A DNA stretch of 64,000 bases from Notolepis coatsorum (lineage: Eukaryota > Chordata > Actinopteri > Aulopiformes > Paralepididae). A program made the translations under genes and the position numbers. The stretch spans positions 156,816,377 through 156,880,376 of the forward strand of contig OZ020587.1 of assembly GCA_963971535.1 (NCBI GenBank), given 5' to 3'. The number at the start of each line of letters is the position of its first letter. Position 1 is the stretch's first letter. Below are positions 1 through 64,000 of this stretch, piece after piece. Under the pieces are notes generated by a model, which was given only the letters and a program-made list of their open reading frames with translations, was not told the origin of the DNA and ran no database searches.

Positions 1-57
1 GAACCCTGCATATATCGGTATCGGAAATTAAGAGTTGGACAATATCGAACATCCCTA
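1..57 (-). mobile_element. Terminal fragment of a hAT-like MITE
   Basis: The first 57 bases are the reverse complement of the left end of the element at 47095-48090: both share the CGATAT/CCGATA-rich subterminal sequence and the terminus ending CATCCCTA. The sequence GTGTTAAT directly follows the end and recurs a few bases further on. The other end lies outside the window. Confidence 0.7.
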
Positions 58-534
58 GTGTTAATGCTATACAGTGTTAATGCTCTGCCAGGATCTATCA
101 GTGTGTCTGTGTCATCAAGAGATAGACCACCGCAGCAACACTTCCGGGATATTTTCAGCTCATGGGAGAGAGAGCACGGGGGGATAAAATGTATGAATGT
201 TGGTGAGAGCCTTGACGTAAGTGGTTGTAGCTACGGCTGTGGGGGTGCTGGAGACATGATCCAATATACTGTTGTTTATATACGCCTTGAGTCTCCTGAA
301 CACGGAGAGACCAATCCCAATTATTAAAAGTGGTCTATAAATAAATAAAATAATGCAGGACCTCTTTAGGGGGGTCTTTATTCGGCGTGCAACGAACTGG
401 ACATGCAATTGGAGCGGCACACACACACCGGGATACAAACACACACACGCATTGTCTTTCCTCAGTCGTCAATGCGATTGAGTCTCTGCGCTTGACCCAT
501 CCCGTCGCCCTTCCCCCCATGGGCAGCCGGGAGC
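58..534. other. Non-coding, low-copy repeat-like sequence
   Basis: No convincing gene. Bases 80-125 (CTCTGCCAGGATCTATCA... through the TCATCAAGAGATAGA motif) match 26418-26466, so this part is a dispersed or segmentally duplicated sequence. Bases 420-450 are a short AC-rich stretch. Short open frames here have no recognisable domain. Confidence 0.5.
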
Positions 535-800
535 AGATAGGGCGTCAACGTGCCCCGGGGACCAATCCAAGTGCTCCTGTCCATCTTCGTCAAGGACACC
601 ACAGCGTTAGCGATCTGTTGAGCAGGTTTTTCCATTGGGTTTATCTTATCTGGGGGAAACCCTTGCGAGCACGGGGAGAACATGCAAACTCCACACAGAA
701 AGGCCTGGGAGATCCCCCACCTGGGTACCTGGCATCATGGAAACCTGGTCCCCAAGCGGGAATCGAACCCTGGACTTTCTTGCTGTGAGGCGACAGTGTT
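535..800 (-). mobile_element. DANA/Mermaid-like tRNA-derived SINE, body (split; head at 20135-20172)
   Basis: Read on the minus strand this carries a B-box-like GGTTCGATTCCCG (around 760-772) followed by the sequence family GAGTTTGCATGTTCTCCCCG that is characteristic of fish DANA/Mermaid SINEs. The A-box part of the tRNA head is not here. It lies at 20135-20172, on the other side of the LINE that split the SINE. A second, headless copy on the plus strand is at 59648-59900. Confidence 0.7.
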
Positions 801-1070
801 TTTTTTTTTTTTATCTTTTTATTATAAAAATAATCAGTTTACATTTTATGCATTTTCTATATATATATACACACTATATTATTTAAATGTATTACTCACA
901 TTTCCCAGGCATAGCCCACCCCCTTCTTTTGCGCTTCCCTAAATCAACCAAAAAAAACAGAACAAGCCACAAAGAAAACAGTGTTATATATACTTATTTC
1001 CTATACAACAAATCAAGCATAACCAAAAAAAAACTCCCCTATCCCACCCAAACAAACCCACAAAAAAAAC

Positions 1071-4000
1071 CTATCCAAAACCAAACTCTACTTTACCTTT
1101 TCCAAACTTAACACATTTACCACTGTCAATGAACCATCTCTTAAATATCTCCTTACTCAGCAATTTCTCTGTCAACATAACATCCCTTTTCATTAAATTC
1201 AAAAAGATTGGCCATACTTCCACCTTTCTCTGCTCAGAAAAAGCAATTCGCCTTCTCAAGACAACCGCATACCTGGCATGACTCAATACATAATTGATGA
1301 GATTTCTCTCCTCCTTCTTTCCATCTAATGCACCAAACAAAAAATATCTCTTCCAATCTGTATATTTGATTATTCCCCAGCTCGCCCTCATGCCCTCTTT
1401 CAGCTCTGCATGGAAGCCCTGCAGGCCTTCACACTCAATGAACATGTGCATAAAACTTTCATCTTTTAATTTGCACACATCACATGTTCTACTTATCTGT
1501 GTATCTATATGATGTAACACTGTTTTTGTATAGACCCTATTCTGTCTTACCATGAAATCATTATGATCACATTCGATATTATTAAACTTTATATTCACAT
1601 TTTCCCATATTGATCCTCCCACCAACCCCGGAAACACTTTCTCCCACACCTGTTCCGATGCTGGCACCCTTCTTTCTTTTGTTACAAAAAATCTATAAAT
1701 ATCTTTACTCCTCACATTTCCCAAACCCTTCTGCTCATCCCCCTTTCCTACCCTTAATTCTGGAAGACTACAGCTCCTATTCCCTACACACTCTCTCTCT
1801 ATTATCTCTCTCCATTCCTTCGGCAATCCAGTTTAAATTTTTTCAAAATTTGACACGACAGTTGCAAACCGATATTCATCATCTACCTCGATTACATTGT
1901 CATAAATGGCCTGCACCGGGAGAAAACCTGGCACATACTCATATACAAAATCTTTTATCTGTGTCATCCCTGCTCTCAGGAAGATTTTACTATATAATAC
2001 ATTGTTATTGTGGCATATCCTGGGGTTCAGGAATACTGGCTGATTTAAAACCATATCCAGTCCCACACAATCATATACAATGTTAGGCAGGTACTCTGCC
2101 CATGCCTGTAGTACCTCCCTATACATCTCCGGTATATTTTCCGTCATTAAAGGCTTAAAACCCATAAATAAGCTATTGTCACCACACCTACCTACCTTCT
2201 CTAGGCTCTCTTTAAAGAAAACCTTCCATCCGTATTTGGTCTCATCGTAAATATATTTCTGTACACATTTCAATCTTACAGTTTTCTTCCTTACCTTTAT
2301 GTCTATTAAATTCAAACCACCCTCATTACACTTACCTATTAAGACTTTGTGGGCGATTTTTGGTGACTTCCCCCACCACAGAAAATCCGCCACAACCCTA
2401 TTAATCTCATTTTCTATTGCCTCTGGCATATCCAAGGCACCTAACACATATGTCAGTTTAGACATCAATAAGCTATTTATCACCACAACCTTACCCTTCA
2501 ATTTTAGTGTGCGTTGTTTCCAAAATTGGAGCACCTGTTTAATCTTATTAATTATACCTACCCACGTTAAATCCCTCTCCTCTTTCTCCTCTATCCCTAT
2601 CCACACACCCAATATCTTTATGTGCCCCTCTGCTTTTTTCAGCGGAACCACACAATCACTCATTTTTACTTTACCTACACACAATAACTCAGTCTTATCA
2701 ACATTAATTTTGGCTCCAGATGCCTTACCATATACCTCTAAGCACTCCATAATTCTATTTATGCTCTCCATGTCTCTCACCGTTAAGGTAGTGTCGTCCG
2801 CATATTGGTGGATCAAACTCTGCTCCCCGTAGGGTATTCCTATTCCAATTATTTCCTTTTTACTTTTTATGTATGTGGCCATAGGCTCTGCGGAAATCGC
2901 ATAGAGCAAAGCTGAAAGAGGACACCCTTGCCTAACAGACCGCTCCACCCTAAACACATCTGTAATACACCCGTTACATTTCACACAGCTTTTTGCATCT
3001 TTATACAAAACACGGACCCAGTTGACCATCCTCTCCCCAAAACCAAAAACCTCCATGACCCTGATTAGGAAAAAATGCTCAACCCGGTCAAAAGCCTTGT
3101 TAAAGTCCACACTGAGTACTGCACAATCATCATTATTATAATTTACATAATTTACTACATCCTTAATCGTTCTTACAGTTTCTGTGATGTCCCTACCCGG
3201 AACACTGTAGGCCTGGGTTGGCGCCACTATGCTCCCAATTACTTTCTTGACCCTGTTGGCCAGAATTTTGGTAAGCACCTTATAATCAGAATTCAACAAA
3301 CTTATAGGCCTATATCCTTCTAACTTTGTTTTACACCCTTTGTTTTTAAATAAAATTGTCAAGACACCAGTGGTCATTGCTTCATTACATTCACCATTCT
3401 TCTCTATTTCTCTGTACACTTTCAACAAAATAGGTGCTAGCAGACCAACAAAAGCCCTGTAAAATTCTCCTGACAAACCATCAAGCCCAGGACTTTTGTT
3501 AGTCTGCAAGCCCTGAATCGCTTCCCTCACTTCTTTTTCAGTGATTTCACCATCACACATCACTCTATCCCATTCATCTAATCTCATTTTCACAGTTTCC
3601 AGTACATTGTTTACACTTTCAAAATCCACTCCTTCACTCTTATACAATTTTTTATAAAAAGATTCCACTGTATCCAATATTCCAACTAAGTCATTCACTT
3701 TTTCCCCTTTTTCGTTTTCTAGCTCTCTTATGTATGTCCTTCTCTGTTTACTTTTTTCTAGGCCTAGAAAAAACGAGGTGCTCCTTTCTCCTTCAAGGGC
3801 ATATTTCGCCTTGCTCCTCATTATTGCTCCCATGCACTTTCTTCTTTCATTCTCTGCCCACTTTGCCTCTAGCTCTGTATACTTCTCTGCACTGTGTTCT
3901 GGATTTTCTTTAAATTTTTCCTCTTCTTCCGCTAGCAACCCTTTTAATTCCCATTCTTCTCTTTTGTTCTTATAATTTCTGGCCTTTGTATATCTTATAC

Positions 4001-4874
4001 TTATCTTTTTTACATTAATTTTAACTTGTTCCCACCACATACCCACATTTTCATTAAACATTGGGTTTTCCATTTCAGCTTTCACATACCCATATATCTT
4101 TTTTTGATATTTCTCCTCACTCAGTACACTTGTATTTAAACACCACACACCCCCACCTCTCCCTTGTATTTCTATTCCTAAATCAAAACACACAGCCGCA
4201 TGGTCACTCAAAAAATTAAACTTCTGTTCTATATTATTAATGTAATTCCGTATTTCCCGTTTAACCAGACATAGATCAATCCGGCTTTGCCTTAAGCAGC
4301 CCGCCACTACTTGTTTCCTTGTAAACCCTCTTTTCCCAGAATTCTCCTCTGTCCACATATCCACTAGATCCACACCAGACATTATTTCTGTTAGTGTATT
4401 TCTAGCTGTGTCACACTTGAAAATCTTGCTCGTAGTATCTAACCTACTTCGCAAAGTGTTAAAGTCACCGACAAACAAACAATTCCCCTTCATGTGCACC
4501 TTTAGCCCTTCAAAAAAAAACGTCCTAATTTTCTCTACATTGGGCGCATATATATTCCCTAATCTAAACAAAACTCCCTGATGTTCAAATTCTAATATAA
4601 TCACCCTCCCTTCTGCGTCCTCATATATTACCTTTATATTTTCCACTACGTCTTTTTTAAATAATACTGCTACACCACATGATCGCTCTGTACCATGATT
4701 TACATATAATACATCAGTCCATTTTCTTTTCACATCATTCATTATATTTTCCGTCCACCACGTTTCCTGCAGCATCACTCTATCTGTATTAAAAGTCGAT
4801 ATCACCTGCTCAATTTTAGTTTTGTTCCTCAATCCATTCACATTAAGCGATGTTACAGTGATGGCAGCGCACAT
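1071..4874 (-). pseudogene. LINE ORF2: endonuclease, reverse transcriptase and C-terminal Cys motif, one in-frame stop
   Basis: The likely start is the Met of MCAAITVTSLNVNGLRN (codon at 4872-4874). The frame is also open to an upstream Met at 4907. The N-terminal third is an APE-type endonuclease: NVNGLR, LQETWW, NIYAPN, VGDFN and SDHAAVCFD are visible. The RT follows with RPISLLNSDYK, VDFNKAFDRVEH, RQGCPLSALLY and the catalytic HQYADDTT near residue 690. The frame hits TAA at 1833-1835 and then continues in the same frame to 1071, with the Cys-rich C-terminal motif CDVCKLKDESFMHMFIEC near residue 1125. One nonsense mutation therefore divides an otherwise open protein of about 1,265 residues. 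The enzyme would nick target DNA and reverse-transcribe its own RNA, but this copy cannot make the full protein. Confidence 0.9.
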
Positions 4875-4999
4875 GACGAAAAAAAAATTGATTATCCTAT
4901 ATATCATACCTTATCATACCTTCTGAATACACCTCCCTTTAGCACCTCTCTCCTCTCTTGATTTTCTTTTCAGTAGGTTGATAGCAGATGGGCTCAGGG

Positions 5000-5384
5000 A
5001 CTGCGGTCAAGTGAGCCGTCTTTTGCTTTTGCGTGGTCAAGTGAGCCGCTCTTGTTTTTCGAGTGCGCGATTAGTTCCAGGTTTACGGTAATGCATTAAA
5101 ACAAGCCTGGGACGCTGTTGTAATGAACCGACGTGACTTTTGAACACAGTCTCACAAGTAGATCTTACAGAAATACTTAATATGACATTGAATGCGCATC
5201 GAATCAATAGGACGTTTAGTCTAATCAATAGGACGTTTCGTATGTGCAGTATTATTGAACATCGAATCAATAGGACGCGCAGTATATTCGATCACTAAAC
5301 TAAAGCTACAGACAATTCCACAGAGGAACACTTCCGGTGAGGATTTCAAAGTAAAGGATGGCATGTGGTTCATTTCTATTATTT
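5000..5384 (+). repeat. Left terminal inverted repeat of the foldback element
   Basis: This sequence matches the reverse complement of 16736-17133 almost base for base. Two features could be protein-binding iterons. GGTCAAGTGAGCCG occurs twice within the first 55 bases. AATCAATAGGACG occurs three times between about 5200 and 5278. There is no coding potential beyond a short chance frame. Confidence 0.8.
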
Positions 5385-8300
5385 CATAAGTAGTTTATTA
5401 CACTGCCATGTTTGTACTTAATACTTCTCAAGACTACTTGCACAAATAATATTAACTACTTTTACTGTGTACTTTGAGTAATTTGAGTTTCAAAGTCCTT
5501 TTTATAGAACAATGAGTATTTTCGACTAACTTTGATGTTGGATAAAAACTATTCTTCCCATAAGCACTTTATGAAACTGCCATGGTTGTACTTAGTACCT
5601 CTTAGACTACCTGTACAAATTATATGAAATATTTTTACTGTGTACTTTTTGAGTAATTTGAGTTTCAAAGTCCCCAGAATCAGCATTTTCGACTAACTTT
5701 GATGTGGGATAAAAAAAGATTTTCCCATAAGCACTTTATGAAACTGCCATGGTTGTACTTAGTACCTCTTAGACTACCTGTACAAATTATATGAAATATT
5801 TTTACTGTGTACTTTTTGAGTAATTTCAGTTTCAAAGTCCCCAGAATCAGCATTTTCGACTAACTTTGATGTGGGATAAAAAAAGATTTTCCCATAAGCA
5901 CCTTATGAAACTGCCATGGTTGTACTTAGTACCTCTTAGACTACTTGTACAAATTATATGAAATATTTTTACTGTGTACTTTTTGAGTAATTTCAGTTTT
6001 AAAGTCCCCAGAATCAGCATTTTCGACTAACTTTGATGTGGGATAAAAAAAGATTTTCCCATAAGCACTTGATGAAACTGCCATGGTTGTACTTAGTACC
6101 TATTAGACTACCTGTACAAATTATATGAAATATTTTTACTGTGTACTTTTTGAGTAATTTGAGTTTCAAAGTCCCCAGAATCAGCATTTTCGACTAACTT
6201 TGATGTGGGATAAAAAAAGATTTTCCCATAAGCACCTTATGAAACTGCCATGGTTGTACTTAGTACCTCTTAGACTACCTGTACAAATTATATGAAATAT
6301 TTTTACTGTGTACTTTTTGAGTAATTTCAGTTTTAAAGTCCTCAGAATCAGCATTTTCGACTAACTTTGATGTGGGATAAAAAAAGATTTTCCCATAAGC
6401 ACTTGATGAAACTGCCATGGTTGTACTTAGTACCTCTTAGACTACCTGTACAAATTATATGAAATATTTTTACTGTGTACTTTTTGAGTAATTTCAGTTT
6501 CAAAGTCCCCAGAATCAGCATTTTCGACTAACTTTGATGTGGGATAAAAAAAGATTTTCCCATAAGCACCTTATGAAACTGCCATGGTTGTACTTAGTAC
6601 CTCTTAGACTACGTGTACAAATTATATGAAATATTATTACTGTGTACTTTTTGAGTAATTTGAGTTTCAAAGTCCCCAGAATCAGCATTTTCGACTAACT
6701 TTGATGTGGGATAAAAAAAGATTTTCCCATAAGCACCTTATGAAACTGCCATGGTTGTACTTAGTACCTCTTAGACTACCTGTACAAATTATATGAAATA
6801 TTTTTACTGTGTACTTTTTGAGTAATTTGAGTTTCAAAGTCCTCAGAATCAGCATTTTCGACTAACTTTGATGTTGGATAAAAACAATTCTTCCCATAAG
6901 CACTTTATGAAACTGCCATGGTTGTACTTAGTACCTCTTAGACTACCTGTACAAATTATATGAAATATTTTTACTGTGTACTTTTTGAGTAATTTCAGTT
7001 TCAAAGTCCCCAGAATCAGCATTTTCGACTAACTTTGATGTGGGATAAAAAAAGATTTTCCCATAAGCACCTTATGAAACTGCCATGGTTGTACTTAGTA
7101 CCTCTTAGACTACTTGTACAAATTATATGAAATATTTTTACTGTGTACTTTTTGAGTAATTTCAGTTTTAAAGTCCCCAGAATCAGCATTTTCGACTAAC
7201 TTTGATGTGGGATAAAAAAAGATTTTCCCATAAGCACTTGATGAAACTGCCATGGTTGTACTTAGTACCTCTTAGACTACCTGTACAAATTATATGAAAT
7301 ATTTTTACTGTGTACTTTTTGAGTAATTTCAGTTTCAAAGTCCCCAGAATCAGCATTTTCGACTAACTTTGATGTGGGATAAAAAAAGATTTCCCATAAG
7401 CACCTTATGAAACTGCCATGGTTGTACTTAGTACCTCTTAGACTACCTGTACAAATTATATGAAATATTTTTACTGTGTACTTTTTGAGTAATTTGAGTT
7501 TCAAAGTCCCCAGAATCAGCATTTTCGACTAACTTTGATGTGGGATAAAAAAAGATTTTCCCATAAGCACCTTATGAAACTGCCATGGTTGTACTTAGTA
7601 CCTCTTAGACTACCTGTACAAATTATATGAAATATTTTTACTGTGTACTTTTTGAGTAATTTGAGTTTCAAAGTCCCCAGAATCAGCATTTTCGACTAAC
7701 TTTGATGTGGGATAAAAAAAGATTTTCCCATAAGCACCTTATGAAACTGCCATGGTTGTACTTAGTACCTCTTAGACTACTTGTACAAATTATATGAAAT
7801 ATTTTTACTGTGTACTTTTTGAGTAATTTCAGTTTTAAAGTCCCCAGAATCAGCATTTTCGACTAACTTTGATGTGGGATAAAAAAAGATTTTCCCCATA
7901 AGCACTTGATGAAACTGCCATGGTTGTACTTAGTACCTCTTAGACTACCTGTACAAATTATATGAAATATTTTTACTGTGTACTTTTTGAGTAATTTCAG
8001 TTTCAAAGTCCCCAGAATCAGCATTTTCGACTAACTTTGATGTGGGATAAAAAAAGATTTTCCCATAAGCACCTTATGAAACTGCCATGGTTGTACTTAG
8101 TACCTCTTAGACTACCTGTACAAATTATATGAAATACTTTTACTGTGTACTTTTTGAGTAATTTGAGTTTCAAAGTCCCCAGAATCAGCATTTTCGACTA
8201 ACTTTGATGTGGGATAAAAAAAGATTTTCCCATAAGCACCTTATGAAACTGCCATGGTTGTACTTAGTACCTCTTAGACTACCTGTACAAATTATATGAA

Positions 8301-9429
8301 ATATTTTTACTGTGTACTTTTTGAGTAATTTGAGTTTCAAAGTCCCCAGAATCAGCATTTTCGACTAACTTTGATGTGGGATAAAAAAAGATTTTCCCAT
8401 AAGCACCTTATGAAACTGCCATGGTTGTACTTAGTACCTCTTAGACTACCTGTACAAATTATATGAAATATTTTTACTGTGTACTTTTTGAGTAATTTCA
8501 GTTTCAAAGTCCCCAGAATCAGCATTTTCGACTAACTTTGATGTGGGATAAAAAAAGATTTTCCCATAAGCACCTTATGAAACTGCCATGGTTGTACTTA
8601 GTACCTCTTAGACTACGTGTACAAATTATATGAAATATTTTTACTGTGTACTTTTTGAGTAATTTGAGTTTCAAAGTCCCCAGAATCAGCATTTTCTACT
8701 AACTTTGATGTGGGATAAAAAAAGATTTTCCCATAAGCACCTTATGAAACTGCCATGGTTGTACTTAGTACCTCTTAGACTACGTGTACAAATTATATGA
8801 AATATTTTTACTGTGTACTTTTTGAGTAATTTGAGTTTCAAAGTCCCCAGAATCAGCATTTTCTACTAACTTTGATGTGGGATAAAAAAAGATTTCCCCA
8901 TAAGCACCTTATGAAACTGCCATGGTTGTACTTAGTACCTCTTAGACTACTTGTACAAATTATATGAAATATTTTTACTGTGTACTTTTTGAGTAATTTC
9001 AGTTTCAAAGTCCCCAGAATCAGCATTTTCGACTAACTTTGATGTGGGATAAAAAAAGATTTTCCCATAAGCACCTTATGAAACTGCCATGGTTGTACTT
9101 AGTACCTCTTAGACTACCTGTACAAATTATATGAAATATTTTTACTGTGTACTTTTTGAGTAATTTCAGTTTCAAAGTCCCCAGAATCAGCATTTTCGAC
9201 TAACTTTGATGTGGGATAAAAAAAGATTTTCCCATAAGCACCTTATGAAACTGCCATGGTTGTACTTAGTACCTCTTAGACTACTTGTACAAATTATATG
9301 AAATATTTTTACTGTGTACTTTTTGAGTAATTTCAGTTTTAAAGTCCCCAGAATCAGCATTTTCGACTAACTTTGATGTGGGATAAAAAAAGATTTTCCC
9401 ATAAGCACTTGATGAAACTGCCATGGTTG

Positions 9430-10585
9430 AATGAATGAATGAATGAAAACTTTATTTAACAGATTGCAGAATGGGTACAATACAGTACGGCTCAATACAT
9501 ACAATTGTTAAGGGGATGCAGACCTGAGAAAGACGTTTGTCTTGTTTCCATCAGGGTCCCCCATTTTCAATTCATATAGACATATATGACATACATGACA
9601 TACAGATAGTCAGTACTGCTACATCTATACATTTATGACATACCAGATTTGCAAATACAGTACTGTTTGTGATACAGAAGGAGTCAAGAAAAGGGAGTAT
9701 ATACATTTGACGTAGAAACTGTACATTGGAGGAGGTTGGGTGGGGGGGGTTGGGTACATTGGGATATTGACAACCATACTGGGTAATTTACATTGGAGGT
9801 GGTTGGGGGGGGGGGGGGGCGGGGGGGGGGGGGGGGGGGCGGGGGGCACACTGTATAAACAAGTAACACTGTACATTGAGGGGGGGGGGGAGGAGACACT
9901 GTACAAACAAACACAATTGTACATTGAACTATTGACAAAACCATACTAGGTAAATGACTGTACATTGGAGGGGGTTGGGTTAGGATATTTACAGGGGCCA
10001 GTGTTGAATTGCAGTCTCCCGTAGGTGTCCCTTGAGAGAGGTTTTGAAAGTGGGTAGTGATCCACATTCCTTTACAGCTTTGGGTAGGGCGTTCCACATT
10101 GATGTGGCATAATTGCGAAACGTGTTTAGTCCCTTATTTGAGCCGAATCTGGGTTTAACATGATTTGTGGAGCTCCCTCTGGTGTTGTGATCGTGGTATT
10201 CACTGACCTTTGGGAAGTATTTTGACATGTACATGGGTACCTTGGTCGTGTAGTGTATCTTGTAGACCAGGCCCATTGCAAGTTGTTGTACTCTGTCGTC
10301 TACTCTAAGCCATCCTAGGTTGTCGAAGTGGGCAGGGGTGAGGTGGGTTCTAGGAGTAAGGTCAAGCAGTAGTCTGACCAGTTTGTTTTGAGATGTTTGT
10401 AATTTTGTTTTTAGCGCCTTTGAGGTGCTTTGGTACCATGAGGTGCAAGCATAGTCGTAGTACCCCTGAATGAGTGCTCCTGCCAGAGTCTTCAGGGTGT
10501 TCTTGTTTACCAGAGAGGAGATCCGGTACAAGAATCGAGTTCGTTGGTTGACTTTTTTTATTACATTGGATGCCATTTTGTCACA
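9430..10585 (-). mobile_element. 5'-truncated L2-like LINE inserted in the left arm
   Basis: It is flanked by GGTTG at 9425-9429 and 10586-10590, a 5-bp duplication of array sequence. The minus-strand 3' end is a short (ATTC)n tail, seen as GAATGAATGAATG at 9430, as in L2-type elements. The 3' UTR (9430-9988) contains G-rich imperfect repeats around ACATTGGAGG and a near pure G run at 9785-9846. The coding end is annotated separately. Confidence 0.85.
9989..10576 (-). pseudogene. Reverse transcriptase C-terminus of the L2-like LINE
   Basis: About 195 residues of the post-catalytic thumb/C-terminal region remain: AGALIQGYYDYACTSWY, KLQTSQNKLVRLLL, a HNTRGSS motif and the terminal W-N-x-L-P-K then F-K-T-S-L-K pattern. 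The catalytic palm and the endonuclease were lost by 5' truncation. It is the same family as the fragment at 53944-55128, which shares the YDYAC, LQTSQNKL and RTHL blocks. Confidence 0.85.
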
Positions 10586-10908
10586 GGTTGTACTTAGTAC
10601 CTCTTAGACTACCTGTACAAATTATATGAAATATTTTTACTGTGTACTTTTTGAGTAATTTGAGTTTCAAAGTCCCCAGAATCAGCATTTTCGACTAACT
10701 TTGATGTGGGATAAAAAAAGATTTTCCCATAAGCACCTTATGAAACTGCCATGGTTGTACTTAGTACCTCTTAGACTACCTGTACAAATTATATGAAATA
10801 TTTTTACTGTGTACTTTGAGTAATTTCAGTTTTAAAGTCCTCAGAATCAGCATTTTCGACTAACTTTGATGTGGGATAAAAAAAGATTTTCCCATAAGCA
10901 CTTGATGA

Positions 10909-13900
10909 AGAATTGTTTTTATCCAACATCAAAGTTAGTCGAAAATGCTGATTCTGAGGACTTTGAAACTCAAATTACTCAAAAAGTACACAGTAAAAAT
11001 ATTTCATATAATTTGTACAAGTAGTCTAAGAGGTACTAAGTACAACCATGGCAGTTTCATAAAGTGCTTATGGGAAAATCTTTTTTTATCCCACATCAAA
11101 GTTAGTCGAAAATGCTGATTCTGAGGACTTTAAAACTGAAATTACTCAAAACGTACACAGTAAAAATATTTCATATAATTTGTACAAGTAGTCTAAGAGG
11201 TACTAAGTACAACCATGGCAGTTTCATAAGGTGCTTATGGGAAAATCTTTTTTTATCCCACATCAAAGTTAGTAGAAAATGCTGATTCTGGGGACTTTGA
11301 AACTCAAATTACTCAAAAAGTACACAGTAAAAATATTTCATATAATTTGTACACGTAGTCTAAGAGGTACTAAGTACAACCATGGCAGTTTCATAAGGTG
11401 CTTATGGGAAAATCTTTTTTTATCCCACATCAAAGTTAGCCGAAAATGCTGATTCTGGGGACTTTGAAACTGAAATTACTCAAAAAGTACACAGTAAAAA
11501 TATTTCATATAATTTGTACAGGTAGTCTAAGAGGTACTAAGTACAACCATGGCAGTTTCATAAGGTGCTTATGGGAAAATCTTTTTTTATCCCACATCAA
11601 AGTTAGTCGAAAATGCTGATTCTGGGGACTTTGAAACTGAAATTACTCAAAAAGTACACAGTAAAAATATTTCATATAATTTGTACAAGTAGTCTAAGAG
11701 GTACTAAGTACAACCATGGCAGTTTCATAAGGTGCTTATGGGAAAATCTTTTTTTATCCCACATCAAAGTTAGTAGAAAATGCTGATTCTGGGGACTTTG
11801 AAACTCAAATTACTCAAAAAGTACACAGTAAAAATATTTCATATAATTTGTACACGTAGTCTAAGAGGTACTAAGTACAACCATGGCAGTTTCATAAGGT
11901 GCTTATGGGAAAATCTTTTTTTTATCCCACATCAAAGTTAGTCGAAAATGCTGATTCTGGGGACTTTGAAACTGAAATTACTCAAAAAGTACACAGTAAA
12001 AATATTTCATATAATTTGTACAGGTAGTCTAAGAGGTACTAAGTACAACCATGGCAGTTTCATAAGGTGCTTATGGGAAAATCTTTTTTTATCCCACATC
12101 AAAGTTAGTCGAAAATGCTGATTCTGGGGACTTTGAAACTGAAATTACTCAAAAAGTACACAGTAAAAATATTTCATATAATTTGTACAAGTAGTCTAAG
12201 AGGTACTAAGTACAACCATGGCAGTTTCATAAGGTGCTTATGGGAAAATCTTTTTTTATCCCACATCAAAGTTAGTAGAAAATGCTGATTCTGGGGACTT
12301 TGAAACTCAAATTACTCAAAAAGTACACAGTAAAAATATTTCATATAATTTGTACACGTAGTCTAAGAGGTACTAAGTACAACCATGGCAGTTTCATAAG
12401 GTGCTTATGGGAAAATCTTTTTTTATCCCACATCAAAGTTAGTCGAAAATGCTGATTCTGGGGACTTTGAAACTCAAATTACTCAAAAAGTACACAGTAA
12501 TAACATTTCATATAATTTGTACACGTAGTCTAAGAGGTACTAAGTACAACCATGGCAGTTTCATAAGGTGCTTATGGGAAAATCTTTTTTTATCCCACAT
12601 CAAAGTTAGTCGAAAATGCTGATTCTGGGGACTTTGAAACTGAAATTACTCAAAAAGTACACAGTAAAAATATTTCATATAATTTGTACAGGTAGTCTAA
12701 GAGGTACTAAGTACAACCATGGCAGTTTCATCAAGTGCTTATGGGAAAATCTTTTTTTATCCCACATCAAAGTTAGTCGAAAATGCTGATTCTGAGGACT
12801 TTAAAACTGAAATTACTCAAAAAGTACACAGTAAAAATATTTCATATAATTTGTACAAGTAGTCTAAGAGGTACTAAGTACAACCATGGCAGTTTCATAA
12901 GGTGCTTATGGGAAAATCTTTTTTTATCCCACATCAAAGTTAGTCGAAAATGCTGATTCTGGGGACTTTGAAACTGAAATTACTCAAAAAGTACACAGTA
13001 AAAATATTTCATATAATTTGTACACGTAGTCTAAGAGGTACTAAGTACAACCATGGCAGTTTCATAAGGTGCTTATGGGAAAATCTTTTTTTATCCCACA
13101 TCAAAGTTAGTCGAAAATGCTGATTCTGGGGACTTTGAAACTCAAATTACTCAAAAAGTACACAGTAATAATATTTCATATAATTTGTACACGTAGTCTA
13201 AGAGGTACTAAGTACAACCATGGCAGTTTCATAAGGTGCTTATGGGAAAATCTTTTTTTATCCCACATCAAAGTTAGTCGAAAATGCTGATTCTGGGGAC
13301 TTTGAAACTGAAATTACTCAAAAAGTACACAGTAAAAATATTTCATATAATTTGTACAAGTAGTCTAAGAGGTACTAAGTACAACCATGGCAGTTTCATA
13401 AGGTGCTTATGGGAAAATCTTTTTTTATCCCACATCAAAGTTAGTAGAAAATGCTGATTCTGGGGACTTTGAAACTCAAATTACTCAAAAAGTACACAGT
13501 AAAAATATTTCATATAATTTGTACACGTAGTCTAAGAGGTACTAAGTACAACCATGGCAGTTTCATAAGGTGCTTATGGGAAAATCTTTTTTTATCCCAC
13601 ATCAAAGTTAGTCGAAAATGCTGATTCTGGGGACTTTGAAACTGAAATTACTCAAAAAGTACACAGTAAAAATATTTCATATAATTTGTACAGGTAGTCT
13701 AAGAGGTACTAAGTACAACCATGGCAGTTTCATAAGGTGCTTATGGGAAAATCTTTTTTTATCCCACATCAAAGTTAGTCGAAAATGCTGATTCTGGGGA
13801 CTTTGAAACTGAAATTACTCAAAAAGTACACAGTAAAAATATTTCATATAATTTGTACAAGTAGTCTAAGAGGTACTAAGTACAACCATGGCAGTTTCAT

Positions 13901-16735
13901 AAGGTGCTTATGGGAAAATCTTTTTTTATCCCACATCAAAGTTAGTCGAAAATGCTGATTCTGGGGACTTTGAAACTGAAATTACTCAAAAAGTACACAG
14001 TAAAAATATTTCATATAATTTGTACAAGTAGTCTAAGAGGTACTAAGTACAACCATGGCAGTTTCATAAGGTGCTTATGGGAAAATCTTTTTTTATCCCA
14101 CATCAAAGTTAGTAGAAAATGCTGATTCTGGGGACTTTGAAACTCAAATTACTCAAAAAGTACACAGTAAAAATATTTCATATAATTTGTACACGTAGTC
14201 TAAGAGGTACTAAGTACAACCATGGCAGTTTCATAAGGTGCTTATGGGAAAATCTTTTTTTATCCCACATCAAAGTTAGTCGAAAATGCTGATTCTGGGG
14301 ACTTTGAAACTCAAATTACTCAAAAAGTACACAGTAATAACATTTAATATAATTTGTACACGTAGTCTAAGAGGTACTAAGTACAACCATGGCAGTTTCA
14401 TAAGGTGCTTATGGGAAAATCTTTTTTTATCCCACATCAAAGTTAGTCGAAAATGCTGATTCTGGGGACTTTGAAACTGAAATTACTCAAAAAGTACACA
14501 GTAAAAATATTTCATATAATTTGTACAGGTAGTCTAAGAGGTACTAAGTACAACCATGGCAGTTTCATCAAGTGCTTATGGGAAAATCTTTTTTTATCCC
14601 ACATCAAAGTTAGTCGAAAATGCTGATTCTGAGGACTTTAAAACTGAAATTACTCAAAAAGTACACAGTAAAAATATTTCATATAATTTGTACAAGTAGT
14701 CTAAGAGGTACTAAGTACAACCATGGCAGTTTCATAAGGTGCTTATGGGAAAATCTTTTTTTATCCCACATCAAAGTTAGTCGAAAATGCTGATTCTGGG
14801 GACTTTGAAACTGAAATTACTCAAAAAGTACACAGTAAAAATATTTCATATAATTTGTACACGTAGTCTAAGAGGTACTAAGTACAACCATGGCAGTTTC
14901 ATAAGGTGCTTATGGGAAAATCTTTTTTTATCCCACATCAAAGTTAGTCGAAAATGCTGATTCTGGGGACTTTGAAACTCAAATTACTCAAAAAGTACAC
15001 AGTAATAATATTTCATATAATTTGTACACGTAGTCTAAGAGGTACTAAGTACAACCATGGCAGTTTCATAAGGTGCTTATGGGAAAATCTTTTTTTATCC
15101 CACATCAAAGTTAGTCGAAAATGCTGATTCTGGGGACTTTGAAACTGAAATTACTCAAAAAGTACACAGTAAAAATATTTCATATAATTTGCACAGGTAG
15201 TCTAAGAGGTACTAAGTACAACCATGGCAGTTTCATCAAGTGCTTATGGGAAAATCTTTTTTTATCCCACATCAAATTTAGTCGAAAATGCTGATTCTGA
15301 GGACTTTAAAACTGAAATTACTCAAAAAGTACACAGTAAAAATATTTCATATAATTTGTACAAGTAGTCTAAGAGGTACTAAGTACAACCATGGCAGTTT
15401 CATAAGGTGCTTATGGGAAAATCTTTTTTTATCCCACATCAAAGTTAGTCGAAAATGCTGATTCTGGGGACTTTGAAACTCAAATTACTCAAAAAGTACA
15501 CAGTAATAATATTTCATATAATTTGTACACGTAGTCTAAGAGGTACTAAGTACAACCATGGCAGTTTCATAAGGTGCTTATGGGAAAATCTTTTTTTATC
15601 CCACATCAAAGTTAGTCGAAAATGCTGATTCTGGGGACTTTGAAACTGAAATTACTCAAAAAGTACACAGTAAAAATATTTCATATAATTTGTACACGTC
15701 GTCTAAGAGGTACTAAGTACAACCATGGCAGTGTCATAAGGTGCTTATGGGAAAATCTTTTTTTATCCCACATCAAAGTTAGTCGAAAATGCTGATTCTG
15801 GGGACTTTGAAACTCAAATTACTCAAAAAGTACACAGTAATAATATTTCATATAATTTGTACACGTAGTCTAAGAGGTACTAAGTACAACCATGGCAGTT
15901 TCATAAGGTGCTTATGGGAAAATCTTTTTTTATCCCACATCAAAGTTAGTCGAAAATGCTGATTCTGGGGACTTTGAAACTGAAATTACTCAAAAAGTAC
16001 ACAGTAAAAATATTTCATATAATTTGTACAGGTAGTCTAAGAGGTACTAAGTACAACCATGGCAGTTTCATCAAGTGCTTATGGGAAAATCTTTTTTTAT
16101 CCCACATCAAAGTTAGTCGAAAATGCTGATTCTGAGGACTTTAAAACTGAAATTACTCAAAAAGTACACAGTAAAAATATTTCATATAATTTGTACAAGT
16201 AGTCTAAGAGGTACTAAGTACAACCATGGCAGTTTCATAAGGTGCTTATGGGAAAATCTTTTTTTATCCCACATCAAAGTTAGTCGAAAATGCTGATTCT
16301 GGGGACTTTGAAACTGAAATTACTCAAAAAGTACACAGTAAAAATATTTCATATAATTTGTACAGGTAGTCTAATAGGTACTAAGTACAACCATGGCAGT
16401 TTCATAAGGTGCTTATGGGAAAATCTTTTTTTATCCCACATCAAAGTTAGTCGAAAATGCTGATTCTGAGGACTTTAAAACTGAAATTACTCAAAAAGTA
16501 CACAGTAAAAATATTTCATATAATTTGTACAAGTAGTCTAAGGGGTACTAAGTACAACCATGGCAGTTTCATAAAGTGCTTATGGGAAAATCCCACATCA
16601 AAGTTAGTCGAAAATACTCATTGTTCTATAAAAAGGACTTTGAAACTCAAATTACTCAAAGTACACAGTAAAAGTAGTTAATATTATTTGTGCAAGTAGT
16701 CTTGAGAAGTATTAAGTACAAACATGGCAGTGTAA
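10909..16735 (-). repeat. Right arm: about 35 inverted tandem copies of the 167-bp unit, with an 11-unit higher-order period
   Basis: These are the left-arm units in opposite orientation, beginning partway through a unit at the palindrome centre. Rare variants recur at an offset of 1,837 bp, which is 11 x 167. TAACATTT occurs at 12501 and 14338, and TAATATTT follows ACAGTAA at 13169 and 15006. This shows a block duplication of 11 units inside the array. The arm is about 9 units longer than the left one. Confidence 0.95.
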
Positions 16736-17133
16736 TAAACTACTTATGAAATAATAGAAATGAACCACATGCCATCCTTTACTTTGAAATCCTCACCGGA
16801 AGTGTTCCTCTGTGGAATTGTCTGTAGCTTTTGTTTAGTGGTCGAATATACTGCGCGTCCTATTGATTCGATGTTCAATAATACTGCACATACGAAACGT
16901 CCTATTGATTAGACTAAACGTCCTATTGATTCGATGCGCATTCAATGTCATATTAAGTATTTCTGTAAGATCTACTTGCGAGACTGTGTTCAAAAGTCAC
17001 GTCGGTTCATTACAACAGCCTCCCAGGGTTGTTTGAATGCATTACCGTAAACCTGGAACTAATCGCGCACTCGAAAAACAAGAGCGGCTCACTTGACCAC
17101 GCAAAAGCAAAAGACGGCTCACTTGACCGCAGT
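16736..17133 (-). repeat. Right terminal inverted repeat of the foldback element
   Basis: Reverse complement of 5000-5384 with few differences. It keeps both copies of the GGCTCACTTGACC iteron and all three CGTCCTATTGATT copies. Its terminal TCA supplies an accidental stop codon (minus strand) to the interrupted LINE ORF1. Confidence 0.8.
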
Positions 17134-17842
17134 GCTGGTGTCCATCTCTTCAGAGTCCTCTGATGCAGCCCCCACCTCTTCCCCGGTCCCTGGCAACCCC
17201 TCTGAGCCTCCTATAGACCCTTCCCTCTTCTTCCTCTCCTCCGCGCATGTAGACGTTCCCTCTGCCGCGTCCCTTTCGCCGCGCGCCTCCAGATGCGCTC
17301 TGCCGCCTCCTCGCCCGCCAGCGCTGCCTCCCCGTGTCCGCGGCCCAGACCCAGTAGCTCTTGTTTCGCCTGTAGATGCTCCGGATCCCAGCTGTCTCTC
17401 CATGGACTTCAGTAGACCCAAATCAAAACCATCTATGTTTTCATTCAGGCCTGCGGTGTCCTCTCTCCCTCTCTGCCGCGCTGTCAGCTCCTTCTCCTCG
17501 TCATCTGCGTGCTGTGTGCTCAGGCCGTCACTCTCCTGTTCACTCTGACGCGCACTCAGCTCTGCGCTCTCCCCTGTCACCGTCTCCACTTGATCTCCAT
17601 CTGGGGTCTGCGTGATCTCCTCCTCTTCCTCATCCTCCTCCGCTTCATCATCTCCTTCGTCTTCTTCCTCTCCTTCGTCTTCATCATCTGCTTCTGCCTC
17701 ACCCTCGTCCTCTCCACCTGTTTTCTCCGTCTCAGTGGCTTCTCCTCCGTCGTTTCCACTCTTCTTGGCAGCCCCACCGGTCTCACCTCTCGTACCCTGC
17801 TCCTCGTAGCGCTTCCAGGGCATGCATGTACACTGCTCGTAC

Positions 17843-19244
17843 CAGTGGCGGCCGCTGGGTACTTCGCCACTAGGGGCGCTAGGTAAAAAAAGCCCAACAC
17901 AAACACGCACAGCTCTCTCTCTCTCTCTCTCTCGCTCTCTCTCTCTCTCTCGCTCTCTCTCTCTCTCTCAGATGATGTCAGATCCATTCAATAATAAACA
18001 CATTTGTAAAGCTCGTTATTTTAAACAAGTTACCATTCATTGTCTGAGTGGTTATGTCCCACATGCGGCGAAATTAGAGAGAGAGAGAGAGAGCGAGAGC
18101 GAGAGCGAGAGAGAGAGAGAGAGAGCATTTTAGTAAAGTTACATTTTCAACAAGATTGCTGCTATTTAAACACTTCATGGAAACGGGGTAACGTTAACCT
18201 TATGTCGACTGTAGTATTGTATGACCTCGACATAACGTTTAAACGTTAACGTTACTCCGTTTCCATGAAGTAATTATAAAAGTGGCCAGCTAAGATGACG
18301 GAGCTAACAGCTAGCAGTAGCTGTAACGTTACAACGTTATGCGGCATCAGTAGACAACGTATCATGTATTAAACTAGAGTTGAGATCGCTAATCTACCTT
18401 GTTGTTGGCTTGTTGATAAAGTATATCCACTCCATGGCATTGTCCATCCAGCCTGTGTTGATGTCCATCCATTGTCCGCATCCATATAGCTTGTTGTTAG
18501 CCAACAAGCTGTGTGAGTGAAGAGCTGTGTCTTTGTCCATTTCCGCCTCGAACAGCCTGCAAACTACCTGGCGTTCTATCGCCATGCTCTAAGACAAACT
18601 CTAACCTTAACCAACTTTGAAAGAGTGCCTAAGCTCAGTGTAGTTGCTGTTGTTGTTGACGAGTCGACTGAACTGCTGTTGCTGTGATAAGAACTACCTC
18701 CTCCTGGCGCATTCTCTCTCTAAGCCAACCCGAGAAATGCGGCTATGGAAAAAAACTGGCATCGCGTCGGCCAATCAGAGAGCGTCTCCACGAAAATGCG
18801 GCTATGGAAATTCTTCACGGAAGTTCACGCTGCTGCCTAGACCGCTTCAAATCGCGCTCGGATTCCAACATAATAGTCATATTTCAACGCACAACGCGTT
18901 ATGCACTGATTGGCTGTGACGGAGACAGCGATCAAACTGTGACGCGCACTCAGAGCGCTATCGCTTCTAGCCCGGGCGAGAAATACGAAAAAATAAAAAA
19001 AAACGTCACTTCCTGCTCATGAAAACGATGTTTTTTTAATTTAGATAATAACGTTATATTGTGCATTGGAAATACAAACATACTTAAAATGAGTAAATAT
19101 TATTCATTTTAAACATGTTTATATTATTTATAGGGCTATAAAACACAAAAACGAAAAAGTTTTATTTTCTTCTTCTCTGATTTAACAGCAGCTGGCCAGC
19201 AGGTGGGTCGGCACCCTTGCGCCCCTAGTGGCGAGCCGCCACTG
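17843..19244. mobile_element. Non-autonomous hAT element, 1,402 bp
   Basis: Ends are CAGTGGCGGC and GCCGCCACTG, with a further inverted match CGCCACTAGGGGCGC / GCGCCCCTAGTGGCG just inside. The flanks are a perfect 8-bp target duplication, GCTCGTAC, at 17835-17842 and 19245-19252, the hAT hallmark. The interior holds CT repeats (17911-17970), AG repeats (18077-18125) and a long hairpin (18173-18270), but no transposase frame. It disrupts LINE ORF1. Confidence 0.92.
18173..18270. repeat. Imperfect palindrome with about 35-40-bp arms inside the hAT element
   Basis: The arm beginning CTTCATGGAAACGGGGTAAC at 18173 is repeated as its complement ending at 18270 (CGTTTCCATGAAG). A loop of about 20 bases lies around 18208-18228. 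It could extrude as a hairpin. No other function is evident. Confidence 0.7.
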
Positions 19245-20134
19245 GCTCGTACTTTTCATCACATCCCCTGCACTTTCGTTCAGTGTCACACTCTCGAGCG
19301 TAGTGACCTTGCTGGGCACATTTGTGACATTTGAAGTCCGGGCAATCTCTCAGGACGTGACCAGGCTGAAGACACAGCCTACAAACTCGCACCTGCCTAT
19401 TATGGATCACTCGAAAATGTTCCATCCCCTGTTGAGTCTCAAACCGGGTCGAATACGGCAGGGATTTGACATACCAGTGAACTTCACTTTTACGAACCTT
19501 GTGCCGTCTATAATGTCTGTTCCAGGCCACGTCCTTCTCTTGATCTGCGTTACCGCCGCCACACCCCATAGCTTCAGTTTCTCGAGAATGTCCTCATCCG
19601 TTACGTATAAAGGCAGACCCAAAAAAGAGACGACAACCTCATCGTTCGACAGTTCTGTTGCCATTATTCTACTGTCCTTGATTTTAAATCCGTCCATCAG
19701 TTTCTCCTTCACCTTCTCATCCATCAACATGATTTCATACTTCTTGGGCGTCTTGTATCGACATCCAATGACAGTCCCACACTCCGACTTTATCGCCCTC
19801 AAAAGCTCCATCATTGTGACTATCAGGCCCCTCAATGTCCACCTCAACTGTTAATCTTAACTCATATTTTCGTTCATTCATTTCATCCGTCTGTCTCGGA
19901 ATCCGCCCACCGTTCGAAATGTTTGTTGCCATGATTTCCCGTCCGAGCCTCGAGACAATCGTCAATTTCCCCCAAACAGCTAAAAGCCGTTGGGGGAAAC
20001 TACACTATACAAAAAACAAAATAACACTCTACTACTTACTCTATACTCACTTTAACCAACTATCTCACTATCAAACTCAAAGCTTCCGCGCGCTGTCAAA
20101 TTCAAACCGACCTGTCAAAAAGAGGGCGTGTTCT

Positions 20135-20172
20135 AGGCGACAGTGTTAACCACTACACCACCGTGCCGCTAT
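20135..20172 (-). mobile_element. tRNA-like head of the split DANA-like SINE
   Basis: On the minus strand this reads GCGGCACGGTGGTGTAGTGG then TTAACACTGTCGCCT, an A-box-containing tRNA-derived head. It continues into the body at 535-787 once the LINE is removed. The first 13 bases are the LINE target duplication. Confidence 0.75.
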
Positions 20173-20325
20173 AGAGAGACACTATATCTACAGCATGTTA
20201 TGTAGGAAGGATTCCTGTAGCCAGTGCTGTTAGTATTCCAGTGATACATTAGGAATACATTATTATTATGTATTATATATATATATAAAACTACCTATCT
20301 CATATTATAGTTACCCATATCCCTG
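20173..20325. other. Dispersed repeat remnant
   Basis: The sequence around GAGAGACACT, TATGTAGGAAGGATT and CATTAGGAATACATTATTATT is shared with 26464-26550, followed here by a short TA run. No gene seen. Confidence 0.5.
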
Positions 20326-20333
20326 TGTATGAT

Positions 20334-21000
20334 CAGGGACGTGCACAGGACTTTAGAGGGGCAGGTGCTCAAAGGCTGAAAAAGGCACTACACTTGTGTG
20401 TATATATTAACCGAGCGCGCGTAGCGGGGGCCCCCTTTTTATGCTTTTTGGGGGGTTTTGGTGATCAAATATTGAATATTGAACATACTAATCAGTGCAG
20501 GAGCTCACTTATCCTTGAAAGACACTTTTATCACTGACTTAAAAGGCCCATACATCTCCATAAATGTTCAGGGGGGAGGGAATAAGTGCTTACCCTACAG
20601 ACCCCAAGAAGTGCTGTATATTCTGTATTGTTTAATAATGCATTTTTTATTCCAATCCCGATTTGTATTTGAGATTCCCAAATCCAATCGGACTTGACTT
20701 CTTCATGTCCCTCAATGAGTGTAATACCAGCATTCAACTGTATGCGCCACAGCGGTTTCTATCATCATCATCATCACCACCCACGCTATGCATAAAATAT
20801 ATAGGTCCGTGTAGAGGCACGCTGAGGAGGCCATGCAAACTGCAATGGAATATGGGGCATCTCTCTCTCTTTACCTAATATTTTGATTCTATCCTGACAT
20901 TTTTCAGTTAAAAAAAATAAAAATAAAAAAGGCACTTTTTTGATGAGGCTCAAAAAGGCAGGTGCTCAAGCACCCCTTGGCCTCTGTGTGCACGTGCCTG
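20334..21000. mobile_element. Non-autonomous hAT-like element, 667 bp
   Basis: Ends CAGGGACGTGCACAG and GTGTGCACGTGCCTG form imperfect terminal inverted repeats. A perfect 8-bp duplication TGTATGAT flanks it at 20326-20333 and 21001-21008. The subterminal GGCAGGTGCTCAA sequence occurs near both ends. There is no transposase frame. Confidence 0.9.
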
Positions 21001-21008
21001 TGTATGAT

Positions 21009-21225
21009 AGCATGTAGGGCCTACAATAGTGCTGTATATACCATATATATACATTTATATATGTATATTTACTGCATATATATACCTGCATACTCCTTCT
21101 ATATACAGTACCTACTTATACACCTGCATATAACCCATATAAATTTGTATGATAGCATGTACAATAAGGATGTATATGCCAATATATATATATATATATT
21201 TATTCTTACCGAATATATATGTGTT
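21009..21225. other. AT-rich spacer with TA/TATATG imperfect repeats
   Basis: Repeated GTATGATAGCATGTA (21002 and 21148) and short TA runs; no coding or element ends seen. Confidence 0.5.
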
Positions 21226-21770
21226 TATGTTTATGTTTATTTAGGATCCCCATTAGCTTTTGCACTAGGCAAAAGCTATTCTTCCTGGGGTCCGGCACGC
21301 ACAAATGTACAACAACATTCAATACATTACATTACATCAATACATACATTACATCATCATCAACATCAACATCAATACATTACATCAACATCAACATCAG
21401 TCACATCATCAATTACATTACATCACTATCAACATCAGTTAGAATGATATAGTACAAGATATCCACCAGCAAAAAGCATTCAATTAAAATAACTAAAATA
21501 ACTAAAATAACTAAAATAACTAAAATAACTAAAATCAAACAAATAGTGCTTCCTGAGCAGCACTCACCGCCATCAACTTAAACACAACCAACAGTCAACT
21601 GGTTTTCACCTCTTTGCCATAATGGCTCAGTGCATGCTCATCAGCAGATGGCATTTTAACTTCCTCTTAAAGGTAGCCTTGGATTCTATTTCAGCTAAGT
21701 AGCTTGGCAATGAGTTCCATTCTATGATAGCTCTGTAAGTGTTAAGAGCTACAGGTAGTCTCTATATATC
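21226..21770 (-). mobile_element. 3' end of an L2-like LINE
   Basis: The minus-strand 3' terminus is (CATAAA)n preceded by AATGGGGATCCTAAATAAA-type sequence, as at the end of the related fragment 45520-46645. Bases 21640-21760 read on the minus strand give the typical last RT segment: AIIEWNSLPSYLAEIESKA then F-K-R-K-L-K and a stop. Between them lies a 3' UTR with ACATCA-rich repeats (21330-21440) and an (AACTAAAAT)n stretch (21485-21535). Confidence 0.7.
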
Positions 21771-23660
<1,890 letters not shown>

Positions 23661-25505
23661 TTAACTAGTGTCACTACAGTAAGTCACAGAAGATTTTAGT
23701 AGATTTGTTCTCGGTTTAGGTGCCATTAGGTGGCCTGACGTAGCTTGTCTAGTCATATGGTCATGTTCTTCTCTTATGTAAACTATATGATCATAAAAAT
23801 ACTGTGGTTTTTTGACAACTTGAACATTTCTGAGAAAAGTAATGAGACGGGATTGCAGACGTTTCTCAACCGTAAGCCATGATAATTGTCTGTGCATAAC
23901 TCCAATGTTAGTGCGCTTTGAACAGTGGAGAGCTAGCCTTGCAGCCTTATTTTGAGCTATTTGTAGTTTCTGTATATGTGTTTTTGCTGCTGATGACCAT
24001 ATGACGGGACAGTACTCAAGATGTGACAAAACCAGAGCCTGGATGACTTCTTTCAAAGTGGTTGGTGTTAAATACTTTGTGCATTTTCTTGTCACAGCTA
24101 TGCTCCTTCCTATTTTTGTTATTATACTGTCAATTTGCTTTGTCCACTTTAAACCTGAATCAAGAACCATGCCAAGCAACTTAGCCTCTTTTACCTGTTC
24201 CACTGGCTGACCAGCCAGAGTCAGTCTTAATTGTGGATCGCTGCTTAATATGTGCCTGGATCCGAATACCATAGCTTTTGTTTTTTCAATGTTGAGTACC
24301 AGTTTGTTATTGTTGACCCAGTCTGTTATGGCTTTAAGCTCTATTCCAAGTATATTGTTTAACTCACTACATGTTGATGCTGCACTGTACATTGTCGAAT
24401 CGTCAACATACATGATTACACTAGATTTATTTAATACATAAGGGAGGTCGTTTGTGAATATTGAGTATAGCAAAGGCCCAAGCGAACTTCCCTGTGGGAC
24501 CCCACACTGCAACACCTTACTTTCAGAAAAGCTCCCATTGAAAAATACTTTCTGGGTTCTCCTAGTCAGGTAGGTCTCCATCCAACACATGGCAACAGAG
24601 CCAAAGCCATAGCATTTGAGTTTGTTCAGCAGCAGACTATGATCGTTCACATCGAAAGCTGCGCTAAAGTCTAACATCACAGCTCCAACAAGCCTCCTAT
24701 CATCCATGCTCTTAAACCATTCGTCAGTCATTTGGGCAAGTGCTGTGCTTGTAGATTGACCATCTCTATATGCATGTTGGTAGTCCGTTATCAGACTATT
24801 ACTTGAAAAGTAGTTTTGAATTTGGGTGTATACAATTTTTTCTATTATTTTACTTAACACTGGGAGGAGACTTATGGGTCGACTATTGGAACCAGCGAAG
24901 GTTTTTCTTTTGTCCTTAGGTAATGGGATAACCTTGGCTTCCTTCCAGATCTCAGGGCACACACCTTGCTCTAGACATTTATTGAAGATGTGACTTAATG
25001 GCTTAGATATGTATTTGGCAGTCATTTTGAGCAGTTTACCATCCAAGTTGTCAATACCAGGAGATTTATCATCAGACAGGTGTAAAAGCATATTTTCAAC
25101 ATGTTCCTCTGTAACATGGTGGAACTCAAACATGCACTGCCTCTCCTTCATGATACAATCTTTAATGATGTTATGTGACACTGTGTCATCGACTGCACCC
25201 ATGGCGTTCCTCAGCTTGTTTACTTTATTTGTAAAGTAATCATTAAAATGATTTGCAATATCTGCTGGCTTGGTAAGGAATTTACCCTCTGTTTCTATAA
25301 AGGAAGGATGCATGTTTGAGTTCCTCCCCATTATGTTATTTAACGTTCTCCATAATTTTTTCCCATCATTTTTAGAATCACTGATTTTCTGCATGTAGTA
25401 TTCCTTCTTTCTACATTTATTCAATTTGGTTACCGTGTTTCTTAGTTTACAGTAATGTTGTTTGTCACATGGATTGCCTGTTCTATATGTGATATATCTA
25501 TCCAC
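23661..25505 (-). CDS. L2/Jockey-group reverse transcriptase ORF, truncated at both ends
   Basis: The 614-residue open frame lacks the endonuclease. Visible are the linker (KLWRTLNNIMGRNS, NHFNDYFTNKV), then RT motifs: SPGIDNLDGKLLK, SRPISLLPVLSKIIEKIV, LDFSAAFDVNDHSLL, CGVPQGSSLGPLLYSIFTND and the catalytic MYVDDST. YVDD is unusual, since related LINEs normally have YADD or FADD there. The thumb follows with SHLEYCPVIW and QNKAARLAL. After KSSVTY the sequence leaves the family: the expected W-N-x-L-P ending is missing, so the 3' end is truncated or frameshifted. The Met is only the first one after the 5' truncation at about 25505. Confidence 0.85.
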   Translation of the reverse strand: MDRYITYRTGNPCDKQHYCKLRNTVTKLNKCRKKEYYMQKISDSKNDGKKLWRTLNNIMGRNSNMHPSFIETEGKFLTKPADIANHFNDYFTNKVNKLRNAMGAVDDTVSHNIIKDCIMKERQCMFEFHHVTEEHVENMLLHLSDDKSPGIDNLDGKLLKMTAKYISKPLSHIFNKCLEQGVCPEIWKEAKVIPLPKDKRKTFAGSNSRPISLLPVLSKIIEKIVYTQIQNYFSSNSLITDYQHAYRDGQSTSTALAQMTDEWFKSMDDRRLVGAVMLDFSAAFDVNDHSLLLNKLKCYGFGSVAMCWMETYLTRRTQKVFFNGSFSESKVLQCGVPQGSSLGPLLYSIFTNDLPYVLNKSSVIMYVDDSTMYSAASTCSELNNILGIELKAITDWVNNNKLVLNIEKTKAMVFGSRHILSSDPQLRLTLAGQPVEQVKEAKLLGMVLDSGLKWTKQIDSIITKIGRSIAVTRKCTKYLTPTTLKEVIQALVLSHLEYCPVIWSSAAKTHIQKLQIAQNKAARLALHCSKRTNIGVMHRQLSWLTVEKRLQSRLITFLRNVQVVKKPQYFYDHIVYIREEHDHMTRQATSGHLMAPKPRTNLLKSSVTYCSDTS

Positions 25506-25860
25506 ATCTGTCTGTGCATACCTGCATAACCTTTTACATATCTGTAGATAGTATATCTATATCTGTACATATCCCTTACCTCTTACTAGTTACACTGCTG
25601 GCCAGTATGACTTACTACCATAGTGTCTTTATACCTGTATCACTGTACATATTAATACTACAACTCTGTACACATACATCTGATTAGCACTATTACTCAG
25701 TAGTATAAATGTATATTCATACCCACTTACCCAGCTTAATCACCTGTATGTTGTATATTACTGTTGCACTTTACTGTTACATTTGCACTCTGGTTGGATG
25801 CCAAGCTTATTTACGTTGTACTGTACTTGTGCTACATAATGACAATACAATCTAATCTAA
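25506..25860 (+). mobile_element. 3' UTR of a LINE ending in (AATCT)n
   Basis: The segment with CTGGTTGGATGCCAAGC and GACAATACAATCTAATCTAA is shared, in opposite orientation, with 47047-47094 plus 48099-48960. This shows a dispersed LINE 3' region. It ends on the plus strand in a short (AATCT)n tail at 25848-25860. No coding part is kept here. Confidence 0.65.
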
Positions 25861-26280
25861 TGATACTGGGATATAAAGGGAGTTATTGGATTAACTGTAG
25901 TTTCTAGTGCCATCTTTCCCGTTTGCCTAATTTGCTCACAATTCACTTCTTGTGATATATTATTACGCCAATAGTAATCATACAAAAAACACAATATTAT
26001 GTTAACTATTATAATGCTAACTAATACTACTTTGTTTCATTGTATTAGACAAAAATCAATACAATTATACAGCTTTACAAAGACAGCAGGATACGAGCGA
26101 AACAAAGCACACAAAAAGGACAAAACAGAGTACATTGGGAGCTGTGATGATGTGCGAATAATGAATAGTCAATCAATAGTATCGGTGGCATTGAGGCAGT
26201 GGGGGAGGGGGGGGCAAATCAAATTCAACCAGATTGTCAACAGCAACATGCGGCATGGGGTTGCTCTCCGTCACTGCTGC
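25861..26280. other. Non-coding stretch
   Basis: No repeat family or gene recognised, apart from a short G run at 26200-26213. Confidence 0.4.
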
Positions 26281-26420
26281 ACTACCAAACGGTTAACACT
26301 TTCACTGTGACAACACACAGAAGGTTAACCCTTTCACTGCCACACAACAGCAGGTTAACCCTTTCACCTAGTGATAGTAAAGGGTTAACATTCTGTAGGG
26401 TGGCAGTGAAAGGGTTAATT
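26281..26420. repeat. Minisatellite of GGTTAACCCTTTCAC-type units
   Basis: About four degenerate units carry GGTTAACCCTTTCACTG and its inverse AAAGGGTTAA. The same unit type forms a longer array at 51717-52022, 25 kb away. Confidence 0.75.
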
Positions 26421-26540
26421 ATCTGCCAGGATCCATATCAGCACGTCTGTGTCATCAAGAGATAGAGAGACACTGTAGCCACAGAGTGTTATGTAGGAAG
26501 GATTGTTGTGCTGTTAATATTCCAGCAATACATTAGGAAT

Positions 26541-26541
26541 A

Positions 26542-26631
<90 letters not shown>
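26541..26631. repeat. (ATT)n microsatellite
   Basis: Thirty uninterrupted ATT/TTA units following CATTAGGAATAC, the repeat remnant also present at 20173-20325. Confidence 0.95.
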
Positions 26632-26634
26632 GTA

Positions 26635-26987
26635 TATAGATTAGATTGTTAGATTATATTGTACTTTATTGTCATTGTATTTGCATACAACAAGATTTTG
26701 GACTCAAGCTTAATAAGGTGCAGTAATAAAATCACAAGTAATAAAGAGAAACATAAAATGCTATACAATAAGACAATGTTACAGTCCTGTACAAAATACA
26801 AAATAACAACAATATACAGAATAGCAATACACAAATAACAATCACAGTGTCAGACGTTAGTGTATATATATATATACTGTTGGGGGGGGGGGGTATATGT
26901 TCAATATCCTTAAGGTACAAAATGTTTCCTCAGAAGCCTCTTGTTATAAATCACATCCCACACGTACAGGATACAAATGAGGACAGA
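26635..26987 (-). mobile_element. LINE 3' UTR-like remnant
   Basis: It begins on the plus strand with GATTAGATTGTTAGATTATA then TTGTACTTTATTGTCATTG, the inverted 3' end format of fish LINEs. A C/G run at 26881-26893 and AT-rich UTR follow. No coding sequence is kept. Confidence 0.5.
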
Positions 26988-27004
26988 ATGCACAAAGAGA
27001 TTGA

Positions 27005-27430
27005 ATGAATGAAAAAGTTTATTTTTGAACATGTATTCTCCACATTCCTCCAAACAAATCACAATATAAATCTCCGTCAAACAGAACAATCATAATGAAA
27101 AATAAATTATAAACAAAAAGTCAAGAGCAATGTAGTTAGTTGTCATGTTCAAAAAAGGAGTAGAGGGAAGCTAAGCTTATTGATCCCTACCCCCTTACAT
27201 TTACATGTTTTGTTCCATTAATTTGACTTCATATAAGATAAATTAGTATAATACATTATATAATATACTTTTATTTATAGTACAAAAAGAAAAAACTTGA
27301 GTCGCTTGACAGCAGTAAATACAATACAACACTACATAACACAATATAACTTAGTTTATCCGCATTACTCATTTCTATATTTCTCTAATGTGTATTTTTT
27401 AAGCTGCTTTTTAAATTGTGCAATATGGAT
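27005..27430 (-). mobile_element. 5'-truncated LINE 3' fragment, 426 bp
   Basis: It has a perfect 17-bp target duplication, ATGCACAAAGAGATTGA, at 26988-27004 and 27431-27447. The minus-strand 3' end is a short ATTC-type tail (ATGAATGAAAAAG on the plus strand). The insert is 3' UTR with little or no coding sequence. Confidence 0.85.
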
Positions 27431-27447
27431 ATGCACAAAGAGATTGA

Positions 27448-28212
27448 CAATAGAATCAGAATCAGAATCGGGATCAGAATCAGAAAGGTCTTTATTGCCA
27501 AGTAGTTTTCACAGACAAGGAATTTGATTTGGTAGTTTTTGGTGCGACATTGACGGACAGACAATTATGGTAGAATAGAAAATAAAAAGGTGGAATAAAA
27601 TAAAATGGAATATAAACTAAACTAGACAATTCCACGCGGGGGGAATTGTGAAAGTGTGGGTGACGCCTGTGCACCGCCGGCCAACGGGAGAGGGTCTCTT
27701 GCGAGTCTCTATGACAAACGGTTCAAAAGATACAAAAAGGGGGAGGAGCCAAACTATGGGCATGGTCAACATAGACCAATGAAAGAGGACATCCCTACTG
27801 AGTACAATGGCACAACCTCCCGAAAAAAAATTTAAACTCAGAAAAGTTTTTTAATACGTTTTTTTTTAAATATTTTATATTTTTCATAAAAAAATAATCT
27901 TTTGACAAAAAAGTAGTTTTTCAGTCCCATTTCGGGGAAAGTGGTCCAGGGTGGTCGCCAGGTCACCCACACTAATGAACATAGAAGCACAATAGAATAG
28001 AATAAAATAATAAAATAAAAAGAATAATAGGAATAAGCCAGGGCTGTATAACTGTGCATGATGTGGTCAGGTATATACACTAATTAGAATAAAAACAGTG
28101 TTGAATAGTTACAGGGTGGAATAGAGGATGGAATATTTAGCAGGGCTGTGCATATGAGCAGTAATGTGCAAAACGTATGAACAGTGAGGTATGAACAAGT
28201 ATGAAGAGTTGT
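27448..28212 (-). mobile_element. LINE 3' UTR-like repeat with (ATCAGA)n end
   Basis: The plus strand starts with repeated AATCAGAATC units and GGTCTTTATTGCCAAGTA, a 3'-end format common in fish LINE remnants. The rest is AT-rich with AATAGAATAAAATA repeats. No coding part is found. Confidence 0.5.
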
Positions 28213-28630
28213 GATTGTGCAAGTTTTTTTTTTCAATACATGAAAGAAAATATGATTTGAGAGATATTTGTAAATTTACCGTTTCAAAGGAGGTGTATTT
28301 CTATTATTGGGGTTAACTTGTGGAACAATGCTGATATAAAGTTAAGAATGAGTCATTCGCTTTTGGTTTTTAAGAAAATGGTTTGTAAAGCTTTTGAAAA
28401 CTACAAAGGTGAATACTACTTAATTTTTTTGTTCATTTCTTTTAGAATACTGTTTTGGAGTCTAAATGTTGTTAAGAATATAGGACAGGCATGTATAAGC
28501 ATTATGCTTCAGTCTGTACCTTTTCAGTCACTGTCAAATCAAATATTGTAAAATTATTGTGCATATTGTATTGTGTGAGATGATGACTGAATAAAACTAC
28601 TATATACAAATATATATATAATATATAATG
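28213..28630 (+). pseudogene. 3' end of a jockey-like LINE (RT C-terminus plus UTR)
   Basis: In one plus frame the segment gives VNLWNNADIKLRMSHSLL then F-K-K-M, the usual last conserved block of LINE reverse transcriptases. It is followed by a short UTR and an AATAAAACTAC-like tail. It lies about 75 bp upstream of chrna1 exon 4. Confidence 0.6.
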
Positions 28631-28702
28631 TAATGTGTCCATCTACAGTTAATATGATTTGCCAATCCACTGTATTCTCTCTCCCTCTCTTCTCCTCTCC
28701 AG

Positions 28703-28812
28703 CGATGGCTAGACGTGAACCTGAACTGGAACCCAGATGATTATGGTGGAATCAAGAAGATCAGGATTCCATCCACTGACATCTGGAGACCCGACCTCGT
28801 CCTGTACAACAA
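28703..28812 (+). CDS. chrna1: chrna1 exon 4 (nicotinic acetylcholine receptor alpha-1 subunit)
   Basis: The 110-bp exon lies between acceptor CTCTCCAG and donor GTAAG. It begins in phase 0 with [19 protein letters not shown] and ends two bases into an Asn codon that the next exon completes. It encodes the extracellular domain stretch carrying binding loop [11 protein letters not shown] contains the conserved Trp86 and Tyr93 of the ACh site (Torpedo numbering). The subunit forms the muscle endplate cation channel with beta, delta and gamma/epsilon partners. The length and phases match exon 4 of vertebrate CHRNA1. No match to exons 1-3 was found upstream in this window. The last 32 exon bases begin a tandem array that repeats the exon edge and donor. 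Confidence 0.95.
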
Positions 28813-29346
28813 GTAAGCCTTCCATCTGGAGACCCCACCTCGTCCTGTACAACAAGTAAGCCTTTCCTCTGGAGACCCCACCTCGTCCTGTACAACAAGT
28901 AAGCCTTCCATCTCATCTGGAGACCCCACCTCGTCCTGTACAACAAGTAAGCCTTCCCTCTGGAGACCCCACCTCGTCCTGTACAACAAGTAAGCTTTCC
29001 ATCTGGAGACCCCACCTCATCCTGTACAACAAGTAAGCCTTCCATCTGGAGACCTGACCTCATCCTGTACAACAAGTAAGCCTTCCATCTGGAGACCCCA
29101 CCTCGTCCTGTACAACAAGTAAACCTTCCCTCTGGAGACCCCACCTCGTCCTGTACAACAAGTAAGCCTTCCATCTCATCTGGAGACCCCACCTCGTCCT
29201 GTACAACAAGTAAGCCTTCCCTCTGGAGACCCCACCTCGTCCTGTACAACAAGTAAGCCTTCCATCTGGAGACCCCACCTCGTCCTGTACAACAAGTAAG
29301 CCTTCCATCTGGAGACCCCACCTCGTCCTGTACAACAAGTAAGCCT
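28781..29346 (+). repeat. Tandem array of the exon 4 edge and 5' splice site, 13 units
   Basis: The unit is 43 bp: 32 bp of exon 4 (from ATCTGGAGACC to TACAACAA) plus GTAAGCCTTCC of the intron. Two units are 48 bp through an added CTCAT. GTAAG or GTAAA donors follow TACAACAA at 28813, 28856, 28899, 28947, 28990, 29033, 29076, 29119, 29162, 29210, 29253, 29296 and 29339. Most copies read GACCCCACC where the true exon has GACCCGACC. Reading past the first donor gives AAG TAA, so only the first donor is productive. Confidence 0.95.
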
Positions 29347-29608
29347 AAATATACCCATAAATATAGGCAAGAAATCATTTAAATCTGAATACATACTAAG
29401 AGTAAAGGTAAACAGTATACACAAGGTAGTGGTACCCTATCACATAGCTACTCATATCTCCAAAACTAGGCGAATCACATCAAAACAAATCTGGATGGAT
29501 AGATACCACTTTGGGTAAGACATTTTCTATTTAATAGAATTTTTTCATTTTTGGTCAATTGCCCCTTTTTAAAAATAACTTGAGTGTTGTGATGTTCTGG
29601 AATCACAG
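29347..29608. other. Intron 4 unique sequence
   Basis: About 260 bp without a recognised repeat, between two tandem arrays. Confidence 0.5.
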
Positions 29609-32142
29609 TTTCCTGTCCTCGCTGTGTCTGTGGAGGGTGTGTTTCCTGTCCTCACTGTGTCTGTGGAGGGTGTGTTTCCTGTCCTTGCTGTGTCTGTGGA
29701 GGGTGTGTTTCCTGTCCTCACTGTGTCTGTGTGGAGGGTGTGTTTCCTGTCCTCACTGTGTCTGTGGAGGGTGTGTTTCCTGTCCTCGCTGTGTCTGTGG
29801 AGGGTGTGTTTCCTGTCCTCGCTGTGTCTGTGGAGGGTGTATTTCCTGTCCTCGCTGTGGCTGTGGAGGGTGTGTTTCCTGTCCTCACTGTGTCTGTGGA
29901 GGGTGTGTTTCCTCACTGTGTCTGTGGAGGGTGTGTTTCCTGTCCTCACTGTGTCTGTGGAGGGTGTGTTTCCTGTCCTCACTGTGTCTGTGGAGGGTGT
30001 GTTTCCTGTCCTCACTGTGTCTGTGGAGGGTGTGTTTCCTGTCCTCGCTGTGTCTGTGGAGGGTGTGTTTCCTGTCCTCACTGTGTCTGTGGAGGGTGTG
30101 TTTCCTGTCCTCGCTGTGTCTGTGGAGGGTGTGTTTCCTGTCCTCACTGTGTCTGTGGAGGGTGTGTTTCCTGTCCTCGCTGTGTCTGTGGAGGGTGTGT
30201 TTCCTGTCCTCGCTGTGTCTGTGGAGGGTGTTTCCTGTCCTCGCTGTGTCTGTGGAGGGTGTGTTTCCTGTCCTCGCTGTGTCTGTGTGTTTCCTGTCCT
30301 CGCTGTGTCTTTGGAGGGTGTGTTTCCTGTCCTCGCTGTGTCTGTGTGTTTCCTGTCCTCGCTGTGTCTGTGTGGAGGGTGTGTTTCCTGTCCTCACTGT
30401 GTCTGTGTGGAGGGTGTGTTTCCTGTCCTCACTGTGTCTGTGGAGGGTGTGTTTCCTGTCCTCACTGTGTCTGTGGAGGGTGTGTTTCCTGTCCTCACTG
30501 TGTCTGTGGAGGGTGTGTTTCCTGTCCTCACTGTGTCTGTGAAGGGTGTGTTTCCTGTCCTCACTGTGTCTGTGTGGAGGGTGTGTTTCCTGTCCTCACT
30601 GTGGCAGTGGAGGGTGTGTTTCCTGTCCTCACTGTGTCTGTGGAGGGTGTGTTTCCTGTCCTCGCTGTGTCTGTGGAGGGTGTGTTTCCTGTCCTCACTG
30701 TGTCTCTGTGGAGGGTGTGTTTCCTGTCCTCGCTGTGTCTGTGGACGGTGTGTTTCCTGTCCTCACCTTGTCTGTGGAGGGTGTGTTTCCTCACTGTGTC
30801 TGTGGAGGGTGTGTTTCCTGTCCTCACTGTGTCTGTGGAGGGTGTGTTTCCTGTCCTCACTGTGTCTGTGGAGGGTGTGTTTCCTGTCCTTGCTGTGTCT
30901 GTGGAGGGTGTGTTTCCTGTCCTCGCTGTGTCTGTGGAGGGTGTGTTTCCTGTCCTCACTGTGTCTGTGGAGGGTGTGTTTCCTGTCCTCGCTGTGTCTG
31001 TGGAGGGTGTGTTTCCTGTCCTCGCTGTGTCTGTGGAGGGTGTGTTTCCTGTCCTCGCTGTGTCTGTGTGTTTCCTGTCCTCGCTGTGTCTGTGGAGGGT
31101 GTGTTTCCTGTCCTCGCTGTGTCTGTGTGTTTCCTGTCCTCGCTGTGTCTGTGGAGGGTGTGTTTCCTGTCCTCGCTGTGTCTGTGTGTTTCCTGTCCTC
31201 GCTGTGTCTGTGTGGAGGGTGTGTTTCCTGTCCTCACTGTGTCTGTGTGGAGGGTGTGTGTCCTGTCCTCACTGTGTCTGTGAAGGGTGTGTTTCCTGTC
31301 CTCACTGTGTCTGTGGAGGGTGTGTTTCCTGTCCTCACTGTGTCTGTGGAGGGTGTGTTTCCTGTCCTCACTGTGTCTGTGAAGGGTGTGTTTCCTGTCC
31401 TCACTGTGTCTGTGTGGAGGGTGTGTTTCCTGTCCTCACTGTGGCAGTGGAGGGTGTGTTTCCTGTCCTCACTGTGTCTGTGGAGGGTGTGTTTCCTGTC
31501 CTCGCTGTGTCTGTGGAGGGTGTGTTTCCTGTCCTCACTGTGTCTCTGTGGAGGGTGTGTTTCCTGTCCTCGCTGTGTCTGTGGACGGTGTGTTTCCTGT
31601 CCTCACTGTGTCTGTGGAGGGTGTGTTTCCTGTCCTCACTGTGGCAGTGGAGGGTGTGTTTCCTGTCCTCACTGTGTCTGTGGAGGGTGTGTTTCCTGTC
31701 CTCACCTTGTCTGTGGAGGGTGTGTTTCCTCACTGTGTCTGTGGAGGGTGTGTTTCCTGTCCTCACTGTGTCTGTGGAGGGTGTGTTTCCTCACTGTGTC
31801 TGTGGAGGGTGTGTTTCCTGTCCTCACTGTGTCTGTGGAGGGTGTGTTTCCTGTCCTCACTGTGTCTCTGTGGAGGGTGTGTTTCCTGTCCTCGCTGTGT
31901 CTGTGGACGGTGTGTTTCCTGTCCTCACCTTGTCTGTGGAGGGTGTGTTTCCTCACTGTGTCTGTGGAGGGTGTGTTTCCTGTCCTCACTGTGTCTGTGG
32001 AGGGTGTGTTTCCTGTCCTCACTGTGTCTGTGTGGAGGGTGTGTTTCCTGTCCTCACTGTGTCTGTGGAGGGTGTGTTTCCTGTCCTTGCTGTGTCTGTG
32101 GAGGGTGTGTTTCCTGTCCTCACTGTGTCTGTGGAGGGTGTG
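29609..32142. repeat. 33-bp minisatellite in intron 4, about 77 copies
   Basis: The unit contains CTGTGGAGGGTGTGTTTCCT then GTCCTCACTGTGT. Variants have TCGCT or TTGCT, and some lack 12 or gain 2 bases. A block is repeated at an offset of 840 bp (30541-30720 equals 31381-31560), so there is higher-order structure. Because 33 is a multiple of 3, several frames stay open for hundreds of codons. These are not genes. Confidence 0.95.
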
Positions 32143-32936
32143 AAAGCTCAGATTGCATCGGGCTAAATGTGGCCTCAGTATTCACAGGTTCCGTCGCGCC
32201 ATATGGCTGCGTCTGACACGCTGCTATTTCCCCCCGACAACCTGCTATACTCTGCCGCACTCTTAAAAACACAGCTGTTGAAACAGGACAGGAGGTTTGA
32301 CTGGAGCTTAGGGACCCTCAACATGCGAGAATAATCTTTTTGAACAACTTTGAGAGTGAATGGTGTCTTTTTTTTAGCTACAAAGAGCATCAGATTCCGC
32401 TTTTTAAAATGTACATACATTCAGAAAAACGTGAGATGCTTGTTTTCCCCGGCTCCTCAACCGTAGTATATTTGTAAACAACAATACACAACGATCTATA
32501 CAAACTATACAATACAAGGTATATGTTTTATTTTCTACAAGGTAAAAAACAGCAGATAAATAAAAAAAGAAATGATATTACAGTGTCAATAGCAGCAGTG
32601 TAATACGTGTGTGTGTGGTGTGTAAGTCACTTAAGGTGTTTTTGTGTGTATGCTCCTCTGATCATTTCATCATAATAATCTCTAGATGATCCAGGTGTTT
32701 CTTTAATTAACCTCCTGAACTGATTGCATTTGTCCTACATTAATTCCCCCCAAGGGGACCAATAAAGCAATATCTTATCTTATCTTACATGTGCACTTGC
32801 TGCATACAAATTAAGATAAGATATTCCTTTATTGATCCCCTTGGGGAAATTCAGGCATCATAGCAGCATGGGGGAGGGGGGAGGGGAGAGGGGGTACAGG
32901 TGGTAGAAGACATGATACAGGTCATACAATTATAGT
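32143..32936. other. Intron 4 sequence with two convergent LINE 3' ends
   Basis: 32143-32690 has no recognised feature. A LINE 3' terminus on the plus strand ends in AATAAAGCAATATC(TTATC)n at about 32787. A minus-strand one begins TAAGATAAGATATTCCTTTA at about 32813 and continues after the hAT insertion at 35122. Confidence 0.5.
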
Positions 32937-33081
32937 CAGGGCCGCCTGGGAGAAATGCGAGGCCCTGTGCGAGATTGAAACGCATCTAAGGTAAACATTT
33001 TTTTTTTTTTTTTTTATTCAGTCAACATATTCTTAAATAATAGCGCTGCCCGAGGCTGGGCATGATACAGTCAACATATAG

Positions 33082-33083
<2 letters not shown>

Positions 33084-33129
<46 letters not shown>

Positions 33130-33314
33130 CTCCCGTTCTACAGTCAATATACAGTGTTATCGCTTTGTAACACTGTACACATTTCTCCACAACACACATG
33201 TACAAGTGGCAGTAATGCAGAAAATCCAGCAAGGGAAGAAGCAGTGTAGAAAACAAAAAACAAAAAATTGCAATGAACTGACCGACACAATTGACAACTA
33301 TAAGCAATGCAATG

Positions 33315-33413
<99 letters not shown>

Positions 33414-33540
33414 TGTGATGATCCAGACAGAGAGAGTCTGTGGTCCAGAGAAAGAGAGATGGGTCTGTGGTCCAGACAGAGAGAGAGAGAGAGATGGGTC
33501 TGTGGTCCAGACAGAGAGAGAGAGATAAACAAGACAGCTA
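33084..33540. repeat. (AG)n microsatellites
   Basis: Long AG runs at 33084-33130 and 33318-33411, then GGTCTGTGGTCCAGACAGAG repeats to 33530. Arg-Glu and Ser-Leu reading frames over them are artefacts. Confidence 0.95.
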
Positions 33541-33774
33541 AGATGAGCCCCTAAAGGATATTCAACTTTTAATGGAAGAACAAAACAGAAGGAAAAGATA
33601 ACTTCAAAGGCAACATGAATATACATAGATCCAAAAGGACAAAGATCAACACTTCAATCCAAAGAGAAGAGGATCTATACCAGAGAAAACAAAGTAGCAA
33701 GGAGCCAACGGCCGACATCAGCTAAGGAGGCTAACTGCAAATAGAGTAGCCAGGTACTGACACCAGGTACACAC

Positions 33775-34305
33775 CGTTAGCTACGACAGCTAGCCGGCCC
33801 GTTTGGCTCAATATAACGTTAGCTACGTTAGCTAGCCGGCCCGCTTTGGCTCAATATAACGTTAGCTACGTTAGCTAGCCGGCCCGCTTTGGCTCAATAT
33901 AACGTTAGCTACGTTAGCTAGCCGGCCCGCTTTGGCTCAATATAACATTAGCTACGACAGCTAGCCGGCCCGCTTGGCTCAATATAACGTTAGCTACGTT
34001 AGCTAGCCGGCCCGCTTGGCTCATTATAACGTTAGCTAGCCGGCCCGCTTGGCTCAACATAACGTCTACGACAGCTAGCCGGCCCGCTAGCTCAACATAA
34101 CGTTGGCTACGATAGTTAGCCGGCCCGCTAGATCAACATAACATTAGCTACGATAGCTAGCCGGTCCGCTAGCTCAACATATGGTTAGCTACGATAGCTA
34201 GCCGGCCTGCTGGACCAACAGAACGTCAGCTACGATAGCTAGCCGGCCCGCTGGCTCCACATAACGTTAGCCAACATAACGTAGCCACGATAGCTAGCCG
34301 GCCCG
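33775..34305. repeat. 41-bp minisatellite rich in GTTAGCTA / TAGCCGGCCCGC
   Basis: About 13 degenerate copies carry TAACGTTAGCTACG and GCTAGCCGGCCCGCT. The unit contains overlapping short palindromes (GCTAGC, AACGTT, GCCGGC). Related AACGTTAGC fragments continue to about 34610. Confidence 0.85.
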
Positions 34306-34978
34306 AGAGGGAGAGAGAGAGAGATATCTCCATGGCGGGAATAGAATAGAGTGCATTAAAAACTCACCAAACATCCAAGAGGATGGAGACAACCGCGTGG
34401 AGTTGACGAAGTTCATCTGCCGAACGACCGTCCTCTTCATCTTGGCATAACAATGCTGCACGCGCTCTCTCTAGGTTAGCTAACGCTAGTTAGCCTTTAG
34501 CTAAGCTACTATCCGACATGGCTATCCCGACTGAACCACACGTTAGCACTCGATATTATAACGTAGCTAAAGCTAACTAGCTGTCCCTGCCTTTAGCTAA
34601 GCCGACATGGCTAGCTTGACTGAATTTTCTAACATGCAACAACTTTCATCTTCAGTCCATCTGCCGAACGACCATACTCTTCGTCTTGGCTGGCATAATA
34701 ATAACGCGCAAAATAGTCAGACGCAGCTGACGCACGCACGCCGGCCGACTGTACACATGTAACCCCTCCCTTCGTTGAAACCAATAGTATGTCTGCTGCA
34801 GAGCCCCAGAGCTCCAATAGTGTATCTGCAGTCTGCAGAGCCGCAGAGCCAGGAACAAGTCAGACACATTCTACAAACGTGTCTAATGTTAAATATATAA
34901 GCATATAAGCAAAACTAGATTTTAGGTCTGTGATGAAAAAGGGCCTCGCGGGAAGGGGGGCCTAGCAAAAAAAATAAA

Positions 34979-35012
<34 letters not shown>

Positions 35013-35121
35013 AAAAAAAAAAATCTTTTTTTTTCTTTTTTCTTTTGTGAGGCCACCCTTCCCGCGAGGCCCTGTGCGACCGCACTGCTCGCACACACCC
35101 TGAGGCGGCCCTGATTACAGT

Positions 35122-36081
35122 ACAGTGGAGAAGTAAACATTTAAATAGAATAAAAATAGGCAGTGTAAACAATATAATTTGTCAGGGTTGGGGGGGGGGG
35201 GGTGTAGGACACACATGCAGACACACACAAAAAGGGGAATATTAAAGTTACCCCAGAGGGGTGACCACTGGAAGCGATGAGAGAGGGGGTGGGAAAACAG
35301 AAGAATAAAATAAATAAAAACGGTATAGGAAACACAAAACACCAGTATAAAGTAACTGGGTAAAAATCCCAAAATAACCACCACTGCCTATAGCAGTTGA
35401 AGACAACAAGAAAAGAAAAAAAACAGCACTAGAGACAGAGTAAAACCCTAGAAGCATGAGCTTGGGACACTCTGAAAACCATGAAATGGACAACAAGCAT
35501 CCGAACACAGTCAACCAAACCTACTTAAAGGCAATCAAGCCCACACACCTGCCATGCCGCGTGGCAATTAACTGCAGAGGCCAGTGATTGACAGCTGTCC
35601 ATCACAGAAAGACGAAATAGACAGCTGTCCCTCACAGAAAGACTGAAATAGACAGCTGTCCCTCACAGAAAGACGAAATAGACAGCTGTCCCTCACAGAA
35701 AGACGAAATAGACAGCTGTCCCTCACAGAAAGATGAAATAAAGCCAAAGCACCTTAGAATAAACAAAAATAAAACCCACATAACCGTGATACATCACAAT
35801 AATTTACTCTGAGTATGCGCATATGGGCAAGTAGGTAGTGTAAATATAGGTCAAGGTGCAGATGAGGGTATGTTTGAATTGAGAGCAAATTAGGTCCAAA
35901 AAACCTTTACCAAAAAGAAAAAATCTCTGTTTCACGAGACCACAATGTTGTGAATTATAATACTTAAACTACAGTTTTCACTCTACCAATTGTCTTTGTT
36001 AGGGACCCTTCTTGTTTACATGGCTCTGGTAGGGCCATGTCCCCAGCGTCCCTATATAAAACGATGCCTCCTCTGGACAGG
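35122..36081. other. Intron 4: LINE UTR remnant and unique sequence
   Basis: 35122-35300 continues the LINE 3' region split by the hAT element (G run at 35191-35202). 35589-35740 is a 30-bp minisatellite, five copies of GACAGCTGTCCCTCACAGAA plus AGACGAAATA. The rest is unassigned. Confidence 0.6.
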
Positions 36082-36194
<113 letters not shown>

Positions 36195-36499
36195 TTTATT
36201 TGCAGAAATTGCTGTTCAAAGTGCTTCACAACATAAAAAAAATACAGGCGCATAAGCGAGCATAAAAAATTAAATACAAAAAGATAGAGGTAGCAAGGTA
36301 AGGTAAATCACAGTTTTTCAGAAATACAGATAATAACATAGAATAGATTAGATAGAGTAAAAAAGTGCGGTTTGATTCAGTTTAAAATAGGCTAAAAATA
36401 ATTAAATAGAGCGGACAGTAAAAAGTGTGATGAAATTGTTCAATAAATAAATAAATAAATAAAGCGTCGCTCTTAATACTTTGAGTTTCTTTACAGAGT

Positions 36500-37105
36500 T
36501 CTAACATACAACAGAGCATCGCTCTAACATACAACAGAGCATCGCTCTAACATACAACAGAGCATCTCTCTAACATACAACAGAGCATCGCTCTAACATA
36601 CAACAGAGCATCGCCCTAACATACAACAGAGCATCGCTCTAACATACAACAGAGCATCGCTCTAACGTACAACAGAGCATCGCTCTAACGTACAACAGAG
36701 CATCGCTCTAACGTACAACAGAGCATCGCTCTAACGTACAACAGAGCATCGCTCTAACATACAACAGAGCATCGCTCTAACATACAACAGAGCATCGCTC
36801 TAACATACAACAGAGCATCGCTCTAACATACAACAGAGCATCACTCTAACATACAACAGAGCATCGCTCTAACATGCAACAGAGCAGTGCGTCGCTCTTA
36901 ACACTTTGAGTTTCTTTACAAAGTACAGTTCTAAGTTACCTTATAGAACAACAGAGCAGTGCGTCGCTCACGACAACAGAGCATCGCTCTAACATACAAC
37001 AGAGCATCGCTCTAACATACAACAGAGCATCGCTCTAACATACAACAGAGCATCGCTCTAACATACAACAGAGCATCGCTCTAACATACAACAGAGCAGT
37101 GCATC
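36500..37105. repeat. 23-bp minisatellite, two blocks
   Basis: The unit is CTAACATACAACAGAGCATC plus GCT: about 17 copies at 36500-36888 and 6 copies at 36978-37100. The spacer and left flank share CTTTGAGTTTCTTTACA, so the two blocks are themselves duplicated. Confidence 0.92.
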
Positions 37106-37920
37106 ACAGTGACTGCATTGCTATCGTGCCTCTGTTGTACTCGACTCAAAGTGCCCTTACAATGGAATGACAGCAATATACATCTTTCAGTATGATGGCC
37201 TCTGTGGGAATTCAACCCTTAACCCTGTGCCATGCCAAGCATTTTCTACCCGCTGAGGTCGCAGCATGTCATGTTGTAAAACACATGCTACTATTAGCAT
37301 GTAACAGATTGTGTTGTTGTTACAAAAGAAAATAATAATTTAACTCTTTTTGTTTTTTCATTTTTAAGATGACTCAATCGCTGCAAAGGTTTTATATGGA
37401 ATGGTCCTAAATAAATGATCTGATATTGGACACGATACAAATAACACTATATATTTATATAGAACATTATTTATATTCTTTACACTGTTTATTTTTCTCT
37501 CATTTTTATATTCAGATTACATTTGATTGCCTATATTTATTTTATTTTATTATATATATTATTATTATAATTTTTTTTAGAGCAAATAATCAAACGTAAA
37601 TTTTGAGACCAATTTTGACAGCCCTAGTTCAAACAAATAGGAAGAAATGACTTGCAAATGCAATTTTTACCCTAAGCCTGCATGACCAGAGGCAACAGCG
37701 TTCCAGTGAATGCCACGAAATAAAGGTTTGAAATGAAACAAAATCAAATACATTTTTTTTTAAGAGTGTACCTGTGGCAGACTGACCTCTGGTCGGTTGG
37801 CCTGTATGACTGCGGGAGCGATGGCCACAGGGCCCAGCCTGCAGGCCTCAGGCGACGACCTTCCCCCCCGTGTTGTAACATCCCCTCCATGCTGTCTCCT
37901 GTCTGCGCCCCACACCACAG
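37106..37920. other. End of intron 4, no recognised element
   Basis: Mostly AT-rich sequence (37430-37580). The last 150 bp before exon 5 are GC-richer and end in CACACCACAG. Confidence 0.5.
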
Positions 37921-38116
37921 TGCTGACGGGGACTTCGCCATTGTCCACGAGACCAAGGTGCTGCTGGAGCACACCGGGATGATCACCTGGAACCCCCCTG
38001 CCATCTTCAAGAGCTACTGCGAGATCATTGTGCTCCACTTCCCCTTCGACCTGCAGAACTGCAGCATGAAGATCGGCACCTGGACCTACGACGGCAACCT
38101 GGTGGTCGTCAACCCA
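37921..38116 (+). CDS. chrna1: chrna1 exon 5
   Basis: The 196-bp exon lies between acceptor CACCACAG and donor GTAATG. Its first T completes the Asn codon from exon 4, then [17 protein letters not shown] follows. It carries the complete Cys loop, [15 protein letters not shown], with 13 residues between the two cysteines and the conserved N-C-S glycosylation site. It also carries binding loop B, GTWTYDG, whose Trp is the cation-pi partner of ACh. It ends in phase 0 at VVVNP, and exon 6 continues [11 protein letters not shown] 43-bp minisatellite starts exactly at the donor. Confidence 0.96.
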
Positions 38117-38276
38117 GTAATGACATCATCATACTCTGCCTGTGATCTGCATCATATGTACTGTAATGACATCATACTCTGCCTGTGATCTGCATCATAT
38201 GTACTGTAATGACATCATACTCTGCCTGTGATCTGCATCATATGTACTGTAATGACATCATACTCTGCCTGTGATC
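38117..38276 (+). repeat. 43-bp minisatellite beginning at the exon 5 donor (first block)
   Basis: The units start GTAATGACATCATACTCTGC and contain GATCTGCATCATATGTACT. The first begins at the real splice donor (38117) and has one extra CAT. About four units precede the Rex1 insertion; two more follow at 39922-40020. Confidence 0.9.
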
Positions 38277-39921
38277 AAGTCAAGTCAAGAGTTTTATTTT
38301 TCACGGCATACAAGTATACAATGAAATGCGGGTGGTCTTGCCCGCAACGATGTGCAATACAGTAGTACAACATATAATAGAATCCAATAAAATAACATTG
38401 TGCAATAAACAGGTAACATAGTGGGACATCTCGGTATTTGTACATAGTTATTTACAGAGCATGGAGGACTAGGTCCTTTGGTAGTGCAATACACTGTTAC
38501 TGTTTCTATACTATTTTTAAAGTGACCTTTCCTTTGTGGCCATAAGTGTGGGCGTGTGCAGCATGAGTGTGTGCTTGCTCATGTTAAAGTGGCTGCTAGT
38601 GTGCGAGCGTGTACAGCGTGCGTGTCGTGTGTGTGCTCATGTGTGCTTGTGTGTGGAGAGTTCAGTGTTCTGTGGCACTCAGTGTTCAGTGTTCAAGTCT
38701 CTGATGGCCTGGGGGAAGAAGCTGAGCCGAAGCCTCTCTGTCCTATAGTAGCTGGGGTTCGCAGGCATCTGCCTGAGCTCAGCAGCTGGAACAGGCTGTT
38801 ATTGGGGTGGTGAGGGTCTTTCATTATTCTGCAGGCTCTGGATTTGCACCTCTTGTTGTATAGAACCTCTCTGTAGGGCCTTCTTGTCCTGTGCCGTGCT
38901 GTTTCCATACCAGGCAGTGATGTTTCCAGTCAAGATGCTCTCTACAGCTCCGGAGTAGAAGTACTGGAGTATCTTCCCCGATACTCTGAACTTCCTTAAC
39001 TGTCTCAGGTGGTAGAGGCGCTGCTTTGCCTTTTTTACAACTGTGTCTATGTGTGTTGACCATGTCAGATCCTCTGAGATGTGGACCCCCAGGTACTTAA
39101 AGCTGCTCACCCTGTCCACGGTAGCCCCGTTTATCCTCAGTGGTGTGTGTGTCTCCTGCTGTCCTCTCCTATAATCCACGATCAGCTCCTTGGTTTTACC
39201 AATGTTCAGGAGCAGGCTGTTGTCCTGGCACCAGCGTTCCAGTACCTCAACCTCCTCCCGGTAGGCCTTCTCGTCGTTGTCCGAGATCAGCCCCACCACC
39301 ACCGTGTCGTCTGCAAACTTCACTATGGAGTTGGAGCTGAACTTGGCCACACAATCGTGTGTGTAGAGTGAGTACAGCAGGGGGCTCAGAACACAGCCCT
39401 GGGGGGACCCGATGCTCAGGGTGATGGTGTTGGAGGTCTGACCCCCCACCCTGACCGCCTGGGGTCTTTCACTCAGAAAGTCCAGTACCCAGGCGCTCAG
39501 AGCGGAGCTCAGACCCAGCTCGATCAACTTGTCCACCAGTCTGGTGGGGACTATGGTGTTGAACGCTGAGCTGTAGTCAATGAACAACAGTCTCACATAG
39601 CCCCCCTTCTGGCGGTCAAGGTGAGAGAGGGTGCTGTGCAGTACCTGGGAGACCGCGTTGTCAGTGGACCTGTTTGTCCTGTATGCAAATTGCATAGGGT
39701 CCATATCACTGGGGAGGGAGGCACAAATGTGATCCTTGACCAGCCTCTCGAAACATTTCATGACCACAGAGGTGAGTGCCACCGGTCTGTAGTCATTGAG
39801 ACATGTTGGGGAGGGTTTCTTCGGTACAGGGATGATGGTAGACATCTTGAAGCAGGCAGGGACCACTGACTCCGCCAGGGATTGATTAAATATGGCGGTG
39901 AACACAGGGGCTAACTGGTTG
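38277..39921 (-). mobile_element. 5'-truncated Rex1-type LINE inserted in the minisatellite
   Basis: The inverted 3' end starts at about 38277 (AAGTCAAGAGTTTTATTTTTC on the plus strand). The coding end is at 38799-39921. Minisatellite sequence stands on both sides (38117-38276 and 39922-40020), so the insertion happened after repeat expansion. The target duplication is unclear. Confidence 0.85.
38799..39921 (-). pseudogene. Rex1-type reverse transcriptase fragment
   Basis: About 375 residues of RT lack the endonuclease: [66 protein letters not shown] and the catalytic [11 protein letters not shown]. The C-terminal [20 protein letters not shown] block is typical of fish Rex1. The first residues at 39922-39947 are minisatellite. 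The last part (after [12 protein letters not shown]) is probably frameshifted. The palm is intact but truncation makes the copy inactive. Confidence 0.88.
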
Positions 39922-40113
39922 GCACATATGTACTGTAATGACATCATACTCTGCCTGTGATCTGCATCATATGTACTGTAATAACATCATACTCTGCCTG
40001 TGATCTGCATCATATGTACATACTGTATATACATAATAGTAAACGGTGATTGTGCACATTTCCTGGCGAATTAGATTAGATTACTGTAAATGTTATTGTC
40101 ATTATACAACACA
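39922..40113 (+). repeat. 43-bp minisatellite (second block) and spacer
   Basis: ATATGTACTGTAATGACATC resumes the array interrupted by Rex1 and runs to about 40020. It is followed by a LINE-like TTAGATTAGATTACTGTAAA remnant. Confidence 0.8.
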
Positions 40114-41680
<1,567 letters not shown>

Positions 41681-42235
41681 AGACAAAACTTTGTTTGTAC
41701 GAGGAAGTCCGAGGTAAGCGACAGCTGTGATTGGAGGATCAAGAAAAGAGGGCAGGGTTTTGAGACAGGTCCATTTAAAAAAAAATATAAATCTGTCAAT
41801 AAGGCTCTAATACAGTGATAATCCTGTTTCTTAAATTCTCCACATCTTTTTACGCACATTCATTTATAAACCTAAACCGATGTACCTCAACGCTCCCCTT
41901 TAACCTCAGGAGTGGAGAAGACATGCTGAGATACAGCGAACACTTTGTGGTTGATATCCAAAATCTGTTTCAATTATTCATCCAAACCTAAACGTGCACT
42001 CAACATGCCAGAGACGTGCGCGCAGGAGGCTAATTAAAGGATCCACACGTTTCCCTGACATTTAGAGACCCGACGGGGGATGTACAGTAGGCTACATGTA
42101 TCCCTGTGTTCCCACATTAAGCGTAACAGAGTGTATATATAGAGAGGCCTGTATGTACATATGATCAACAACGCCCTCACATGTTGACTGCTCACCACAT
42201 TCCTATTAGTTTGATTTATAGATGAGAAATAAGAT
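41681..42235. other. Intron 5 unique sequence
   Basis: No repeat or gene recognised in about 550 bp. Confidence 0.45.
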
Positions 42236-42530
42236 ATTCTTCTTCTTCTTTCTTTTTTTCTTCACCTTCTTCTTCTTCTTTCTTTCTTCACCTTCTTTTT
42301 CTTCATCTTCTTCTCCTTTGCCTTCTTCATCTACGTCTTCTTCTTTTTCTTCATCTTCTATTTCTTCTTATTCTCCTTCATCTTCTTCTTCATCTTTTTC
42401 ATCTTCTTCATCTTCTTCACCTTCTTCTTCTCCTTCTTTTTCTTCCACTTCTTCTTCTTCGCCTTCATCTTCTTCTTCATCTTCTTCTTCATCTTCTTCT
42501 TTTTCTTCTTCTTCATCATCTTCTTTTTCT
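42236..42530. repeat. (TTC)n-rich pyrimidine tract, left part
   Basis: Imperfect TTC/TTCATC units. The same kind of tract resumes at 44405 after the L1 insertion, so one long pyrimidine tract was split. Confidence 0.9.
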
Positions 42531-44404
42531 GTATTTTATTTTTTTATTATTTTTTAAACACACATATAAACAAACATGACAACACACGATAAGATAGACA
42601 AGCATTAATACACAGTGTATATCCAACGAAATTACCATTTATACCAATGTCTTATACAGGATATACCCCTAATACCTGTTATCTAAAAACCTACACACAT
42701 ATGCTCCAGCTCGAACCCCCCCCCTCCCGGACCCCTCTTTGTATAGTACCTCCATTATCCCTCGCTCCTAACCAGACACTACCATTATAAGCTAGCTTTT
42801 ATTCTCTCCACCACTTCTAACCACATTGTCATTTTGGATTCATTGAGACCCAGAATTCTTGCTGTAGATATTTCTTGATAAATCACATCGAGATATGTAA
42901 GAAACCAAACTTGCCGGCACATTTTTTCCGGTTGAAACCAGCGTGATGCGATCAGCTTTTTAGCTACTGTGATACCCGATAAAACCAATCTCTTTAGCTG
43001 TGGATGTACTGCAAACTCAAAAACATCATTCAATAGTAATACAGAGGGGTGTACAGGTATATTCCAAGATAAGAGTTTTGATAATTGTTGGTTCACATCT
43101 TTCCAGAATATCTTAACTGGTGGGCAGTACCAGTACATGTGCATAAATGTCCCTTCATCCCCATTTGTACATTGGGAGCATTTGGAGTCTTGTTTAAGAC
43201 CCATTCAGTTCAGTCTTATAGGAGTCAAGTATGTCCTGTGAATATAGTTAAGATTGATTTGTTGATGGTCCGGGTTCCTTGATGTAAGTCGGACATTTGC
43301 CCAGGCCCCTTGCCAATCAAAGTCACTTTCCAGGTCTGGTATATCCCTCCTCCAGACAGAGTCTAGTTGGAGGGTTTCATACGAGGACGTTAGTAATTGA
43401 TGATAAAAATCTGAAACAAAACCTCTCGATGTCTCTCTTTCATAGAAGAATTTGTGGTATCTGTGGTGTTCAATTGGTATGTCTAATGGAACACCGTGAG
43501 ACTTCAAACATAGCCGTAACTGTATGTAAAAAAGCCATGTGGACTTGGTGAGATTAAATTTTTTGCATATTTCTCCATAACTACAAAAACCCTGTTTGTT
43601 AAAAACATCCCCTAATGAGTGTATGCCTTGCTCTTCCCATATAGGGAATCTTATATGTCGTTTTTCAATTAAGAGTGCATTGTTATTGAATAAGGGAGTA
43701 TGATTGTGCCATTTATGTGGGTTAGGATATTTTTTTTGTGTTTCACGCCATATCCGGATAGCATGAGTAATTATGGGGCCAAATTTCCGTTCACAATGCT
43801 TGATTGGTAGTTTAGTGTATGCTATGTCCTTCAGTCTATGTGGGGCTACTATGTTTTCTTCTAATTTTCTCCAGGATACTAATGCTTGGGGATCAAACCA
43901 TGTTGTCAATGGTCTTAATGTGTACGCCTTAAAATAGTGGAAAAAATCTGGAAATGCCATGCCACCGTCTGCTTTATTTCTCTGTGCGGTGGATCTTTTT
44001 ATACGTGGTGGTTTGTTATTCCAAATAAATTTGTATGTGGAGGAGTGTAATCTTTTCCAGTAACCCTCTGGAGGGGGTAACAGTAGCATTGAACTGAAGA
44101 AGTTGATTCTAGGTAGTACGTCCATCTTAACTATTGAGTACTGTACTGAGTTTTTAAGTTTTGCCCACCTATCAAGGTCGTCTTTGATTTTGTTTTGTAT
44201 TTTTGTGTAATTGTGCTTCACCGTTTGTCTTATGGTGGGGAATATTTCCACTCCCAAGCATCTAAAATGTTTTACCATAGGTATCTCTCCTGGGAGGGTT
44301 ATATCTTTTTTTGCAGGGGTGTTAAGTGGAAGGAAAGCCGACTTCGGCCAATTTATCTTGAATCCCGATAAATCACCAAAGTTCTCAATCAACTTGATCA
44401 TCTT
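42531..44404 (-). mobile_element. 5'-truncated L1-type LINE inserted in a TTC tract
   Basis: The minus-strand 3' end is A-rich (TTTATTTTTTTATTATTTTT on the plus strand near 42535). The 5' truncation point is near 44404 where TTC-rich sequence resumes. Its coding part is given separately. Confidence 0.8.
42785..44404 (-). pseudogene. L1-type ORF2 C-terminal half, one in-frame stop
   Basis: The frame starts after the RT catalytic core, at [17 protein letters not shown], and continues through W-K-R-L-H-S and FIWNNKPPRIKR. It ends in the Cys-rich C-terminal motif CSQCTNGDEGTFMHMYWYC. A TGA at 43205-43207 lies between RLN and MGLKQ in the same frame. About 545 residues are homologous in total. 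It belongs to a different L1 lineage from the one at 801-20134. Confidence 0.85.
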
Positions 44405-44572
44405 CTTTTTCGTCTCCTTTTTCATATTCTATTTCTTCTTCTCCTTCTTCTTCTTCTTCTCCTCCCTCCTCCTCCTCCTCCCTCCCCCTCTGCCTCCTCC
44501 TCCTCCTCCTCCCCCCCCCCTCTCCCCCCTCCTCCTCCTCCTCCTCCCGCCCCCCCCTCCCCCTCCTCTCAG
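44405..44572 (+). promoter_or_regulatory. Extended polypyrimidine tract and acceptor of chrna1 exon 6
   Basis: Almost pure C/T runs from about 44430 to CTCTCAG at 44566-44572, about 140 bp, where 15-20 bp would be usual. Confidence 0.8.
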
Positions 44573-45429
<857 letters not shown>

Positions 45430-45519
45430 TAAGGACACAGCCGTAGCTACAACCACTTAATGTCAAGGCTCTCATCCACATTCAATCATCGCCCCCCCCC
45501 CCCCCCCCCCCCCATAGCT
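45430..45519. other. Intron 6 spacer with poly(C)
   Basis: Short unassigned sequence followed by a C run at 45489-45513. Confidence 0.6.
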
Positions 45520-46645
45520 CCAGCTCACTCGAAATAGAGCTGCCAGACTCACTCTGCTCTATAATGAATAGTGTGGAGGGAATGCATGCTAGACTGTCGT
45601 GGATGAGGGTGGACCAGAGACTAGCATGCAGTTTGATTCGGTTTTTAAAGAACATTTGTACCTTAGGTAAACCCACTCAATTGTATTCTATGCTTTTATC
45701 CACCAATGATAGACATGACCATAATACCAGACATGCTTCAAGTAGTCGCTTCACCCTACCTCTGCCTAGAACCAACGGTCTAAAGAAAACTGCAATGTAT
45801 AGAGCCATAACATATTAGAATAGGATCCCATTACATATCATACGGACGGAAAACAAGGACCGTTTCAAAAAGAAACTTAAAGGAGCCACAATCCGGAAGG
45901 AAATCAATATATGTCATGCATGAGTGTAGCTGCAGCCATGTTATCCAAACTTCTTCTGTTTACTTTGTGCTTTTTTTTTTAAAGGTATGGTGAAATGGAT
46001 TTATTTTCTTTTGTTTTCTTTTTTCTTTTTTTCTCCTTTTTCCGTTTTTTCTCCCATCCCAATGTTAGTCGTTATGCCAATTCCCAATCCCCTTCCTGGT
46101 CGTTGCGCGCTTACCCCCTACCGTCGGTCTGGGAGGGCGAAGACTATCACATGCTTCCTCCGACACACATGTGCAGCCAATCAACCGCTTCTTTTCACCT
46201 GGCAGCGCGGACTCTCACTGGGAGAGTGTAACGTGTGGAAGGTCACACTACATCTCCCAGATCCTTCCCTCGCTGTGCAGGCGCCCCGACCGAACTGTAG
46301 GAGTCGCTGTTTACAACGACCAGGACCCACCCTCACCGGCTTCCCACCCGCTGACTCTGCCAATTGTGTCAGTATGGAGGACGACCGACAAGCCGGAGGC
46401 ACCGCTGGCAGTTGGATTAGATCCCACTGTCTCTGCGGTGGTAGACAGACGCTTAGTCCGCTGTGCTACCTGGCTGCCTTTTGTTTAATTTTCTATTGAT
46501 TATGTATGTGCTATATGACTGATTTACACTGAATGTTTGATATTTGTATGTGTATATCTGTGAGGAGGACCCCAGGCAGAATAGTCAACACGTTGATGAT
46601 GACTAATGGGGATCCTAATAAACATAAACATAAACACTGTTGTGA
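45520..46645 (+). mobile_element. L2-like LINE 3' part, split by a SINE
   Basis: It carries the RT C-terminus (MHARLSWMRVDQRLACSLI, then the HNTRHASSS motif). The frame has TAG at 45816-45818 where related elements have Trp, then resumes NRIPLHIIRTENKDRFKKK to a stop near 45921. The 3' UTR ends in GGGGATCCTAATAAACATAA and (ACATAA)n, matching the inverted copy at 21226-21770. A SINE (about 46000-46486) interrupts the UTR. Confidence 0.8.
46000..46486 (-). mobile_element. tRNA-derived SINE in the LINE UTR
   Basis: The minus-strand head GGCAGCCAGGTAGCACAGCG (A-box) is at 46467-46486 and a B-box-like GGGATCTAATCC at about 46413-46424. Internal blocks CAGCGACTCCTAC, GGGCGCCTGC and GGTGAAAAGA are shared with 48292-48769. 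The tail is T-rich on the plus strand (46000-46050). The target duplication is not clear. Confidence 0.75.
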
Positions 46646-46751
46646 CTGTGTGCCCCCCCCTCCCCCCCAGGTGAGAAGATGACACTCTCCATCTCTGTCC
46701 TGCTGTCTCTCACTGTGCCCCCCCCCCCCCCTTCTCCTCCTCCCCCCCCAG
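46646..46751 (+). repeat. Duplicated exon 7 acceptor and first 46 exon bases, 81 bp upstream
   Basis: A C-rich tract and CAG are followed at 46671 by GTGAGAAGATGACACTCTCC through CTCACTGT, the same as the first 46 bases of exon 7 with one base changed (ACACTC for ACTCTC). A new C-rich tract then leads to the main acceptor at 46750-46751. The offset is 81 bp, a multiple of 3, and no stop lies between. The upstream acceptor would add 27 residues: a second [16 protein letters not shown] plus a proline-rich linker. Confidence 0.92.
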
Positions 46752-46975
46752 GTGAGAAGATGACTCTCTCCATCTCTGTCCTGCTGTCTCTCACTGTCTT
46801 CCTGCTGGTCATCGTGGAGCTGATCCCGTCCACCTCCAGCGCCGTGCCCCTCATCGGGAAGTACATGCTCTTCACCATGGTCTTCGTCATAGCCTCCATC
46901 ATCATCACCGTCATCGTCATCAACACCCATCACCGCTCCCCCAGCACCCACACCATGCCCAACTGGGTGCGCAAG
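46752..46975 (+). CDS. chrna1: chrna1 exon 7
   Basis: The 224-bp exon has acceptor CCCCCCAG and donor GTGAGC; it enters in phase 1 and leaves in phase 0. It encodes the pore-lining M2 helix ([20 protein letters not shown] then VELIP). The Glu before M2 (EKM) and the Glu at its outer end (VEL) are the intermediate and outer charge rings. M3 follows ([20 protein letters not shown]), then the start of the cytoplasmic loop ([19 protein letters not shown]). This exon gives the channel its cation selectivity and gate. Its 5' part is duplicated just upstream. Confidence 0.97.
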
Positions 46976-47094
46976 GTGAGCGGGGGGGGGGGGATTATTA
47001 TAATGTGGTTTCAGGTCGGCTTGCTACCAGTACCAGGCGTGCACAGATTAGATTAGATTAGATTAGATTATATTAGATTAAAATGTATTGTCAT
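46976..47094. other. Start of intron 7: G run and (GATTA)n LINE terminus
   Basis: The donor is followed by a 10-11-base G run (46981-46991). (GATTA)n at 47047-47080 is the inverted 3' end of the LINE family also seen at 25506-25860. It continues after the hAT insertion. Confidence 0.65.
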
Positions 47095-48090
47095 TAGGGA
47101 TGTTCGATATTGGCTTTTTTACCGATATCCGATATACCGATATTGTCCAACTCTTAATTTCCGATACCGATATCAACCGATACCTGTTACGAATGCGCTT
47201 AGATGGCATGATGACTGGAACCCAGATGCAGATGTAAACACGAAGAGCTTGGAGAGCGCAGGCAGGAGACGACATAGTGATAATCAAACTTTACTTAAAT
47301 GACAGGAATCACAGGATACAGGGAATGACAACACATAGACAAGGGTAACAAGAATCAATGATGACAACACCTAGATACACACACTAATTAGAGACAGAGG
47401 GTGATTGTTAACAGGACACAGGTGTGGTAAACAGAACTAACATAAGACTAAACACACAGGGAAATAAACTAGAACAAATGTACAATACAGAGACACACAA
47501 GACAAGAACACATTTACAAAACACAGACAGTAGGAACGCCAGACTAACACAGTGGAAACAATACAGACAGCAAAGACAACAAATATACAAAACACAAATT
47601 ATTGTAAATAATATGACACAACTGAGTGACCTGAGCCCAGAGCTGCCACATCTGACTCAGGCCACCAGATCGCAGTGATGTATTGTGCAGTGGTATATTG
47701 TTATTGAAAGGGGGTATGAAGGGAATTTGTGAAGGTCCAAATCCTGGTCCAGCCGAACCGGGGGGAGGTTTGCTGTCTGGTCCAGCAGGACCTGGGGAGC
47801 GTTACAGATACCGATATATGCGGGGTTTCCCCCCCCAAAAAAATTAATAATTTCAGGTAATTAACATTACATATCTCTTGTCGTGGAATTAACACAACAT
47901 TATGCATACTTTTGACAATAAATAAAATAAGAATTTGTTCTTACTTTCTTGCCTGGGTAAATAAAGGTTAAATAAATGTAAAAAAAAAAAAAAAAAAAAT
48001 TGAAAACCAATACAGATCATTTCCGATATTAAATTTGAATGCCAATATCAGCCGATAATATCGGTAGGCCGATAATATCAGACATCCCTA
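47095..48090. mobile_element. hAT-like MITE, 996 bp including a nested LTR-like insert
   Basis: Ends TAGGGATGTTCGATAT and ATATCAGACATCCCTA are inverted repeats. A perfect 8-bp duplication ATTGTCAT stands at 47087-47094 and 48091-48098. Repeated CCGATA/TATCGG subterminal motifs occur at both sides. Removing the insert at 47185-47806 leaves about 370 bp. The fragment at 1-57 is the same family. Confidence 0.92.
47185..47806. mobile_element. Solo-LTR-like insertion in the hAT MITE
   Basis: The 622-bp segment starts TGTTACGAATGC and ends GAGCGTTACA, the TG...CA format of an LTR. It is flanked by GATACC at 47179-47184 and 47807-47812. No internal retroelement genes are present. The short imperfect inverted ends (TGTTACG/CGTTACA) mean a small DNA transposon is also possible. 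Confidence 0.55.
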
Positions 48091-48098
48091 ATTGTCAT

Positions 48099-49020
48099 CA
48101 TACACCACAAGTACACTACAACGAAAAGAGGTTTGGCATCCAACCAGAGTGCAAATGTAACAGTAAAGTGTAACAGTAATATACAATGTACAGGTGATTA
48201 AACTGGGTATAAAATATATGAATTAGTACTACTGAGTAATAGTGCTAATCAGATGTATGTACAGAGGTGTAGTATTAATATGTACAGTGATGGCGGTTAG
48301 GTGGCGTAGCAGAGATTGCGTTCGTCACCAACCCCGGAGCTGTGAGCTGGATTCGCAGCTCCGGGGTTGTCACCAGCTTGGCTGGCCGTTCACACTAATA
48401 CAATTGGCTGTATTAGAGGGTGGGAGAAGCTGGCGGGGTGGGTCCGGGTCGTTGTAAACAGCGACTCCTACAGTTTGGTCGGGGCGCCTGCTAAGCGCGG
48501 ATAGGACCTGAGTGGGATAGTGTGATCCTTCCACACGCTACGCCCTCTCAGGGAGGATCCGCGCTGCCAGGTGAAAAGAAGCGGTTGATTGGCTGGACGT
48601 GTGTCGGAGGAAGCACGTGATAGCCTCCACTCTCCCAGATGATCTGACTGTGGGGGGTAAGTGCGCAGCGACCAGGAAGGGGATTGGGAATTGGCATACG
48701 ACTAACATTGGGATGGGAGAAAAATCTGAGGAAAATGGAGGGGAAAAAAGATAAATAAAAAAAATAAAAATGTACAGTGATACAGGAATAAAGACACTAT
48801 GGTAGTAAGTCATACTGGCCAGCAGTGTAACTATAGTTAATTACTATAGTAAGAGTAGGTAAGGGATATGTACAGATATAGATATAGTATCTACGGATAT
48901 GTACATATATAGATATAGTATCTATCTCTACAGATATGTACAGATATAGATATAGTATCTACGGATATGTAAAAAGGATTATATGCAGGTATGTACAGAC
49001 AGATGTGGATAGATATATAT
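48099..49020 (-). mobile_element. LINE 3' UTR, split by a SINE
   Basis: Inverted relative of 25506-25860: it shares GGCATCCAACCAGAGTGC, CTACTGAGTAATAGTGC and TAGTAAGTCATACTGGCCAG. It is interrupted at 48292-48769. Tandem CAGATATAGATATAGTATCT repeats lie at 48870-48970. No RT coding sequence remains. Confidence 0.7.
48292..48769 (+). mobile_element. Complete tRNA-derived SINE with perfect target duplication
   Basis: A 12-bp duplication ATGTACAGTGAT stands at 48280-48291 and 48770-48781. The head contains an A-box-like TGGCGTAGCAGAGATTGCG and B-box-like GCTGGATTCGCAGC. The body has CAGCGACTCCTACAG, GGGCGCCTGC and GGTGAAAAGAAGCGG. The tail is A-rich (AAATAAAAAAAATAAAAA). This is the reference copy for the fragments at 41337-41680 and 46000-46486. 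Confidence 0.88.
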
Positions 49021-49784
49021 AAGAATAAATATATAAAATGTTGGGCATCATAGCAGCATGGGTGAGGGGAGGTACAGGTATGGGCAGGATAATAGCAGAA
49101 AGACATAAATATAGGCAATTAAATTAAATCTGAATATATACAAAAAAAAAAATTATGTTTACAAAAAATAAAAGTGTAAACAATACAATTTACTCTGAAT
49201 ATAAAAATATGAGAACAATAAACAGTGTAAACAAAGGTGCAGATGACTACATGTTTGTTGGTCAAGGAATACCCCCCCCCCTTCTGAAGCCAGTTCTGTT
49301 GGCTGGGGTTGAACCTCCTTCCCAGAGCCTGGCAACAGTCAATCAACAATCATTTGGACTATATCGCCACCTTGTGGTAGTTAGCCTGAATTGAGTCTTT
49401 ACCCAGATACCCAGACACTTCCTGCTGTTATATACTAGAAGACTATATTAAATTAAAGCCCCAATCCTACTTTTTGATTGTTTGATTTGTTGATAGAAAA
49501 TAATGTTTAATCATATTTAATCTTTCTTAACCCATCATAATAAATCAGAATATAGGTCTATTTTGCTCCTGTGTTTACAAACATTACCAACGTAAACAAG
49601 CCAACGTTGGTGACCAACCCAAAATCCACGAACACTATTTAAATCTCTTCTAGTGTTCATCCTCGTATCAACAGCTCAGTCAATCACCTAGAGAAGGAAA
49701 ATATGTCTCCATTCCTATTTCGGACGACAGACTCGGCCTTCGAGGTTTTTCAGCCCTGCTTTCACACTGCGGTTATAATTCATA
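49021..49784. other. Intron 7: LINE UTR remnant, then unique sequence
   Basis: 49040-49250 (GGCATCATAGCAGCATGGG and following) is shared with 32848-32890 and 35122-35180, a dispersed UTR. 49260-49784 holds no recognised feature apart from a C run at 49272-49281. Confidence 0.5.
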
Positions 49785-50234
49785 ATAATAATAATTCATT
49801 ACATTTATATAGCGCTTTTCTAGACACTCAATGCGCTCCCCACAATGTAGGGTGGAAATTGCCTCCTTCACCACCACTGGTATAGCACCCAACCTTGGGC
49901 TACGCAGGCTCAATGGCTGCCATACACTGGCACCAGGCAGACATCAGACTACACTGACTACCATACACTGGCACCATGCAGGCACACATCACACTACACA
50001 ATGGCTGAACGGCTCAGGAGACAGGGATTGATATCAGCCAATTAAGGGGAAAGGATGATTAGTTGGCCTTGATGTCAGAGACCTGATTGGGAATTTGGCG
50101 AGGAACGTTGGGGAACCCCCTACTCTTTACGATAGGCGCCCTGGGTTCTTTTAACGACCGAGATTCAGTCAGGGCCTCGGTTTAGCGTCTCATCCGAAGG
50201 ACGGCACTCGTAGCTGTACCGTGTTCCTATCATT
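49785..50234. mobile_element. Dispersed repeat with CATTTATATAGCGCTTTTCT
   Basis: The TATATAGCGCTTTTCTAGAC motif followed by CACTCAATGCGC is a common non-coding repeat format in fish. Internal CATACACTGGCACCA units are repeated. Class uncertain, ends not seen. Confidence 0.5.
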
Positions 50235-50625
50235 GTAACAGGGGCATTGTTACTGACTAGTCAACTCGATCGAATGACCGGATGGTTCTTAGGGTTCCTA
50301 AAGTTTGTTCTGATCTAGGGAAGTCAGCTTTTTCCTTTGATGCCTCTAACTCATGGAATGTCCTTAAACTCTCTCTGAAATTGGAGGTTCTCCCTTCCCT
50401 TGGAATGTTTAAACGTATGATTTCAGACCATTGTGTGACTACCTGTAACTGTTTTAGCTGATCTTTTTAAATTATTTTTAAAGTTTTTTATTTTTACTCT
50501 GGTGTTTAATTTTCTGTGAATATTGTTTGTATTATGTACTGTTTACATTTTGTACAATCGTCGTTTCTGTAAATGAGGGAAACCTCAGAAGCTTACGATT
50601 TTAAATAAAGGTTGAAATGGAAAAA
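50235..50625 (+). pseudogene. LINE 3' end (RT C-terminus plus UTR)
   Basis: A plus frame near 50303-50460 reads SKVCSDLGKSAFSFDASNSW, then N-V-L-K and FKRMISDHC, the last block of a LINE reverse transcriptase. A UTR follows with AATGAGGGAAACCTCAGAAGC and the tail AATAAAGGTTGAAATGG. Confidence 0.6.
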
Positions 50626-50634
50626 AAAGTCCAG

Positions 50635-50763
50635 AGGACAGCGTGCCCCCTGCTGGACAACAACACCACAATTCCGACAACGGCCTTGACCGGGGCTCGA
50701 ACCGATGATCTTTCGATCATGAGTCCGGAGCTCTACTCATGTTATCCCCCCTCCCCCCTCCAG
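50635..50763 (+). other. tRNA-like remnant and exon 8 acceptor region
   Basis: On the minus strand 50687-50740 resembles the 3' half of a tRNA (GGTTCGAGCCCC T-loop). The anticodon stem does not pair and there is no 5' half, so it is a repeat fragment rather than a tRNA gene. The tract CCCCCCTCCCCCCTCCAG at 50746-50763 is the exon 8 acceptor. Confidence 0.55.
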
Positions 50764-51003
50764 GTCTTCATCGAGACCATTCCCAACATCATGTTCTTCT
50801 CCACCATGAAGCGGCCCTCCAAGGACAAGCAGGAGAAGAGCATCTACGGGGCGGACTTCGACATCTCCGACATCTCGGGGAAGCCCACGCCCACCGCCGT
50901 GCACTACCAGTCGCCCATCACCAAGAACCCGGACGTGCGCAGCGCCATCGAGGGGGTCAAGTACATCGCAGAGACCATGAAGTCGGACGAGGAGTCGAAC
51001 AAC
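50764..51003 (+). CDS. chrna1: chrna1 exon 8
   Basis: The 240-bp exon (80 codons, phase 0 at both ends) runs from acceptor CCCTCCAG to donor GTAAGG. It encodes the M3-M4 cytoplasmic loop: [28 protein letters not shown], then the amphipathic MA helix [19 protein letters not shown] that lines the inner vestibule. Loops of this sequence are specific to alpha-1 among nicotinic subunits. It fits with exons 7 and 9. Confidence 0.96.
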
Positions 51004-51079
51004 GTAAGGCTTCTCGGCGTAGAGGGGGGGTGCGACAGGGCTGTGGTTCCTCATTGCTCTCATATGGGGGGGGGGTGAG

Positions 51080-51545
51080 AGAGAGACAGTGGCTCGGGAG
51101 GTAGAGCGGTCATCCGGTAATCCGGAGGGTTTCAGGTTCGATACCCGCTCCTCCCGGGCAGCGTGTCTGAGTGTCCTTGAGCAAGACACTTAACCCCTAA
51201 CTGCTCCCGATGAGCAGTTCGGCACCTTGCATGGTCATCTCCGCCGTCGGTGTGTGAATGTGTGAGTGAATGGGGGGGGGGGGGGGGGCAACAGTGGTTC
51301 AGGAGGTAGAGGGGTCGTCTGGTAATCCGGAGGGTTCCAGGTTCGATTCCCGCTCCTCCCGGGCAGCGTGTCTGAGTGTCCTTGAGCAAGATACTTAACC
51401 CTTAACTGCTCCCGATGAGCAGGTTGGCACCTTGCATGGTCGCCTCTGCTGTCGGTATGTGAATGTGTGAGTGAAAAATGTGGGTAACAAATTGTAAAGC
51501 GCTTTGGATAAAAATCTGCTATATAAAGGCAGCCATTTACCATTT
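51080..51545 (+). mobile_element. Two tandem tRNA-derived SINE copies
   Basis: Each copy has an A-box (GTGGCTCGGGAGGTAGAGCG / GTGGTTCAGGAGGTAGAGGG) and a B-box (GGTTCGATACC / GGTTCGATTCC). Both then have CGTGTCTGAGTGTCCTTGAG. The first copy (51085-51268) stops at a G run (51272-51288). The second (51289-51545) has the full tail AAAGCGCTTTGGATAAAA then CTATATAAAGGCAGCCATTT. A different SINE family from 48292-48769. Confidence 0.82.
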
Positions 51546-51716
51546 ATGTCACTGTTGACAAAAATGACCATTTCTCAACATATCTCAAAACATAATGTTG
51601 ATTGCTCTTGGATTCCGCTTGAGTAACTGTGGTGTTACTGTTCAACACAACACGTGGTAAAGAAGATACATTATATCAATAATGTAACATGTTGATATAG
51701 TTGATCAGTCTCGCTT
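51546..51716. other. Intron 8 unique sequence
   Basis: Nothing recognised. Confidence 0.5.
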
Positions 51717-52022
51717 AACCCTTTCACTACTACACTATCAAAGGGTTAACCCTTTCACTGCGACAATACAGAAGGGTAACCCTTTCACTATCACACTACC
51801 AAAGGGTTATCCCTTTCACTGCGACAATACAGAAGGGTAACCCTTTCACTACCACACTACCAACGGGTTAACCCTTTCACAACCACACTACAGAAGGTTA
51901 ACCCTTTCACTACCACACTACAGACGGTTAACCTTTCACTAGCACACTACAGAAGGTTAACCCTTTCACTGCGACAATACAGAAGGTTAACCCTTTCACT
52001 ACCACACTACAGACGGTTAACC
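51717..52022. repeat. 30-bp minisatellite GGTTAACCCTTTCACTACCA plus CACTACAGAC
   Basis: About ten copies with small changes. Related units are at 26281-26420. Confidence 0.9.
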
Positions 52023-52424
52023 GTTATAGTTGATCAGTCTTGCTTAAAATATGTAAATAAAGGACAGCAGGACAGAGATGCTCAGAGTCATCTTCTATAA
52101 TGTGTGTAGATTATAGATTCTATAATAATATCTATACCCAATAGTATCTATAAAATATCTATAAAATATGTATTGTTTATCGTCAGCATGGATTATGCCA
52201 CTGGGGGGGGGGGGGGGGGGCGCTGCAGCCCGTTCTCACTTCAAATATGTAAATAAAGTACTAATCGACCACAGGAAAAAGGTACATATTGTATGTTATG
52301 TTATAGCCGTACGTAATATATTGACGTATTTACAAATAAGTACATATATTACATATTCAAACATTTTAAACTTTTAACGTTTAAATTCCCCTGCTGGAGA
52401 ACAAACCCAGGAGGCAAGTGCCCT
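52023..52424. other. Intron 8 spacer with G run
   Basis: A direct repeat TAGTTGATCAGTCT(C/T)GCTTAA flanks the minisatellite (about 51697 and 52027). A G run lies at 52204-52220. No gene. Confidence 0.55.
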
Positions 52425-52505
52425 TACCTTAACTTAACCTTAACTCTGTTACCTTAAACTAACCATAACCTTAACTCTGTTACCTTAAACTAACCATAAC
52501 CTTAA

Positions 52506-53431
52506 CACTTTGATCGCCGGGGTTAAATTTATAATTTACCATCCCTCGGGAGATGTTCCCCTTCTTTGCAGGGCTATACCTTTTTAAATTGTATTGCTAA
52601 ATTGACATTACTATGGCCCATTCAACGTCCTATATCTATTGTTCAGGGTGTAGCAACGTTATACTTTTTCATTCACATATTCATACTAAAATACGGTCTA
52701 AAGTATGTTTTTATCGTTTTCTGCAGCTTTCTTCAGAACGTGATTTATAGCCCTAAATGCATTATATTGATGATTGTATACAGTTTGATAGCAATCGGCG
52801 CGAGATAAAACATTTCAAATGGACGTGCTTCTAGAAGTTACTACTTATCATCTGATGTCGACCGGATGGGCGGTGGGTCGTTTATAATTCCGTGGGCAAC
52901 GTTATATCATTCATCTAGTGTGGGTGATATGATCATTAGAGCAGTTAGTAAAGAACACGTTGAAAAATAACGCTGGATCTTACCGTATCTTCCTCGTGCC
53001 GTTGGGAGATGAGCGTGGAACAGAAATGTTTCTATTATGGGATGTAGAAAGATCCGATCCATTTCCAGGTTGTATAATAGTATATACGTCCAAATCATGT
53101 TGTTTATCGAGTTATTGGTAACGGATTGCTATCTGTTGTGATCAGCTCGAGTCCTGGGACTATTAGCGAGTGATCGGACCGAATTGAAATGAGCACCAGC
53201 TTCCACTTCCTGTTTCTGTCCTGGGCGATCCGCCGATCGGCCACCAGATGGCGCTCTTGAACCGTTGGAGAGTTGAGAGGGGCTCACCAGTACATATAAT
53301 GTCTCTGGGGGAGAAATATGATTTCGATCACAGATTTTTGAAATATTGATATCAAAGACGCTGTCCAGCGTCTTCGGCAGAATAAGCATGGCGGGGAAAG
53401 ACGCTGAACAGCGTCTTCGGTGATTAAAGTG
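52506..53431. mobile_element. piggyBac-like MITE, 926 bp
   Basis: TTAA flanks at 52502-52505 and 53432-53435. Ends CACTTTGATCGCCG and CGGTGATTAAAGTG are inverted repeats matching 12 of 14. Near the right end, two short palindromes GACGCTGTCCAGCGTC and GACGCTGAACAGCGTC (about 53349 and 53400) repeat. There is no transposase frame. Confidence 0.8.
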
Positions 53432-53943
53432 TTAACTTAACCTTAACTCTGTTACCTTCAATTAACCATAACCTTAACTCTGTTACCTTAAATTAACCAT
53501 AACCTTAACTCTGTTACCTTAAACTAACCATAACCTTAACTTAACCTTAACTCTGTTACCTTAAACTAACCATAACCCTAACTTAACCTTAACTCTGTTA
53601 CCTTAAACTAACCCTAACCTTAACTCTGTTACCTTAAACTAACCATAACCTTAACTTAACCTTAACTCTGTTACCTTAAACTAACCCTAACCTTAACTCT
53701 GTTACCTTAAACTAACCATGACCTTAACTTAACCTTAACGCTGTTACCTTAAACTAACCCTAACCTTAACTTAACCTTAACTCTGTTACCTTAAACTAAC
53801 CATAACCTTAACTTAACCTTAACTCTGTTAGCTTAAACTAACCATAACCTTAACTTAACTTTAACTCTGTTACCTTAAACTAACCCTAACCTTAACTTAA
53901 CCTTAACTCTGTTACCTTAAACTAACCATAACCTTAACTTAAC

Positions 53944-55128
53944 TGGGTCCGCTCCTCTTTCTCCTGTATATAAATTACCTGAAAGCAGCTTGCTCATGTG
54001 ACCTTTTTTTATACGAAGATGACTCCGCCCTACTAGTGTCTCACAAAGACAAACAAGTGGTTGAGCAGACATTGAGTGCAGAACTAGAGAAGGTTAGCGA
54101 CTGGCTAGGCCACAACAAGCTGTGCCTCCACGTGGGGAAGACTGAGTCCATTTTATTCGGGTCAAAGGTCAGGCTCAGAAAATCGCCAGGTTTTAACATT
54201 AGAATAGGAGATACTGTTCTCACAGACAAAACATCTGTGAAATATCTCGGTTGCGTCCTGGAAAACAGCTTATCAGGGGAAAGCATGGCTCACCAAGCAC
54301 TTACAAAGATAAATAACAGGACTAGATACCTAGCCAGAATCTCTCATTTTTTAGATCAGTCAGCGATGAAGATTCTTGCTGGAGCTCTCATACAGTGTCA
54401 CTATGACTATGCGTGTGGCTCCTGGTACAACAGTGCCCCCAAAAGTCAGAAAATAAAACTACAGACATCACAAAACAAGCTAATCAGGGTAATACTAAGG
54501 CTACCTGCCCGAACCCACCTTGACCCATCTCACTTTGAGATCATGAGATGGCTTAAGGTGGAAGACAGAGTAAACCAGATAGGGATGTGCCTAGTTCACA
54601 GAATAGTGCACGGGGTAGTGCCAGTGTACTTTAACAACTACTTCAACCGAATCAGAGACACCCACGCATACCAAACTAGGCGCAGCTCAACTGACTTTGT
54701 GCCAGTCAGATTCAGGAGCTGTATGGGGAAGGAGTCCTTTCTGTATTCAGCAGCTGTCTATTGGAATAGTCTGCCCAGTGAACTGAAAATCATAGACAAT
54801 GCCGTTAGATTCAGGTCCAGCCTGAAGACATGGCTCAAAAGGGACTATACTTGACCTAGACACTTAGCTTAAGGCACCCTTGCATGTTGTATGAGTCTGT
54901 ATGTATATAAATGTTAAATGGTATATGTGATGTGTTGTGATGTCACGTTTTGTATGATGCATGTTTTAAGCATCACACTCCCCCACCCCCCTACAAGGAC
55001 CACAATGGAAATAAGCTCTGAGCTTTTTTGTATTCATCCTTGGCAGTATATCCCGACTGTGCTCTTCTGTCACATGTTTATTTTTTATATTGTCAAATAA
55101 AGTCATTCATTCATTCATTCATTCATTC
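53944..55128 (+). mobile_element. 5'-truncated L2-like LINE
   Basis: Flanked by AACTTAAC at 53936-53943 and 55129-55136. Coding from 53945 to 54854 is followed by a 3' UTR ending in (ATTC)n at 55103-55128. Same family as the insertion at 9430-10585. Confidence 0.88.
53945..54854 (+). CDS. Reverse transcriptase C-terminal half of an L2-like LINE
   Basis: The frame opens inside the RT palm at GPLLFLLYINYL and includes LYEDDSALLVS. The catalytic motif is therefore YEDD, where YADD is expected, a change likely to impair activity. The thumb and C-terminus are intact: LAGALIQCHYDYACGSWY, KLQTSQNKLIRVILRL, YQTRRSSTDFVPVRF and the end AVYWNSLPSELKIIDNAVRF. There is no internal stop for about 300 residues, suggesting a fairly recent insertion. 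The palm N-terminus and endonuclease are absent. Confidence 0.85.
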
Positions 55129-55335
55129 AACTTAACCTTAACTCTGTTACCTTAAACTAACCCTAACCTTAACTTAACCTTAACTATGTTACCTTAAACT
55201 AACCATAACCTTAACTTAACCTTAACTCTGTTACCTTAAACTAACCATAACCTTAACTTAACCTTAACTCTGTTACCTTAAACTAACCCTAACCTTAACT
55301 TAACCTTAACTCTGTTAAACTAACCCTAACCTTAA

Positions 55336-55904
55336 CCAGAACCCACAATCATTGATGGTTCGACTCCCTGTGTCGCTGTTTGTTTTGGACCTTTGCCCAT
55401 AGGAAATGTAAATATATGACTTATACAATAAGTAAATATTACATAATGGCTATAACATAACAACTATTATGTATATTTTTTTCTGTTGTTGATAATACTT
55501 TTTTTTAGTATTGACATTTTCTGATAAGACCATGTCGTTGAGTTGACATGTTGCTATGCGACGACAGCGAGTGCCCTGTGTACAGTACAGTACAGTACAG
55601 TACTGTCAGCGTCAGTGGTCGTGGCCAGGCAGCCAGAGAAGGAACAATAATGTGTTTGTTTGGACACATTCCCTGCTGTGAGCTGAATAAGGATTGCTAT
55701 TATTAAAGTGGCAGTTCACCCGAAAAATAACAAAAAGAAACATTATTGTCCTTCTTATCCGGAGTACTATTATCCATCCAGATGGTTTTAGGGGGATTCA
55801 CCTACTTTTGGAGATAACTGCCGTAGAGATATCTGCTGAATGGCACTCTGCTTGTGGTGCTCAAAGCACCAACAAAATACAGGAATATATTATCTTATGA
55901 TGTT
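55336..55904. other. Intron 8 unique sequence
   Basis: No gene. A short (CAGTA)n run at 55581-55604 is the only repeat seen. Confidence 0.5.
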
Positions 55905-57417
55905 TCTCTCTCCCTCCTATCTCCCTCCTCTCTCTCTTCTCTCCCTCCTATCTCTCTCCTCTCTCCCTCCTCTCTCTCTCCTCTCTCCCTCCTCTCTCTC
56001 TTCTCTCCCTCATCTCTCTCTCCTCTCTCCCTCCTCTCTTCCTCCTCCCTCTCCTCTCTCCCTCCTCTTCCTCTCTCCCTCCTATCTCCCTCCTCTCTCT
56101 CTTCTCTCCCTCCTCTCTCTCCTCTCTCCCTCCTCTCTCCCTCCTCTCTCTCCTCTCTCCCTCCTCTCTCTCCTCTCTCCCTCCTATCTCCCTCCTCTCT
56201 CTCTTCTCTCCCTCCTCTCTCTCTCCTCTCTCCCTCCTCTCTCCCTCCTCTCCCTCCTCTCTCCCTCCTATCTCCTTCCCCTCTCCCTCCTATCTCCCTC
56301 CTCTCTCCCTCTCCCTCCTATCTGCCCTCCTCTCCCCTCTCTCTCCTACCTCCTCTCCCATCTACCCCCCTCCCTCCCCCCTCCTCTCTCCCCTCTCCCT
56401 CCTCCCCCCCTCTCTCCCTCCTCTCTCTCCCCTCTCCCTCCTCCCCCCTCTCTCCCTCCTCCCTCCTCTCCCCTCCCTCTTCCCTCATCTCTCCCTCCTC
56501 TCCATCCCCCCTCCCTCCTCCCTCCCTCCCTCCTCCCTCCTCTTCTCTCTCTCCCTCCTCTCTCTCCCTCCTCCCTCCTCTCTCCTTCCTCTCTCTCTCT
56601 CCCTCCTCTCTCTCTCCCTCTTCTCCCCCTCCTCTCTATCTCTCCTCTCTCCCCCTCTCCCTCTCTTCTCCCCCTCCTCTCTCTCATCTCTCTCATCTCT
56701 CTCCTCTCTCTCTTCTCTCCCTCTTCTCCCTCCTCTCTCCCTCCTTTCTCTCTCCTATCTCCCTCCTCTCTCTCTTCTCTCCCTCCTCTCTCTCTCCTCT
56801 ATCCCTCCTCTCCCTCCTCTCCCTCCTCTCTCCCTCTCCCTCCTCTCTCCCTCCTCTCTCTCTCCTCTCTCCCTCCTATCTCCCTCCTCTCTCCTTCCTC
56901 TCTCCCTCCTCTCTCCTCTCTCCCTCCTCTCTCTCCTCTCTCTCTCATCTCTCTCCTCTCTCCCTCCTCTCTCCTCTCTCTCCTCTCCCTCCTTTCTCTC
57001 CTCTCTCTCCCCCTCCTCTCCCCTCTCCCTCCTCTCTCTCTCCTCCCTCCTCTCTCTCCCCTGCTCCCTCCTCTCCCTTTCTTCCCACTCCCTCCTCCCT
57101 CCTCTCTGCCCTCCTCTCTGACCTCCTCTCCTCTCTCCCTCCTCCCTCCTATCCCCTCTCCCTCCTCCCTTCCCCCTCCTCTCTCCCTCCTCCCTCCTCT
57201 ACCCTCTACCCTCCTCCCTCCCCCCTCCTCTCTCCCCTCTCCCTCCTCGTTCTCCTCTCTCTCTCTCTCCTCTCTCTCTCTCCCTCCTCTCTCCCCCCTC
57301 TCTCTCCCTCCTCTCTCCCCTCTCTCTTTCCCCTCTACCTCCTCCCTCCTCTCCCCCCTCCTCTTTCTCTTCTCTCCCTCCTCTCTCTCTCTCCCTCCTC
57401 TCTCTCTCTCCCTCCAG
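55905..57417 (+). repeat. 1.5-kb polypyrimidine tract (CTCCCTCCTCT-type) ending at the exon 9 acceptor
   Basis: Practically only C and T on the plus strand, with TCTCTCCCTCCTCTC units and rare A or G. It ends in CTCTCCCTCCAG, the acceptor of the last chrna1 exon. The long Ser/Pro/Leu and Glu/Arg/Gly reading frames over it are artefacts. Confidence 0.95.
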
Positions 57418-57546
57418 GCTGCAGAGGAGTGGAAGTTCGTGGCCATGGTGTTGGATCACATCCTGCTGTGTGTGTTCATGGCGGTGTGTCTGATCGGCAC
57501 GTTGGGGGTGTTTGCAGGCCGTCTCATCGAGCTCAGCATGCTCTAG
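57418..57546 (+). CDS. chrna1: chrna1 exon 9 (last coding exon)
   Basis: It has 129 bp including TAG at 57544-57546. It starts in phase 0 with [18 protein letters not shown], then [20 protein letters not shown] and the extracellular tail S-M-L. It encodes M4, the lipid-facing helix. The acceptor is CCCTCCAG at the end of the pyrimidine tract. The C-terminus ends three residues after LIEL, in line with alpha-1 of other vertebrates. With this exon the receptor is complete from loop A to the stop. Confidence 0.97.
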
Positions 57547-57568
57547 GGAGCGGGGTCCCAACGTGGGG

Positions 57569-57652
57569 TCCTTGAGGGGATTCCAGGGGTCCTTGAGGGG
57601 GTTCCAGGGGTCCTTGAGGGGGTCCCAGGGGTCCTTGAGGAGGTTCCCGGGT
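57569..57652 (+). repeat. 21-bp repeat just after the stop codon, four copies
   Basis: TCCTTGAGGGG(A/G)TTCCAGGGG units begin at 57569, 57590, 57611 and 57632, within 25 bp of TAG. Confidence 0.88.
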
Positions 57653-58218
57653 TAAGGTTCGCTCTATGGACGAACCGCAGCAGATTCTGAGGATTAAGTC
57701 AGTGACCGTTGCAGGTTCGCATTGTGTTTTTGAAGGGAAAAGCTCTCAACAAAGGGGTTTTTCGCCGAAGTTTAAGGGCTCTGAAAGTGTTAAGGATAAG
57801 GATAAGGATAAGGATGAACTTTATTAATCCCTTGGGGAAATTCAGTGACATACACACTACGTTTCTAAAGTTAAGTAAATCCTTACGCTTTGACCTAAAC
57901 CCTCAGAATCTGCGCGGTTCGTTATAGAGCTTTGTATATTATGTAATGCATACAGAGCTTGTCAATAGAGCTAGTTCAGGGTCAGGGTTATTGAGCTCTG
58001 CATGCTCTATCTAGACTCAGTGAGCAGTGGGTCCCAACCATTCTAGTCTGCGGGGCCCTCGAAACAGTCTGCGGGCCCCTTGAAACAGAGGGGCCCCGTT
58101 CACCACCTACATGGTCAGGCAGAAAAGGGCCAGCCAACTTTGACCTTCACTAAAGGATTTAAATTTTCCATTTTCACTTGATTATGTAATAAGTTCAAAT
58201 ACTCATTATTTTACAAGA

Positions 58219-59130
58219 AAAAGGTGTCTAGTATACTAATGATTATAAACATAATATACTAACTAATTATTATACACATAGTATACTAATGATTATAAAC
58301 ATAGTATACTAATGATTATAAACATAATATACTAACTAATGATTATACACATAGTATACTAAATAATGATTATAAACATAGTATACTAATGATTATAAAC
58401 ATAGTATATTAATGATTATAAACATAGTATACTAATGATTATAAACATAGTATATTAATGATTATAAACATAGTATACTAATGATTATAAACATAGTAAA
58501 CTAATGATTTTAAACACAATATACTAATGATTATAAACATAACATACTAATGATTTTTTTTTTTTAACCTTTATTTATCCAGGCAAGCAATTAAGAACAA
58601 ATTCTTATATACAAAAGCAGCCTGTCCAAAAAGCAAAGGTATTTTGTGGGAAGGGGGGGTGGGAGGCTGTAACAAAAACAAGGTTATGTACATGCATACA
58701 AGTAAATTAAATACAAAATGACAGTAGCAATAGTATACAAGGACAACAATAAATAAGGGAGAAAATGAAAGGGAGAGAGGGAAAAAGAGAAAGGGAAAAA
58801 GAGAAAGGAAGAGTGAGAACCAGAGGGAGAGAGAGAGAGAGAAGAAAGGGGGAGAGGGAGGGAGGGAGGTAGGTGAGGGGGCTTAGGAGGAGGAGAGAAT
58901 AGTCTGAGGGGTATGCGTGCGATTGGGAGTGTATTATAAACATAACATACTAATAATTATAAACACAATATACTTATGATTCTAAACATAATATACCAAT
59001 GCTTATAAACATAATATACTAATGACTATAAACATAATATACTAATGATTATAAACATAATATACTAATGACTATAAACATAATATACTAATGATTACAT
59101 AGTATACTAATGATTAGAAACATAGTCAGG
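58219..59130. repeat. 23-bp minisatellite split by a LINE 3' fragment
   Basis: Unit ACTAATGATTATAAACATAG plus TAT, with AATATA and ACTAACTAATG variants: about 14 copies at 58219-58553 and 8 at 58931-59130. Confidence 0.9.
58554..58930 (-). mobile_element. LINE 3' UTR fragment inserted in the 23-bp array
   Basis: The plus strand starts with a T run and AACCTTTATTTATCCAGGCA, the widespread inverted 3' end of fish LINEs (AATAAAGGTTAAA end). Then come purine-rich GGGAGAGAGGGAAAAAGAG repeats (58770-58870). Confidence 0.7.
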
Positions 59131-59405
59131 TATTTGTATCTTTATTTTGAACTCCATGGCGAGACCTTCTGGCAGGTCTGATTGATGCCATCATGTTTTC
59201 ATTGTGTGATGATTAGAGTTTGTATCTCAAAGACTTTTCATACTGTATATTTGCCAGTAGCATTTCCAGCCTGCACTGCTTACTTGCAGTGCACGTTTCT
59301 TTATCGTTTGCTTTTAGATATTTAAGGGAAGTATTGTTTCTTTATACATACGGAATGAACATTTGACTGTATTACGTTCTGCGATAGAATTAAATAAATG
59401 TACGT

Positions 59406-59647
59406 GTTCTGTGGACTTGCTTTCTGTGTGGTCTGTTCAAACGGCTAGAGGAGAGGAAGCCACTGTGAAATAGCTACAATGTGTCAGGTATATTATCAAT
59501 ATAAGTGGCCACAGATTGGATGTGGTGGTAAAATAGCTTTAACGAATAGAATGAGAGAGATAGAGCAAGAGAACGAGAGAGCAATAGAGAGAGAGATAGA
59601 GCAAGAGAAAGAGAGATAGCAAGATAGAGAGAGATAGATAGAGCGAG
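59406..59647. other. 3' flank with (AG)n
   Basis: 59406-59550 unique; 59556-59645 imperfect AG/GATA-like purine repeats. Confidence 0.6.
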
Positions 59648-59900
59648 CAATACCAGGTGGGGTATCTCCCAGGCCTTTCTGTGTGGAGTTTGCATGTTCT
59701 CCCCGTGCTTGCAAGGGTTTCCCCCCCGATAAGATAAACCCAATGGAAAAACATGCACAACAACAAGATCGCTAACGCTGTGGCGTCCTTGACGAAGACG
59801 GACAGGAGCACTTGGATTGGTCCCCTGGCGCGGCTCACGTTGACGCCTGTCTGCTCCCGGCTGCCCTTGGGGGGGAAGGATGACGGGATGGGTTAATCGC
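59648..59900 (+). mobile_element. DANA-like SINE fragment (headless)
   Basis: Contains TCTGTGTGGAGTTTGCATGT then TCTCCCCGTGCTTGCAAGGG, TTGACGAAGACGGACAGGAG and TGACGCCTGTCTGCTCCCGG, the reverse complement of the SINE at 535-787. The tRNA head is missing and AG repeats lie directly upstream. Confidence 0.75.
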
Positions 59901-60153
59901 AGATACGAATCGCATGCATGCGTGCCGATTGATGACCTCTGAGCAGGTCCTAAATTATTTATTATTATTATTTAATAGAGCAAGAGAGAGAAAGAGAGAT
60001 AGAGCAAGATAGAGAGAGAGAGCAATAGAGAAAGAGAGAGAGAGAGCGATATATAGCAAGAGAAAGATATATATATAGAGAGAGAGCGATAGAGCAAGAG
60101 AGATATATAGAGAGAGAGCAAGAGAGAGAGAGAGACCAAAGTATAGTATATAG
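59901..60153. repeat. (AG)n-rich spacer
   Basis: Imperfect AGAGAGAGA and GATATATAGAG repeats at 59975-60135; no gene. Confidence 0.85.
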
Positions 60154-62028
60154 TACCTAGTACCTAGTATAAATAATAGAAACAAATACAATCTATATAG
60201 AAATAAACTCACTCATCTAATAAGGAAAAGCAAATGTGATCATTATACTGATCAGATAATAGCATCACAGGGTGATTCAAAAAGGACATGGTCAGTTCTA
60301 AATAAAGTACTAAACAGGGACAAAAAAGCATCAGTGCTCCCTGACCCTGCAAACATGTCACAGCAGGATCTCTCTGATAAATTCAATACCTACTTTGCAT
60401 CCATTGGTGAAGACCTGGCGAATAAAATTAGCCATCCCGGGGGGGTGTCTTTTAAACAGTATTTATCAGGTAACTATATTAACTCTTTTTTCATGAAACC
60501 AACTGACCATGATGAACTATTCAACATTATCATGAAGATGAAGGACACTCGCACAGCCGGTGCTGATGGAATATGCAGCAAAATCCTAATAGCCATAGCC
60601 AATATTATAGTCAGACCACTCGCTCACTGTATTAATTTGTCCTTACTACATGGTGTGGTGCCAAAAAACATCAAAATTGGAAGAATAATACCCATATATA
60701 AATCAGGTGACAAAAATAGTATTAATAATTACCGTCCAATATCCGTATTACCAGCTCTATCCAAAGTCTATGAGAGAGTTGTGTACAATAGATTAAGCGA
60801 ATACACCACCAAGCTAGATATACTCACCAATTCACAATACGGCTTCAGGAAAAAAAGAACTACAAACATGGCAATATTAGACCTAATAGAAAAAATACAT
60901 GATGCCATTGATCAGGGTGATTGTGGGGTGGGCGTTTTCCTGGATCTATCAAAGGCTTTTGACACCATTGACTTCACCATTCTACTTGGGAAACTACACC
61001 ATTATGGCATAAGGGGTCTGGCTCTCAACTGGTTCAGTAGCTATTTACATGGTAGGCAACAGTACGTCGATATAAAAAATCACAAATCAATAAAAATGGA
61101 CATCAAATATGGGGTCCCCCAGGGGTCAATTCTAGGGCCTTTACTATTTATTCTCTATATAAATGACTTTGTCAACTCATCTGTACTTCTGCACAAAGTT
61201 ATATTCGCTGATGACACTAATTTGTTTCTGTCACATAAAAATCCACTCAAGCTACAAGATCTACTCAATACAGAACTACAAAAAGTGGACACCTGGTTCA
61301 AATGCAACAAGTTATCACTAAATCTCAGCAAAACAAACTGTATTGTCTTCCACTCAAATCGGATGCACACACATCACATGTGCATACAAATAAATGAAAA
61401 GGAGCTGTCAAGAGTGGCGTCCACAAAATTCCTGGGGGTCATCATCGATGAGTCACTCAACTTCAAATGCCACATAAAATACCTACAAACAAAACTGTCC
61501 AAATATGTTGGCTTATTCTGCAAAATACGTAATTTTCTTCCCTTGCCTGCCCTTCTCACTTTATACAAAACCCTGTTTGAACCCCTCATTAATTACTGTA
61601 ACGTCATATGGTGCAACACATACCCCAGCCATCTCAAAAAACTAGAAAGCCTACAAAAGAGGGTACTACGAGTGCTGTCATGGTCCGGGTATCGAGCGCC
61701 CTCAAAGCCTCTTTTCCATCGCTTTGGTCTCCTGAGGCTCGCTGAATTTAACATTCATCAAAACGCATCAATTATGTATCAAGTTGTCAACAACATGAAT
61801 CACAGACTGTCTGAGCTTATCCCAGTCTGCCAACCACTGCACATCCACAACACAAGAAACAAGCATCTTATATCTGGCAAGAGGAGAAGGCTAAATTGTA
61901 CTAGCCTAAGCATAGCATGCAGGGGTCCACAGATCTGGAACAAGCTTGATGAAAATCTAAAAATGACTAATACCTTTAAAACCTTTAAAAAATCATTGAA
62001 AGAGGAACTGCTCAAATCATATCTCTAA
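60154..62028 (+). CDS. Long L2/Jockey-group reverse transcriptase ORF, 5'-truncated LINE
   Basis: The frame is open from 60154 (after TAG). Recognisable protein begins at about 60181 ([17 protein letters not shown]), before any good Met, so the true start was lost with the endonuclease. Visible are [96 protein letters not shown] and the catalytic [11 protein letters not shown]. The thumb and C-terminus run to [14 protein letters not shown]. There is no stop or frameshift in 600 codons, so the insertion is young. It would reverse-transcribe LINE RNA, but it lacks an endonuclease. Confidence 0.9.
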
Positions 62029-62360
62029 TTAAAATTATAACTTAGGAATAAAATTGTCTGTATTATGTATCTCTGTTATATGTCAGTTAGTAGGTAGGTG
62101 TATAAACCTACCCACGTTGTAGTTTTTTGTTTTGTTTTTGTTTGTTTGTTTTGTTTATTTTGTTATTGTTTTGTTGTTCATATTCTGTTTGTATCTGTGT
62201 TCAGGCTCCCTCCAAAAGCTTTAAATAGCTTCTTGGGAGACCTGGCACATGCACACAATTTGCGACATGTTATCACATGAGGATACTCGCATGTAAAATG
62301 TATCGTGTGTGTGTGTGAATAAAAATTCATTCAAAAAAAAAAAAAAATTCATTCAATTCA
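60170..62360 (+). mobile_element. LINE span containing the RT ORF and its 3' UTR
   Basis: 3' UTR 62029-62335 ends GTGTGTGAATAAAAATTCAT then an A run and ATTCATTCAATTC, consistent with ATTC-tailed L2-like elements. It is 5'-truncated next to purine repeats. No target duplication was identified. Confidence 0.75.
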
Positions 62361-62884
<524 letters not shown>

Positions 62885-62892
62885 GTTTGAAG

Positions 62893-63389
62893 TAGGGCTG
62901 ACCCCTATTAGTCGATTAGTCGACTAATCGGTCGAAAGGAGCCGTAGTCGACTAGCCAACCTCTTAGTCGAATACAAAAATATATATATTTATAATTTTT
63001 TTTATTTAAAAACATTTTTGTATCATTCTTTCCAAAAGAAAAGAGGCCTAGAAGCGTGGCTAACGCTAATGGCATGCATACCAGCCAGAGGCTAACTGCC
63101 TACGAAAACAGGCACAGAGATACTGAAAGAGGATTTCACCCATCTAATGAACACACTAGACTAGACAAATATCAAGATGTATCCATCAGTGGACCAATTG
63201 CATGCTTTTGCAGAGGACAAGAAGCCTTCAGTCGACTCCTTCAGACATTAAGCACCCCCACAGCCCAAATGGAATGATAAAAAATAAAAAAAAAGATAAA
63301 AAATATTATATATATACCAATAGTCGACTAACGGCAAATTTTGGCCAATCATAGTCGACCATCCAAATCCTTAGTTGGGGACAGCCCTA
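62893..63389. mobile_element. hAT-like MITE, 497 bp
   Basis: Ends TAGGGCTGACCCC and GGGGACAGCCCTA are inverted repeats. A perfect 8-bp duplication GTTTGAAG stands at 62885-62892 and 63390-63397. TAGTCGACTA-type palindromic subterminal motifs cluster at both ends (62910-62975 and 63318-63360). No transposase frame. Confidence 0.93.
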
Positions 63390-63397
63390 GTTTGAAG

Positions 63398-64000
63398 ACA
63401 CAGCAGTCGCCGCGCCGGCACGGGCAGGCTTCTTCCGCCTGTGGCTTTACCGTCCACTACATTCATTTGCATTGTGGATAGTCTTTTTATGTGAATATGC
63501 AAAGGAATGTATGCAAAGTTGCAAAGGAGAGAAAGAGAGAGAGAGAGGCTGATTAAGAGGTAAAGTGCCAGACAGCACAGCAAAACACACCCAGATTATT
63601 ATTCTATGGTACCCCGCCCTAATTGTGCTGCCCGCCCGTGCCCTCGTTTTGGCCTCTTCATCTTACAACATTACACTCTGTAACATCATATTTCTTGGCT
63701 GCTCCTTATCCTAGAAGGCATTGCAGAGGGTGGTGAAAACCGCCCCAACGCATCACCGGTATACATCGCTCGCCTGCGATCGAGACGATCCATCACATAC
63801 GGTATCTGAGGAAGACACACGCAGCGGCAGCGGCATTGTCAACGTTGACACTGCTCGTCCCAATCACAGACTGTTTCCCCTCCTTCCTTCTGTACCACAA
63901 TGACAGCCCCACTGTTTACAACTACCCTAAATCATAACCGACCTCAAACTACAGTATAGTCTACCCATATAACTCTGTATGATATAGCCATATACAATAA
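63398..64000. other. Right end of window, no recognised gene
   Basis: A short AG run (63529-63546) and otherwise unassigned sequence. Small open frames lack known domains. Confidence 0.45.

Follow-up and report, generated by a model that had tools for sequence, protein, structure and literature searches.

Tandem repeats and duplicated splice sites have been described in several systems, which are summarized here as they appear in the passages available from each paper. Genes of human segmental duplications contain internal tandem repeats that were found with TRF; these extend across an exon-intron boundary and can change the way the transcript is spliced (PMC2812944). The Rogers model describes intron gain by tandem duplication, and in the potato RdRp case the duplication crosses an intron-exon boundary (PMC4974935). 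Intron 1 of sea bream MSTN-2 carries a repeat polymorphism (PMC3045353), and dual-specific splice sites have been reported in tandem repeat genes (PMC10809524). Where two identical strong donors were placed 52 nt apart in minigenes whose flanking introns measured 365 nt, splicing went exclusively through the upstream one. That result holds for strong donors, and weakening the donors led to the skipping of larger exons (PMC9225289). For duplicated acceptors of the exon-definition class, the passages of the same paper describe a lowered preference for the upstream site, with a reversal not demonstrated there. Some human exons have distant branch points together with AG exclusion zones (PMC1431707), and codfish genomes rich in tandem repeats are also known (PMC5241972, PMC5894186).

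The gene discussed here, chrna1 of Notolepis coatsorum, lies in a window of 64,000 nucleotides from contig OZ020587.1, and its features are given on the + strand. Six exons, 4 to 9, are intact and form a single open frame. Exon 4 (28703..28812, 110 bp) has AG/GT borders, an open frame, and an alignment to the AChR alpha chains in PDB. It is followed by exon 5 (37921..38116, 196 bp), exon 6 (44573..44810, 238 bp), exon 7 as read from its downstream acceptor, 7B (46752..46975, 224 bp), exon 8 (50764..51003, 240 bp), both borders of which are >50 bp from any TRF array, and exon 9 including the stop codon (57418..57546). Exons 4 to 7, joined at the junctions that bear arrays, align to AChR alpha chains without gaps. 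Introns 4 to 8 are 1941 to 9108 bp long, all above the approximately 250 nt beyond which exon definition is expected, and their positions are presumably the usual vertebrate ones. A tblastn search of the window with the N-terminus of an alpha subunit found none of exons 1 to 3, the good matches being exon 4 and its array copies only. When other genes that could supply control junctions were sought in the window, the longest ORFs outside chrna1 looked retroelement-like as judged by eye.

The donors of exons 4, 5, and 6 lie inside or at the start of tandem arrays, as an earlier note on this DNA had claimed, and all the arrays that it named are present. The tail of exon 4 and its donor belong to an array with a 43-bp unit (28780..29346) that holds 13 donors, at 28813, 28856, 28899, 28947, 28990, 29033, 29076, 29119, 29162, 29210, 29253, 29296, and 29339, spaced 43 or 48 bp apart; 12 of the 13 have the same donor 9-mer. 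Two blocks of 263 bp can be recognized inside the array, with mismatches between them at 6 of the 263 positions. The GAC (Asp) codon of the exon copy is CAC in 11 of the 12 intronic copies (codons read by eye), and unit 7, with which the second block opens, has the Asp codon in common with the exon, which argues that the exon's own copy was part of a duplicated block. At exon 5, the first copy of another 43-bp unit starts at the donor GT, and the array runs over 38117..38276, although TRF calls it only from 38127, and resumes at 39925-40019. The insertion of ~1.65 kb that interrupts it (38277..39924, strand not assigned) is probably a retroelement, to judge from its minus strand, where a reading that resembles reverse transcriptase was recognized by eye. 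The exon 5 donor matches the consensus at only five of nine positions. The tail and donor of exon 6 belong to an array with a 92-bp unit (44740..45429), comprising seven donors (44811, 44903, 44995, 45087, 45179, 45271, and 45363), all with an identical 9-mer, and a partial copy. At two positions exon 6 differs from every one of the six full intronic copies, in each case by a synonymous change (codons likewise read by eye). Intronic array units show one to four differences each from the exon copy.

On the acceptor side, the claimed duplication at exon 7 is present as two acceptors 81 bp apart, with exon starts at 46671 and 46752; the upstream copy of the acceptor and exon head, 7A, occupies 46671..46751 (81 bp). 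This duplication was missed by TRF and found by self-comparison, and it is one of two local duplications that a scan of 28000-58000 recovered in addition to the TRF calls, low-complexity matches being excluded. The long pyrimidine tracts said to precede exons 6 and 9 were also confirmed. The first covers about 140 bp (44430..44572); going upstream, the closest A other than that of the AG itself stands at -142, and the closest further AG at -193. The second is a CT-rich tract of 1.5 kb (55906..57415) that is 97.9% pyrimidine; here the nearest A, again apart from the AG, is at -81 and an upstream AG first occurs at 1537 nt. In the 3'UTR, the 21-bp repeat reported 25 bp after the stop codon does exist, in four copies (57565..57651), but begins about 19 bp after it. 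The units of the different arrays are unrelated, and array formation therefore represents independent events, as the earlier note had concluded from the differing unit lengths.

Assemblies are known to go wrong at tandem repeats, according to the part of PMC6868369 available to us, and copy numbers could have been inflated or even invented by the assembler. We consider this very improbable, since the copies differ by point changes and sit in ordered higher-order blocks, one array is interrupted by the 1.65-kb insertion, and the same pattern appears at independent loci.

The arrangement is probably a by-product of a high birth rate of minisatellites, in which junction-crossing duplications are close to neutral, since the site next to the exon is the one chosen under exon definition. 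Local tandem duplications would occur at many places in the genome, and those lying wholly within an exon would alter the protein and be removed. A duplication across a splice junction would still leave one intact site attached to the body of the exon, and the surplus copies would become part of the intron. With introns of 1.9 to 9 kb on the sides seen, exons would be recognized as units, so that splicing would take the nearest site across the exon, which is the first donor for exon 4 and for exon 6 and the last acceptor for exon 7. From there on, the arrays may expand through duplication of blocks, as intronic minisatellites in general do. We infer the site that is used, the near-neutrality, and the order of events. 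Every downstream donor is predicted to lead to a premature stop (12 of 12 at exon 4, 5 of 5 at exon 5, and 6 of 6 at exon 6); only the first donor keeps the frame, and this, together with the intact six-exon frame, suggests that the exon-proximal site is used enough. It is probably the site used in chrna1. The exclusive choice of the upstream strong donor in the minigenes (PMC9225289) speaks for this reading. The skipping seen there with weakened donors speaks against it, as do the low consensus match of the exon 5 donor and the acceptor result of that paper, in which the upstream preference is lowered but not shown to reverse.

The same premature stops, expected from all downstream donors, could also be read as the action of decoy or poison donors that, with the dual acceptor, tune splicing and the amount of receptor. 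The shared donor 9-mers at exons 4 and 6 would fit such a function, as would the upstream exon 7 acceptor, which would add an in-frame insertion of 27 residues. However, the arrays are near-uniform throughout, at the one to four differences per intronic unit noted above, and the identity of the donors is therefore not special. The 27-residue insert is, moreover, rich in proline and would presumably break the pore helix M2, and we regard a function of this kind as extremely improbable.

The repeat content of the gene speaks for the near-neutral by-product reading. TRF arrays make up 37.2% of chrna1, and by this coverage its junctions are not in or near repeats beyond chance: 2 of 11 lie inside a TRF array, compared to 4.1 expected, and 5 of 11 lie ≤25 bp from one, compared to 4.6 expected. 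When the exon 7 duplication is included, 3 of 11 junctions lie inside and 6 of 11 are within that distance, the latter with P 0.30; the expectations stay at 4.1 and 4.6. The origins of the arrays give a different picture, since of 16 seeds of minisatellite type, 3 span a junction, compared to 0.29 expected, with a nominal, post hoc P of 0.0025. The 16 seeds were listed by hand from TRF and the exon 7 duplication, with a 17-bp row at 46004 omitted; the TRF-called arrays alone give 2 of 15 (P 0.027), and P ranges from 0.004 to 0.28 for assumed target sizes of 28.8 to 5 kb. Array origins in chrna1 are thus perhaps enriched at junctions. A point absent from the earlier note is that 11 of the 16 minisatellites lie away from junctions, including the longest of the gene, a 33-bp unit in 78 copies within intron 4 (29608..32142).

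The earlier note had proposed a scan of exon boundaries across the genome, and we ran it on a sample of 114 other exon matches from the same 3.42-Gb assembly, with 108 pseudo-exons in the flanks as the control. TRF arrays occupy 15.4% of the sequence of 70 receptor-exon loci, one of which is the chrna1 locus itself. Arrays cross a junction in 5 of the 114 matches, compared to 3.1 of the 108 pseudo-exons (P 0.20); a looser limit gives 7 versus 5.2 (P 0.23), and an earlier version of the count gave 4 versus 3.2 (P 0.42). A 15-bp repeat at the match edge of locus L006 was excluded from the crossing count. Among called splice sites, 3 of 141 are crossed, compared to 3.02 expected; the caller is rough, yielding just 55 donors and 86 acceptors in the 114 matches, and it overlooked three crossing cases confirmed by eye (L019, L061, and L080). 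Arrays built from an exon tail and donor, or from an acceptor and exon head, are found in other genes at L019, L048, L061, L080, L085, and L105. A tendency throughout the lineage therefore holds in the weak sense that crossing arrays recur in six other loci, but not as a significant excess over the flanks, and these counts do not bear out a strong process at exon-intron junctions.

Tests on the ends of arrays lean the opposite way from the crossing counts. Seven arrays abut exon-match edges, compared to 1.95 expected, a number reached in 0 of 200 replicates. Array ends fall at -8..+16 bp in 7 cases versus 2.7 expected (P 0.02) and at -30..+16 bp in 10 versus 5.2 (P 0.04), and the density of exon-facing ends is ~twofold higher ≤100 bp from the match edges than beyond. 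Among the abutting arrays inspected, which were all but L054 and L066, two are weaker, the acceptor at L069 being about 40 bp farther in and the array at L020 beginning about 25 bp past the called donor. The near-edge excess fails to recur on called splice sites (1 versus 1.46). Arrays start within about 10 bp of a donor at chrna1 exon 5 and at L006, L016, and L028, the donors of L006 and L028 being placed by eye.

The near-edge excess in other loci and the 3 of 16 origins in chrna1 both count against the by-product reading. Along with the arrays that begin beside donors, they would fit a mutational process acting at the junctions in this lineage, through transcription-linked slippage, nicking, or R-loops. 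This is unlikely in our judgment, given that crossing arrays elsewhere do not significantly exceed pseudo-exons or the background of called sites, that most chrna1 minisatellites are remote from junctions, and that the G-C skew of the junction repeats has the wrong sign for R-loops. A related possibility, that tandem duplications of this lineage are born some two to three times oftener at exon edges, at or just across splice sites, and so slowly multiply splice sites over thousands of genes, appears rather unlikely.

On the sense strand, the six repeats at junctions have G-C skews of -0.40, -0.19, -0.39, -0.58, -0.94, and -0.99. Positive values were found in two of the eight repeats measured, the 3'UTR repeat (+0.39) and the 33-bp array of intron 4. 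The promotion by R-loops that had been suggested would call for a G-rich nontemplate strand, and with values of -0.19 to -0.99 at the junctions we set this origin aside as unlikely.

A second chrna1-like gene on another contig, C23, raises the question of relaxed constraint: the copy studied here, on C8, might tolerate disordered junctions and be turning into a pseudogene. Locus L016 on C23 has an exon 7 almost the same as the one here, at 92.9% identity across 224 bp, and an essential gene would be endangered by the twelve surplus donors of exon 4. Nevertheless, chrna1 exons 4 to 9 are intact and in frame, L016 has an array of its own (35 bp × 44) from about 6 bp into the intron, and the like pattern in other receptor genes is not peculiar to one spare copy; we find the idea decidedly improbable. 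At L016 no acceptor duplication was seen within 200 bp upstream of exon 7, the array there being on the donor side. One pattern scan of a set of genome contigs for a chrna1 relative matched seven stretches, none of which encodes one.

The locus and its counterparts suggest that junction-crossing duplications can be tolerated, in which case they would be raw material for intron growth and gain. With an array over one edge in about 4 to 6% of the 114 sampled exon matches, this genome offers a natural test bed for splice-site competition, and chrna1 exon 4 places 13 near-identical donors in series, 12 of which would ruin the message. If the near-exon excess seen in two tests holds genome-wide, a mutational bias at junctions would be indicated.

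The statement that no such system has been described is too strong, because tandem repeats at exon-intron boundaries have been published (PMC2812944, PMC4974935); among the matches listed, no paper was on point for junction-centered expansion by its title or the start of its abstract. The comparisons that follow rest on the available passages of each paper. Codfish resemble the present case as fish genomes in which tandem repeats are dense within genes and near them (PMC5241972, PMC5894186), but short units are stressed there, whereas longer ones are abundant too in the window, and the assembly here is 3.42 Gb, compared to a 613-Mb estimate for cod. Exons 6 and 9 have AG-free stretches, and the first A that could serve as a branch point is at -142 and -81, respectively, which resembles the exons with distant branch points (PMC1431707); the AG-free zone ahead of exon 9 differs in reaching 1537 nt. 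At the MSTN-2 site there are at most two copies, and the passages do not state that the repeat unit takes in the splice donor or the tail of the exon (PMC3045353). The exon 7 acceptor, CAG|GTGAGA, lies within a tandem duplication and is donor-like in sequence as well, in common with dual-specific sites (PMC10809524). As in the potato case, the duplication at exon 7 takes in the polypyrimidine tract and the acceptor as well as the first part of the exon, but unlike the Rogers model (PMC4974935), the extra copies in chrna1 all lie inside existing introns and lengthen them, with no new intron evident within former coding sequence. The unit spans the exon-intron boundary at exons 4, 6, and 7, as in the human repeats (PMC2812944); those differ from one recent paralog to another and half of them fall in coding exons, whereas the surplus copies in chrna1 are whole donors or acceptors inside long introns, in up to 13 copies. 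Finally, the minigenes (PMC9225289) share with chrna1 identical donors about 50 nt apart and flanking introns >250 nt, and where they have two donors, chrna1 has 13 and 7 natural ones, known from sequence.

Exons 4 to 9 of chrna1, which encodes the alpha subunit of the muscle acetylcholine receptor, lie in the window at 28703..57546 on the plus strand, with AG/GT borders and a single open frame of 378 codons when joined. Exons 4 to 7 show a gap-free alignment with alpha chains from solved AChR structures; no exons 1 to 3 were found within the 64-kb window. Introns 4 to 8 measure, in order, 9108, 6456, 1941, 3788, and 6414 bp. The arrays that the earlier note had named in this gene are present in the sequence: the exon 4 array carries the donor in 13 copies and the exon 6 array in 7, the exon 5 donor is the start point of a 43-bp array, and exon 7 has two copies of its acceptor, 81 bp apart. 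Pyrimidine tracts precede the exon 6 and exon 9 acceptors, and a 21-bp repeat is located past the stop codon.

Leaving aside the splice-site AG itself in both cases, exon 9 is preceded by an AG-free stretch of 1537 nt (55881-57417, about 97% pyrimidine) with its nearest upstream A at -81, and for exon 6 the closest A lies at -142 and the closest AG farther upstream, at -193. If splicing relies here on ordinary A branch points, those of both exons must be distant, and that of exon 9 may be unusually so.

Arrays called by TRF make up 36.4% of the window, 37.2% of the chrna1 gene, and only 9.1% of exon bases. Of 11 exon-intron junctions, 2 lie inside an array (4.1 expected), 4 within 10 bp (4.3 expected), and 5 within 25 bp (4.6 expected); addition of the exon 7 duplication, which TRF did not call, raises these counts to 3, 5, and 6, against unchanged expectations of 4.1, 4.3, and 4.6. 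The repeat content of chrna1 junctions is thus not out of the ordinary. As to where arrays arose, the unit crosses a junction in 3 of 16 minisatellite-type arrays (a list compiled by hand from TRF calls, with the exon 7 duplication added), compared to 0.29 expected by random placement (P = 0.0025), in a gene chosen because of this very pattern. TRF-called arrays alone give 2 versus 0.27 (P = 0.027). A scan of chrna1 for duplications missed by TRF turned up no more than the exon 7 duplication and a single short pair, and so detection bias is not the cause of the count. The P value depends on the assumed target size, being 0.004 for 28.8 kb, 0.015 for 18 kb, 0.043 for 12 kb, 0.11 for 8 kb, and 0.28 for 5 kb, where the smaller targets would represent a shorter ancestral intron later inflated by insertions and repeats.

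We searched the 3.42-Gb assembly (window source, C8:156816377-156880376) for two gene families: transmembrane regions of Cys-loop receptors (142 exon matches, 94 used, chrna1 left out) and cytochromes P450 (103 exon matches, 20 used). Gene names and splice sites at the resulting loci were read by eye. Arrays spanning an exon tail and donor occur at L019, a nicotinic receptor exon (40 bp × 3), L061 (about 58 to 67 bp, about seven copies), L080 (60 bp × 4.7, the match ending at a stop within the intron), and L105, a P450 (32 bp × 5.7). The acceptor and exon head are present in three copies at the GABA-receptor-like L048, and the acceptor with 16 exon bases is repeated at L085 (71 bp × 8.8); L052 is a partial case. 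The pattern therefore recurs across the genome. L061 and L080 belong to two related receptor genes, and their donor arrays differ at what is apparently one shared exon border, where the exon ends in ...ALG or ...PLG. A second chrna1-like gene, L016 (G000:C23:94508842-94509084), has a 35-bp × 44 array beginning about 6 bp past its exon 7 donor, and a 479-bp upstream segment recurs 888 bp further on with 98.7% identity.

The earlier note took the chrna1 arrays to suggest a process acting at junctions, such as slippage promoted by transcription or R-loops, or a genome-wide tendency in the lineage. A strong process targeting junctions is unsupported, since crossing counts lie near background: 5 of 114 real exon matches compared to 3.1 of 108 pseudo-exons, i.e., same-length placements in the flanks of the matches (P = 0.20), 7 versus 5.2 when the depth limit was relaxed (P = 0.23), and 4 versus 3.2 in an earlier version of the test (P = 0.42). 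When splice sites were assigned with a rough scoring method, which missed the crossing cases L019, L061, and L080, 3 of 141 were crossed (3.02 expected) and 1 was abutted (1.46 expected). Arrays abutting exon-match edges number 7 versus 1.95 expected, which counts in favor of a near-exon excess. Array ends at -8 to +16 bp are likewise denser near exons, for units of at least 15 bp (7 versus 2.7, P = 0.02) and for shorter units, a set that includes acceptor pyrimidine tracts (10 versus 3.3, P = 0.002). There may therefore be a modest near-exon excess. An R-loop origin of the chrna1 junction repeats is unlikely, given the negative sense-strand skew in all six.

In the likeliest mechanism, a duplication across a donor would leave the exon adjoining its own donor, with the extra copies becoming intron. 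Downstream donors lead to a premature stop in 12 of 12 cases for exon 4, 5 of 5 for exon 5, and 6 of 6 for exon 6; judged from the reading frame, the first donor is the sole one predicted to preserve the message. At exon 7, use of the downstream acceptor is predicted to yield the normal protein; splicing to the upstream acceptor would insert 27 residues in frame. The exon 4 array contains two 263-bp blocks with 6 mismatches between them. The Asp codon of exon 4 recurs in the unit that opens the second block and is changed in the remaining 11 intronic units, which indicates that the exon's own copy took part in a later block duplication.

Elsewhere in the window, a 167-bp satellite (5395-16738) forms two large arrays of about 24 and 35 copies in opposite orientation, with 1885-nt arms that are 97 to 98% complementary. 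Similar inverted sequence lies just beyond both arrays (5224-5313, minus; 16739-16912, plus), and the whole forms a large palindrome, perhaps a foldback-type element. A GATG tetranucleotide array spans 1.2 kb (40114-41336; about 306 copies, 99% matches). Long open frames for non-LTR retroelement-like proteins were recognized by eye on the minus strand (1836-4910, 23664-25556, and 43208-44428) and the plus strand (53943-54851 and 60154-62025).

Minigenes in a published study carried a pair of identical strong donors separated by 52 nt, with introns of 365 nt, and were spliced exclusively at the upstream donor; when donors were weak, larger exons were skipped (PMC9225289). The chrna1 introns are longer. 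Site preference at duplicated acceptors was weaker than at donors in that report, and so a minor chrna1 isoform from the upstream exon 7 acceptor is possible. Distant branch points of exons 6 and 9 would resemble the human class described in PMC1431707. Earlier papers describe exon-intron boundaries that contain tandem repeats or are crossed by tandem duplications (PMC2812944, PMC4974935), fish genomes rich in repeats (PMC5241972, PMC5894186), and a variable 150-bp block that opens an intron of a sea bream gene (PMC3045353). Among the literature matches listed, no title or abstract opening concerns fish-genome arrays that carry splice sites in multiple copies. Relative to these systems, what is new is the scale, with up to 13 donors and several junctions in one gene, and about 4 to 6% of sampled exon matches affected within one genome.
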